Below, in pieces: positions 1-64,000 of a DNA stretch of 64,000 bases. The translations under genes were made by a program, and so were the position numbers. This stretch comes from Lophium mytilinum (Eukaryota; Ascomycota; Dothideomycetes; Mytilinidiales; Mytilinidiaceae), in contig MU004189.1 in assembly GCA_010093605.1 (NCBI GenBank), positions 113,582 to 177,581 on the forward strand. Reading direction: 5' to 3'. The stretch's first letter is position 1. Every line of letters starts with the position of its first letter. The notes below the pieces were generated by a model. That model was not told the DNA's origin and did no database searches. It saw only the letters and a program-made list of their open reading frames with translations.

Positions 1-104
1 GCCCCTGCTGCGGGAATAGAGGATCAGGCACAGCAAAGAGTCGTTGAGCGTGTAGACCTCGAAGCGGAATGCGGCGCAGCAATCCCATCGCCGTTGAGAC
101 TGAT
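1..104 (-). CDS. possible partial coding exon at window edge
   Basis: Read on the minus strand, the first ~100 bases stay open to the window edge. They use mostly C or G at third codon positions, and the peptide contains DCCAAFRFEVYTLND. A possible splice acceptor (CGAATCAG) lies near 102-104. Upstream in this frame a stop occurs near 170, so any further coding sequence would need an intron. The product is not recognised. It could equally be chance, because the plus strand is also open here in one frame up to about 129. It is recorded only because the gene would continue outside the window. Confidence 0.2.
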
Positions 105-1611
105 TCGAGTAGTAAGATTCATGAGATGAGGCTCCTCGGAGCTCGGACGTGACCCCGAGGTGTGGACGTGGTCAAGGTGAAACAATGACGAGCTCCTTGA
201 TGTACATACAATATCAGGTTAGCTGCTTCAGTATAGGCCGTGGCTCTCTCGGTAACGTAGCCACTCAGTAAGTGCGTGATTGTAACGTGATTGCAGGCCA
301 CTGTCAAATCTACCGCGGTGATGGTCGTGGTCCCGGCACAGAAAGGAGAGATCAGAGAAATGCTCCGTGGCGATCGTCTGGGATCGCTCGGGGTCTTTCG
401 CTTTGGAGGCGACGCAGACCGCTGGCATGAAAAGGTGGCACAAGCATTATGCCTCGTGTACAACTGTCTGGCGCTGTTCCGCTGCTTGTGGTGCTTCAAT
501 GCAATTTGAAAGATATAATGAGACAGAAACTCTTGGCCTTGGATTGTGTCAAAAATAGTTGAAGCACTGCAAGCAGGTGTAGGCACAATCGCATGAGACA
601 GACCGCTTGCTCAGTTTAATCTGCCACTTTTTTCATGCCAGGCCATGCTGGAATTGCAGGTCTGGAGCCCTCGAGTCCTGGGATGTCGGCTGGGTAAGTT
701 CATCGTCCAGGCCTACTTCAGGCTTCGATGATGCTGAGATTAGATTATGTATAGGGGCTCAGTCGACGGGAGTACTCCGCGAGCCTGAGGGAGCCATCCG
801 ACTTGGTTTGACAATTCCCGATGATATGGCAATGGCTGAGTTGATAGGCGGCAACAAGGCATATGGTAGAAAGGCGGTGTCGAGGCTAGGCTACTACCTA
901 GGTACATAGCATGAATGCCATGGTACAACTATGTAAATCCGGCATGAAGTGGCGCCGTTATTGAGCGTATTGGGCGTCTTGTTCTACGAGCCCAAGATAG
1001 GGTGTCCTCGTCTTGGGCGCATTAGGGCAGACGATTGGCGATGGGCCCCTTGAGGGCATCCCGCCTGGCAGCAAACGGTGCCGAGCAGGCCCATGGGTGC
1101 GAGTCCTGGAGGGCTTTGGTGGTGAGTTGCGGACAGGGTCGCTTGCTGCCATCCCTGATCGCACAGAAGCGATGCCGCCGATGGTTGCAGCTGTTGCAGC
1201 CAGTGTGATGCTCTACAGTCGCCGTCGTCCCGCCGCCTCCGCTGTTGTAGCCACATAGCCGCGGGGACAGAGGGCGAGGTATCTGGGATTCTGGAACGTC
1301 GCCAATTGTCTTCGCCCATCTCGCTTTGTCGATTGGCGACGGCCTTCCGCTCGCGTCGCAGGCTACCATGATCGGTTGCGAGCCGAGAGCGGAGTCGTGG
1401 ATGAATGGAAGGCCACAGTGCGACGACACCAGCGAGGCGAGCCGCAAAAGAAGCAACCCAGCAGCCTAAGACATCGCTAACGGACTCGCCGTGTTGGCCT
1501 ACTGTCGCGAGTCGACGACGTAGAGACATCTACACAAACACCATGGCTCGCCCTGCCTCAAGCCGCCGTGACATCCTCTTGCACTCACCCTGATCCGATG
1601 ACGACGAGGCC
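105..1611. other. intergenic region, no convincing gene
   Basis: Several short open frames exist on both strands (for example a minus-strand frame of 181 codons at 984-1529). Their products are low-complexity Arg/Ser/Pro-rich strings with no recognisable domain, and they overlap one another in several frames, as expected of GC-rich non-coding DNA. The last few hundred bases should hold the promoter and 5' UTR of the ABC transporter. No tRNA or other RNA gene was seen by eye. Confidence 0.5.
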
Positions 1612-4600
1612 ATGGACCTTGAGAAAACGACCGATGAGCCTGCAGCAATGGTCGAACGAGTCCCTCCAGCGCGCCCCGCTCTCCACGACACCCAGTCGAC
1701 AGCTTCGTTGCACCCACCCATTGGGCACACACACAGCAACGCGTCCGCCCACGATAATCAAATCTCTCTCCGCGCTGTCGCCCCCGTCCACGTACGCATC
1801 AGAAATTTATCTGTCACCCTCGACGACTCCAACGCCGGGCCCGCCGCGCTGGTCCCAACCTTCGTGAGGAAGCAAAAGAGCGGAGACCCGCCCGGCAAGG
1901 CCCCCTGCCATGTGAAGGCCATATTGGACCTCGTCTCGGCGGATATGCCGAGCGGGTCCCTGACTGCCATCATCGGCGGCAGCGGGAGCGGGAAGACATC
2001 GATGTTGAATGTTATGTCCCGGCGCATGCATGGATCTCGGTTGTCTGTCACAGGCACCACCTCGTTCAACGGACACCGCGATTTCACGAGCGTGCGGAGT
2101 GCCTATGTCATGCAGCAGGATGTGCTGATTCCCTCCCTCACCGTGCGGGAGACGCTGCAGTACTCCGCTGATCTGCGCCTCCCGTCGTCTGTGAGCAGGG
2201 AGGAGAAGCGGCAGGTGGTAGAGGAGGTCATTCTGGAGCTGGGGCTGAAGGAAGCTGCCGATACGAGGATTGGAAACCATGCCCACAAAGGCTGCAGCGG
2301 CGGGGAGAAGCGGAGGACAAGCATTGGTGTTCAGGTGTGTCGGACAAGGCATATGCTTCTCCGTGTAGAGCTGACGGAACCTTGTAGTTACTTTCGAATC
2401 CATCAGTACTGTTCTTGGACGAGCCTACTACGGGTTTGGATGCTACGAGTGCTTTTCAATTGGTGAGGACGCTGAAGAATCTTGCTAGAAAAGGACGTAC
2501 CATGATATTGACCAGTAAGTGCGCATTTCTAATGTTGGAGAACACGCACTAACGCTTTTAGTCCATCAACCTCGCTCAGAGATATGGAGTTTGTTTGACA
2601 ATCTTGTACTGCTTACGAAAGGAGCCCCAGCTTTCTCTGGCCCTGCTGATGAATGTCTCCCCTACTTTTCTACCCTGGGATATGAGCTCCCGCCTTTCGT
2701 AAATCCGGCAGAGCATCTGATAGATATCGTGGCCGTCGACTCTCGAACCCCAGAACTAGAGACGGCTTCTTCCGAACGAGTAGAACACATCAAAGCAGCA
2801 TGGAAGGAACACATGATCCGCAATCCACTCGCAGACTCGACCGAAGAGGCCTCAGCTACCAGCCCAGCCAGCAGCTCAAAGAAATTCGAAGCATATCCTT
2901 CCGCAGTCCTGCGTCAGACGCGAGTATTAACCGCCCGAACATGGATCGTCACAATTCGAGACCCGATGGGCATGTTTGGCAGTCTGGTCGAGGCCATTTC
3001 GATGGCAGTCATCTCAGGTGTCATCTTCTACCAGCTCGACGGCAGCTTAGCGGGTATAAGATCTCGCCAGGGCGCTCTATATAATGCTTCATCTCTCCAA
3101 GGCTATCTAATACTGCTGTATGAAACATACCGACTCACTGTAGATATCGAAGTCTTCGATCGAGAGAGGGGTGAAGGTGTAGTAGGAGTACCCGCTTTCT
3201 TAATTAGCAGGAGGCTGGCTCGTCTTTTCACGGAAGATATCCCGGTGCCTCTGATCTTCTCCATCATATTCTATTTCATGACTGGTTTCCGAACGGAGGG
3301 GGCCCAGTTCATGACTTTCTTTGCCGTCATGTTGCTTGAACAATACATTGCTGTCTGTTTTGCCACCGTTTGCATTGCTATCTCTCGGCACTTTGCTGGA
3401 GCGTCGTTGGTCGCAAATCTTGCATATACCCTCCAATCGATGGCTTGCGGCTATTTCATTCAGTCCAATACGATACCTATTTACGTACGATGGACAAAGT
3501 GGATTGCTTATGTTGTAAGTAAAGCCTCTTTTCTATGCAAATCTATGCTTATGAAATATAGTTCTATGCATTTGGAGCCCTCGCAGCCAATGAGTTCGTC
3601 GATTATTTCTACGACTGTCCCGAGTCCGGAGGGCCTTCGAATCCTGCTTGTAAACAGTATACGGGGAACTATATCATGAACTCTCTAGGAATGCCATCCA
3701 ATTGGGTATGGCGTCCAATAATTGCTTTGCTTGGATTCGCAGTATTCTTTTATCTTCTAGCTGCTGTCCTTCTCCGCTTTCTAAAAACCGAGATGAGAAT
3801 CTCACGCGCACGCCCAACCGATTCCGACGAGTCTGCTGGGAAAGAAAAGATGACAGCAAGGTCGGGCGATGAGGTCAGAACTGTCACCATTCGACTCGAT
3901 GGGTACGCGCTTGATATCGAGAAGAGGTCCTGGTACGGGAAGAAGATCAAAGATATGGCAATTCTGAAACCGGTCACGGCAGAGTTTCAGCCCGGTGTTC
4001 TCAATGTTATCATGGGCCCGTCCGGAAGCGGCAAGACCTCACTGCTCAATTCGATGGCTAAGAGGCTGAAGGACGATTTCACGACCAAGTATCGATCGTT
4101 TGGCCATCTAGTTTTCAACGGGGCTATACCTTCGGAACAAGTGGTGCAGTCGATTTGCTCCTTCGTTACGCAGGACGACGACGCTCTGCTATCGTCTTTG
4201 ACTGTTCGGGAGACTTTGAGGTAAGACAATCAAACTGAAAACCAACATTTTGCTGAACGATAGGAATAGGTTCGCCGCAGGACTTCGACTGCCGAAATGG
4301 ATGTCGAAGGAGGAGAAGAACGGAAGAGCTGAAGCGGTCCTCCTGAAAATGGGCCTGAAAGACTGTGCCGACAATCTGATCGGAAGTGAACTTATCAAGG
4401 GGATCAGTGGTGGTGAGAAAAGAAGGGTAGGATCGTTCTCTTTTCAAACGGTTTTATTAATTGCTGAATCCCTCTAGGTAACCATTGCGGTCCAAATCCT
4501 AACCGACCCTCGAGTCCTTCTCCTCGACGAGCCCACCTCCGGCCTTGACGCCTTCACGGCCTCATCCATCATCGACGTCCTCCGCGGTCTCGCAGACGAA

Positions 4601-5851
4601 GGTCGCACCGTAATCCTGACCATCCACCAATCCCGCTCGGATCTTTTCTCTCACTTCGGCAATGTCCTCCTCCTCGCGCGCGGCGGCTCCCCCGTCTACG
4701 CCGGCCCCGGCTCCTCCATGCTCTCCCACTTCGCCGCTCAGGGCTTCTCCTGCCCGCGCACAACTAACCCTGCTGACTTCGCTCTCGACCTTATCACCGT
4801 CGATTTACAGCACTCCTCCCGCGAAGCCGCTTCCCGCGCCAAGGTCCGCAACCTCATCGAGTCGTGGAGTTCTGAGAAGTTCCCCCGCGCCCCGACCACC
4901 TCCATCTCCACCCCCGCTGAGCTGGGTAGCCTGGCACGTAGCATGGCTGCCATCGGCGTCTCCGTCCCCCTTCTGCTCCACCGCGCCGCCCTCAACTTCT
5001 CCCGCCAGCCCGACCTCATCCTTGCGCGCATCATGCAAGTCGTCGGCCTCGGCCTCGTCGTCGCGCTCTTTTTCGCGCCCCTTAAAAACAACCTTTTCGC
5101 CGTGCAAAACCGGCTCGGCTTCGTGCAAGAAATCGCGCCCATCTATTTCGTAGGTATGCTACAGAACGTAGCCGTCTACCCGCGGGAGAAAGACGTCTTC
5201 TACCGCGAGTTCGAGGACCGCGCGTACAGCGTCGAGGCGTTCTTCCTGCAGTACACAATCGTCGAGGTGCCGTTCGAAATCGTCTCGAGCCTGATCTTCG
5301 CAGTGTTGGCGGACTTGGCTTGCGGCCTGCCGCGGACGGCGGAGGTGTTTTTCGTCGTTGCGTATAATTGTTTTTGCATTGTGAGCTGCGGGGAGAGTTT
5401 GGGGATCCTGTTCAATACGCTGTTCGCGCATACGGGCTTCGCCGTCAATGTTACTTCTGTCTTCCTGTCGGTCGCGCAGATCATGAGCGGGATTATGTCG
5501 CTCAACATCCCGGAGTTCCTGCAGGCATTCAACTACCTCTCGCCCGTGAAGTATTTGGTAGGGAATTTGGTGGGGTACGCGTTTAGGGGCCAGACGTTTA
5601 CGTGTGAAGATTGGCAGCGGTTGCCTGGTGGGGAGTGTCCGTTCACGACGGGGGAGCAGGTGTTGAAGGCGTATAAGTTGGAGAGGGATACGGGAATTCA
5701 GCTGATGGCGCTTGGGGTGTGTACGATTGTTTATAGGGTGTTGGCTTACGTGGTGTTGAAGATGGTGAAGGAGAGGTGGGTTGGGAGAGGTTGGGAGTGG
5801 ATGAGGAGGAAGAAGGGGGCCGAGTCAACGGAGGAGGCTGCGGGTGAGTAA
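1612..5851 (+). CDS. full-length ABCG-type ABC transporter
   Basis: Six exons: 1612-2334, 2388-2514, 2562-3514, 3562-4220, 4270-4426 and 4478-5851. The introns are 47-53 bp with GT-AG ends, and the product is about 1,330 aa. The order is NBD1-TMD1-NBD2-TMD2. NBD1 has Walker A GGSGSGKT (about residues 122-129), signature SGGEK (229-233), Walker B VLFLDEP and the switch IHQP. NBD2 has Walker A GPSGSGKT (about 753-760), ISGGEKRR, VLLLDEPTSGLD and IHQS. Six hydrophobic segments follow each NBD. Intron 1 falls exactly between SIGVQ and LLSNPSVLFLDEP, which supports the model. Fungal PDR pumps normally have Cys for the Walker A Lys in NBD1; here both sites keep Lys. The protein therefore looks like two White-type half-transporters fused, not a typical PDR pump. 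It should be a plasma-membrane or organelle exporter driven by ATP; the substrate cannot be inferred. Confidence 0.9.
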
Positions 5852-6986
5852 AGCTTATTGGGAGGATGATTTTTTTGGCATATGCATAGCGTTTGGTTGG
5901 AAAGAACTCAGCTGTAGGTTCAATGATTTATGACTCTTAGATCTCTTCCTCCCGGTATAGGTGAGGCATATCAAACGTTTTTCTCCATCACATCATCTTC
6001 TCGCGATCATCACCTTCCATTTCTGGACAAGCGAAAGTATACAGTTTCCTACTTCTTAGAAGATCAGTCAGGGCACCTCTGACGGCGTCAAGATGTTGTA
6101 CACAGACGAAGTGTTTGAGCTGTCGTTCAAACCTGTTTCGATTCATTGAAGTACTGTTTGCTGAGGACGTCTTGCTGCCGCCATTAAGGGCACCTCAATA
6201 CGCTGTAAAAAAATTGAGAAGCGTGAAAGTGGACCTTTTTGAACGACCGGCAAACTTGCTGAGCTACCTCAGGCAGTGCTCGAAGTATGTACTCATACTT
6301 GCAATAACGCGCTGTGGGGATAGATACAGCACTCTACGAAGGCCTTCAAGCAGGCCCCAAAGTTCTGTTCGTCTGCGAATATCCACGCTTCTGATATCAA
6401 AGCTGCAAAACTTTACATCGTTGCGTGCTTGTTTTAGTATGTCAGGACGTGCTTCACAAGATTACCCATGTTCCCAAAAAGGTATTATAATGCCACTCAT
6501 ATGAAATGTCGCGACCCTCTTAATGTTCTATCCAGACACAAATATCCACGGTCTAATATCAACGCTACAAAACGTTACATTGATATGCTGTAATTTTTAG
6601 TATGTTAGGATAGGCTTCAGAACATCTTTAGGGTGCGGAAAATCACATGTCATAACTCCTGAAAATATGCTGAAGCACCTCAAGCAGCGTCACACCTTCG
6701 TACAGGTCATCTGATCGAAAGCCTCCGCTGTCGCTGTCCACCTCTCTTTCCACCCTACGCCACCGAGCTGAGGGCAGCCAGACGCTGTCATCCCTTCGTC
6801 AAAACTGGATCGCGATTGCTTCAATATACGGCCCCCGAAAACACACGCAGAAGGAGCCTTCAAATCGGAGGCTGTTTACGTCTCTGCTGCCGTTCTGATG
6901 GCACCGTCTGAAGCACCTCAACCTCTCAACATAATTGGCAGATCGTCTATCCAACGCATCGGATACACTACATACCTTCATCCATT
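5852..6986. other. intergenic region with degenerate repeats
   Basis: No coding frame is convincing over these 1.1 kb. The spacer holds a pair of ~85-bp direct repeats (6378-6463 and 6541-6624). It also holds at least two copies of the dispersed intergenic motif (about 6064-6109 and 6249-6296), and the segment from about 6,887 onward that is duplicated near 22 kb. The last ~100 bases must contain the promoter of the downstream surface-protein gene. Confidence 0.6.
6378..6624. repeat. pair of ~85-bp diverged direct repeats
   Basis: The segment 6378-6463, beginning AATATCCACGCTTCTGATAT, recurs at 6541-6624, beginning AATATCCACGGTCTAATATC. The copies share AAAAC(T/G)TTACAT and TTTTAGTATGT(C/T)AGGA in the same order. 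Unit spacing is about 163 bp. The copies have diverged by scattered substitutions and small indels. No open frame spans them. Confidence 0.75.
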
Positions 6987-7060
6987 ATGGTGAACAAAGA
7001 CCCAAACAGGTTCCGCCGCCATGCGCCCACAAAGGCGGAACTTGCAGCCCAAAACCGAGA
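6887..7060 (+). repeat. segment duplicated near 22.0-22.16 kb (copy A)
   Basis: This segment covers the presumed core promoter, 5' UTR and about the first 25 codons of the surface-protein gene. It is closely similar to 21964-22160. Shared blocks include CTCTGAAGCACCTCA (near match), CATAATTGGCA, CGTCTATCCAAC, GGATACACTACAT and CCATTATGGTGAACAAAGAC. The similarity fades after the codons for AAQNR. Confidence 0.85.
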
Positions 7061-10000
7061 CGATGACGAAGACCAAGGCCACAGCGAGGCATCTAAAGAA
7101 TCTTATGAGAGCTCCGATGAGGAAAGCTCATCGACGTCGACTACAGATTCGGACCCTGAGGACGTTCAAACTGCACATGCTGTTACCACAGCGAACCACC
7201 CCACGCCCATTCAACCTGCGCTGAATCGAATGTCACAAGCAGGACGTTGGATTCCAGGCCCGGCCCTGGTGCTTGCTGTTTTAATATGGTGGACTTGGTT
7301 CAGCATCCTGGCAGGCCTCATAAGGCCAGTGTCCGCAATGGATTGTACCGTAGCCTACGTTACGGTCACTGAAATGTCAACTCCTGCGGCATGCTTTGCC
7401 CCTACGAGCCACCCCGGGCCATACTCAACCACGTCGTGGCTAGATGGGGAGCCTCCGTCGACCTACACATCATTTGTAGTTGAAACTTCTGTCATTTGGC
7501 TCACCCCAGTCCCTGTGCCGGAGCCGATTACCACCCTCTACGTCACCCAAACTTCTGTCAAATGTGGATCTACTACCAAGACAGTGACTAGGAGGGCAGC
7601 TAGTTCCAGCTATTTGCCAGGGAGCCTGACTTCCACCCAGACCTCCACGTCTACTTGGGTTTTCTTCTCCATCGGGCCTTTCATTTCCACTGAGAGTTCC
7701 TTCTCTACATTGACTCCCATCTCCAGTGCAATTTCGATCTCCACCGGGACTTCAATTCCAACTAGGACTTCAAGCGCTGCGGGAATGTCCATCTCCACCG
7801 GGACTTCAAGCTCCACCGTGATTTCGATTCCCACTAGAACTTCAAGCTCGGCTGGGACTTACATCTCCACCGGTATTTCAAGCTCCACCAGGACTCCAAA
7901 CTCCCCCGGGACTTTGAACTCTGTCGGGATTTCCATTTCCACCAAGATTTTAAGCTCTACCGGCATTACAATCCCCACCGGGACGACAATCCTTGCCTGG
8001 ACTTCAAGCTCTATCGAAATTTCTATCTCCACTGGGACGCCAACCCGCGTCTGGACTTCAAGCTCTATCGGGATTATCATCTCCACGGTGGTTCCAAACC
8101 CGGCCAGGACTACAAGCTCCACCAGGACCCCATCCAGCGCGATTTCCCTGTCCAACGGAATTACCATATCTACCGGGACTTCAATCACCACTAGGACTTC
8201 GAGCTCTACCGCTATTCCAAGCTCCACTATTCCAAGCTCCACTAAGACTTCAAGCTTTACCGGCATTGTCATCTCCGCCGGGACGTCAATACCCGCCAAA
8301 GCCTCAAGCTCTACCAGGACTTCATCCAGCGCAATTCCCATATCCACCGAGACTTCGAGCTCCACCAGGACTCTATCTAGCGTAATTCCTATATCTGCCG
8401 GGATTTCGAGCTTCACCAGGACTCTGCCCAGCGCAATTCTTATATCTACCGAGACTTCGATCACCACCAAGGCTTCAACGGTTTTAAGCTCTACGGCGAT
8501 TTCAAGCTCCACGGCGATATCGAGCTCCGCGGCGATTTCAAGTTCTGCCAGGACTTCATCTAACGGGATTTCCATCTCCAATGGAATTCCCATATCCACC
8601 GGGACTTCAATGGCCACCAGGTCTTCAAGCTCCACCGCGAATTTAAGTCCCACCAGAACGTCAAGTTCTACCAGGACTTCATCTAGCGGGATATCCATCT
8701 CCAATGGAATTTCCATGTCCACCTGGGTGTCAATTACCACCAGGTCTTCAGGCTCGACCGCATTTTCAAGCTCTACTAGGATTTCAGGCTCTACCGGGAC
8801 TTCAAGCTCTTCCAGAACTTTAAGCTCTAGTCCTATTGGGACTTCAAGCCGGATCAAGACTTCGAGTTCTACCGGACTTTCCAACCTGACCAGGACTTCA
8901 GTCTCCACTAGGGCTCCGTTCACATCAGGAACGTCGACGCTCTTCAACTCCAGCAGTCGTGTCCCAAGCACGTCCCTAGCTTTCAATACTTCCCCACAAG
9001 CAACTTTTCCAAGCAGTGCCAGACCATCAGGGTGGAATGGAACGCTTACATCAACGATCTGCCCCAGTGGCACTGGTGTGAGTAGTGGAATGTGTACTTC
9101 GGCGGTCACGAAGATCATCTACAACGATGGAAATCCATACACTTTCACTTTCCCGTCGGTGACACGAGGATCAGAACTCGACGTCTCGTACTGGACAGGA
9201 GTATATCCTACTCATCCTGCCACTACACCGATGTCATGGGTGTTCTTTTCCTCCTCTGGAATACTGAGCACGCCTTCTGCTGTTGTCTCCGTAGGGCTAA
9301 GTGAGTTAAAATAAGTTAGAGACTGCAGCTTTAGCTAATCAAGCAGGCCGTTCTTCGGATCTTGTGACGGTTTACCCAATTCCTACGACTTTAGGACGAT
9401 CTAGTAGTGGATCTGACACGCCTACGCTTGTGGGCTCGACTACGGAGACACCTTTGTCGGTAACAAGCACGGCGATACTTCCAGCAGCTACTAGATGTGG
9501 AGAGTATGGGAACTTCACAATGACTGTAAGGGCGATTTCACTCTCACAATCTCTCACAATCTCTCACATGCTAATGCGTTCTAGTGGGACGATATACCTG
9601 GATTCGTTCCAGTTGAGAACAACACGTTCCTCGCGCCCCCAGTAGTCAATGCCTACCATCACCTCTTCTCGGCCAGCGGATACGCCTATGTTCCTCCAGG
9701 CTATGAACCCTATCCGCCGGCATCAGCACCGAACGTGGCCATGTTCTTTCCTGTTACCGGACTTGAGCCAGACCTACCGTTCGTAGACACTGTTCGGCCA
9801 GGAGAGATTGGAGCCGGACCTCGGGCGTCAGTCAATTCGTATTGGTTCCACGCGTACAGTGCGTTCTTTGGATGCGATAACCCAAGCCCGCTTGACTGCA
9901 CGATGCGCATCTCCGGCTTCCAGTACGATAGCGGTGCGGAGCAAGAAGTTCTCGTAACTCGGCAAAACGCAACGATTCCAGCATGCTTCGGCTTCCGAGA

Positions 10001-10178
10001 TTGCACCCTGACGCAGGTCAACTTCTCAAACGGTTTTCGCAACCTGTCGGGGATCCAGTTCGAAGCCTTCCTCCTCGACGACATCTTGCCCATGGTGTTT
10101 ATGGTGGATAGTTTGGCGATGGGGTGGTATAACAACAGCTGCTCTTCAGGCATAATCCGAATGGGCTCCCGCAAGTAG
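6987..10178 (+). CDS. Ser/Thr-rich membrane-anchored surface protein
   Basis: Three exons (6987-9300, 9347-9525, 9585-10178) encode about 1,028 aa. The introns are 46 and 59 bp with GTGAGT and GTAAGG donors. The N-terminus is hydrophilic and acidic (DDDEDQ, SSDEESS), followed by one hydrophobic segment at about residues 91-112. There is no N-terminal signal peptide, so a type II orientation with a long outer part is inferred. Residues ~205-650 are a Ser/Thr/Ile-rich tandem repeat of the TSSSTRTSSS type, expected to be heavily O-glycosylated. The C-terminal ~200 residues form a compact Cys-containing domain starting CGEYGNFTMTWDDIPGFVP. From memory this resembles the domain called DUF7371 in fungal surface proteins, but I could not check that. 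A cell-wall or adhesion role is plausible but unproven. Its promoter and first codons are duplicated near 22 kb. Confidence 0.75.
7600..8930 (+). repeat. Ser/Thr-rich coding tandem repeat
   Basis: Imperfect units of roughly 30-45 bp built on ATTTCCATCTCCACCGGGAC and TTCAAGCTCCACCAGGACTT fill this part of the surface-protein gene. They translate to strings such as ISISTGTSSSTRTSS. The repeat also keeps the antisense strand open (a spurious Val/Glu/Leu-rich frame of 419 codons at 7859-9118). Copy number probably varies between strains, as in other repeat-bearing cell-wall genes. Confidence 0.85.
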
Positions 10179-11247
10179 AGGCAGATGGTGTGGGTGACGC
10201 TCTTGCTAATTGACCGTGTTAGACTGGGGCCCACCGTAAAGCAAAAAACCCTTAACACGGTCGGAGGTTGTCATTCTTGCAAAATAGGCCTAGGTAGTAG
10301 CTTTCGGGATGCATATCGGCTCTATAGCATAGGAAAGTCAATAAAAATAACAGGTTATGCATGATTCGATGATGTTGGTTGCCACTGTCTGAAGGGCCTC
10401 GAATGATTTTCATAGAGCTAAAGGTGATGGTTTTAATCAGTCGGTAAACTTGCCAGGCCACCTCAGACGGCTGCCAACAGGTGTACACAGAAGGCTGGAA
10501 GGTGTGACAACGAGGCTGACACGAGTGGGGTCTGACGCTGAAATCCAACCACCGTTCGCGAGCGGGCACTAGGCCGAATGTAGCAATACGATGGTGTTGA
10601 TACACTTCCGTGTCAGACTTCAGCACCACACCTGCTTGCTACTTGCCTGTGTCTCAGCTGTGGCGCCCGTCTGAGACGACGACGACTCGATGAGGGGCCA
10701 TGCCACCCTCCCAGGCCTGCGGAGGTGCCCGAAGCTGCTTTGAAGCACGCCTTGTGACTGCATCAGAGCAATCAGCTTGGCGCGCCATGTGACGGGCGCT
10801 TCGATGCGGCCATGCGGCCATGCAGCCATGCGACTGACCTCGAATACCCGTTCCGCTCCGGGGATGGACGCTGCCCGGTGTTTCTTCTGCTTCTTCTTCT
10901 GCTCTGCTACGTGAGGCTGCCTGGGGACTGTCATTCGGTCGCAGCACTTCGTGGCCAACAGCACCGACACAGACAAAAGCCTCCAGCGCCTGACGCCCAA
11001 TCCCTGTCGATGCCCACCAAGCCCTGACTTCTCGAATCCCCGCCGAGCCTCACGCATCTTCCCTCCACCGCAACCTCTGCGCCGACTCCCCTCCGCCTTC
11101 ACCGCTGCCCTCCCTCTCCGCCCTGGCGACTCCGACTGCTCCGGCATGACTGCTGCGTTCCCGCTGCAGTCCCTACCACCCGCCCCATTCACCGACCTGC
11201 CCCGCTCCCCGCCAGATCTGCACCGCAGTGCTATCTCCTCCGCCACC
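10179..11247. other. intergenic region with inverted repeat
   Basis: No coding frame is convincing. An imperfect inverted repeat lies at about 10367-10476. The right half is GC-rich and leads into a perfect Kozak-like start at 11248. In-frame upstream ATGs at 10951 and 11146 would extend the next protein by 99 or 34 residues of low-complexity Pro/Arg/Ser sequence. I treat that part as 5' UTR. Confidence 0.5.
10367..10476. repeat. imperfect inverted repeat, MITE-like
   Basis: The left arm GTTGGTTGCCACTGTCTGAA..GGCCT (about 10367-10395) is nearly the reverse complement of the right arm AGGCCACCTCAGACGG..GCCAAC (about 10454-10478). A ~55-bp spacer separates them. Each arm is a copy of the dispersed intergenic motif seen elsewhere in the window. 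It may be a degraded miniature transposon or a pair of inverted solo copies. Confidence 0.55.
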
Positions 11248-13268
11248 ATGAACTCCTTCAACCTCACCTTTGCTCCAAATACCGCCACCAACGGCCACGA
11301 AACCCAACAGCGCCACTCCCAGGACTTTCGCTCGCCACCCGCCAACAGCGCCATGCCTGTGACACACCGCAACGGAGCTGTGCCCGTCCCGCACAATCGC
11401 GTCGGCAACGGGGGCATGGGGAACATGCGTGGAGGAGACTTTGGACCGCGGAGTCCGCCAAACAACAAGAGTGAGTAGACACGTCTTGTTAGCCCATACC
11501 TCTTGGACCACTAACCCAGACGCGCCCAGGTACCTCACACGTGCCCTGCAAATTCTACCGCCAGGGAGCCTGCCAGGCGGGCAAAGCCTGTCCGTTCTTG
11601 CACTCCAACGAGCCCACCGAGAGAGCGCCTTGCAAGTACTTCACTAAAGTGAGTAGCTTGCGATGCTGTTAGGAAGAACTCCAAGCTAATCCCATCCAGG
11701 GCAACTGCAAATTTGGCGCCAAATGCGCCCTCGCCCACATCCTCCCTGACGGCCGCGTAGTCAATAAGCAGGGTTTTGGGGGCGGTGGACATCTCAATCT
11801 CGGGGGCAGAGTCAATGTGCAACACCATGCCGAGCCGCCGCCAGGCACCTCGCTTCTCACCATGCAGGCACACATGGCCCCAATGCAGCCAGCAAACTAC
11901 GCCTACGGTCAGATGCAGGAAGATCCATGGAGCCAGCCCCGCCAGGCCGCAAACTACGAGATCCCCACCATCGACACTACCTTCTCGTCGCACCCTGGAT
12001 CCAACTATGGCTCGCCCCCGAACGACGGCGGCCTGTTACCCATATCCCCAGCGCAGAAGGGCCGGAGCGTTCTGGATGCCCCGCTTCCAGCCTCCTTCGA
12101 CAGCCAGGGCATCTCGCACATGGCGCGTTTTGGTCCTCTCGCTGCGTCTGTGCCATCTAGATTCGGGCTTGGATCCTCGCCTCCATCCTCATATCCGGAG
12201 AAGAGCATCGGCGACTCTCCCGCACTCCGAAACCTTCACAACTCCGCATTTGGCGACGACTCCCGCAACGGTAGGAACGACCTCTTAGGCTCATCACCGC
12301 CAGACTCTACCGACCAGCAGTATGGCCGACGCATCATGCACTCGGAGCGCTTCTCGTCAAGGTCAAAGAACACCCTGTCGACTAGTCTTGGCGCACGACC
12401 ACCTCGCACTGGATTTGAGGACTGGGATGCAGATGGAGATGGGCTTATCTTCCCTCATGAGGAAGAGATGCTTCCTAGTACGTTGGGCGAGCTTCTTACC
12501 CCACAGGAGAATATGCGCCGTCAATCACGGGACCATGGCGAGTCGTTTTCCGGATTGGGAGCGTCGCCTGCAGATTCCGGCTCCAAGGTAGGCTCCCCGT
12601 CTGCTGCATCATCTTCTCCGTCACGGTTCCAATCGCTGTTCTCACGTCGGCCCAATGAAGGCGGGGTTGAGAGCGGATCAGGTCCAGGAGGTGCATCTGC
12701 GTTTGGTCATGTAGGATCTCCCCTTCGAAACTCCAGCCTCCATCCCGGCGCTAGCCCGTCGATCCGAGCTACAGCACGCCCTACTTCAGGAGACGGCAGC
12801 AGCTTCCTGGCATCGCCCCCTCGTCAAACAAGCAGCATGGGGCTGCTCGCCCAACAGCTGCAACGCACGCGAATCAACTCCCGAGCTTCAGATGGCTCCG
12901 ACCACCCCGGAATGGGCATGCGTGTCTTGTCTGCTGGTTCCATTGGAAGCTCAGCCGGAGGTCGGATTAGCGTCGATCGCGCTGTGAGCAGCTCGAGTAT
13001 CAATCGAGAGCGCATTGACGAAGAGCAAGGGCTTTTTAGTATGGAGGAAGAAGAAGAGGCGGAGCGCAGCAAGGAGAAGAGCAAGGATGAGCCTACCGTT
13101 GGCCCTCTTAGCAGCGCAAACCAGAAGCGGTTGTCAGGCGGGAACGACCCCTGGGCAGCTTACAGCCGGTCACCGCCAGGTTTGGGCCCTATCGGCGGAC
13201 AGAGGGCTTCGAGTGGCACCGTGGGGAGCTTAGGGAAGAGCAACCGTACCTGGAACACGAACGCCTGA
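11248..13268 (+). CDS. CCCH zinc finger protein, Lee1/Spo5-like
   Basis: Three exons (11248-11470, 11530-11648, 11700-13268) encode about 636 aa. The start is chosen for its context, GCCACCATGA. Two adjacent C-x7-C-x5-C-x3-H fingers lie at about residues 81-99 (CKFYRQGACQAGKACPFLH) and 109-127 (CKYFTKGNCKFGAKCALAH), followed by ILPDGRVVN. Exon 2 ends precisely between the second finger's first half and GNCKFG. This finger pair matches the fungal Lee1/Spo5 type of CCCH protein, which is thought to bind RNA; S. pombe Spo5 acts in meiosis. The remaining ~500 residues are disordered and rich in Ser, Pro and Gly, with many SP/TP sites, suggesting regulation by phosphorylation. A nucleic-acid-binding post-transcriptional role is likely; the specific process is inference. 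Confidence 0.85.
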
Positions 13269-15264
13269 TGAGGAGTCAATATCGCGATCTTGACCTGGAT
13301 ATCAGGACATCACTTCGCCGAATTCGCCTAACCTATCCTATCCCATCTCATCCATCAGGGGCAACTCTCTGGCAAATCTGTATATATCGGAGTAAAACGA
13401 ACAAACGAGCACTGAACTCGACCGACACACGGGGGGGGGGCGGAGTGTGTACGGAACCTCACGGCCAATTAACGAAGAAAAACCATTAAAATACGGAAAA
13501 CCTCATCATCTTAGCACTCATACCCCATGCCCCTTTATCGACATTACCCTTTTCCTTTTTCCCTCTTTCCCTTTTTTTCTTCTGCTTTCCCGGCTTTGCG
13601 GCACTGGGGGCGCTCCCCAGCAGCAAATAGCATGCCTGGCGTTAGGGGAGTTTTCTTCTTTCTTCTAATTGTTTTTTTTGGGCGGGCTTTGGGGCATGGC
13701 ACAGGGTTGCGGTACACCACACGACGACCGATCTAACCAAGGTTTCACTGAATCTGGCGGGGGGTGGGTGGGGGGGCAGAGTTTCAGTTCTCGGTTTTTG
13801 AAAAAATACCGAGCTGTTTTTTGGGAGGGGATCTTGGGCGAGCATTTTCCGTGGACGGGCCTGGTTCATGGCTTTCTTTTTTTGCTTCTTTTTGAGGGGT
13901 TTTTTGGGGGGGCTGTAGGTAGATAACCGATTTGAGGTGTTGAGGATTAGACTATGCGAGTGGTTGACTTGAATTAGCGGGGGGGTTAATGTAGAATTTT
14001 TTTGAGAGAGAGTGAGTGCGGAAGATTTGGCTTGGTGGTGGTGTGAATGGTGATGATATGTGGTGCCATGGGGGTTGCTGATGTATCCTGCACGAGTTTG
14101 CCGCTGTCTGAGACGCCTTGCAGGAATATTAACTTCGTGGATGAGAGGGGAAAAGGGGGTTTGGACGGCTGGGAAAGGTGTGGGGATGCTGCAGACGGCG
14201 GCGGAATGGTGTAGGGAAATTGGAAGGCCTTCCGATTGTTTTGGAGTGTGCCGGGGCTCCATTACAGAGCGGGAAAGGGGAGAAGTGGCTAGGGCGAGGT
14301 GTTGTGCACTAGTCTACGAATGCGTGGAGTGCTTCAATGAGGTTTCACGCAGCGCAAGGGGATGAGCTTTTGCCTTGACTAAATTTAGGAAAATGCGTTG
14401 GAGCGCCCGAGCACTGGAAGATGGCTTAGAAATAACTCTGAGAAGAGTGATGGATGAGTGTGCAGCTTTTCAGGCAGAGCGGGACGTGGAGAGGCTGGCG
14501 ATCGTGACGGAGATTTGGTGCTGTGGGGGCTTAGGGGATGTGAAGGTTTAGATGGACGCCCTTTGTTGTTGTAGTCGCATATTCAATGCACTGTTCCAAT
14601 TACCTTACTAGCTAGGTTAAGTAATTCTGACTTTCGAGATGTGAGGTAGTATTGTAAATACATGACCTCTACGATAGCTCTACTTTCTCCCCGCAATTCA
14701 TGGATTACAAGACCTGGTATAGCTATGAAAGCAGCTTTTATTCAAAGTTTGTGGTTGTAAGCGGAACTATAGCTGCGCATATCCCTCCAATATGTATTTC
14801 ATATTGTAGATTTGCAATATGAGTAGAAGTAATCCTAAGTCTGAGGTTGTGCGCTCCAAAACGTGGGAGAGTAGCAAAACGGGGTCTTACTAAGTCACCA
14901 CTAACAACACATTTCAAAGTATTGTCTTAGCCACCACAAGACTAAATGTTTCAAGAGAGTGCATTTATGTCGTTGGCTCGCACGAAGTATCTTGTAAAAC
15001 ATGGTGGGTGGGCCGGCGCAATTTTGGGATCTTAGCGTTCTTGATTGGGAAGTAGTCAACCACGGTAGAGCGCTCTTACTTCTGCTGTTCATGATTAGGA
15101 AGCCGGATGTCAACCATGGGAGCGCTCTGCCCTCGCTTCTGCTGCAGCACAAAAGCTCCCTCCAACTCAGTGCCACCTCATCTACTTCCACAGTACTTCC
15201 GCTACAGCACTAAGTCACCTCCCACAACCAGTCTCCGTCTAAGTCCTAGAACTCCAACATTACG
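13269..15264. other. long intergenic region with G/T-rich tract
   Basis: No convincing gene was found in these 2 kb. An 11-G run lies near 13431. From about 13540 to 14020 the plus strand is strongly T/G-rich, including a potential G-quadruplex at 13759-13776 (GGGGGGTGGGTGGGGGGG). Both would fall in or after the 3' UTR of the CCCH gene. A reverse-oriented copy of the dispersed motif lies at about 14090-14130, and tandem ~57-bp units at 15037-15144. A minus-strand frame of 206 codons at 13642-14262 is low-complexity and not credible. Confidence 0.55.
15037..15144. repeat. two tandem ~55-bp diverged units
   Basis: Unit 1 (15037-15087) and unit 2 (15088-15144) share GATT(G/A)GGAAG, GTCAACCA(C/T)GG, GAGCGCTCT and CTTCTGCTG in the same order. 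A related string (GAGCGAGCTCTGCCCTCTCT) occurs near 61286, just left of the AT-rich tract. The units lie about 120-230 bp upstream of the F-box gene start. Confidence 0.6.
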
Positions 15265-17091
15265 ATGGACTTTGAACGCCCTCTTTTTGCGGGTACGACA
15301 ATACCCGTGCGTCTAGCTCCGACGACTATAGAAGACCTCCCAGACGAAATCCTGATCAAAATCATGTCGAACTTCAGGGTAGGACATCAGAATCCTGCAC
15401 ACATCACTGAACGTGACGGAGCGAGTCAACAACTCGAAATTCAACACCGGGCAACCCTGTTACTCGTATCACAGGTATCCAGAAAGTTTAAAAACTGTGC
15501 GCAAGAGATCCTGTTCCAGGATGTCGGTGTCGGACTGACGGATAACGGTGATATTATCAAGAAGTATGAGGAGCCAAAGCGGCTTGCAATGCTGTTCGAC
15601 GTCCTGCGCCGTAACCCAGGACTTGCGAGGAAGGTGAATATACTGCATTTGCATGTTTTGAGTCCTACGGTTTTGAAGAGGAGGGGGGCTAGGGAGGAGG
15701 GCCGAAGGGCGGCGGTGGAATGGATCATACCGGACCTGACAGTGCACATCCACGGCCTTGTCGGCATTCCCGACGATATGAGAAAGACTTGGCTGGAGAT
15801 GCTAAGCGGCGACTTCTACCACGAGGCACTGGCTGCTGGACTTCTGTCGGTTATACCGAATTTGCAGAAGCTCTTTGTGCGCGCCACTTATACGCTACCT
15901 CTCCTGTCGACACTGGCACAACTCACCTCAATGCCAATCTTAGGAACTTTAAGACATCTCAGACTCACGATCGAGAAATGCGAGAGGGCTACCTATTTTC
16001 GCCAGGCCACGGGACTGGACCTCACTGCGTCGCTGGTATATCTGCCGCGCTTGTGGACGCTCACATGCAACGCTGACACCGAACACGGGTCTTTACACCA
16101 TATCGGTCACCGAAACCTCAGCCCAAATCTCACAGAGCTTACGGTTTTTGGAGGTATTACGGGGAAACAATTTGCGTCTGTTCTTGGTGGGTTCAAGGGA
16201 TTGATTATGTTTGATTGGATACCACATCCAATCCAAAGGGCCGCTTACTATGAGGATGATGAGGAGAACGATGGAGAATATAGGGATGATGAAGAAGACG
16301 ATGATGATGACAGCGGCCGATGGGGACCACAAGCAGGCCTGGGAACACTAATCGAAGCTTTGGAGGCGCACCGCGAAACGCTACGCCTGATCAGGATAGG
16401 GTACTCGGGGGCAAGAGATTTCTGGAGCATCATGGATTCCCGGAACGTCAAAGCCCCGTCTTTTGCTGCGTTCGAGCGGCTTGAATGGCTTATCATCGAT
16501 TGCAGCTGCTTGCTCAATTGCAACGGGCTGGCCCTCTCCCCGGAAAGACTAGCGGAGAGGCTTGCGCGTGCGCTACCAAGGTCGCTCCAGATGTTGGAGC
16601 TGGGCAATTATAAAAACATATTCACCCGGCATGGCAGGTACAATCTCCTCATGGAGCCGCTGGAGGCACTTATCCCGTGGCTGGACGAAGAGCAATACCC
16701 GAATCTGAGAACGATCCGATTCGACCCTTATTACAGGGAAGCTATGGAGATCACAGGGAAGAAAAAAAAGGAGGTATGGCAGAAGCAGATTATGAAGTAT
16801 GATCTGTTTGAAAAGTTTGGGAGTGTCGGAATCATTTTTATTCCATGGTACTTCGGTTATACAGACGAAGGCGTCGCTCCCTCTTGGTGGGATTGGTTCG
16901 TTGCGTTTGCGCATAAACTTTGGTTGTATAGGTTGATCTTTTCTACAGGCGTAATTGGGTTCGTAATTGGGTTTGTTGTGGCACCGATGGTGAATATTTC
17001 CACTCCGCTTCTCTTGGTTTGTTTGAGAACCTTGAACCTGGGTAACATCTTTCATTTTGAACTCAATGGTTTGCGCGGTGGGGAGACTTGA
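15265..17091 (+). CDS. F-box protein with C-terminal hydrophobic tail
   Basis: A single exon of 608 codons with no intron signals needed. The F-box lies at about residues 20-60 and begins TTIEDLPDEILIKIMSNF. The middle shows irregular Leu-rich stretches like those in fungal F-box/LRR-type proteins. An acidic run (EDDEEN...DEEDDDDDSG) sits at about residues 326-352. Near the C-terminus a long hydrophobic stretch (LIFSTGVIGFVIGFVVAP and onward, about 557-590) could be a membrane anchor. The F-box would recruit substrates to an SCF ubiquitin ligase through Skp1; the substrate is unknown. Large, fast-evolving F-box families are usual in Pezizomycotina. The tail is unusual for an F-box protein and could place it on a membrane. 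Confidence 0.8.
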   Translation: MDFERPLFAGTTIPVRLAPTTIEDLPDEILIKIMSNFRVGHQNPAHITERDGASQQLEIQHRATLLLVSQVSRKFKNCAQEILFQDVGVGLTDNGDIIKKYEEPKRLAMLFDVLRRNPGLARKVNILHLHVLSPTVLKRRGAREEGRRAAVEWIIPDLTVHIHGLVGIPDDMRKTWLEMLSGDFYHEALAAGLLSVIPNLQKLFVRATYTLPLLSTLAQLTSMPILGTLRHLRLTIEKCERATYFRQATGLDLTASLVYLPRLWTLTCNADTEHGSLHHIGHRNLSPNLTELTVFGGITGKQFASVLGGFKGLIMFDWIPHPIQRAAYYEDDEENDGEYRDDEEDDDDDSGRWGPQAGLGTLIEALEAHRETLRLIRIGYSGARDFWSIMDSRNVKAPSFAAFERLEWLIIDCSCLLNCNGLALSPERLAERLARALPRSLQMLELGNYKNIFTRHGRYNLLMEPLEALIPWLDEEQYPNLRTIRFDPYYREAMEITGKKKKEVWQKQIMKYDLFEKFGSVGIIFIPWYFGYTDEGVAPSWWDWFVAFAHKLWLYRLIFSTGVIGFVIGFVVAPMVNISTPLLLVCLRTLNLGNIFHFELNGLRGGET

Positions 17092-18357
17092 TCCGAGACG
17101 ACGGTTCAGAGTGAAAGAGAGTTGAGAATGAGGTACCATGAAAGGCATGCTTTCCACGTAGATAAAGCTTTATCCAGTCATTATACCCTTCGAGAGCAGT
17201 AAGACGTGCGACTCAAAAAAGAGTTCATGTCTGTAACAGTGTCCGACTGCGTTGGAAAGGTCCTCGTGGTATCGTGAAATTCTTTTCACGTTGAACTAAG
17301 TCGTGAAGCTGTACAATGGGTCCGAAGCATCCTTCGAACTTCCTAGCTAGGAAACTTTTCCATGACGGAGAGGCGGCTCTTGCGAGGGTACGCAGTTTGC
17401 GACGGTGTTATTGCCCCAAAGAAGACAGTATTTGGGCTTCCCCGATGAAGAGACAGAGCTGTGGGGTGCATAGGACAACATGTAATACAGGTCGATAGGA
17501 CAGTGGATGCCGTTCGGGTGGACATGCCTGTTGCTGCTAGTCATCACAGGCTTCAAGGTGCTATGCGGGGCACGAAGAGGGGAGTAAGCTTGGCAGTGAA
17601 TCATGGAATGAGGGTCCAAGGGATATTGGAGTTGGCGACAGGGTGGGAGCGTTAAAAGGGGCGCCCTTAGCCTGAGTCTGTGCTCTCGAACCACGGCTAA
17701 TACTAAGAATCTCATAGGTACATTTTAGATAGTTAGACCTCATGCCCTCGAAGATTGCAGATAGAATAGTCCAGGATGTCTTGATATAGCATTTCAAGCT
17801 GTGTATACCAGGGCCAGCTACCAATGTCTACATCCACTCAGCGCTCCTCGATCCCCCATCACGCTTCTCCCCATTAGAATGCCCATCCAGCGCGAAAATA
17901 CCCGACGCAGCAAACCCACAGCGGGGCCGTTATCGACCAGCACACCATATCTGTCTCTGTCATCGGCTTCTCCCACTCCCCACCAACCGCCCGTCCAGGC
18001 TGCATGAGGCAGGCCGATGCGGTCCCCGAAAAGCAACGCCGCATTCTGCAGAGTATCAAACATTGCCCATCGGCGGAGTTACGGGTCCGTTGCGCAGCCC
18101 GCGACGTCAGTTGTTGTACGAGCTGCTGCAAGGCCTGGACGCGCTTGGGGTCTCTTTTCTCTTATCGCGGCGGAGGTCTAGCCCGTAAAAGAGACTTGAA
18201 CTACCTACTTCTCGCATACACGTCTCTCTTATACAAATACCTGCCGACTCCCCTTCCAGCTTCCCTTCCCTCTGAATTCTTCACTTCCAGGGTCATTTGA
18301 GGAGCTTCGTCCGCTTCGTATCCTGTGCAAGTCGTTCTCCCAACTCACCCTCGCATC
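17092..18357. other. intergenic region, nothing recognised
   Basis: No domain-bearing frame is seen on either strand. The longest frame (122 codons, minus, 17347-17715) has no recognisable features. The right part (about 18200-18350) is pyrimidine-rich, as in many fungal core promoters and 5' UTRs, and precedes the amine oxidase start. Confidence 0.5.
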
Positions 18358-20544
18358 ATGTCCACCGAAACTGTCGCCACCGCTCCGGCGGTCTTCTCCG
18401 CCAAGCAAAGCGTCTCCCACCCACTTGCTCCTTTGAATGCGTCCGAGATCACAGCTGCGTCGGGTCTGATCAAGGCATCGTGGCCAGCGCACACAGATTT
18501 GCAATTCAAGGCGGTTACGCTAGAGGAGCCGCCCAAGTCTGAGGTTTTGCCGTATCTGGAGGCGGAGCACAGTGGCAAACCACTACCGAGGGTCAGCAGG
18601 AAGGCGTTCGTGAACTATTACATTCGCAACACTGTGAGTAGATAGCTAATGAGTATCTGTACGAGGCACGAAGCTGATTCACGTAGAACAAATTTCATGA
18701 AGCGGTCGTGGATTTGGCGTCAGGAAGGGTGCTACGAAATGTGCTACTAGGGCCAAACTTCCACGCTGGTGGAGATGGGGAGGAAATCATGAAGGTTGAG
18801 CAGATAGCGCTTGAGGACGAAGGGGTAAAGGCTGAGATTGCGAAATTGAAGCTGCCGGAGGGGACTGTCATTATCAGCGACCCTTGGATTTACGGTATGT
18901 GCAGCAAATGCAAACGTCTGGAGATATCATTAACTCGAAACAGGATCTGATGGTGTCAATGACGACGCTCGCATGTATCAATGCTTTCTGTATATTAGGG
19001 ATCCGTTGAACTCGGCTGAAGCTGACTCCAACCACTACGCTCTTCCGATTCCGATCTCCCCGGTCATCACAACAGAGGATATGAGCGTGGTCCGGATCGA
19101 CATTCTACCAACTGGTGTCGACAACACTATCAAGGAGCTTGAGCCGTACCAGATCAAGCCGCCGAATGAGTATCTGCCCGAGCACCAGAAACTGAGGACC
19201 GATCTCAAGCCACTAAACGTGGTTCAACCCGAGGGAGCAAGCTTCAACGTCACGCAAGAAGGAACGTCGAGTGTGCTCACGTGGCAGAAGTGGCAGTTCC
19301 GAGTGGGCTTCAATCAACGGGAGGGCATGGTCCTCTACGATGTCCGCTATGACAACCGCACTCTCTTCTACCGCCTCTCCCTCTCAGACATGAACATCCC
19401 CTACGCTGACCCACGCCACCCTTACCACAAGAAGTCGGCATTCGATCTTGGCGATGTCGGCGCGGGTATCATGGCGAACAACCTCAAACTCGGTTGTGAT
19501 TGCCTAGGCTCCATCTACTATCTCGACGCTGTGCTCTCTGATGACAAAGGCGGCGTGACCCCGATGGAGAACGTCGTATGCATCCATGAGCAAGACGCTG
19601 GCATCGGGTGGAAGCACACCAACTACCGGACAGGGCGAGCAGCCGTCGTGCGGTCTCGCGAATTGGTTCTCCAATCCATCATCACAGTCGCCAACTACGA
19701 GTACATCCTAGCGTTCCAGTTCAACCAGGCCGGGGAATGCAACTATGAAGTCCGAGCTACCGGCATTCTTAGCACACAGCCCATCGACGAGGGCGTCGAA
19801 GTGCCCTTCGGCACGGTCGTCCACCCGGGCGTATTGGCTACCCACCACCAGCACATCTTCTCTCTGCGGGTTGACCCTATGCTCGATGGCTACCTAAACC
19901 GCGTGACCTACGACGAAGCCCTACCGATGCCCCGCTCAGACTTCAACCCCCACGGCACCGGCTACTACGTCCAGGAAACCGTCATCGACCAATCTGGCGG
20001 CTTCGATCTAGACTACGACAAGAATCGTATCTTCAAGATTCAGAACCCCGCTGTCCGTAACCCTATCAACGGCAAACCGGTTGCGTACAAGATTATGGCG
20101 CCGCCCTTCCAGAAGATGCTCGCAGACAAGGACTCGTTCAACCACAAGCGCGCGGAGTTTGCAGATCACAACATTTACGTTGTCAAGCACCACGACGACG
20201 AGCTTTTCGCCGGCGGCAAGTACACGAACCAATCTCGCGGTGGCCACGGGGTGCGTGCGTGGGCAGACCGCAAGGAATCCGTAAAGGACGAGGATGTGGT
20301 GGTTTTCGTGCAGTTTGGCATCAACCACGTTCCACGGATCGAGGACTTCCCAGTTATGCCGTGCGAAATTCTGAAGATTCACATGAAGCCGGTAAACTTC
20401 TTCGACAAGAACCCGGCGCTGGATGTGCCGCCGAGTGAGCAGAGTTTCAACAAGAGCACATTGGTCAGTCAAGCGCATCAGCAGTCGGGGGCGGAGGCAA
20501 CGGTGGGGGCTAAGGGAGAGGTGTGTTGCTCGAGCAAGTTATAG
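18358..20544 (+). CDS. peroxisomal copper amine oxidase
   Basis: Three exons (18358-18633, 18687-18894, 18944-20544) encode about 694 aa, typical for the family. The enzyme oxidises primary amines to aldehydes with release of ammonia and H2O2. Visible features are the cofactor motif NYEY, whose first Tyr (about 413) becomes topaquinone, and the catalytic Asp of SAFDLGDVGAG (about 329). Copper ligands are HQH (about 463 and 465) and the His of NHVPRIEDFPVMP (about 623). The C-terminus is CCSSKL, a PTS1 signal, so the protein should be imported into peroxisomes, where catalase removes the H2O2. Such enzymes let fungi use amines as nitrogen sources and are commonly under nitrogen control. Intron phases join without breaking conserved blocks (IRNT/NKFHEAVVDL, DPWIYG/SDGV). 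Confidence 0.95.
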
Positions 20545-20911
20545 ACAAAGGAGATGAAGGGTGGGAAGGAGGAGCATGGTGCTGGTTTGAGGAACGATTT
20601 AATGGATGTAATTGCATGAAAGATATGACCGATCATTCGACATTTCTGGAGCGTATGTCATAACTCAATACGACTGGAACTTGCCACCTTACCTGAAGAC
20701 GCATCTGAAATTTCTGACTGAAGTTTTTGAGCGATGAACTGTCTTTGAGATGAATCGTGTGAGACAGAGACCTCTGTCACGTGTGTGATCCGTGCCCATA
20801 AAGCCTCGTCTTCGCCAGTTCGAGCTCTTCTGTTCATGCCCTCACACTTCGACACAATCCTGCTCCTCAACGACTAAATCGCATATTATACTCGAAACTA
20901 GGACCACAGTG
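20545..20911. other. amine oxidase 3' / RNA15 5' spacer
   Basis: This short spacer holds the 3' UTR of the amine oxidase gene and the promoter of the next gene. One weak copy of the dispersed motif (GGAACTTGCCACCTTACCTGAAGACG) is at about 20671. No coding frame. Confidence 0.5.
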
Positions 20912-21946
20912 ATGCCTCCAGCTCCAAACGACAAGGCAGGCAAGGTCGTGTTTATCGGGAACATCCCATACGGTGAGGAGTATCTGGCGGAACGGGGACA
21001 AGGTCTGCGCGCGCGCATAGCAAACTCCAGTGAAACTTGCAGCACAGATCCTCCCTAATTCCGCGCATTCACCAAAGTTACTAGCGCTTATAAACTGGCA
21101 GGCGGAACCGAAGAACTGATCATCGACACCCTCACCCGCGTAGGCCAGGTTGTCAACTTCAGACTCGTCTACGACAAAGACACCGGCCGACCAAAGGGCT
21201 TTGGATTCGCCGAATTCGCAGACGCGGACGCCGCCGCATCTGCTGTCAGGAATCTCAACGACTACGACGTCATGGGCAGGAAGCTGAGGGTGGACTGGTC
21301 GAACGACAATGGAGCTGGCGACGCTGCGCCGGCGGGATACACTCCAGCGCCTCTACCTACAAACGGCCAGGAGCTGGTTCAGCCTCCGCAGGCGAGCTCT
21401 CTTCCCCCTCTACCACCAGGCACCGACCTGCAGCCTGGTCTGAGTGCCCCCGATGCCATCTCGCGAACCCTCTCGACGCTGCCACCGGCGCAGCTCCTCG
21501 ACATCCTCTCACAAATGAAGGGCTTGGTGATGTCGGACCCCGCAAAGGCGACGGAGCTTCTGAGACAGGCGCCACAGCTCTCCTATGCCATCTTCCAGTC
21601 TCTGCTCCTCCTCAACCTCGTCGACACCAGTGTCCTCACGACCATCATCGATCCTAACCAGGCTGCGGCTCCCACTCCAGCGCCCCCGCCACAACCGCCG
21701 GTGCAGCAGCTACCCCACGGCTTCCCTGGATACCCACCGGCACCCGTCCCGACTCCGCCAGTCTATCAGCCTCCGATGCCTGCCGTGGCGCCTCCGCAGG
21801 GTGCCGCCCCGAGCAAGGAGGACCTTATACGGCAAGTCATGAGCCTGTCGCAGCAGCAGATCGACGTGATGGAGCCGGCGACTCGACAGCAGATTATGAT
21901 GCTCAGACAGACCTTGATGTCTGGACAGCGGCCCCCAGGATTCTAG
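20912..21946 (+). CDS. RNA15: cleavage stimulation factor subunit (CSTF-64/Rna15)
   Basis: Two exons (20912-20972 and 21102-21946) encode about 301 aa. The single intron is 129 bp, longer than most in the window. It interrupts the RRM after IPYG, and splicing restores IPYG-GTEELIIDTL. The RRM (about residues 8-86) shows RNP2 VFIGNI and RNP1 KGFGFAEF. A hinge domain at about 125-200 (ISRTLSTLPPAQLLDILSQMK through LLNLVDTSVL) would bind the Rna14/CSTF-77 partner. A Pro-rich linker follows, then the C-terminal helical domain (SKEDLIRQVMSLSQQQIDVM to the end). The protein binds U/GU-rich pre-mRNA elements in the nucleus and directs 3'-end cleavage and polyadenylation. The domain order and ending match fungal orthologues. 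Confidence 0.93.
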
Positions 21947-22929
21947 ACGCGTCGGCATCTCTGTTGCCGTCCTCATCCTACCCTCTGAAGCACCTCATCC
22001 CCTCATCATAATTGGCAAAACGTCTATCCAACACATAGGATACACTACATGCCTTCCTCCATTATGATATACTACATACCTTCCTCCATTATGGTGAACA
22101 AAGACCCAAACAGCTTCCGCTACCATGCGGCCAAGCAGGTGGAACGTGCAGCCCAAAACCGGACCGAAAGGACCCCTACAGAAGGACGGAAAAGTTTTTG
22201 GCATGATTGCCCCGGCTCGTACAGCTCCGCAGTTTCGGATTGCTACGTCTGAGGTGCTCAGCGCGTCCACAGGATGTGGAAAAGATATGGTTCTATCAAC
22301 ATTGGCCGCGGTTCGGCTGCCGTCTAGCTGCTGATTGGCTGGCGCTCCCTGGCATACAAAGGCTGGCGGTGGCGTACCCGTCTTTCATCAGTCAACAATC
22401 AACTCTAAATCAAAGTCATCCTGTGTTGTTTGTTTACTGCGTGAAGTCTGCCGTGATGCTGAACTGTATATTGCTGAATTGAGCCCAATTAATCACGGCA
22501 GGGCTATGCGAACGAGCTCCTCGGGCCTCAGCTGGGATGGGATCGATCGCCCCGCTGTCCCACGATGTGATTCGCGGTGGCTGGGTGGCGGATCCTCTTC
22601 CCAGCTGTTGTATAGGTAGGGCCCAAGACCTCATCAACACCGCAGCGCTGCCCGCCTTCATCATCACACCTCGCCGCCCGGCGCTTTCCATCTCTCGCGC
22701 GCGCGGTTTCGATTGCCAGCATAGCGAGCGATTCTCTGCATTCCTCTGTACCATATGACGGCCTGACGACGTGACGACTCTGCCTCGCGCGATACCCTTG
22801 CGCTACTGCTTTCTGGGAGCCACCGACTTTTGCGATCGACGATAAATCCAGCTCCATCGTTACACAACCAGCTCACCACACCTCGAGCGCCCCAAATACT
22901 GCCCCGACACCCCCGACTACAGCATCATC
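21947..22929. other. spacer upstream of giant gene
   Basis: The left quarter contains the orphan promoter/5'-end duplication (21964-22160). The rest has no recognisable gene. The last ~300 bases, GC-rich and then pyrimidine-rich, should hold the promoter and 5' UTR of the giant gene starting at 22930. Confidence 0.5.
21964..22252 (+). pseudogene. orphan duplicate of promoter and 5' end of the 6987 gene
   Basis: This segment repeats the presumed promoter, 5' UTR and first ~23 codons of the surface-protein gene at 6987. The ATG at 22091 opens a frame beginning MVNKDPNSFRYHAAKQVERA, against MVNKDPNRFRRHAPTKAELA in the full gene. After AAQNR the similarity ends, and the frame stops at 22252 after 53 residues with no membrane segment or Ser/Thr repeat. 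A 28-bp piece (GATACACTACATGCCTTCCT...) is tandemly duplicated just before the ATG in this copy only. It is most simply a truncated duplicate, though a very short expressed peptide cannot be excluded. Confidence 0.75.
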
Positions 22930-25900
22930 ATGTGGAGCAAGCTAACGGGCAAGAGCGAGAGCTCGTCCGCTAAAGACTCTAGAGAGTCGAAAGACGACCG
23001 CCCAAGCGCGCGCCGTCGACGCGCCGAGTCTATTGTTTCCTCATCCTCCGCACGGAGACCAACCCGCGGTGACCCCAGGAGCGCGCCGCCATCTTCACGT
23101 AATTCATACCCTCCTGCAGCTCCGGCATCAACTGCTTCCTCCTATGCGACGGCGCCAGAGCCCTCCCGCGCCTCAGACTACCTCCCCTACGACAACATGT
23201 CGGACCGCCCGCGTGCGTACGACGACCTCTACGATTACGATGCCAGACGATCTTCCAGTCGCCGTGATCGTTCCTCCAGCCACGACCGAAAGCGCGACAG
23301 GCGAGACCGCTCGCGGAGTCTCGACCGCGTCGACAGAAAGAAAGACAGAAAAGAAAAGGATAAGAAGACTGAGGGCTGGGTCCGGCCGAGCTCAAGCAAG
23401 AAGAGCAAGTCGGAACGTGGGAGTAGCCGTGCTGGAGATGAGGACCGCATCGTATCCTCGAGAGCTGGAGAGGATCCGCACACTGGTGGTTCATTCAGCA
23501 CTCAGGTTGCCAGCGCTGGCTTCTCTCAATTTCCTGGCCAAATTGGGGCTCCAATGATGACTGGAGCGCTCCCAACTCCGCCTGCTCAGCAGATATCCTC
23601 CCATGTTGCGGACCAATTCCCTGGTCAAAACCCATCCAACTTTGCTGCACCATATAGACCTCCTCCCGGCGCCGGTGCCGCCGCTGATTACTACGGCGAT
23701 CAAGGACAATCTGTCATGGACCAGCCTGGAGTCCGTCCGAACAAACCCTCTGTCATCATACCCGCCGATACACCTCACCTCAATGCTGCCTCTGCGACCT
23801 ACAATCCTCCAGAGGAGACAGGACTGGGATCCGCTGCCGACTTCTTCGGCTCTAGCACCGCAGCTTTCCAGGCATCGTCCTCGAGTCAGTCCGCAAAACC
23901 CACTAAACCTTCGAGGCCGACTATGCCTGGTAGTTTCGAGGACGATATGGCTCCCAGTAAGCCACCACGACCATCGGGTTCCAAGCCAAGCAGCTCTAGC
24001 AAACCGAGCAAGCCTGGCAAGGCATCATCCGCTGGCGCTCTTGCGGGTGGCGCGGCTCTAGGATATGCCCTCGGCCATGGATCTGGAAGTAATCACCAAT
24101 CATCATCTTACACCAACCAGCAACAATCAACCTCCTCTACTTTCTACCAACAAGGAACGAATGGATTCGTAGGTAGTGCTGGAGCCCTCTCTACAGCTGC
24201 GACCGATGGAAGCCACGGTCATTCTTATTCTACAGGTAACATACCTACCCAAGGCGGCTATGGCTCTGCCGGACCACCACCCAAGCCCCCACGACCAGGT
24301 AAGCAATCCTCCAACTCCCATTCTAACATGCCACTCTACGCAGCGGGGGCTGCTGGGTTGGCCGCAGGAGCGTATGGCCTACATCAACACTCGCAACATC
24401 AGCACTCGAATTCCATCCCGGGCGCGTTCCCTGGGGCTTCCGGAACCTATGGAGGCCCGACCCCGTCGCCTGGCCCGTATATGTCTGGAGACATGGCCAC
24501 GAGGCATCAGCACAAGGGCCCCGTGAGCAAGTTTGTGGACTGGTGGAAGGACTATGAAGATGTGCGCAAGATGGAGGAGTATACGGAGTACATAGGAGTC
24601 TGCCGAGAGTGCTTCGACCCACGTTCCTCAGTCCAAGATGCCCCTCGGAAACACAACTATAATCGGCGCCGACGATCTGGTGAACAACTACGCCCATCTG
24701 GTGGTATCAAGAAGGACTCCCGTTATTACCCCTCCGACAGCGAAAGCAAACGAAAGGGCAAGACTGGGCTTGTAGCCACTGGGCTCGGAGCATACGGTAT
24801 TGCCAAGGTCGGAAAAGCACTCTTCAATCGAAATAACGACTTCGACGACACCTACAGCATAAAGTTTGGCCGCGAGGGGCGAGGTTCGAGAACATCTCTA
24901 GGACGGAGCCGAAGCCGCTCTCGGGATCGAAAGACTAGTCTCTCCACTGGTGTGATACGCCACCGCAGTCGATCTAGGGACCGTGTCGAAATGGGATCAA
25001 CTCGCGAGGGCAAGCAATACAAGATTGTGCGCCATCGATCTCAATCTCGGTCTCCTTCGAGAGATCGCAAGACCGGACTCCTTGGAGCAGCGATTGGAGC
25101 GGCTGTTGGTGCATCTGCTGTCAGTCAAGCTCGGAAGAAGCATCGCAGTCGCTCGAACTCTCCCGAAGGACAGTTCGTTCGTCGTCGGAGACGCAGCAAC
25201 GAAAACGACCGGTACGCGAAGTCTTATCGTAGCTCGCGGAGCTCTGCTTCTGGATCCTTCGTCGATATCTCGCAAACGTCTCGTCCGCAAGCGAGTGGCT
25301 TCCTGGGTGGCTTTTTCGCAGCCCCCGAGAAGCGTGAGAAGAAGCAGAGGAAAGTCCACAGCAAGAAACGTAAGGGCTTCTTCAACTTTGGGAATTCATC
25401 TTCCTCGTCGTCCGACTCCGGCCTCGCCTTTGGCTTTGGTGTGGATCGGAGGCGAAAGAGCTCTTCAACAAAACGCCGGAACTCTGACGAAAAGCTGAAC
25501 GCTACTTTGCTTGGGCTCGGAGCTACTGCGGCTGCTATCACTGCCGCTCAGCATGGCCGTTCGAAGAATGGTAGACATGGCCCTGAAGTCGTCGCTGTAC
25601 GCCACTCAAAGGGTAAAGGCAAGGGTAAAGAGCGCGTCTATCGAGCAGGCCATTCGTCTCATTCTTCCAGCGAGGAGGACGAGGGCTGGGAGTCTGCCGA
25701 AGACGATGACCTCTCTGTCTCGTCGGGGGGAAGTTCCGGCCTGGCATTTGGCGACTTCAATTGGAAAGGCAAGAGCACTGAATCTTTGGTCTCTAACGAT
25801 TCGGGGACTAGCAAGTGGGGCTGGCGCTGGGGAAGAAAGAAACCTAAGAAACCGTCTATCACAAGCTTGAACGAAGCAGGTGCATCGGGGTCCTTCATCG

Positions 25901-28900
25901 GGCCTGCTGCAGCTGCTGGTATTGCCGGCGCTGTAGGAGGTGCAGCTCTTGGACGCAACGAGAGCGCCATGAGCAGCGTCAGTAGCGTACCGACTCTTCA
26001 GTCGGTATATCCCTGGCAGTCTCCCTCCGACCCCAATAGCTTTGACGCTGTCCGACGAACTGGATCTACACCATCGAACCAGGCACAACCTCTAGTCACT
26101 GCCCAGCCCGGCAGTATCAACCTTCAGCATCCTCAACCCGTGCCTCCTCACGTTCCGGATAACATTTACACTTCACAGGGACCGGTACAACAAAGCTATT
26201 ATGCTCCTACTGGCCCTGCGGTCTTCGCGTCTGCTGGTTCGCAATCTCCATACCCTAGCGCACAATACCAGCAAGGATTCGTTGAGTCCCCGAAGCCAAG
26301 CTTCTCGTCAACCTTCGAAGATCGACCTCCGCGTCTTCCTCGTCGCGGCAACTCATCGCCAACGTTAAGCTCCATGAAGCGCGATGCCACAATTGCAGGC
26401 GTGGCGGCCGGCATTGGTGCGGGCGCTGTCGCCGCCGGGATAGGGCTAAGCCGCCGCCAGAGCTCTCCCAGCAACAACGTACGATTCAACCTCACGGAAG
26501 ACCAGGCCGAGAAGGTTGACCGTGAGCGTCGAGAGGACCGAGAACGCCGCAAGGAGCGAAGTCGCAAGGACGATGAGGAGCTTAGGCGTCGCGAACAACA
26601 GCGCCGCGATGAAGAGGAGGTTAGGAGGAACGATATAGAGCGCATGGAGCTCCTTGAGGCTGAGAAGAAACGTGAAGAGCGAAGGCAACGCGAACGCGCC
26701 GAGAGAGAGGAGCGACGCGCGAGAGACCAGCGTGAAGCGGAGGAGCTCGAACAACGTTCTCGTGCCGCCCGTATGGAGGCTGATCGAAAGGCCGAACTGG
26801 AGCAACAGGCGAGGGAGCGACAGCAAGCTGAAGAATCAGAGCGTCGCGCGCGCGTCGAAGCCGAGAGGAAGGCCGAACTGGACCGCGAAACAGAACGCAT
26901 CCTCAAAGAACGAAGGCAATCAGCCATTGAAGCTGCCAGGCGAGAGGTCGCTGCCCGCGAAGAAGCAGAGCGGATGCAGAAGACGCATGACATGGCCAGA
27001 CTTACTAGGGAGCGACTGGAACGCGAAATTAATGAAGATCGCATTGCAGAGCAACGGGAACGAGACCGAGGCAGCTACAGAGGCGACGATATCAGCTCAG
27101 AAGTTCAACATCGAGAACAGGAACTCCAAGATCGTGAGCGAGACATCGTGAAGCCGGACACTTGGAAGAACGTCGCTGCTGGAGGCATCGCGGGGGCTAC
27201 GGTGGCGGCTGCTGCGGCAGCTATTACGAGTTCGGCAATCAATGACCGTAAAGACAAGCAGCCTGCTGTTCGACACGTGGAGCCGACTAAGCCTATCATT
27301 GATCTTGTAGATGAGGATATATTCGACCCGAACTTATTCAAAAAGAGCAAAGGGAGGAAGAACCGCAAACCAGAAAACCCGGTTGATCAGACTGCAGCAA
27401 CGTTTGATCATTTCATGGAAGATTTTGACGAGAAGTATAACACGAGGCCCGTATCGCCAGCAGAATTCTTCGCTCCGGACGAACTGCGCGATCATTCTGG
27501 AGCCCAGTCTCCTAGAATAGATCCTAATATGGGCGCTGATATTCATGTTTACCAAGCGCATGACCCAGAGCTCTCTGGCGTTCCCAGAGGACCCCCTTAC
27601 CCTCTCCCCTACGCTTTTACGGCATCCAGAGATGTCCCTGATTCGGCATACATGTCTTCTCCTTGGCCAGTTCCGGTGCTCAACCTCATCCAGCCAACTC
27701 CGCCTGGTTCTGTTATGGCGCCATCTGCACCTCCCTCTCCTGCCGTTGTGCCTCAAGACTCCACTCCTAAGGATGTGTATCAAGCTTCCACTAGGAGACA
27801 GTCCAAACCCTCCACCAAGGTCACCTGGGGCGAAGACCAACTCCACCACTATGAAGTCGAGACACCCGATTCTTATCGCGAAAGCTTCATCTCCGACCGC
27901 GATGCCAAGGATCACAAACCGAAGGCATCGGACTACGAAATTGTCGTCGAAGAAGACTCGCCAAAGTCAGGCAAACGACGGACCACGTACACGCCTGATC
28001 AACAGCGCTCATCAACGTCAGAAACTGATGACTCTAAGTCGAAGAAAAACAAGAAGTCTGAGAAGGTCTATGAGTCTCAGTCGCCAGTGCGAACGCCCGT
28101 TGTTGTTGAGCCTGAGGAAGATGCTCGACGGAATCATGACGTCTACCAGGCCCCCTTCTACGAGACGGTCTCCGATCTTAGTTCCCTGCCTGGGCACGGC
28201 TTTGTGGAGGGCGAGGTTGGCGAGGAGCCAGATCACAGCCAGAGGAGTGTCATGCCTGGTGGTTTCGACGACAAGCCATTCTACGGTCCGGAGCCACAAG
28301 AGAAGGTGGAAAAGGAGCCCGAGTGGGAACCCCCTCTTAGCAAAAAGGAGAAGAAGAAGCGGGAGAAGGATGCCAAGCGACAGAGCATTGAGTCGAGCAC
28401 TCCTCCCCCGGAAGCTCCGCAAGCTCCAGTCCAGGCAGAGCCAGCTTGGGAACCGCCGCTCAGCAAGAAAGAACAAAAGAAGCGTGAGAAGGAGGCTAAA
28501 CGACAGAGTATGGAGTCGAGCCCTGTCCCTGAAATTCCATCGCCTGTTATCAAGGAAGAGCCACCAGCTGAGTTCGAGTTCACCAAGAGCAAAAAGGACA
28601 AGAAGAAAGACAAGAAATCGAAGAACGGTAGCCGAGATGAGAGTCCTACCATCGCCGGAGCTGAGGAATCAAGATCAGACCCAATCGACGAATGGGATAC
28701 TCCAAAATCTTCGAAGAAAGACAAGAAAGGTCGAGCTTCGAGTGTAGATCAAGATCCCAGGGACATTGAGCCTTCTGTTCCTGAGGAAGAGTACCGAAAG
28801 TTCCAGGCTTTGAAGAACCCGCCTTACGAAGGTGACGAACGCAGTACCTCCAAGCCCAACAGTAGTCATGTTCCTGCAGCCGTTGCCGCCGGTGGCTTTG

Positions 28901-31900
28901 CCGCTATCGCTGCCGCTGCCGCGAAACATGAGCGAGATACCAAAGCTTCCGAGCCGACTAGTTCCAGGGACGCTTACTCGTCTGAAACACCTTCGTCTCA
29001 AACGCCTTCGTCTCATTACGTACCCGGCGGATTCTCTGCTGAGCCTGAAGAAGCCAGCTACACCCCTCAAAATGGTAATCGCCGAGTTTCGCAACCTGAA
29101 CCTGAACGAGTCATCCCGAGCACAGCATTCTACGATGTCGAGGAGCTAGTAGATGCCAAGACGCCCAAAAAGAAGGAGAAGAGGCGCAGCGGCCGTTTCA
29201 GCTCTCCGACCCCATCTTCGCCTTTGAGGACTGAGCTCGGGTATGATGACGATTATATGAGCGCAAAACCACACACCGAAATCCCTAAACAGCCCGTTCA
29301 GGAGCCGACGTATGCCGCAGGTGTTCCCTTACCGGAAGCTTCTTTCGATGAGCTCGATGATTTGAGGTCGACACATTCAAACAAGAGCACACCATCTAAG
29401 CGTGACGCCGCTTTGGACGATTTTGATGGATCTGAAAAGTCGAAGTCGAAGAAGACGGATCGATATGTCCCGGCGAGTAATGGCACACAGGATGTTATCT
29501 CTGATGCGCCCTACGACGCGTACGATGTCAAGAAGTCGAGACACCGCAGTGAGAGCGCTGCCAGCCGAGACACTTATGCCTACGAACGGGATCACGAAGA
29601 CCGCCACCGCGATCTTTCCACGGCGAGATCGGAAGATCACGACGACAAGAAAGGCTCTAAGCATCGGCGAAGCACCAGCGAGAAGTATGATGATGATACT
29701 CGTTCTGTTGGCTCCGATGGTCGTTCGACCTACGATGACGATGGCGAGCGCAAGAAGCGGCATCACAGGCACCGAGAGAGCGAAAGGGACGACGATACAA
29801 GATCAGTGGCCTCGGAGGATCGATACGATGAGAACGGCGAGCGGAAGAAGAGGCATCATCGCAGGAGGGATAGCGAGAAAGATGATGACACCAGGTCTAT
29901 TGTCTCAGAAGACCGCTATGACGAGAACGGCGAGCGCAAGAAGCGGCACCATAGGCGACGAGAAAGCGAGAGAGACGACGACGATACTCGCTCTATTGTT
30001 TCAGAGGATCGCTACGATGAAAATGGTGAGCGCAAAAAGCGACATCATAGGCGACACCATAGCGAAAATGGATCTCCGGAAGGATATGCACGATCTACTG
30101 CAGCCTCGGAGCCTGGGGACCTGTACGACCGTGATCGTAAGTCTTCGAGACATCGATCAAAGCGAGACAGTGACATCTTTGATGATACTGCTTCCATCGC
30201 CTCTTCGCCAGCCCGGTACGACGAGCCGACGAGTAGGTCGTCAAAAGAGAAGGAGAAGAAATCAGGGGGCTTATTCGGGCTTTTTGGAAGCCGGGGCAAG
30301 TCCACTGAAAGCTTGGTAGACACTAGCAGCAAGTCCAAATCCAAGGACGAGTTTGAAGACCCGGACAGGAAGCATAGAAAGAAGAAGCACCGCGGGTCTG
30401 CCTATGGCTCCGATGACGACGATGCCCGCTCTACTGTATCCAGCGATCGACGGGATAAACGTAGAAGCAGAGATGAGACAGGTATGGACACCCGACACCA
30501 AACAAAGGTACATGACCCGCTCTGTCAAACCCCTGACGCCCCATCTGACGATGAACGAATGCTAAACGGTTCCAAGGAACATAATCTTACAGAATCTAGC
30601 AGAGACCGACCGAGTGAAGTACTAGAAGACTACAACAAGAAGTCTTTTTTAGGCGAGCGGGCGGTGGTGGAAGCTCCACTGCCCGTTAATGAATCCGAAC
30701 ACTTTGGACAACAATCCCGATCCGAAGACGAGGCCACCGCAATGAAGCTTCCTGGTGACCTCCCCGAATATCCCCTTCCTACTCTTCCTGATAGCCGTCC
30801 TACCTCGCCTCTGCATGTGGACACAGCTCGCTCGATTGAACGCCCGACTACCCCAGTCGAGGAGAATCGTGCTCTTCTAGAAAGACTTACTGGCCTCTCT
30901 AGCGAGCATTTACAGGCCTACGCCAACAGCGAACTACCTGCACTTCCTGTGTCAAGGCCCAATTCTCCATATGGAATGGACAGGTCTCCTGAGCAGATTG
31001 CCTCTCCTCGCTTTTCCCAGCGTGCGCAGTCTACCACCGCGATCCCCCTTCGATTCCGTCGCCCTCCCCCTTCGCCCGGAACCACGCGCGACTTAACCAT
31101 CAAAACACCCTCATCTTCTACCCCTACTTCCTCGCCTTTAGCTCCACGCTTAAGACACACCAAGTCATCTTCGACCGAGTTCAAAGGATCAACCGACTAC
31201 AGACCGCTATACCTCGTGGAAAGCAACCGCAAGGCCCCCGAGATCGAGGAGACCCTGCCATCTCTTCCCTCCAGCCGCACCACTTCAAGGGCTGCGTCAG
31301 AGCGTGGTACTGAGGATGAATACCAGTCGGCTCTCGAATCACCACATCTCAGTGGAACAGATACTGAGGATCCATTTACGAGCCCTGATCAATATCATGA
31401 TATGCCTGCCGAGGATGACTTCTTGGGATCGCAGCAGACGACTCCGAAAGCAACCACGTTTGCTCCGGGTGTTATGGAGTTGCCGAGAGAAAGTGATGCC
31501 GCCAAGGAGTCTGATGCTACCAGGAAACTTGATACACCTGCTGCTAGGGAAGTTGATACAGCTGATACTAGAGAACCTGATATCGATGCTGCTAGAGAAC
31601 TTGATATAGCTGCTGCCAGGGAACTTCCCCGAAGCAGGACCCCTAGTCCTCATCGCGAGTCCAGCTCCTCCAACACCCTCAAGGATGCAGCAACCGCAGC
31701 GCTCATTGGCGGTGCAGCAGCTTACCTTGGCCATGAAGCACTTTCCAAAGGCTACGATTCCGACTTCATGGGCGGCGAACCAGACGAAGAGGATCTCGAC
31801 CTCGCTCCCAAAGCCGCACCCGTCGAAGAAACTCCAGTCCCCGAAACCCCTTCTCGCCCTACCCACTCTCGGACCACTAGCGCTACTTCAGCTAAGAAGA

Positions 31901-34900
31901 GCAAGAAAGGCAAGAAAGGTTCTAAGCGTGGCAGCAAGGACATCTCTGAGCAGCCAGGCTCACCTAAAGAGCTCACTGAGGAAGAACAGCGCCAGATCCG
32001 CGAGCGTGACGCTATGGATGCCGTAGACGGCTGGTTCGAAGAGCCGGCTAAGAGCAGCGAGATTTCAGAAGAGCCTTCAGAGATTGATGCATCTGCCTCT
32101 GATGCTAAGAAGGGGACCCCGCCTCCATCCCCGAAAGCCGAGCCTGACCCGGCATTGTTCAGGCGGGATACGCCGAAGGGGAAGAAGGGCAAGAAACAGG
32201 GAAAGAAAGGCAAAGGGAGCCGCTCAAACACGCTGGAGAGCCCTATCGAGGACGTAACCAAGGCTCCTGGAGATGAGGATGCAACGCCCGTTGAGCCATC
32301 TATCCCGGAGCACGAGGAAATTATCCAGCCAGTGATGTCCGAGGAGAAGATTGAGGAGGCCCCAGTTCCGGAGCTAGAGGCACCCAAAGATCTCGAGCCG
32401 ACTGCGGAATCTATGGACTATGTAACGCTGCCGCGAGCCTACAGCCCTGCGTTCAGCATCCCCGTACAGTCTGAAGACCTCGCCGCATTTCCTGCTGCTC
32501 TTGGAAGATCTGGCTCCCCATCCATAGCAGATCTCGAAAGCAAGGCAAACAAGGCAGCAGAGCCTAAGCCTGAGCTTGAGTTTATAGCCATCGCGAAGAA
32601 GCTCAAGGGCAAGGGTAAGCACAGTCGCAAGTCAAGTCGCGTGGAAGATGGCCAACCATCACCATCCCTTGATAGCGGTCTATCTTCTGGGCTGTCGACG
32701 CCCAGGGAGGTCTTAGGTAGTGCGGAGCGGTCCGAGGGTCTTGAGAGGGACCTTTCAGCGCCTCAAGATATATCTCCTGAAACGATTCCGCTACCTGAAG
32801 CCGATGATGGCCTGCTCGAAGATGTCACTGAGCTACCCGCGCCTGTCGAGGAGAAACCTGAAGAAGTCGACCCACTCTCCGCCCCCGTACTGGAAGAGGC
32901 AGTCGATCAGCGCCCCGTAGAACCCCAACCAGCGCCGGAACCTACATCTCCAGAGGATGGCAAATTTGCCATGACCACTCCCTCGAAGAAGTCAAAGAAG
33001 AAGGGAAAGAAGGACAAGAAGGCTAAGAATGACGATCTCGGCGAATCATCGACTGAACTTCCTACGGCCGTGCCTGTCGAAGAGCAGACGAGGGAACTTG
33101 AACTACTCCCCGCATCCGAACCAACCGTCGAGCCCACATCTCTACCTATAGAAGATCAAGTAGCGCCGGAACCTACGCCGCGAGAGGAAGACGAGATCGC
33201 CTGGACGGCTCCTGGGAAAAAGTCAAAGAAGAAGGGAAAGAAAGCTAAGAACGACAACATAGGTGAACCCGCCACCGAACTTCCCACGCCTGTGGTGTCT
33301 GCCGAAGACCAGGCAAGGGAACCTGATCTTCCCTCTGCTCCCGAACCAGCAATCGAAGCCGACCAACTGCTCACAGAAGATCATCCAGCGCCTGAACCTA
33401 CACCACAAGAGGAAGATGCATTCGCCTGGACAGCTCCCGCCAAGAAGTCGAAGAAGAATGGCAAGAAAGCCCAGAACGATGACCTGGGCGAACCCGCTAC
33501 TGAGCCTCCCGCACTCGTCGAAGGCCAGACAAAGGAGGTCGATATACCCTCCGTCCCCGAGCCAGAACCCCAGTCGCTTCCCGTGGAAGACGAAGCGGTG
33601 CCGGAGCTTTCCCAGCCCGAGGACGACTCAGCGTGGGCAGCTCCCTCCAAGAAGTCAAAGAAGACGGGAAAGAAGGACAAGAAAGTCAGCATCAGTGAAC
33701 TTACTCGAGCAGCAAGCCCTGAACCTGAGTATCCCCGTGAAGCAACTACATTCGATCCGGACTTGCCCACGCCTTCGCCCTCGGCGGAGATGATGGAAGC
33801 CGTGCTTGCCTCGGGCGAGGTACCAGATGCGGCCATGGCGACTGCGATGGGTGTTGACGATGGATTACTAGCAACACCTAGTCTTGAGCAAACCGAAGTC
33901 GAACCCACTTTCGAGACTCGCGATCAAGAGCAGGAACAACCAATTGTTACTCACCAACCTCAACTTGAGCATCCTAACATGGAATCTACACCCTCGGTCC
34001 CAGAACCTTCACCCTCGATTCCAGATCCTGCACCCTCAGTCCCAGAACCTGCAGTAAAACAACCGCGAGAGGAAAAGCAGTCGGAGCCAGAGCCGGAGCC
34101 CGAGGAGCCGCAGTCGCTGACAAGCAACATTCTGAGTGTCTTTGGGTGGGGCAAGAAGAAGGCGAAGAAGAGCGATACGAGCTCTGCCCCTATAAGCCCG
34201 GTTCCGAAGCCGAAGAAGGAGGTGCTTGAACCGCTTCCTGCGTCTGAGGCCTTGGATGCCAAGCGCGATCTACTTGTTGCTAGTGCTGTCGAGGCTCCGG
34301 CTGCGGTTGTTGAAGCGAAGTCTAAGCCCATTGTCAAGGGAGTGAAGGCGCTGGAGGAACCGGAGAATTCGAAGGTGCTGGAGCCATTCCCCGCGTCGGA
34401 GATCGTCGACGACAAGCGCGATCTGCCTGTCTCCGATGCTGTTGAAGCTTCGGCTGCTGATACAAAGCCTGAGCTTCCTGTTGAANNNNNNNNNNNNNNN
34501 NNNNNNNNNNNNNNNNNNNNNNNNNNNNNNNNNNNNNNNNNNNNNNNNNNNNNNNNNNNNNNNNNNNNNNNNNNNNNNNNNNNNNNNNNNGCTGCTGATA
34601 CAAAGCCTGAGCTTCCTGTTGAACAAGTCAAGGAGCTTGCGGAGTCGGAGACTTTGGAACTGCCGAAGGAGGTGCTAGAGCAGGAAGTTCAGCTTGAAGA
34701 CCAGCCGGTCGTCGAAGAGCAACCACAAGCTCCTGCCGAGGATGAATGGGCTTTCCCCATCAAGGCAAAGAAGGGTAAGAAGGGCAAAGGAAAGAAAACT
34801 GAGGAAGTCGAGCAGCTTGTGCGAGAGGAGCCTACGCCCACGGTCGAAGAACCTTCGCCGCCACTAGAAGAGACACCAGTAGTCGAAGATCAAGCGCAAA

Positions 34901-37900
34901 CTCCCGTTGAAGATGAATGGGCGGCCCCTGTCAAGTCGAAGAAGAGCAAAAAGGGCAAGGGAAAGAAACCTGAGGAGGTTGGACTTCCCGAGCCTGTGCA
35001 AGTAACGCCTGCCACTGAAGAGTCTATACTCCCAGCAGAAGAAACTCGGGCTGTCGAGTATCAGCCGCCAACTCCCGCCGCGGACGAATTCGCCGTTGCT
35101 GTCAAGCCAAAGAAGGGAAAGAAGGGCAAAGGGAAGAAGACCGAGGTTGAGCTTCCGGACCTTGTGCAAGAAACGCCTGTCATCGAGGAGTCAATGATTC
35201 CAGAAGGTACCCCAGAGGTGGAGGACGAGTGGGCTTTACCGTCTTCGAAGAAGGACAAAAAGGGCAAAAAAGGCAAGGAAAAGAAGTCCGCGCCGGAAAG
35301 TCCTGCTCCGGAACCGCAAACCTTTGAAGAGTCTTTTGGCGAACGAGACATGCCGGCTGTCGAGGATGTTACTGAGGCACAGGAGGTTCTAGCCCCTCGA
35401 CATCTTGCCGAGGAAGGACCAGTCATTGAGAAAGCAATTCCCAGCGCATTCACGGAACCAACAGCTGCTGCGGACGACGAATGGGCTGTCCCTATCTCGA
35501 AGAAAGACAAGAAAGGAAGGAAAGGTAAAGATGAGAAGTCGGCTCCTGAAAGTCCTGCCCCGGGACCGGAAACCCTCGAGGAATCACTTGGAGAGCGAGA
35601 CGTCCCGGCTCTTGAGGATACGCCTGAGGCACAAAATGCTCCAGCCCCCCGAGATCTTGCTGAGGAAGGCCCAATTATCGAAGAACCAATTCCCAGCCCG
35701 CCCACGGAGCCAGCAGTTGCTGCAGACGATGAATGGGCTGCCCCCATCTCGAAAAAAGACAAGAAGGGAAAGAAGGGCAAACGCAAGAAGTCCGCTCCGG
35801 AAAGCCCTGTACCGGAAGTCATCGAGGCAATCGCTGAGGACCGTGATCTGCCAATCGGCGAGGATGTATCCGAGCAACGAGATCTTCCACTGACCGAGAA
35901 TCTGCCCGAGGAAGCTCCAGTCCTGGACGAACCCAGCTCCAGCATGCCAATAGAGTCAGCTCCAGTCGCTGCGGACGATGAATGGGCTGCACCGGTTTCG
36001 AAGAAAGACAAGAAGGGAAAAAAGGGTAAAGGCAAGAAATCTGCTTCCGAAAGTTCTGTACCGGAAGTCATCGAGGCGTTTTCTGAGGACCGAGATCTTC
36101 AAGTCGGTCAGGATGATGTTCCAATGGCCGAGGATGCCCCCGAGAAACGGGATGAGCTAGTAGCCGAGGATTTCACCAGGGAAGCTCCAGTTTTCGAGGA
36201 ACCTACTACCAGCACGCCCACGGAATCAGGCCCAGTCGCCGCGGATGATGAACGGCCAATGCCGGCCTCCAAGAAGGACAAGAAGGGAAAGAAGGCCAAA
36301 GGCAAGAAGTCTGCGCCTGAGAGCCCTGCACCGGAAATGGTAGAGAACGTCTCTGGTGAGCGAGAGATCCCTATGGTGACCGAAGAGCCAACTTTCCAGG
36401 AGCCGCTCAATCAGCCAGTCATTGAGGACACCGTCGCAAGCATTGTCAACGAGGAACCAGCCGCAGCAGAAGATGAATGGGCAATGCCTCCGTCGAAGAA
36501 GGACAAGAAAGGAAAGAAAGGCAAAGGCAAGAAGTCAGCCCCAGAAAGTCCAGCATTCGACACCATCCCCACAATCTCAAGGGACGCGGATATCTTAGAC
36601 TCTGAGCAACCCGTACTTGACGAACAGATCGCAACTCTTCCAGCTGAGCAAACTGAAGCTGGAGAGGACGAGTGGGCTGCACCTGCATTCAAGAAAGACA
36701 GAAAGGGAAAGAAAGGCAAGAATAGGGCATCCGTTGTGCCTGAGCCTACAGAGGAAGAGAAGACTCCCACTCCTACGCTGGCTGGGCCTGAGGCAGCGCT
36801 TCTCGATGTCGAGGACAAAGTCCCAATAGATTTCAGCGCCAAAGAACCGACCCCGCTTTCCAGCTTTGAGCTCGAACGAGATTTTACTCCTGCCGAGGAG
36901 CTAGATACCGGTCAGCATGAAGATGCTGTTCTTCCTCCAATCCAAGACCTGGATTCCAAGCCTACAGCCGAGAGGCCTGCACTACCTTCCGAGAAACTCA
37001 ACGACCGGGAACAGGAACCTTCTGAGATCGCGCTCCCCGTTGATGAGCCTGCATCATCTTTCAAGACATCAGACGACCGCGAGCAGGAGCCTTCTGAAAT
37101 TCCACTTCCCGTTAATGAGCCTACACGATCTTTCGAGAAACTCGACTACCGCGAACAAGAACCATCCGAGATCCCGCTTCCCGTTGACGAGACACTAGAC
37201 CACCGCGAGCAGGAGCCTTCTGAGATCCCGCTTCAAATTAATGAGCCGGCACCATCTTCCGAGACACTCGATCACCACGAACAAGAACCTTCTGAGATTC
37301 CGCTTCCCGTTGACGAGCCTACATCATCTTTCAAGACATTAGACGACCGCGAACAGGCACCTTCCGAGATCCCGCTTCCCATTGTAGAGCCTGCATCGTC
37401 GCTTGAGACACTGGACGACCGCAAACAAGAGCCTTCTGAGATACCGCTCCCCGAGACTCGTGAGCTGGATCTAGAGCCGTCGATTCCGATTCTGGAACCT
37501 TCATCTGTCGATGATGCTAAGGGTGCGGAATACTTCGAAAGTACCATCCCTCAGACAGAGAATCAATCTTCAGTTCCTACAGAAGAAAGGGAATCCGAGC
37601 AGCTTCTCGTTTCTGAAACACCCCTTGAAGAGGCCAAAGAAGATGACTGGGCCCCGACGACAAGTAAAAAGGGCAAGAAAGGGAAGAAGGTCAAGAAGTT
37701 GAATGAGGTCTCTCGTCCATCTACCCCGCCGCCAGTCGAAGAGCCAGTTGTCAGTTATTCTGTCACACCATTCGAGACTGAAGTTCCAGCTCAAATGCAG
37801 GAGAGAGCTATCGAGCAAGCGACCCTTCCCGAAACACCACTCGAAGAAGCTCAAGAAGATGAGTGGGCCCCGACGACAAGCAAAAAGGGTAAAAAGGGGA

Positions 37901-40900
37901 AGAAAGGCAAGAAAGTGAAGGAGGCTTCTCGGCCATCTACCCCACCTTTAGTCGAGGAACCCGTTGTCGAGCGAGAATTCATGGATACTATTGCCCCAGT
38001 CGAGAATGAAGCATCCGTGCCAATCGAGGAAAACGACGTCCCGCAATTTGATGCCGCGAAAACACCACTTGAAGAGACCCAGGAAGATGATTGGGCACCA
38101 ACGACTAGCAAAAAGAGCAAGAAAGGGAAGAAGGGCAAGAAATCCCAGGAGCCATCTCGTCCACCTACACCGGCCCCTGTTGAAGAGGCAGTAGCCAGTC
38201 CCGCGGAAACCTCTGCACTTGAGGTAACCGAACCCGCTGCCGTACAGCCCGAAGAGCCCACCCGCGAGCCTCTTGACCCCCGGGTAACACAAACCGGCCA
38301 AGATAACCTCGATAGTTCTCTTGGAACACCTGTCGAGGAAAGCCGAGAAGATCTCTGGGCTCCTACTGGAAAGAAGGGCAAGAAAGGCAAGAAAGAGAAA
38401 CGCGCATCCGGTATTAGTAGTCCGCTAGTGGAGGCTGAACCGGAGATTAAGGAGTCAGAACCAAATGTTGAGAGCCGAGATCTTGACTTCGCAGGCGAAG
38501 GTAGACTTTCTGCGCAAGCTTCGGATCCAGTGCTCTCAGAGCCGCCAGCGGTTGTCCATGAGACCGATCTGCCTGCTGAGGAGGTTGGAGAAAAGCCGAG
38601 TCTTGTTTCCGAAACAGCTGATATCGAACCCGAGACTTCCTTGCCCGCAGTTGAAGAGGCTAAAGAGGTGCCAAGTCATTCTGTTGAACAACCTGTCGTT
38701 GAATCGGATGTTCCCTTACCTGCAGTTGAAGAGGCTAGGGAGGTACCAGGTTTTGCTGCTGAACCAACCGTCGCTGAGTCGGAGACTTTCTTTGACGGTT
38801 CCGCACAAGATCCAGTTATTCCGGAAACCCCAGCCGACGAGTCAGTAGAGAACGATAGCCTCTGGGCTGCGACAAGCAAAAAGAAGGGCAAGAAAGGCAA
38901 GAAAGGACGACAAACTTCCGTTCCAAGCACTCCGCCTGTAACCGAAGAGCCCGAGCTCGCTGAGCCTGGACCTGCTCAAGAGCCGTCTAACACTGCTTTG
39001 CAAATGGAGAGCCGTAACCTTCTGGATGCTCCGGAGTCCGCTGAGCTGCCCGGTGTTGAAAAACTTGCACAGGAGGACGAGCCCGAGTTCTTTGCGACCT
39101 CGAAGAAGAAAGGCAAGAAAGGCAAGAAGGAAAGGCAGGCTTCTATTGCAGGCACCCCGCCTGTGAGTGAAGAACCTGTAGTCGCCGAGCCGGAACCGGA
39201 ACCCGCGGAGGAGCTCTCTAACACAATCCCAGATATTGAAGGGCCTGGGCCATTGGAGATAGCAGAACCTGCAGACACGCCTACTGTTCAAGAAACCCCA
39301 CAGGACGAACAGCCTGAATTCTTTACGACCTCGAAGAAGAAAGGCAAGAAAGGCAAGAAGGGAAAACAGGCTTCTACTCCAAGCACCCCGCCTGTGACTG
39401 AAGAACCTGAAATTGCCGAACCTACACCCACCGAGCCTGAACCAGAAGCCGCCGAGGAGCTCTCTAACACAGTCCCGGACATCGAAAAGTCTGAGCCATT
39501 GGAGGCAGCCGAGCCTGCAGATACGCCTGTTGTTCAACAAACCCCGCAGGACGAGGAGCCTGAGTTCTTCACGACCTCGAAGAAGAAAGTCAAAAAGGGG
39601 AAGAAGGGAAGGCAGGCCTCTGTTCCGAGCACGCCTTCTAATATCGATGAAACTAAATCTGCTGAGCCTGAATTCGCTGAGCGCGCACTCGCTGAGGCTG
39701 AACCCGTCGAGGCTGAACCAACCGAGGCTGAACCCACCGAGCAGCCCCCTACCATCGCCCCGGAAGTCGAAAGCTCCCAGCCATTGGATGTAACGGAATA
39801 TGCGGAAACGTCGAGTTTCCAAGAAACCCCACAACACGAAGATCCTGCCGATTTCTTCAGGACTAGTAAGAAGAAAGGCAAGAAGGGGAAGAAGGGCCGA
39901 CAGACTTCTGTTCCGAGCACTCCTATCGTCACTGAAGAGCCGAAAGTAACTGAGCCTGGGCCTGCTGATCGCGAACTCCCCGATCCTGACTTCCCTGTGC
40001 CCGAACTCGCCCACGTCGAACATGCGGAGCCCGAATCCGCCCAAGTCGAATATGCTGAGCCCGGACCCGCCCAAGTAGAACATGCTGAGCACGAACCCGT
40101 TCAAGAGCCTTCTGCTATCGTTCCCGAAGAACAAAGGTCCGAACCATTGGACGTACCAGAGCCGGCAGAAACACAAACTGCTCAAGACCCTTCCAATGAT
40201 GAAGAATTTGGGTTCTTCGCTACCTCGAGGGAGGGCAAGAAAGGAAAGAAGGGAAGGAAGGAATCCGTTCCGAGCACTCCACCTGTCATTGAAGAGGCGA
40301 CTTTTGCTCGGCCTGAATTCGCGGAGCCTGGACTTGCGGAACGTAAGCTCGTGGAGCCCGATTTTGCTCAAGCACCCTCTAATATCGTTCCGGAAGTCGC
40401 AAGATCTGAGGACCCCGCAGAATCTGCAGAAACACCAAGCGTTCAAGAATCTCCGAAGGACGATGATTTTGACTTCTCCACCTCCAAGAAAAAGGGTAAA
40501 AAGGGCAAGAAAGGAAGACAAGCATCCGTCCCAAGCACTCCGCTCGTTATCGAAGAGCCAGAGCTCGCTGAGCCAGGACCCACTGAGCCCGAAGTTGCTC
40601 AAGAGCCCTCTACTACTGATCCGGAAGTCGAGAACCGTGGCTTATCAGAGTCATTAGAGACGTCAGGCGCACAAGCAACTCCGAATGATGAGGACTTTGG
40701 CTTCTTCACGAGCTCGAAGAAAGGCAAAAAGGGAAGAAAAGCATCTGTTCCGAGCACGCCTCCTGTGACTGAAGATCTAGAATCCGCTAAGGAGTCCTCT
40801 GATATGGTTCCCGAAACTGATAGGTTAGAGCCATTGGATATAGCATCGGCAGAGACTCCAATTGTTCAAGAGACTCCTAAGGACGAGGACACTGACTTCT

Positions 40901-43900
40901 TTCCGACCACAAAGAAAGGCAAGAAGGGAAAGAGAGGAAAACAAGTATCAGTCCCAAACACTCCACCTGTCATTGAAGAACCCCAACCCGCCCAGGAGCC
41001 TTCTAATATCATCCCGGAAACCGAAAGATCTGAGCCTTTAACTGTTGCGGAGCCCACAGAAGTCCCACAGGAAGAAGAATCGGTGGACCTCTTTACAACC
41101 ACTAAGAAGGGCAAGAAGGGTAAGAAAGGAAGACAAGCATCCGTTCCCAGTACTCCATCTGCGTTAGAACCGCTTGAACTTCTCGAGGAGCCAGCCAGAT
41201 CTGTTCCGGACCTCCAAAGCTCTGAGCCACTAGAGATAGTTGAATCGGCAGAAACCAATGTCCAGGAAACTCCGAAGGACGAGGAGCCGCTTGACTTTTT
41301 CAACGCGAAGAAAAAAGGCAAAAAGGGCAAGAAGGGACGGCAAGCTTCTGTCCCTAGTACTCCTGTCAATGAGGAGGAGCGCGAGCTGCCAGTTGATGAG
41401 TCTTTTAAGCCAATGGAAGAATTTTTTTCAAGAGCAGTTATTGGCCAGGAAAGCCACGATGCCACCGAGCAAGCAGCTACCAATGATGAAGCCGATGCAC
41501 CTGACGTTGTGGTAGAAGAGTCATCCCGACAAGCTCAGGACCACCACGACAACGCTGCTGTTCCTATTTTCCAGTCATCGTTAGAAGCGCCAACGCCTGC
41601 CGACGAGTTCTCTGAACCCGTCAAGGACACGGAAGACTCGTTCGCTCAAGTAAGCACAAAGAAAGACAAGAAGGGAAAGAAGGGAAAGAAGGGAAACCGA
41701 CTTTCCCTTTCTAGCCCTATAGTCATTCCAGAAGGACCACAGTCTGAAACTCAGAAACCCATGCCTGAAGCCTCCGGAGTTCATGCCATCGACTTCGGTA
41801 CATCTTCTCCAAATGTCCCCAGGGAAATTCCGATCGACGATATGACCACTAAGCCTGAAGGCGACAAGAAGAAGTTGGGGATACCCATGTTCACATCACC
41901 GCAGCCAATGGATGCCCAGGATCTTAGCCCCGAGACACCGGAGCCAGAACCATCCGTCGAGGAAGAATTCAGCGCGCCGAAGAGTAAGAAGGACAGAAAG
42001 AAGGAGAAACGGAAGGGCAAATCTTCTGATGTTACAGAGCCATGCGCAGAGCCTGAAGCGTTAGCATCGCGAGATCTCGAAGATGCTACTAAACATTCGG
42101 AGCCTGAAACTCTTTCCTCTGCTACTTATGCCCCGATCGAAGATAGTTCGTCTACCTCATTCCCTGCCGAACAAGAAACTCCTCTCGAGACTCCTTTTAG
42201 CGACGCCAACGAAGATTTTGCTACTCCCACTGAGAGTCAAACAAGGGATTTTTCTGCGCCTGCGGTCGAATTACCCGAACTCGATCAGCCACACAGTTCT
42301 CCACCCCATCCGAGTCTTGGGCGTGAAGCAGCATATGAACCCCACCATACGGAGCATCTAGAGACTCCAGGTACCGAAACCGATGACTTTGCTACACCAG
42401 CTGAAACGGCCACCGAATGGGCTGTGCCAAGTATCCCTGAGCCAATTGCGGAACATGAGGGCGAGACTAGGAATATGCCTCCAAAGATTGAATCCGCTGA
42501 GTCCACCCCGCTTGAACAATTTAAAGCTAAGAAAAGCAAGAAGGACAAAAAGAAGGGCAAGCAGGGTAAAGGATCCTCTCTCGATTGGTCAGAGCCTACA
42601 GGATTTGGCGGCCCTGAAACTTCAGCTGTCGAAGCAGAATCTTCGAATCGTGATCTAGCGCCAGAGGCCATACCCAAGGATCCGACAAAAGAACCCGAAA
42701 CTAACGTTTTGGGAGATGACTATCAGCGAGAGGTCCCGGTATCACAGGAATTTCAAGATGACCGGGCTTTGCCCGAAGCCCCCCAGGAATCCGCCGAACC
42801 CGAAGTCGAGCCGTCCTTCAGCCTCAAAAAGGGCGAGAAGGAGAAACGCAAGTCAAAGAAAGGAATAGCTACTCCGGTTGAATCTTTCGAGCAAGCAGAG
42901 GCTTCTACAGTCTTTGCGGATGAACCGCTAGTTATTGATCATCCTTCCGAAACTCTGGCGGAGAGAAGCATTGATGAGCCGGAGGATAAGCTACAAGAAG
43001 TCACAGAGCCTATGATTGCCGAGCTTCAAGCTGAGCAAGAGCTGAATCCCGAGGATGAGTTCCCTGCCTTCACGACTACTTCCAAGAAGAGCAAAAAAGA
43101 GAAACGAAAGTCGAAGAAAGGAACGTCCACTCCTGTTGAAACTTTTGAACAAGCGGAACCATCTATTGCCTTTGAGGACAAAGCACCAACTGTGGAGCCT
43201 CCCTTCGAAGGGTCGGCTGACAGGAGCGTTGATGAAGTGGAGACTAAACTGGAGGACGTGTCAACTCCCATGGACGTGGAGCCCCAAGCTGTACAGGAGC
43301 CAAATGCCGAAGACGAATTCCCTACTTTCACGACTACTTCTAAGAAAAGTAAAAAGGAGAAACGCAACTCAAAGAGAGGACTATCCACCCCAGTCGAAGT
43401 TGAACAAGCCGGACCATCTACTACTGCTACGGGTGAGCCATCAATAATCGAGCTTTCCTTCGAAGATCCGGCGGACAAGAGCGTTGATGAACCGACAGAC
43501 AAGAGCGTCCAGGAGCCGGAAGACAAGAGCGTAGAAGAGCCGGAAAACAAGAGCGTAGAGGAGCCGGAAGACAAGATACAAGATGTTCCGGGGCCTAACG
43601 TTGAGCACCAAGCTCAGCAGGAGCCGGTCCTCGAGGACGAGTTTCCGACTTTCATGACCTCTAAGGAGCGCAAGAAGGATAAGAAAAAGTCTAAGAAAGG
43701 AGTTTCTACGCCGACCGAGTTTGCCGAGGAAGCAGAACCTTCCACTTTAGTCCAAGATGAACCGTCCAATCTCGAGTTGCCTCCTGAGGTTATAGCCGGT
43801 AGGGATGTTGGTGAGGTAGGAGATAACTCACTGGACATCTCAGAACCGACGAACGTTGGACTTCCGGCCGAACCAGAACCCAATCCGGATGAGGAGTTCC

Positions 43901-46900
43901 CTGCCTTTACGACGGCTAAGAAGAGCAGAAAAGATAAAAAGAAGTCTAGGAAAGGGGTGTCTACTCCGATCGAGCCTCTCGAGCCAGCAGAAGCTTCCAC
44001 CCGGCCCCAAGATGAACCTTTCAGTTTCGAGCTGCCTTCTGAGGATGTAGCTAAAGAGAATCTACATGACGTCTCCGAGTCTATGGACTTAAAACCTCCA
44101 CCCGAATCAGCGACAACCCCGGATGAGGAGTTCCCTGCCTTCACGTCTACTAAAAAGAGCAAGAAGGATAGAAAGAACTCTAAGAAGGGGGCATCAACTC
44201 CGATCGAGCCCGTCGAGCAAACAGAATCTTCCATTCTACTCCAAGACGAACCATCCAATTTCGAGCTACCTTCTGAGGTTGTAGCTACAGGCAATCTGCA
44301 GGACGTCTCCGAGCCTATAGGCGTCGAACCCTTGGCTGAATCAGCGCCGAATCCAGATGAGGAGTTCCCTGCCTTCACGTCCAACAAGAAGAGTAAGAAG
44401 GAGAAGCGAAAGTCTAGAAAGGGAACCGACACCCCTATCTTCGAACCAGAAGAACCTTCCACCTTAGTCGAGGAAGCCCAAGGCCCCATAATTGAGCCTT
44501 CCATCGAACCAGTGAGTGACAGGGCTATCGATGAGTCCGAAACCAATCCTCAACAACCCGGGGAACCCCAAGAAACTGCACTGCCAGATACGCGAGAAGA
44601 GCCTGTCGAGGAGGAACCCTTCGCTTTTGCAACGAGGAAGAGCAAGAAGGAAAAGCGAAACTCTAAGAAGGGCGTAGCAACTCCCGTCTCCGAGCCGGAA
44701 GAAATCTCTACATTAGCCGAGAAACCCCAAGCCGCCATCGAAAGCTCTCATATCGAAACGGAAGCTGACAGGGCTATTGATGAGACTCAAACTATCTCAC
44801 AAGAACCCTTAGCGCCTCTAGAGACTATCTTGCCAGATACGCAAGATGAACTCGACGAGGAACCTTTCACCGTTGCGGCAAAGAGGAGCAAAAAGGAATG
44901 GAGAAAGTCTAAGAAGGGCGCAGCAACTCCCGTTGAGGAAATCGAGGCTGCTCAGCCAAGTACTTCGCCTCCTGAGCCTGAGGCCGAATCCAGCTTCGCC
45001 AATACACGGGATGAGACAAGTGCTAAGGACGAACATGCCCCTGAACAAGCCGTTTTTCCCGAAGAGCCTACCGATTTGCCTGTTCTTGAAGAGGAAACCA
45101 CTCTATCCTCCATGAAAAGGAGCAAGAAAGAGAAACGGAAGGGAAAGAAGGGCACAGCGACGCCGATATCGGAACCAGAATTGATTCCTGAAGCAAATAC
45201 TGACCCGTCAAGAGGAGATGCCGAGCAAGCTGACGAATGGACTCAACCAACGGTGGAGCAGCCACAACTTCCTGAGCCTTTAAGTGTTCCGTTACCCGAA
45301 GACATCGGCCGCGATCTTGGCGATAAGCTTGCAATCCCGGAGCCCAGTAGTCAACCCGAAACGCCTTTCCCAAAAGCCACAGACCCATCATTCGACCATT
45401 TCTTCGAACAACCTCCTCATCACAGATTTGAGGGTTACTCCGAGGAACCAGCGGTTGTACAATCAGTTCCTACTCTGGGCGATTCAGCACTCTTCTTACC
45501 CGCCGAGGACTTCGCTGACAAAAAGCGCCCGACGATCAAGGAACATACTCAAGAACCTACTACGAGCCGACGCTCCGAGTCTCCAAGTACAGATATTGAT
45601 TTCGCAGCAACTGTTGCGGCAGGCTTGGAAGACTCTGGCTTCGATCCCAGACTTGTTCTAGGGGACGCATCATTCCACAGGAAATCATCACCTCCGCCCG
45701 TGGCCGGCGAGGCTGACCCCGAAGAAGATGTGGCTACGTCCAGGAACAAGGGCAAGAAAGGAAAGAAAGCCAAAGTGAGCCGAACTCCATCTGTCGACCG
45801 AATCTCCGCTTCCGACGAAGTCGTAGAATCGTCAAGGGATCTTCATGCAGCCTCAGAATCTCAGTCGATGGCTGAAGATAGATACCAGGCACCACAAACT
45901 CTCGGTGAGCGTGGTTCGGAGTTTGACCCCAATCTTGTTATGAACGATCCCCTCTTTTCTCGACGCCAGACCCCTCCAGGCACACTGGAAGAGGCAGATC
46001 CTGATGAACTCTATCCTGTCCAACAGAAAGGCAAAAAGGGGAAGAAGGGCAAGAAGGCGCAGGCCTCGGTCCCTGAACCGCCTCTCGAGTCCGATTTCAC
46101 AACTCCACTTGAAAGCGAGCAGCCAACCGCTCCAGAAGCCTCGGCGGATACTACGCGCGAGATCATTGAGTCAGAGCCAACACAGCCTGTGGAAGCAGAA
46201 GACTTTGGGTACTTCACGAGCAAGAAAAAGGGCAAGAAAGGAAAGAAAGGACAAGCCTCTGTTCCAGAGACCCCTCTCGATTCCGGTATCACAACTCCAC
46301 TTGAGATGGACCAGCAACCCGCGCTAGCAGCTTCTACAAGCATTACACGGGACCTCCCCGAGCCACATACAGCCCAGCCTGCTGAGACCGAAGACTTCGG
46401 GTACTTCACAAGCAAGAAGAAGGGTAAGAAGGGCGGCAAAGATAAGAAACGTGCTTCCGTGACTCAAGAAAGCGAATCAAGGGCTGTCGAGGACCCGACG
46501 GTTGAGGCTCCCACGGATGTGCCTTCCGTTGTTGAGACTCCAGCTTTTGAGACCCCCGCTTTCGAGTCTGCACAAGAAACGCCAAACTTCGAGACCCCGG
46601 CTTTTGAGACTCCTGGGTTTGTGACCCCGGGCAAGGAAATGGAACCTTTGGAAGAACGAACTGTACAAGACTCGGGGGAGGTGGCAGCTGAAAAGGATAA
46701 CGATGACTGGAACCCCGAACCCAAAAAGAAGGGAAAGAAGGGTAAATCCAAGCTCTCAAAAGCAGCTGAATCGACATATTCCGAGGAGCCGCAGTCTTCG
46801 CAGGCTGTCGATCAAGATACCACATTCACTCCCGAGGCATCATCAGGAACTCAACCTGCCGAGGATTTGACACCTATCGAGCTATCGAAGGAAGTATCCG

Positions 46901-49900
46901 ATCTTGCGACACCATCGGAAGAGAAGCAAGAGTTCGACTTTACCAGCAAGAAGAAAGGAAAGAAGGGCAAGAAACAGCGTGGACAAAGCTATGACGAGGT
47001 TGCACAAGAGCCTCGTAATGAGAAGCCTACCGAAGGTTCATCAACTGAAGACCGATTGCGCTCCGTGGCTGCGGGTACTGCGGCCTTGGGAATTTTAGGT
47101 CGTGAAATTTTGGAAAGTGCGAAGTCTAAGGATCAAGATGAAAAGGTCGTGGAAAAGGAGGAGGATGCATGGGAACCACAGCCAAAGAAGAAAGGCAAGA
47201 AAGGAAAGAATGGAACGAAAGAGGACGTGGAGGAAACGGCAAGATCACAGCCAGCAGAGATACCCGAGTGGGAAACCACAAGGGAAGAGGTCGTGGATAC
47301 TGCACAAGAGATGCCAGTCGAGAAAGTACAGGTTGTCGAATCCAAGCAAGAGGTTGAGGAAGATGAGGAGTGGGGCGCGGTATCTACAAAGAAGGGCAAG
47401 AAAGGAAAGAAAGGCCGGAAGAACAGCCACCCCGTTCCAAGCCAATCGACGGCTGATGATCTGCCGGTGCCCGAGTCGTCAGCGATCCGGGTCGGCCAGC
47501 ATCTCGTCGAAGACAATACGCCAAGGAGTGTCCTACCAGAAACAGATCACACGCAAGAAGAGGAGGACACGCGAGAGGATCCACCCGTAGGCAAGCTTAA
47601 GAATGTATTCCCAGGAGTGGAAAGAATCAAACGGAGGGCACCTTCATTCCCTGTATCCGAGAAACAGCCAGAGGAGAAGCGTGTCCACCTCCCGGAATTG
47701 GCATCAGAAATCCTGGAAAGCTCAGAAAAGCCGAAGTTCGAGGTTCCAGCTGGGGAGACTCTCATCTCGCAAGAGTTAGCAGCGGAGACCACCCCACGAG
47801 ACACCCACCTCAGGGTAGACCCGAAAGAGCAATCTACCTTGACCAAATCTGCGAGTGCGCAGAGCCTGGCTGCTGTTCTAGAACCAACGTGGTCGTTCCC
47901 CCCAAATCGCGATAGTGCGGTGCATGTTTCCGATTCTCCACTTCTTCCGCCATCTCCATCATTCCATAGTGCGACCAGGGACAGCGGCTACCATGACACC
48001 CAGAGCCCTGTGATCCGCCAGGGCCACGACGCTTCCACTGAGAAATCTAGTTTGGCGCGAGAACTCCCTCAAGACACGCAGCCCCAGGATCAATACCTGG
48101 AGGCTCGCACAGACAAGCCAATGGAGAATGCTCGGGATGCCTCCGATTCCCAGGCTTCTGCGTATCCAAGCACAGCCACCAGCTCTTCCGACCCCCTCCG
48201 AGTCTCTGTAGAAGCTGGTTCCGACTGGGACGTGTCGGTAGCAAACGCCCGCTCTTCCGAGCGAAGCGGCGTGACTGCAACTGGAACAAATGACATGGAG
48301 TCTTCACGCGAATTAACAGGCCGGTCAAGAAGCCCGTCTCTGCCAGATATGGAGGACACTGGAGGTATGCTATCCTCTCCCTCCCCAGTTGATCCTGCAT
48401 CCAAAGAGCGCACATCGGTTTTGTTTCAGTCCTCGCCATTAGTTCGTGACTTGCTCGATCAACTTGCTGAGTCACCATCTACAGAGCGCGCTCGAAGCCG
48501 CCATCTCTCGGCGAGCCCATCTCCCACGCCAACGAGAGGACCTCGGACTAGACACGTGGAAGAACGAACGACCACAAGCCATTCAGACTCTCCTAGCCTG
48601 CAACCACCGGAGACTGTCCGATCTCTTTTCGGCGACCCAGCCGCGAGCAGAGAAGCTGGTAGCTCTCACAAATCAGTCGAGTCTCCGGCAACACCGCAGT
48701 ACTCAACTCCTTCGAATAACGTCTCGTCAATTGCCGCTCAGCTCCACACAATCACAGAGAATAGTCCCGATGATTCTCCTCTCAGCAAGAAGAGCCGCGC
48801 TATTCACGATGTCGGCGCCCCAGATCGAGGAGTCAAGTCAGCTAGACGTTCTGGAACTCCAAAGTCATTCCACGAACGCCTGAAGTCTCCACCTCCTGAT
48901 GCTGCCCCAAAGACGCCACTGAGTAGAGGACACCAAGCACCGAAAACTCCTCACTCCACGGACGACCCACTGTCGCGACTACCATGGCCATCTGTGGACG
49001 CAGAAAACGATGCCATCGATCGAGGCATGACACTCAGCCCAGCACGACGCCTGCCCCACGACCAGCGTTCACCACCTGTCAATGTTGACCCCACGAAGCG
49101 TCGGCCTAGTGGCACACTCTCACCGAGCGTTCCAAGTGACCGTTCAGGCGGCGACCGCTCGGCAGGCAGCATCACTCGATTCAAGACACCCGACCATCTG
49201 CGGCCTCACAGCGCAGCCAGCAACCGGTCAGCCACTCCGCCATTGCGACGAGTGGATCGTCAGGTGTCGGGTGACCTGCGGGCGGCATCGCGGCTTGGCG
49301 GGGTCCATGCGTTGGGCGCTAAAATCCCGTCACCACAACAATCAGACGTCTCCATCCCCGGACCGTCAACATACGACCCGCGCAAGGACAAGGGCAAAGC
49401 CCGCGCCCGAGACATGGACGATGTCTACGTAAGTTGTTTATTCCATTATTGATGCATTCTCGATGATCAGAGATGGCTAACGCTTGTCACAGGAGGCTTG
49501 GGGCGAGGCGCAAGGGTCGCCACTGTCTCCCACGCGACCGCCCAGCGTGCGCAAACGTCAAAGCATGCACATCATGGACCTTCAATCACGCGTCGAACAG
49601 CTCGCAGGGGAGAACCGTTCTCTTCAAGATGCGAGAGCCCAAGCCGAGGAAGAAATCCAGGCCGCCCAGTATCAGCGCCAGGTCGACACTCAAGTTATGA
49701 CCGAGGCTGTCGAAGCACGTGACCGCTCGATTCGCGAGAAGGACATCGAGATTGCGCAGATCCAGGACACCCTTCGCGCATTGCAGCAAGAGGTCTCCCG
49801 ACTCACTGAAGCACACGGCAGTCTCACCGCAACCAACAAGAACCTCATCGACGACACCAATTCCCGCTTCGCACAGCTCCAAAGCGAAGGCCAGCTGGTG

Positions 49901-51118
49901 CACGATCAATGGCAACAGTCTTCCCGAGAGCTCGAAGAGGCGCGCGCACAGCATGCCCAACTCAGCTCTGGCATGGAGGATGTCGTGCGCCATGAAATCG
50001 CACTCGCCCTAGATGACCGCAACGCAGAAATCTCGCGTCTCAACGAAGAGTTGAATACTGCTAGGGAGCAGATCCGGAGCTTGCAACGACAAATTCTTGC
50101 CTCAAAGCAAGGCGACAGCTTCCTCGTTGTTCGGGACGAGGACTACTTCGACAGCGCATGCCAAAAACTCTGCCAACACGTGCAGCAATGGGTGCTGAGA
50201 TTCTCAAAGTTCTCCGATCAGAAACACTGCAAGCTGTCCTCCGAGCTTAATAACGAAAAGATCGAAACTCGACTCGACAATGCTATTCTGGATGGCTCCG
50301 ACGTTGACATGCTGCTTGCAGACCGTGTCAAGCGCCGCGATGTGTTCATGTCGGTCGTCATGACTATGATCTGGGAGTACGTGTTCACGCGTTACTTGTT
50401 CGGCATGGACCGTGAACAGCGCCAGAAACTTAAATCACTAGAAAAGACTTTGAATGAAGTTGGTAAGTTTTTGCGGTCACACGTTTCAACGTAGTGCCCA
50501 TCTAATACGTTCTTAGGTCCTACTCGAGCAGTGGCTCAATGGCGTGCGATTACGCTCACGCTGCTTGCTAAACGAGATGCATTCCAGCAGCAGCGTGGCC
50601 AAGATACTGAAGCAGTCGTTCAGGAAATATTCGGCACGCTCGCGTCGCTACTTCCACCTCCATCACATCTTCAGTCACAGATCCAGGAGTCTCTACGCAA
50701 CGTAATGCGCCTGGCTGTAGAGCTTTCCATTGAGATGCGAACCCAGAGGGCGGAGTACATCATGCTACCGCCACTTCAACCAGAGTACGACACGAACGGA
50801 GATCTCGTGGCCAAAGTCACCTTCAACGCATCGCTCATGAACGAGCGGAGCGGCGAAATCAAATCAAACGACGATCTCGAGGCACGCGGAGCAGTCGTCA
50901 AAATTGTCCTATTCCCATTGGTGGTGAAGAAGGGAGATGATTACGGAGAAGGCGAGGACGAGATTGTGGTCTGTCCTGCGCAGGTGTTGGTAGCGAAGCC
51001 TGCGACGAACAAGAAGGTCGTGAGGGTAATGAGCGGTGCAATGGATATTGACAGTCGGCATAGCCGGTCGGCGCAGAGCTTGGTTCCGGAAAGCATGGAT
51101 ACTAGTAATTTCGTATAG
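22930..51118 (+). CDS. giant leashin-like (LAH) Woronin-body tether, involucrin-repeat protein
   Basis: Three exons (22930-49428, 49493-50462, 50517-51118) give about 9,356 aa; exon 1 alone is 26.5 kb without a stop. Introns are 64 and 54 bp. The N-terminal ~600 residues are Ser/Pro/Gly-rich. They are followed by a conserved-looking block FVDWWKDYEDVRKMEEYTEY-IGVCRECFDPRSS at about 535-567, typical of fungal proteins annotated as involucrin repeat protein. A charged Arg/Glu coiled coil spans ~1197-1415. Then come thousands of residues of acidic linker alternating with Lys-rich SKKxKKGKKGK units. Exons 2-3 encode a coiled coil (~8865-9020) and a globular end. In Neurospora and Aspergillus, leashin tethers Woronin bodies to the cortex and septal pore. 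The assignment here is inferred from size, layout and remembered motifs. A 105-base run of N lies inside, so the true length is uncertain. Confidence 0.8.
26517..27175 (+). other. charged Arg/Glu coiled-coil segment of the giant gene
   Basis: About 220 codons rich in Arg, Glu, Gln and Lys, with strings such as RREQQRRDEEEVRRNDIERM and alanine/leucine at heptad-like spacing. They would form a long single helix or coiled coil. The segment is flanked on both sides by Gly/Ala-rich hydrophobic stretches (about 26390-26450 and 27175-27240). Confidence 0.7.
29689..30069 (+). repeat. tandem DDTRS-SEDRYDENGERKKRHHRR coding repeat
   Basis: Four imperfect units of about 90-96 bp. Each encodes an acidic part (DDDTRSxxSEDRYDENGE) followed by a basic part (RKKRHHRRRESE). 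Amino acids are more conserved than third codon positions, so the units are old enough to have diverged silently. They lie in the giant leashin-like gene. Confidence 0.85.
31485..31632 (+). repeat. short tandem ARE-DxA coding repeat
   Basis: Degenerate 24-30 bp units encode ESDAAKESDATRKLDTPAAR and then REVDTADTREPDIDAAREL. They have the form (A/T)RE(L/P/V)D(I/T). They lie in exon 1 of the giant gene just before a Gly/Ala-rich hydrophobic stretch (about 31690-31745). Confidence 0.7.
32960..36750 (+). repeat. Lys-rich module array I (DEWAxPxSKKDKKGKKGKGKKS)
   Basis: About a dozen modules of 60-110 codons. Each has an acidic Glu/Pro-rich linker ending DEWA or similar, followed by a Lys block such as SKKDKKGKKGKGKKSAPESP. 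Adjacent modules resemble each other more than modules of later arrays, which suggests local unequal exchange. The assembly gap at 34486-34590 falls within this array. Confidence 0.85.
34453..34623. other. assembly gap (105 N) flanked by identical 33-bp repeats
   Basis: Bases 34486-34590 are N. The 33 bases before the gap (34453-34485, starting GCTGCTGATACAAAGCCTGA) are identical to the 33 bases after it (34591-34623). The gap therefore lies within a tandem repeat that the assembly could not resolve. The gap length is a multiple of three and keeps the frame open, but the true size may differ. Confidence 0.97.
36991..37458 (+). repeat. tandem REQEPSEIPLPVDEP coding repeat
   Basis: Seven units of about 54-69 bp encode (L/S)DDREQEPSEIPLPVDEPASS-like sequence with small variations. 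One unit is shortened (DETLDHREQEPSEIPL). This array is free of the Lys blocks that punctuate the rest of the giant protein. Confidence 0.88.
38860..41400 (+). repeat. Lys-rich module array II (TSKKKGKKGKKGRQASVPSTPP)
   Basis: About a dozen modules of 60-100 codons, each with a core like TSKKKGKKGKKGRQASVPST followed by PPVxEEPE and an acidic linker. The core carries an invariant-looking SVPSTP, a possible proline-directed phosphorylation site beside the basic block. A sub-repeat of EPTEAEP/VEHAEPE type lies at about 39680-39750 and 40010-40110. Because Lys/Glu/Pro codons give few antisense stops, this array produces a spurious minus-strand frame of 586 codons. Confidence 0.85.
42830..45170 (+). 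repeat. Lys-rich module array III (EFPAFTTTSKKSKKEKRKSKKGTSTP)
   Basis: About nine modules of 75-110 codons with a core like DEEFPAFTTTSKKSKKEKRK followed by SKKGTSTPVE. This is a third dialect of the Lys block, in which KEKRKSKKG replaces KGKKGKKG. At 43475-43575 a nested 30-bp repeat encodes DKSVQEPEDKSVEEPENKSV. Confidence 0.85.
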
Positions 51119-52153
51119 ATGGGAAAGCGAGTGCATAGGTCTTTGGGCTGGATTTCGGGTTTTTGGCGGCATACTTTCTTTTTTTTGGGTTGGCTGGTTT
51201 TCGGAGTCCAGGATACCTTTACGAATTTCCTTTTGTGTCTTCCTTATTTGTCTGCTTTTGCGAAGCTATAGGCTAGTTCGATGGTATTGAGATTGTGCAT
51301 GTATTAGATAGAGTCTGTATAGTTTGAAAAGCGTTTGATTGCTCTATCTCTGCTACCTTCAATGAGTCGTGGTCCACTCGCATAGCCTACATGGCGCTGC
51401 TCTGACGTCGAGCACTATAAGAAGCCGTGATCAGCTTCAAAAGCAATTCATGACATAGCTTCTCTATTCTGGTTGAGAAGTTGGAGGGCTTCAGGCAGTA
51501 GTGTCCACGTTTCAGATGTTTCTTATTTCTGCATGTGCAGTTCACGATGCCGAGATGATGACTTGGAGGTCCGACTTTCGACGATGAGCTGCAGGACCTC
51601 GGACAGTAGTAACAAATTCCTGAATACTTGTTGAATCGCGACGTCCGGTCAATGATGTGTGAAAAGCTTCTTCGAGTTCGCAGTGTTGATAGTGAGGTGG
51701 GGCGGTTCAGATAGTAGCGACAGGGTGCCGAGTGTTTCGTATTTTGCGGCATCCGATTAATGGCCTGGAAGTTATCACATAGAATGCCTACTCCTGGTGG
51801 TAAGCGGGAGGTTTTCAAACAGTGGTCTCGGCATCCGACACACTTACTCTTTTGCGATGCCAACTTACGCTATGAAGATCACTATGCTTCATTCCAACAT
51901 CCGTGGATGAACTGGAGGATTTCAGGCAGTGGCAATTATTGTGAAGGGAAAAGGCAGATCCCGACGATTTAACATTCTGAACAAAAGTATACCTTCGAGT
52001 CTAGTAACCCCCCCTAAGATAGCCCCTGAAGTAGTTCATTAAACAATACTAGTACGCCAGAAATCACCTGCTCGTTGCCACCTTAATGAGTTAACGCTTC
52101 GTCGCAGAGCCAGCATCAACGCCATGCCTCAGAGCCTTGGAACCGATAGCAGC
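51119..52153. other. intergenic region between convergent genes
   Basis: This is the 3' side of both the giant plus-strand gene and the minus-strand gene at 52154. No coding frame is convincing. About half of it (51440-51960) is a degenerate ~105-bp tandem array related to the dispersed motif. Confidence 0.5.
51440..51960. repeat. degenerate ~105-bp tandem array
   Basis: A core of the form GGAGG-TTCAGGCAGTRGT recurs near 51490 (GGGCTTCAGGCAGTAGTG), 51600 (GACCTCGGACAGTAGTAAC), 51708 (GCGGTTCAGATAGTAGCG), 51811 (GGTTTTCAAACAGTGGTC) and 51919 (GGATTTCAGGCAGTGGCA). The spacing is 103-110 bp. Secondary similarity lies about 20-40 bp after each core (GTTTC-TATTT-GCATCCG-like). The units are heavily diverged. 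Confidence 0.55.
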
Positions 52154-53402
52154 CTAGTCTTCTTCATTCGTAACGTCATCTAGATCGTCTTCCGAACATG
52201 AGCGCGAAAAGTCAGTGTTCTGCGCGTTCGACGATCCTTTGGAGGTAGAATTAGCTAGTGCACCATGTTAACCGATTCGTAGTCTTCATCTTACCGTTCC
52301 TGGCGGCCCTTGGGCTGCCCTTCCGAACTGGAGGATCATCAGGAGTGTCCTAATTTTGTTCCTCTGTTCTGAAAGGTATTAGTAAAACGTGGGTCAAGAC
52401 CATGGAAATACGAACCCTGCTCTCGACCTTCCCGACGGGTACTTCCATGCTGTCGACCTTCCTGGCAGTACCTTCCCCGTAAATGACCTCATAAGCCTAT
52501 TAAGCGTCTTCGAGTCGATGTCGAATTCTCCACCGAATTGCGTGATAAGCTCACGTAATGCCTTCCTCCTCCGGCGATAGATGGAGTGGAGTGATGTATC
52601 GCCTCCTAAGCTAGTGGTTATGTCCATGAGCTTTTGCGGACTGCAGAAAAGGAGCACATAGAGAATGCTAGCTTTACAGTAAAGCATGTTGGGAGCTGCT
52701 TCGATCAGTTCAACGGCTTCTTCTCGAAGTGTTCTGCGAGCGGAGTCATCTTCCCCCAACGCGGCGACAGCTAATCGCTCCGCGTGCTCAGCGGCATCGC
52801 AGACGTCGAGTGGATGCCTGCCCATCGTCTCGGCGAACCAAGGAAGATCGAGCTCGAGGCACTGCGAGCCTTTTGGGATAGTTGGGGGGTAGTATTTGAT
52901 AGAGATTCCGGAAAGGCATCTTGGTAGGGGCGACTCAAAGTTCTCGATCATCCAGTCGGCGGCTGTAGCCATGGCGTCTTCTACACAAGCAAAACCGTCG
53001 TGGACAGCGAGCTGTTCCGAAACTTCATCGGCGTATGTAATGGGATTCTGGTTCGTCATGGGTCGCCTCATCGGATAGGGTTCGCCAATTCACCCAGTCG
53101 CGATCCTTCTGGCTTTTCCGAATGATTCTCTCGAGAAGCGATGTGAGGGCGGCCCGGAATTTGGGGTCGAACTTGGCACTCTCGCTTCTCTCTTCTACGT
53201 ACCTCTCCTGGTAGCTTTTGCGTTGCATCTTCAGGGCCTCTTGATACTTTGGATCCTGTGCCGCTTTCCTCTTCTGCTGTTCTCTGTACTTCTTCTGGTA
53301 CTTCTTCTGGTATTTCTTCTCGTTCGATAGAGCATCTTGTTCGGAATCGTTAGAATGGTTGGAATCCGTTAAATCATTTGGTACGTTGCCTTCATGCATC
53401 AT
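52154..53402 (-). CDS. hypothetical protein, four-exon model
   Basis: Proposed exons on the minus strand are 53402-53094, 53047-52472, 52349-52295 and 52236-52154, about 340 aa. Introns are 46, 122 and 58 bp with GT-AG ends, and all four exons join in frame. Without the first intron the reading splits into two overlapping frames (125 and 225 codons), which is why splicing is preferred. The N-terminal ~75 residues are charged and repetitive (KKYQKKYQKKYREQQKRKAA), likely helical. The centre (NPITYADEVSEQL onward) is mixed alpha-type with no domain I recognise. The C-terminus is acidic (SCSEDDLDDVTNEED). It is divergent from CHL1, 371 bp apart. An alternative is an unspliced, frame-disrupted relic. 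The second intron's donor (GTACTG) is weak, so the C-terminal exons are less certain than the first two. Confidence 0.5.
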
Positions 53403-53773
53403 TAGTGCTTTGCTGCGTTAGCCACTCTCTGGAGGTTAATTGCGTATATGATTAGGAGCAGACGCAGTGCTATTCTAGTACTTCGTGACAGACTGGTATG
53501 CACAGCAACCAAAGCAGCCACCCCTGGAAGTCCTAGCAGCCGTTCTGGATGTAGGTAGCCAGTGGTTGACGAAGGTGCAGTAGCCAGTGGGTGAGGAGTG
53601 GAGGAAGTTAACGTTGGGTATATAGTGGCGCCAAGCCTACTGTCCAATTAGGACTAGCGCGGCAATCGCGCCCGTGTCGACAAGCGTCCCGGCGTACCCC
53701 TGGCGCGCTCTCCGACTTTCTAAGGAGCACCATCGACACCAATACAATCAGAGTAACACCACCTAGCAGAAGG
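53403..53773. promoter_or_regulatory. divergent promoter region (minus-strand gene / CHL1)
   Basis: The 371 bp between the two divergent starts must contain both promoters. A minus-strand frame of 81 codons (53402-53647) is open here, but it has no recognisable features and ends exactly where the next ATG begins, so I do not call it a gene. No specific factor site was identified. Confidence 0.4.
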
Positions 53774-56700
53774 ATGCCAGGGCCTCTCGAGGCGATGGCT
53801 CAACGGGACTTTCATCACCCATACCAGCCGTATGAGATTCAGAAAGAGTTCATGAACGCACTGTATGATTGTATAGAGAGTGGCAAAGTCGGTATATTTG
53901 AGTCGCCTACTGGTACGTAGATCCTGGGTACAAGACATTAATATAGGTCCAATGGCTAAAGTTTGACTTAGGGACGGTAAGCCATATTCCACTCTGGCTA
54001 TCATTTTTTCCTCGTTTGCTCATTGCTCGTCCGATTCACTACGTCAATCAGCATCAATTGTACAGACCGACAAGAGCTTCATCGGCATCCGCATGTCAAA
54101 CATTTTCATTCTTTTCCAGTACTGAGTTCACTAGGGTAAATCTTTGAGCCTCATTTGCGGCTCCTTGACGTGGCTTCGAGATCACAAACGAAAGACATTT
54201 CAAGACGGGTTGAATGAAATTGTTGGTAAGTTCTCCTACCTTCCTATCATGATGAGGAGCAGATTCTAAAACTGCTCAGATGATGATGAACCCGAGTGGA
54301 TGAATGAGTATGTTCGGCGGGAGAAGAAGCAAGCCGCACTTCGTAACCGAGCGGACTTGGAAAGCCGGCTTGAAAAGATACGAGCAAAAGAGAAAAAGAT
54401 CAAGGAGAAGTACGAGAAAGGAGAGCCACCGGCTAAGCGACAGGCGCGTCCACCAACCCCTGAGTAGCGGCGTTTCTAATGTATCTAGAGAGTAGCAACT
54501 ACTGCGACCGACGAAGATGCCGATGAAGCGCAGTTCCTTCTCGACGACTATGAAAGTGACAATCAGTCGAGCACAAAGTTGCACGATGGCTCTCATTACA
54601 CCGGATTATCAGCAGAGACTCGTGCCCTCATGGAGCAGATAAACTCTTCCCTTGGTGACAAGGACGAGGCAACGGACGACCTTCCCGACGAGCTTAAGAT
54701 TTTCTACTGTTCCAGGACACATTCCCAACTCACTCAGTTCTCAAGTGAGTTGAAGCGCGTCAAGATGCCACCAGCTATAGACCCTGAGGATGGACACGAA
54801 ACCAGTTGTAGTGGCGATAATCCGTCAGCTGCAACGGAGGAATTCAAGCACCTCACGCTGGGCTCTCGAAAAAATCTCTGCATCAATCCAAAGGTGAAAA
54901 GTCTCGGCAATGCCACTGCTATCAACGAGCGATGTTTAGATCTACAAAAGTCGGGGGTTTCGGTTGAACGCAAGTGCGCTTTTCTCCCAACCAAAGAAAC
55001 GGAGGCAGTTGTCAACGACTTTCGAGACCATGCTCTAGCCAAAATACGAGATATCGAGGATCTTGGAGTTCTAGGCAAGAAGCTAGGCATTTGCCCATAC
55101 TATTCTTCGAGACCCGCGATAAAGCCATGCGAAGTAAGATCTTGCTAGCACGCCTATAAAATTGACGCGCTGACCCCCACAGATCGTGACTCTGCCATAT
55201 CCACTTCTCTTACAGAAATCCGCACGAGAAGCTCTAAATATCTCTCTGGCCGGCCATGTTATCATCATAGACGAAGCGCATAACCTCATGGACGCTATTG
55301 CCGGAATCAACTCTATTACGGTTTCGCTTGCGCAACTCCGACGCTCGAGAGAGCAACTTACGGTCTACTTACGGAAGTTTCAAAATAAACTGAAAGGAAA
55401 GAACAGGGTCTACGTCACACAGACAGTCCGTCTACTGGACTCCTTGATCCACTATTTGCTTGGGAAGAGCACCAATGCCGAGGCTGATGGAATAGCCAAT
55501 ATTGGCGACTTGATGGCTGGCAAGGGCGTCGATCAGATCGATCTCTTCAAACTCACACTCTATCTAAAAGAGAGCAAACTAGCTCGAAAGGTGGATGGTT
55601 ACATTGCGCAAGTTGAGACTCGGGACGCACCAGCTGCGGGCATGAAAGCGCAGTCCTCCAGGAATCTTCTCTCAGGAACCAAAGATTCAGTTCCTACTCT
55701 AACACACCTGCAAAACTTCTTTCTAGCTCTAATGAACCCGTCCAAGGAAGGGCAGTTCTTCTTCTCGAAGGAGGCCTCGCCCGACTCACTCACTCTTAAG
55801 TACGTGCTTCTTGACCCAACGATGCACTTCAAGGAGATCGTCGATGAAGCCAGAGCTGTCATTCTCGCAGGCGGTACAATGTCTCCGGTATGTACAGTTA
55901 TCATCAAGACTAATTCTAAACTTCTTTCTGACTATTTTAAAGATGGAAGATTACTCGAGACAGCTCTTTTCGTACGTAGAGCCATCGCGCGTCATGACTC
56001 TTTCGTGTGGCCATGTTATACCTCCATCTCAGCTCCTAGCATGTCCTATCGTCTCTGGCGCGGATGGTTCACCATTCGACTTCACGTTTGGGAAACGAGA
56101 TTCTGACAAAACGGTACACTCTCCGAGGGAAACTTGATTACCAAGCTAACGCAAAATTTAGCTGCTCAACTTAGGCCTTTCCCTACTCTCGTTCGTCCAG
56201 CACATACCCGATGGCGTCGTCGTCTTCTTCCCTAGCTACGCTTACCTCGACAAATGCGTTGCGGCGTGGAAACGTCTGAAACTACCATCGAAACCAGGCT
56301 CTGAACCTAATCTGCTCTGGGATGCGCTGGGCGCTACCAAGCCTGTATTCATGGAACAGCGAAGCCAGACTCAGTCAGCTTCAAAGCCTTCGGTCGTCCC
56401 AAATGCAACGGTTGACTCCGTCCTATCTGCCTACAGCAACGCCGTTGCAGCCGGGAACGGCCGCGGTGCTCTTCTTCTATCCGTCATTGGCGGAAGTCTC
56501 TCGGAAGGCATCAACTTTAGCGACGCTCTAGGTCGTGGCGTTGTCGTGGTCGGCCTACCGTTTCCCAACCCCCATACTGCCGAATGGAAGGCCAAGATGG
56601 CTTACATTAGGAGCAAAGCAACAAGCTGGGGACAGAACGGAGATGTGGCAGTGCGGGAATTTTACGAGAACATTTGCATGAGGGCTGTCAATCAGTGCGT

Positions 56701-56878
56701 GGGTCGAGCGATCAGACATCTGGGTGATTATGCCGTGATTCTGATGCTGGACGGACGGTACGGAGAGAAGCGCATACAGTCGAAGCTGCCGGGATGGATT
56801 CGAGGAAGTTTGTTACCCACCGCTTCAATGGGTGAGTTGACTGGAAGACTTGATCGGTTCTTCGAGTCGCAGAAGTGA
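53774..56878 (+). CDS. CHL1: ATP-dependent DNA helicase Chl1 (DDX11/FANCJ family)
   Basis: Eight exons give about 878 aa: 53774-53912, 53972-53976, 54135-54225, 54280-54447, 54493-55133, 55183-55887, 55943-56113 and 56162-56878. The protein is an XPD-like superfamily 2 5'-3' helicase needed for sister-chromatid cohesion in the nucleus. It shows the Q-like [15 protein letters not shown], Walker A ESPTGTGKS (about 43-51), four Fe-S cysteines (about 264, 282, 296, 335), DEAH (378-381) and motif [13 protein letters not shown]. The second exon is only 5 nt. It is required because splicing the flanking exons directly gives a stop, whereas including GGACG gives TGTGKS. The intron at 54448-54492 has a weak GTCCAC donor, in a charged non-conserved linker, so that boundary is uncertain. 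The other introns are 48-59 bp except the 158-bp one after the microexon. Confidence 0.92.
53972..53976 (+). other. CHL1: predicted 5-nt microexon in CHL1
   Basis: Exon 1 ends CCTACTG before donor GTACGT. Acceptor TTGACTTAG precedes GGACG, which is followed by donor GTAAGC. The next acceptor CACTAG precedes GGTAAATCT. Joining these gives ACT GGG ACG GGT AAA TCT, that is T-G-T-G-K-S of Walker A. Skipping GGACG gives an in-frame TAA. Using one intron from GTACGT to TTAG and reading on leaves a long insertion in place of GKS. Confidence 0.75.
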
Positions 56879-57228
56879 GCGCTGTCCAATATGATATAGA
56901 CTTGACAATTGCATCTTGGTACTTCGTTGCTTGGGGGTGTTTAGCGGTCTCGGTGAGGGCGGAGAGACTGAGTCGTGATCTAGCAGAATAGAAAAACCCT
57001 TCTGCAACTCATTACAGTATGGCATCCGTCGAGATTCGCAGCATGTTAGCCATCATGACATTTTGAAGTCCAAGTGCACGTGAATTTGAATCATTCTTCT
57101 TGATTGGCTGATTTATGTATACTCCGCAATCGGAGGCGGTGGCTGGGAGGGGTGGCACAAAAAGTTATGCCTTTGAGTCAACCTTCAACCCTCAAACTCT
57201 TTCATTCCAACAACAACCTTCCCCCAAA
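56879..57228. other. CHL1 3' / HIS7 promoter spacer
   Basis: No gene. It contains the 3' UTR of CHL1 and the promoter of HIS7, including a Gcn4-type site at 57174-57180 and a pyrimidine-rich, CAACAACC-containing leader just before the HIS7 ATG. Confidence 0.6.
57174..57180 (+). promoter_or_regulatory. Gcn4/CpcA-type binding site TGAGTCA
   Basis: A perfect TGAGTCA palindromic core lies 49 bp before the HIS7 start codon. Gcn4 and its filamentous-fungal orthologue CpcA bind TGA(C/G)TCA upstream of amino-acid biosynthesis genes under general amino acid control. The match of site and gene function makes it more credible than a random heptamer. It lies close to the ATG, so it may fall in the 5' UTR if transcription starts farther upstream. 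Confidence 0.65.
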
Positions 57229-59020
57229 ATGCCGACCGTCCACCTCCTCGACTATGTCGCAGGCAACATCCGCTCCCTCGCCAACGCCATCGAAAAGATT
57301 GGCTACACAGTAGAATGGGTCACCTCTCCCGCCGACATCTCCAAAGCTGAGGTACGCGCACCCGCTCCTTCGCCCCAATTGCAGACCAATCCGCTCATTC
57401 CGGCCTTGCGCTGATACACAGGCCTCCAGAGACTCATCCTCCCCGGCGTCGGTCATTTCGGCCATTGCATGACGCAGCTCGCGAGCGCCGGCTATGTCGA
57501 ACCGATTCAAGAGCACATCAAGGCGGGGAAGCCGTTCATGGGCATCTGTGTAGGCATGCAGGCGGTGTTTGAGAGCTCGGAAGAGGACCCCAGAGTGCCG
57601 GGGCTGGGATTGATACTGGAGCAGCTGAAGAGGTTCCAGGATGCGGATAAGAGCGTGCCGCAGATTGGGTGGAACTCGGCGAATACATCGGGGAAGGAGA
57701 AGGTGGCGGAGCAGAGTCTGTATGGGCTGAGGCCGAACAGCAAGTACTACTACGTTCATTCGTATGCTGCGCCATACCGGGAAGGGGAGCTTGAGAAGGC
57801 GGGATGGGCGGTCGCGACGGCGCGGTATGGAGAGGAGGAGTTTGTTGGTGCGGTTGCGAGGGATAATGTGTTTGCGACGCAATTCCACCCCGAAAAGAGT
57901 GGCGCGGCTGGTTTGCGGGTGCTAAAGGCGTTCTTGGATGGGAAGAAGTGGGAAACGCTGCCAGAAGTCCCTTCGGCGGCGTCGACCAAGGAGGGGCTGA
58001 CGCGAAGAGTCATTGCATGTCTCGATGTCCGGACGAACGACCAAGGCGATTTAGTTGTCACAAAAGGCGACCAATACGACGTGCGAGAGAAGGACGGCGT
58101 ATCCTCCGGCGGTGCTGTGCGGAATCTAGGCAAGCCAGTCGACATGGCACGGAGGTATTACGAGCAAGGAGCGGACGAAGTCACATTTCTCAACATCACG
58201 TCCTTCAGAAACTGCCCGGTCGCAGATACCCCGATGCTCGAAATTCTGCGGAGGACATCAGAGACCGTGTTTGTGCCTTTGACGATCGGCGGTGGCATTC
58301 GGGACACTGTAGACACAGATGGCACTGCTATCTCAGCTCTCGATATCGCGACCATGTATTTCAAGTCAGGTGCAGACAAGGTGAGCATTGGATCTGACGC
58401 TGTGACTGCAGCGGAAGCATATCACGCGGCAGGCAAGAAATTGACGGGTAAGACCGCAATTGAAAGCATCTCTTCCGCGTACGGGAACCAGGCCGTTGTC
58501 ATTAGCGTTGACCCAAGACGAGTGTACGTCTCTTCACCATCTGCGACACCTCATCACACCATCAAGACGTCTACTGCAGGCCCCAATGGCGAGGAGTACT
58601 GTTGGTACCAGTGCACTATCAAGGGAGGAAGAGAAGGGCGCGACTTCGACGTGCGGCAGCTTGTCACTGCCGTCGAGGCCATGGGCGCAGGAGAGATCCT
58701 GCTCAACTGTATTGATAAAGACGGCACGAATAGTGGGTTTGATCTAGAGCTCATCAACGACGTCAAGAACGCTATTAGCATTCCGGTGATTGCGAGTAGT
58801 GGAGCGGGCAATCCGGGCCATTTTCAAGAGGTCTTCCAGAAAACGTCGACGGATGCAGCTTTGGGCGCTGGCATGGTGAGTTCAGACCTGCATCTACAAC
58901 GTTGCAAGATGGATGCTAATATCTAAGCAGTTTCACCGTCAAGAATACACCGTCAAGCAGGTGAAAGACTTCCTGCAAGGCAAAGGGCTCTTAGTGCGGC
59001 AGTTCGAGGAGACTATATGA
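57229..59020 (+). CDS. HIS7: imidazole glycerol phosphate synthase HisH-HisF fusion
   Basis: Three exons (57229-57351, 57430-58875, 58931-59020) encode about 552 aa, the same length as yeast His7. The N-terminal half is the glutamine amidotransferase, with nucleophile Cys in GICVGMQ (about 81) and the His/Glu pair in FHPEKSG (about 194 and 196). It also has [11 protein letters not shown]. The C-terminal half is the HisF cyclase barrel, with Asp in CLDVR (about 240) and in ISVDPRRV (about 402), LTIGGGIR and IDKDGTNSG. The enzyme turns PRFAR plus glutamine-derived ammonia into imidazole glycerol phosphate and AICAR, linking histidine and purine synthesis. The first intron ends at the second possible AG (CTCCAG), which gives [12 protein letters not shown]; the first AG would break the frame. 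Confidence 0.96.
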
Positions 59021-59664
59021 TCTTCAATGAATCACTGCTGACCATGCTTGAACTCAAACTGACCCCTGTTGATTGACTTTATCAGCTCTCTGAGCCACTT
59101 CAGACAGTGGTAGAGGGTTTTACTGTTAGTAGTCTTGCCTGGGCTCACCCCTTTGGCTTGTTCGTACGCCAAATGTTCGTGCGCTAGAAAAGTACCCGCC
59201 CTGAGAGTGTTGGCATCGTGCTTATAGCTTTCGAGCTCTCACGGAGCCAATCAAAGCTGTCAACCATCTTTTAAAACCCTTTGTTTACCCCCTTTCAATA
59301 TAAGGCCTTGACATATAACCATCGCGTGCGTGTTATTATGGAAATGGAAATGGCGATTCTGAGACGCCTGTTAGCTCTTCTTGCCACCTCAGACGGCGTC
59401 GTAAACTAAGCAGTGGACACCTGCCTGTAGAAGAGCCCGCGTGCCTGCGGATTTCGGGTTGGGAAAGGGCACATGCACCTGCGAGAATACAAAAGTCTGC
59501 CTGGGCCTTCTTCTTCTCTTCTTCCCAAACATCATCTTCCGTCAAGCATCCACTCCATTGTTTCTCCCCACCAAGCTCTTCCATCAAGCATCCACTCCAT
59601 TGTTTCTCCCCACCAAGCTCTTCCATCAAGCATCCATTCGACTTTTCCACCTCTCCAAGACACT
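59021..59664. other. intergenic region with dispersed motifs and tandem repeat
   Basis: No gene. Copies of the dispersed motif lie at about 59088-59115 (GAGCCACTTCAGACAGTGG) and 59381-59425 (TTGCCACCTCAGACGGCGTC). Exact 42-bp tandem repeats occupy 59542-59637, directly before the next start codon. Confidence 0.6.
59542..59637 (+). repeat. 42-bp perfect tandem repeat in 5' leader
   Basis: Units 59542-59583 and 59584-59625 are identical (start TCAAGCATCCACTCCATTGT), followed by 12 bases of a third unit (59626-59637, with the next bases diverging). The repeat ends 27 bp before the ATG at 59665, so it is probably transcribed as 5' UTR. The unit is a multiple of three but is not in a credible coding frame. 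Confidence 0.9.
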
Positions 59665-60620
59665 ATGGCAATCCAATGTACAGCTGTCGATGCGTTCGCC
59701 CTGACAGAAAGCCGAGCTCTCGCCGCCTGCTTTGCACTTTTCCTTTTGGCCTATCTGCCTTTGATCGCCGCCGCTTTGATCGCTGCCTTCAGGACTCCGA
59801 AGAAGCTCATATTCCTTGTTGCAGCACTAGCAATGGTGTTCTATTGGCTGTAAGTTCCTCACTTCTTTGCCACTGTTTGAGCTGGCCCAGCAGGCTTAGC
59901 TGATTTGTTAATTAACAACGCTGCAGTTCGAATGTGCTGAAGATACTCGCTCTCGTTCGTGCCGAATGCATTCTTAGCCCCCTTTGGAAGTCAGTGGTTG
60001 CGGCCGTCGTTCTCGCCACTATCGCAGACGCCTTGCTTCTCGCCATCATGCTGTTGCATCTCCCCCGAGCATTAGGTCGGATCCAGAAGAACTCCATGAT
60101 GATCATCCCAGGGATCACGTTCTTCATCATTTGCGGACTCCTCATCGCGTGGGCTGTCTTATTCGCCACCAACTTCTACAGAACCTCGTACTACAACGGC
60201 GGCACCGCCATGGAAACCATCAGGAGCTTCACCGTCTTCTTGGCCGCACGCAGGCTGGGCGTAGCTACCTACATCCTCTATCAGGCCGCCGTAATCATAG
60301 CCGTCGGGCTCTGTGTCTACAACCTCATCAGGAATCCGTCGGCCTCGACAACTTCCGGTGCTGTTATTGTCCTTGTCACCTTAATCAGCCTTCTGATGGT
60401 ATTATGGCCTGCACTGAGAGCTATGCAGATCATGATGTTGCCTTCCGAAATACTCATGGCCCCGAGGACGAACATCGCCACCACCACCGCCATTGCTACT
60501 GCTGGTGTTATTGGTACCGATTTCGTCCTTCTGGAGTACTTCACGCAAGCGGCGCAGTATCTGGCACTCGTCTTTCTGCTCCTCGTCGCCAACCGCGCAC
60601 CTAAGCAGGAGTCGGAGTGA
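59665..60620 (+). CDS. seven-helix integral membrane protein, unknown function
   Basis: Two exons (59665-59849, 59927-60620; intron 77 bp, donor GTAAGT, acceptor GCTGCAG) encode about 292 aa. Splicing joins VFYWL to SNVLKILALV inside a helix. Seven hydrophobic segments are visible at about 20-42, 48-75, 82-106, 117-140, 165-188, 197-219 and 235-275. The short N-terminus would be outside and the tail (NRAPKQESE) inside. The layout recalls fungal families of small seven-helix proteins, but I see no motif that fixes it to RTA1, Pth11 or a GPCR class. No signal peptide or long loop is present. The function is not known. It is the last intact gene before the RIP-affected tract. Confidence 0.75.
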
Positions 60621-61410
60621 AGCGTTGATCTGGCCTCATCCTATACCCTACTCTCTGCACTTCACTAGTACTAGCCTATGAATTCAATTCTCTTTCCCTA
60701 TCTCTCACACTTGTCTGCCGCTGCTTGAAGCTCCCAATGCATTCTCGTGATCGTGAATGTTCTTGATTGGACTAGTCAGTAAGCCTGCCAGGCCGCCTCG
60801 GAATAGTGGCTAATGACACTCCGTGTGTACACTCGTTGACCGTTGCATGGGAAGATTCACAGTGTTGCAGCATTCCGAATACGAAATAAATACGGCCGTT
60901 TGGCTTATCGGAATATTCGCGAGGCTATTTCAGACAGAGTCCCAACAAGGTATAAGCAGGGGATAGTACAATCAAGTTAGTGTACACTCCGCTTCATCAT
61001 AGATCTTCGTACACTTCTATATCACTGGACGCGGAGTTTTAGAGTGTTTCCAGGAACCCAAATCAGAAACGGGCATTGCATTTTGGCCTACCAGTATATT
61101 TGCGAAGCTACTGCGGACAGTGTCATCATGTGTGCGAAGATCCAAAGTATATCCACTACACCTTAGGCTGCGCTGGGAGGTGTTGTATCGTGTATGATGG
61201 CGGCGTCGACATCTACGTTGTCATCAGTTTATGGAGAAACGATACTGTTTTGAAAGGGATCAAGAAACACATGAATGGGGGAGAGCGAGCTCTGCCCTCT
61301 CTCTTGCTTCAGCGTAGTGATGATAAGTAGCGTTTGAGTCTAAAGATAGAAGAGAGCGTGTCTTGTAGCATTAGATCATTTTTGCAGGGAAAGAATGCTG
61401 GGGATTGTAG
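60621..61410. other. intergenic flank of the AT-rich tract
   Basis: No convincing gene. It contains diverged copies of the dispersed motif at about 60774-60835 (CAGTAAGCCTGCCAGGCCGC, then GTGTGTACAC) and 60918-60945 (GAGGCTATTTCAGACAGAGT). Another is at about 61098-61130 (GCGAAGCTACTGCGGACAGT). Base composition is normal up to about 61,400. Confidence 0.5.
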
Positions 61411-64000
61411 AATTCTTAATATACAGTTAATATTTAGATATTATACACGTAATATATAGATCTACTATAGAAATACTTTTCTATATAGATCTAGTATAAT
61501 TAAGGCCTATATAGGCCTCTCTAATATATATATAGCTTAGCTAGATTTCTATATAGAATTAATATCTATTATTCTTTAAATTCTTATATTATATAATTAG
61601 AAATATTATATCTAGTAGCTTAGTTATAGTTCTAGCCGCCTCTAAGGCCTTCTTAGAGGGCTATTAGGTTCTTAAACTTAATAGTATAGAGCTAGCTAAG
61701 GCTATATTCTTATAATTAACCCTTAGTAATAATAGAAGATATTAGCTTCTATAATTAGTAGAATTTTTAGATTATTATAATAATACTAAGCTGTATTAAT
61801 AGTTTCTAAAAATTAACCTAATTAGCAATTAATAACAACTATTAATAATAGCCCCTAATTAGCATTAAGCCAGTATTATAATATAACCACCTATTATAAA
61901 TATTCTTATAAAAATTAAATAGTATAGGTCTAAAGAGCTCTTAGCTAGAATATTACTATAGAATTTTTCTATCCCTTTTAATACTTCTATATAACTAACT
62001 ACGCGTTCTATTAGCTACTAAAGTAAAATTAATAGTAGAATAGTAAAAAGAATAATATTATAGCTTAATAGAGCCTAATAATTATATAGTAATTAAAAAT
62101 CCTTATAAGTTAATTATAAGAAGAAGGCGGAGAAGTTCTTTTAAGAATTCTCCCTCTCTAATAGAATATTAAAAAGCATTTAAGAAAGAAACTTAATATT
62201 ACTATCTTAGCACCCTTTTCTTACTCTTTACTTTAATTATATTATAGTTATTAACTCTTTTCTACTCTTTTCTATTCTTAAATATTCTATAACTCTTAGC
62301 TTTCTTTTATATCTAGTAATAGATATTATTATTCTAATAGATTATCTTTTAACCTTTAAGGACTCTTCTAAAAACTCTCTTAGTTTAGTACTATATCTTA
62401 TAATCTATTTAATCTAATATTAGCCTTATAGGCTAAGTAGGCTACTACTTTAAGACCTATTAAGCTACTAGTTTAAGGTTCTCTAATTATTTATAGTAGT
62501 GCCCTAGCCTATAATCTAAAGCTTATCTATTAAAAGCTATTATTTATACCTTCTTTAAATAGCTATTAATACTTTTAAGCCCCTATAATAGAGTATATAA
62601 TAAATTACTAAAGACTAGAACTCTTTAGTTCTATATTAGCTCCTTCTATATAATAGTAGTATACTACTATACTAGAATAGCTATAAGCTATAGTTTCTAA
62701 TTACTATACCCGCGTTAAGAATATATTAAATAACCTCTAGTAGTAGCCTACTTCTTAGAGTACTACTAACTTCTAGAGTCTATTATTTAATACTTTCTTA
62801 GATTATCTAATACTAGACTATAATAAGCCTATATTAAAATAAACTATATAAGAGCTTTAATAAGCCTTTAAGAGAATATTAGCTATAAGAGAATCTTATC
62901 TAATAGTGCTATCTAAAGTTTTTATAAGAACTTCTACTATATAGTTAGATAAAGTTAATAATAATATATACCCTATCTAGATAGTTTAGATATATAACTT
63001 TATTACTATATAAGCGGACGCCTATTAATAGGTTTACTAGTAGATACTAGAAACTTAAAAGATTTAGCTAGCTAGTAGCTATATAGCTAGAACTATAGCT
63101 ATTTAATAGAACTAAAATATTTAATAGCACTACTAAGGTAATACTAAGTTTACTATATTAGATTAGTTCTTTACTACCTTTAGCCGCCGCTATAAGAGCG
63201 CGGATACGCTAGAGTAATACTAACACCGCTTTAATAAAATAGTATAGATAACTAGTACTTATTAGTTTTTTAATAAGCTTATTAGGGCTACTTATATATA
63301 CTCTCTTAATATAGCTCTATCTAATCTTAAAGTATATTAATATGCCCGCGCAGGTTTAAAACCTAGCCTTAAGTTTTATATTAATGCCTAAGTATAGGCC
63401 CCTTCTAATTTTAATAAATAGATAGCGTAGGTTACTACTACTAATAAGTATTAGATCTCCTAGTATAAGAGAATAAGAGACTATTAGGGCTACCTTAATA
63501 CTATCTCTAGGGCTAATAAAAAATTAGATAATAATTACTTTTAAGAAACTAATATTAATCCTAATAAATATAAATATCTAGACGCTAAAGATAATACTAA
63601 ACTTAACGCCTTTAAAGGTAGAAATACTACTAGATCTTAAGGACGCAGTTAAGGCTATAGTAGACGCAGTAAAGGTAATACTTAATAGAATACTAATACG
63701 CGTAAGTACTATAATTATAGTAAGAAGGGCTATATTAAATATAACTATACTTAGCTAGCTAAGAAGCTATTAGAAAACTAGAAGGGTTAGTAGCCTTAGA
63801 GTAACTAACTAACCTAAAAAATAAGACTTCTACTTTTTATAAACTTATAATAGAAAAGGATTAGCCGCCCTTTAATAATTCTTCTAACTAAATTATTATT
63901 AAATTAATAGAAGAAAGAATCTACTACCTTAACTCTCTAGGTAAATATCTTTTAGAATATAAGAGAACTTTAGAACTATCTAACTATTAGAAAAGAACTA
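61411..64000. mobile_element. RIP-mutated retroelement relic, truncated by window end
   Basis: Composition changes abruptly near 61,411 to very AT-rich sequence dominated by TA. CpA and TpG dinucleotides are almost absent over long stretches (none in 62401-62460), while CC, GC and a few CG remain. This is the mark of repeat-induced point mutation, which turns CpA into TpA on both strands of duplicated DNA. Every frame is full of stops, mainly TAG and TAA. A decayed Gag zinc-knuckle pattern at 63704-63751 indicates an LTR retrotransposon on the plus strand, with Pol expected beyond 64000. No LTR boundary could be recognised. Confidence 0.9.
63100..63751 (+). pseudogene. decayed retrotransposon Gag with zinc-knuckle remnant
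   Basis: One frame, broken by many TAG and TAA codons, runs from about 63170 (FTTFSRRYKSADTLE) to KYYNYSKKGYIKYNYT ending at 63751. In the latter, four Tyr codons (TAC/TAT) sit at the spacing x2-x4-x4 of a CCHC knuckle. That is what RIP would leave from Cys and His codons. In-frame TAG/TAA codons are as expected from mutated Gln or Trp codons. It is non-functional. Confidence 0.7.

Follow-up and report, generated by a model that had tools for sequence, protein, structure and literature searches.

Tethering of Woronin bodies, targeting to the septal pore rim and YakA-dependent phosphorylation of Lah are known from other fungal species, and the N-terminus of leashin binds the Woronin body, through WSC in Neurospora. 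The Neurospora locus, a giant acidic, P/E/L/S-rich region of about 30 kb, was represented by a continuous 10,821-aa model but in fact comprises two transcription units, LAH-1 and LAH-2, with many introns and alternative splicing, and LAH-1 ends via splicing of intron 10 (PMC2690989). According to Ng et al., the split belongs to the Neurospora/Sordaria lineage, and their 2009 survey gives 5,936-7,480 aa for predicted leashins outside Neurospora. The prototype of an unsplit leashin is Lah of Aspergillus fumigatus, with about 5.5 k residues as judged from V5303 lying in its membrane segment. Its last 1000 residues contain a coiled coil (509-686) and a membrane segment (761-781) that leaves 219 residues, and a VV pair in this segment is required for pore targeting (PMC5345055). 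When iron is limiting, A. fumigatus needs the DYRK kinase YakA for Lah phosphopeptides and for the localisation of LahC, a dependence that may be direct or indirect, and ATP is required for open pores in Zymoseptoria (further papers drawn on: PMC5656841, PMC11166925, PMC10023807, PMC5309816, PMC5658179, PMC10197012).

The window analyzed here, 64,000 nucleotides of contig MU004189.1 from Lophium mytilinum, contains a gene that is likely a leashin. We consider it highly probable that this is an unsplit leashin of the Lah type that would act as both tether and spring. It would be a lengthy representative of an established family; a chimeric relative elsewhere in the genome is the more surprising of the two.

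Gene model, assembly gap and reading frame

The gene has three exons, the first of which carries most of the coding sequence:

22930..49428, plus strand: exon 1, with 8,833 codons, of which 35 fall in Ns
34486..34590, no strand: 105-N assembly gap in exon 1, codons 3853-3887
49429..49492, plus strand: intron 1, 64 nt, GTAAGT ... CTAAC ... CAG, with CTAAC branch-like
49493..50462, plus strand: exon 2, with the coiled coil (approximately residues 8850-9040) and, starting at 9117, the hydrophobic segment
50463..50516, plus strand: intron 2, 54 nt, GTAAGT ... CTAAT ... TAG, with CTAAT branch-like
50517..51118, plus strand: exon 3, remaining C-terminal domain and stop codon (51116-51118)

From stop to stop, the frame of exon 1 is open over 22846-49452 (8,868 aa), with its first ATG at 22930, and the spliced product as printed in the assembly has 9,356 aa (about 1.02 MDa). 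Exon composition predicts about 354 stops per 8,833 codons, so that a chance origin of the long frame is ruled out (log10 P of zero stops = -157); the other five frames contain 161, 579, 216, 178 and 359 stops. A coding score placed this frame top of the six in 153 of 175 segments of 300 bases, with small scores throughout, and thus weakly supports the coding nature of exon 1. Nineteen of the 22 segments favoring another frame begin before 31.5 kb. The exceptional segments were judged by eye to be largely R/K/S-rich, and on that visual reading we set aside non-coding islands as their cause.

Hidden in-frame introns in exon 1 were likewise rejected, as intron-like signals are at chance level: one candidate was found against 1.07 in codon shuffles (strong candidates, 0 against 0.4), and GTANGT donors number three where 5.9 are expected (range 0-13). 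The scanned pattern of donor plus branch fits both introns of the window but would miss the GTAGGC donor in the intron of the chimeric gene described below, so exon 1 may still harbor introns of unusual type. The two short introns that the sequence-only reading put after exon 1 were recovered with GTAAGT donors, branch-like motifs and CAG or TAG acceptors, and its figure of about 9,356 codons agrees with the spliced model, the exact value hinging on the gap at 34.5 kb. The stop-free frame it described from 22930 to 49428 is indeed open, while the word ‘uninterrupted’ must yield to the 105 Ns.

An identical 33 bp ends the left flank of this gap and begins the right one, the two copies lying 138 bp apart. 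The frame survives either way, with 9,310 codons if the flank copies are merged and 9,356 as printed; other true gap lengths, including longer arrays, may apply, which makes the exact protein length provisional. With the Ns placed between two copies of the same sequence, it is rather probable that the gene encodes a single leashin whose printed length is wrong here by tens of residues or more, a reading compatible with the preferred explanation. Collapse of repeats elsewhere in exon 1 is less likely because the other tandem arrays are matched at 73-91%, except for one 29-bp array at 100%.

The repeat middle and the question of a split locus

The middle of the protein is built around clusters of lysine, in modules of the KKGKKGK type:

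28042..47430, plus strand: array of 54 lysine clusters, residues 1705 (first) to 8154 (last)
30775..31275, plus strand: three LPxLPxS motifs, residues 2616-2782, resembling part of the Neurospora R1 core

The clusters have a median spacing of 84 aa, although some intervals run to several hundred residues. A tryptophan or phenylalanine stands just before the cluster in 46 of 54 cases (12.0 at random places), an acidic patch precedes it in 51 (25.7 at random places) and S/T-P follows directly in 36 (12.6 at random places), counts that are not independent since the repeats share descent. The motif RPx[S/T]P is the DYRK consensus. It occurs seven times against 1.0 in shuffles, just three of the seven sites (4929, 5001 and 5077) following a lysine cluster, and basic residues combined with S/T-P number 49, below the shuffle mean of 64. 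The SCD of the core is +771 (shuffles, 793; SD 16), and this value together with the net acidity would favor an expanded chain.

At 9,356 aa, with a net charge of -482 for the whole protein and 41.6% P+E+L+S in the core, the protein has complex ends and the giant, acidic, P/E/L/S-rich repeat character that Ng et al. describe for leashin middles (PMC2690989). P, E, V and K make up 43.8% of the core, which recalls the titin PEVK segment, the analogy by which the same authors proposed the repeats as a spring; no homology is claimed, and the likeness is a working one at most. The LPxLPxS motifs (three, against 0.03 in block shuffles) are near the Neurospora R1 core LLPALPES (PMC2690989). This likeness weighs little, given that Leonhardt et al. 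describe LAH-1 as without homology to Lah proteins (PMC5345055). The Neurospora R2/R3 consensus is PEEVELPASP, and the text consulted describes no lysine-cluster module for that species (PMC2690989).

Were the locus split as in Neurospora, its N-terminal portion would yield a protein that binds Woronin bodies and its C-terminal portion a separate one at the pore, through a promoter within the locus together with an alternative 3' end. The continuous frame is compatible with such an arrangement, and the Neurospora locus, also annotated as one giant frame of 10,821 aa, proved to be two units. We nevertheless regard it as improbable here: Ng et al. assign the split to the Neurospora/Sordaria lineage, the same type of module spans residues 1705-8154 in spite of its longer gaps, and exon 1 has intron signals at chance level, whereas Neurospora LAH-1 ends by splicing of an intron. 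Given this precedent and the gap in exon 1, a single tether of 9.4 k residues is a prediction.

The 9,356 aa predicted for a single leashin exceed the 5,936-7,480 aa listed by Ng et al. in 2009. The sequence-only reading had put known leashins nearer 5,000-6,000 residues, a little low against these figures, and the gene is still the longer one. It had also suggested that length sets the distance of Woronin bodies, an idea already proposed by Ng et al. (PMC2690989). According to a generic coil formula, a chain of 9,356 residues would be only about 1.1-1.3 times the size of chains of 7,480-5,936 residues, so length by itself would gauge distance poorly except in a chain that is stretched taut.

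The C-terminal module and probable leashin identity

Counted back from the C-terminus, the coiled coil extends from roughly residue 504 to roughly residue 320 (bounds by eye), within the longest proline-free stretch of the protein (8851-9157), and its heptad signal beats all 500 shuffles, bearing out the coil that had been proposed after the introns. A predicted hydrophobic segment starts 240 residues before the end, where a segment of 21 residues would leave 219. The positions of coil, segment and tail of about 219 residues thus agree with those of A. fumigatus Lah at near-equal C-terminal distances, in a protein of 9,356 residues as opposed to about 5.5 k (PMC5345055). The mean hydropathy of the segment is modest (1.19) and ranks seventh in the protein, behind six stretches rich in G/A that all fall within residues 614-1998. 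It bears an adjacent VV pair at 9121-9122, a candidate counterpart of V5303/V5304.

At the other end of the protein, one motif was picked out:

24538..24603, plus strand: N-terminal DWWKDYEDVRKMEEYTEYIGVC motif, residues 537-558

We presume that this motif resembles other fungal leashins. A query with the N-terminal region (24400-25400) matched a single place in the whole genome, and a second full leashin was therefore rejected. The genome also contains an ORF resembling HEX1, with both IF5A domains over the cut-off and a C-terminal SRL, and four Mpv17/PMP22 matches. One of these, the C18 gene, has by eye what we take to be a WSC-like look, so the Woronin body set of HEX1 and WSC is represented, its WSC member by eye only.

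Pfam matched nothing in exons 1 and 3 and, in exon 2, gave just coil-type hits that stayed below threshold, a PDB sequence search with the C-terminus found none, no relatives were confirmed in viral and prokaryote contigs, and four conserved peptides sought in the paper texts were not found there. The leashin-like label given earlier holds as a likeness of anatomy, founded on the C-terminal geometry, the acidic P/E/L/S-rich middle and the HEX1-like and Mpv17/WSC-family genes, and not on aligned leashin sequences. Two further genes of the genome, one close and one distant, also carry the anchor domain, so possession of this domain is in itself no proof of tethering; that the gene encodes a giant cortical or septal protein which shares just this domain and is no Woronin body tether is very unlikely given the size, the acidic repeat middle and the coil-membrane-tail spacing, which match leashin, and given the N-terminal query that found only the gene in the window.

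A chimeric relative and a proposed tether mechanism

A relative of the C-terminal module lies outside the window (G000:C5:1794786-1797279), where a gene model with three exons and an open frame of 794 aa joins a HET domain, a leashin C-terminal module and an Eisosome1 segment. Its spliced N-terminus scores 57.2 bits with PF06985 (HET; curated cut-off, 22.5), while the two unspliced pieces of the domain fall just under the cut-off; likeness to HET-domain proteins belongs to this relative and not to the gene in the window. The two leashin modules differ at a dN of 0.24, with saturated dS, and share an intron, intron 2 of the window gene having the same position and phase as read by eye. The Eisosome1 segment has 92% DNA identity to its parent gene and is young. 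The literature searched contained no report of a leashin-HET chimera; one paper mentions leashin and incompatibility together, in passing.

For the leashin in the window, we infer function in L. mytilinum, disorder of the middle and a spring mechanism as follows. The N-terminal part would hold the Woronin body and the C-terminal coil-membrane-tail module would sit at the rim of the septal pore, with the long, putatively disordered middle as an elastic leash. In about 54 repeats an acidic-aromatic patch comes before a lysine cluster, which in many cases leads on to an S/T-P site; weak, reversible self-contacts may arise from the lysine clusters and acidic linkers, and S/T-P phosphorylation might tune them, a DYRK/Yak1-type kinase being the candidate. 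More tentatively, such a kinase-tuned leash may be accompanied by a septal-pore anchor copied into a HET cell-death protein. By bringing HET-driven death to septal pores, the chimera could let sealing and killing of a failing compartment happen together, or it could present pore and eisosome segments as bait for pathogens or non-self factors that attack such proteins, as likened to the integrated decoys of plant NLRs.

These proposals address the unsolved question of how a tether keeps Woronin bodies near, yet out of, the pore. A repeat unit with frequent S/T-P sites beside a charge cluster is a countable place for testing the link to kinase and ATP, and should the gene prove to make one leashin longer than the surveyed 5,936-7,480 aa, length and Woronin-body distance could be compared among species. 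A functional HET-Lah-Eisosome gene would connect the sealing of septa to cell-death immunity in fungi.

The giant frame and its gene model

The longest frame in the window, 8,868 aa on the + strand, runs from stop to stop at 22846-49452. Chance can be ruled out as its source, with about 354 stops expected (log10 P -157), and the giant gene named in the sequence-only reading is real. When the six frames were scored by the codon use of eight other ORFs within the window, the leashin frame ranked top in 153 of 175 scoring windows, with small margins. The spliced model, built on the features below, ends at 51118 and encodes 9,356 aa, with a mass of 1,020 kDa (35 unknown residues left out), a pI of 4.9 and a net charge of -482.

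22930, + strand: start ATG of the leashin model (first in frame)
49429-49492, + strand: intron 1 of the leashin model, GT-AG
50463-50516, + strand: intron 2 of the leashin model, GT-AG

The 26.5-kb first exon had been described as uninterrupted. It has no stop in frame, but 34486-34590, equivalent to codons 3853-3887, are a gap of 105 Ns, and this is the main correction to that description. The same 33 bp are found at the end of the left flank of the gap and at the start of its right flank, and gap and repeated flanks likely represent either contig ends that overlap or a tandem repeat that the assembly did not resolve. The frame is kept both as printed (9,356 aa) and with the two 33-bp copies merged (9,310 codons); the true gap length could also differ from either version.

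Internal introns, which the same reading had recognized as a threat to the single exon, are a relevant concern: of the seven introns newly identified in Neurospora, six turned out to be in frame with exons that had been predicted (PMC2690989). We scanned exon 1 for introns of 42-130 nt in multiples of three that combine the donor GTRNGT, the branch-like element YTRAY and the acceptor YAG; both window introns match these three signals. The scan for hidden in-frame introns gave one candidate versus 1.07 in codon-shuffled controls and none that was strong, so that exon 1 looks like a single exon, subject to transcripts, but a GTAGGC donor, as in one intron of the contig C5 gene described below, would be missed.

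Elsewhere in the window, the interval from a CSTF2-like gene to the leashin start contains two near-identical 27-bp tandem units (22039-22093). At 6912-9314 an 800-aa frame carries many imperfect repeats of 15 to 123 bp, with a 419-aa frame on the other strand, and no Pfam match over cut-off was found there. The AT-rich block at 60001-64000, with G+C down to 0.42 and finally to 0.26 where the window ends, is perhaps a RIP-mutated repeat.

Anatomy and length of the probable leashin

The layout of the C-terminal end resembles that of A. fumigatus Lah, in which the last 1000 residues include a coil (509-686), a membrane segment (761-781) and a tail of 219 residues (PMC5345055). Counted from the C-terminus, the window gene has a similarly placed coil region (about 504 to 320 residues before the end, limits set by eye; heptad score reached by 0 of 500 shuffles), and a hydrophobic segment, containing a VV pair, that starts 240 residues before the end and at a length of 21 residues would likewise leave a tail of 219. 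Six G/A-rich stretches at residues 614-1998 (window 24769-28923) are more hydrophobic than this segment. The middle is acidic and rich in P/E/L/S, as leashin middles have been described (PMC2690989). Three LPxLPxS motifs resemble the Neurospora R1 core, a likeness given little weight because Leonhardt et al. state that LAH-1 is without homology to Lah (PMC5345055).

A HEX1-like gene whose product ends in SRL is present in the same genome, located as follows:

L013:2831-3976, - strand: HEX1-like frame, 381 aa, long N-terminal extension, C-terminal SRL

It also contains four Mpv17/PMP22-family matches, one of which we take to be WSC-like. Judged on anatomy, the window gene is very likely a leashin, with the unsplit Lah type more likely than the split Neurospora type; the earlier name "leashin-like" is most likely right.

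The sequence-only reading proposed an unusually long tether whose length could set the distance of Woronin bodies. The present model exceeds the single-protein range predicted in the survey of Ng et al., from 5,936 aa in A. nidulans to 7,480 aa in G. zeae; the 10,821 aa predicted there for Neurospora were later resolved into a pair of proteins, one of about 400 kDa and the other of about 450 kDa (PMC2690989). Spans estimated on the titin scale of Ng et al. are about 255 nm for this model and 162-204 nm for that range; as a generic coil they are about 119 nm and 91-104 nm. Unless the leash is pulled out, its length would have a modest effect on tether span.

A recurrent lysine-cluster module

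Residues 1705-8154 (window about 28042-47430) contain 54 lysine clusters at a median spacing of 84 aa, in a recurrent acidic-aromatic / KKGKKGK / S-T-P unit. Compared with random places in the same region, W/F occurs within 9 residues ahead of 46 of the 54 clusters (random 12.0), an acidic patch precedes 51 (25.7) and 36 have an S/T-P no more than 12 residues after them (12.6), with all three present at 31; the shared descent of the repeats means that these counts are not independent. Charges are strongly segregated locally (variance 7.0 vs 3.4), but with an SCD of 771 over the whole core (shuffles 793, SD 16), a strongly positive value, net repulsion prevails.

RPx[ST]P motifs number seven versus 1.0 in shuffles, only three of them after a lysine cluster, and a basic residue with S/T-P occurs 49 times, below the shuffle mean of 64. 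Lah phosphopeptides and LahC localisation in iron-limited A. fumigatus depend on the DYRK kinase YakA, and Zymoseptoria pores are held open by ATP. On the basis of the module counts, RPx[ST]P sites, YakA dependence, and ATP and open pores, we propose that the leash may be tuned by phosphorylation.

Leashin C-terminal modules on other contigs

The exon 2 query found one further place in the genome (G000), C5:1795850-1796326, 66% identical, within a chimeric gene. A more distant relative of the C-terminal domain (32% identity) lies on contig C2 and has an intron whose position looks comparable by eye.

G000:C5:1794786-1797279 (L003 437-662, 716-1981, 2038-2930): C5 gene, three exons, 794 aa, open model
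L011:4318-6914 (G000:C5), same strand: another HET gene, just upstream of the chimera
G000:C2:2342250-2343467 (L031:3751-4968): small coiled-coil gene with leashin C-terminal-like domain

The C5 gene joins a HET domain (57.2 bits; closest relative among the HET matches listed C9:493851-494363, 65% identical), a leashin C-terminal module (identities 105/152 and 106/161) and an Eisosome1 segment (E 5.5e-30). The intron within the module shares place and phase with leashin intron 2, as read by eye. Because protein identity (68%) exceeds DNA identity (65%) over 305 codons, with pS saturated at 0.80 and dN at 0.24, the module appears to be an old copy that purifying selection has preserved in one lineage or more. 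By contrast the Eisosome1 part is young, with 391 of 424 compared columns identical to its C4 parent and 17 of the 33 differences being C to T in the C5 copy. Its frame ends earlier than the parent's and the family match there crosses three stops; this part may be debris of recent origin, and a design in three parts is less plausible for that reason.

The incompatibility repertoire is large, with at least 152 HET matches in the genome when 150 of 274 candidates had been scored, and among HET genes so numerous a single chimera could have arisen by accident. Cell death can be triggered by HET domains, and fungal NLRs have been suggested to carry integrated decoys; no published HET-leashin fusion was found in the papers searched.

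The window gene adds a long new member to a known family, with an assembly gap in the model and its single transcript an assumption, and both its module grammar and the HET-anchor chimera may be unexpected to a specialist.
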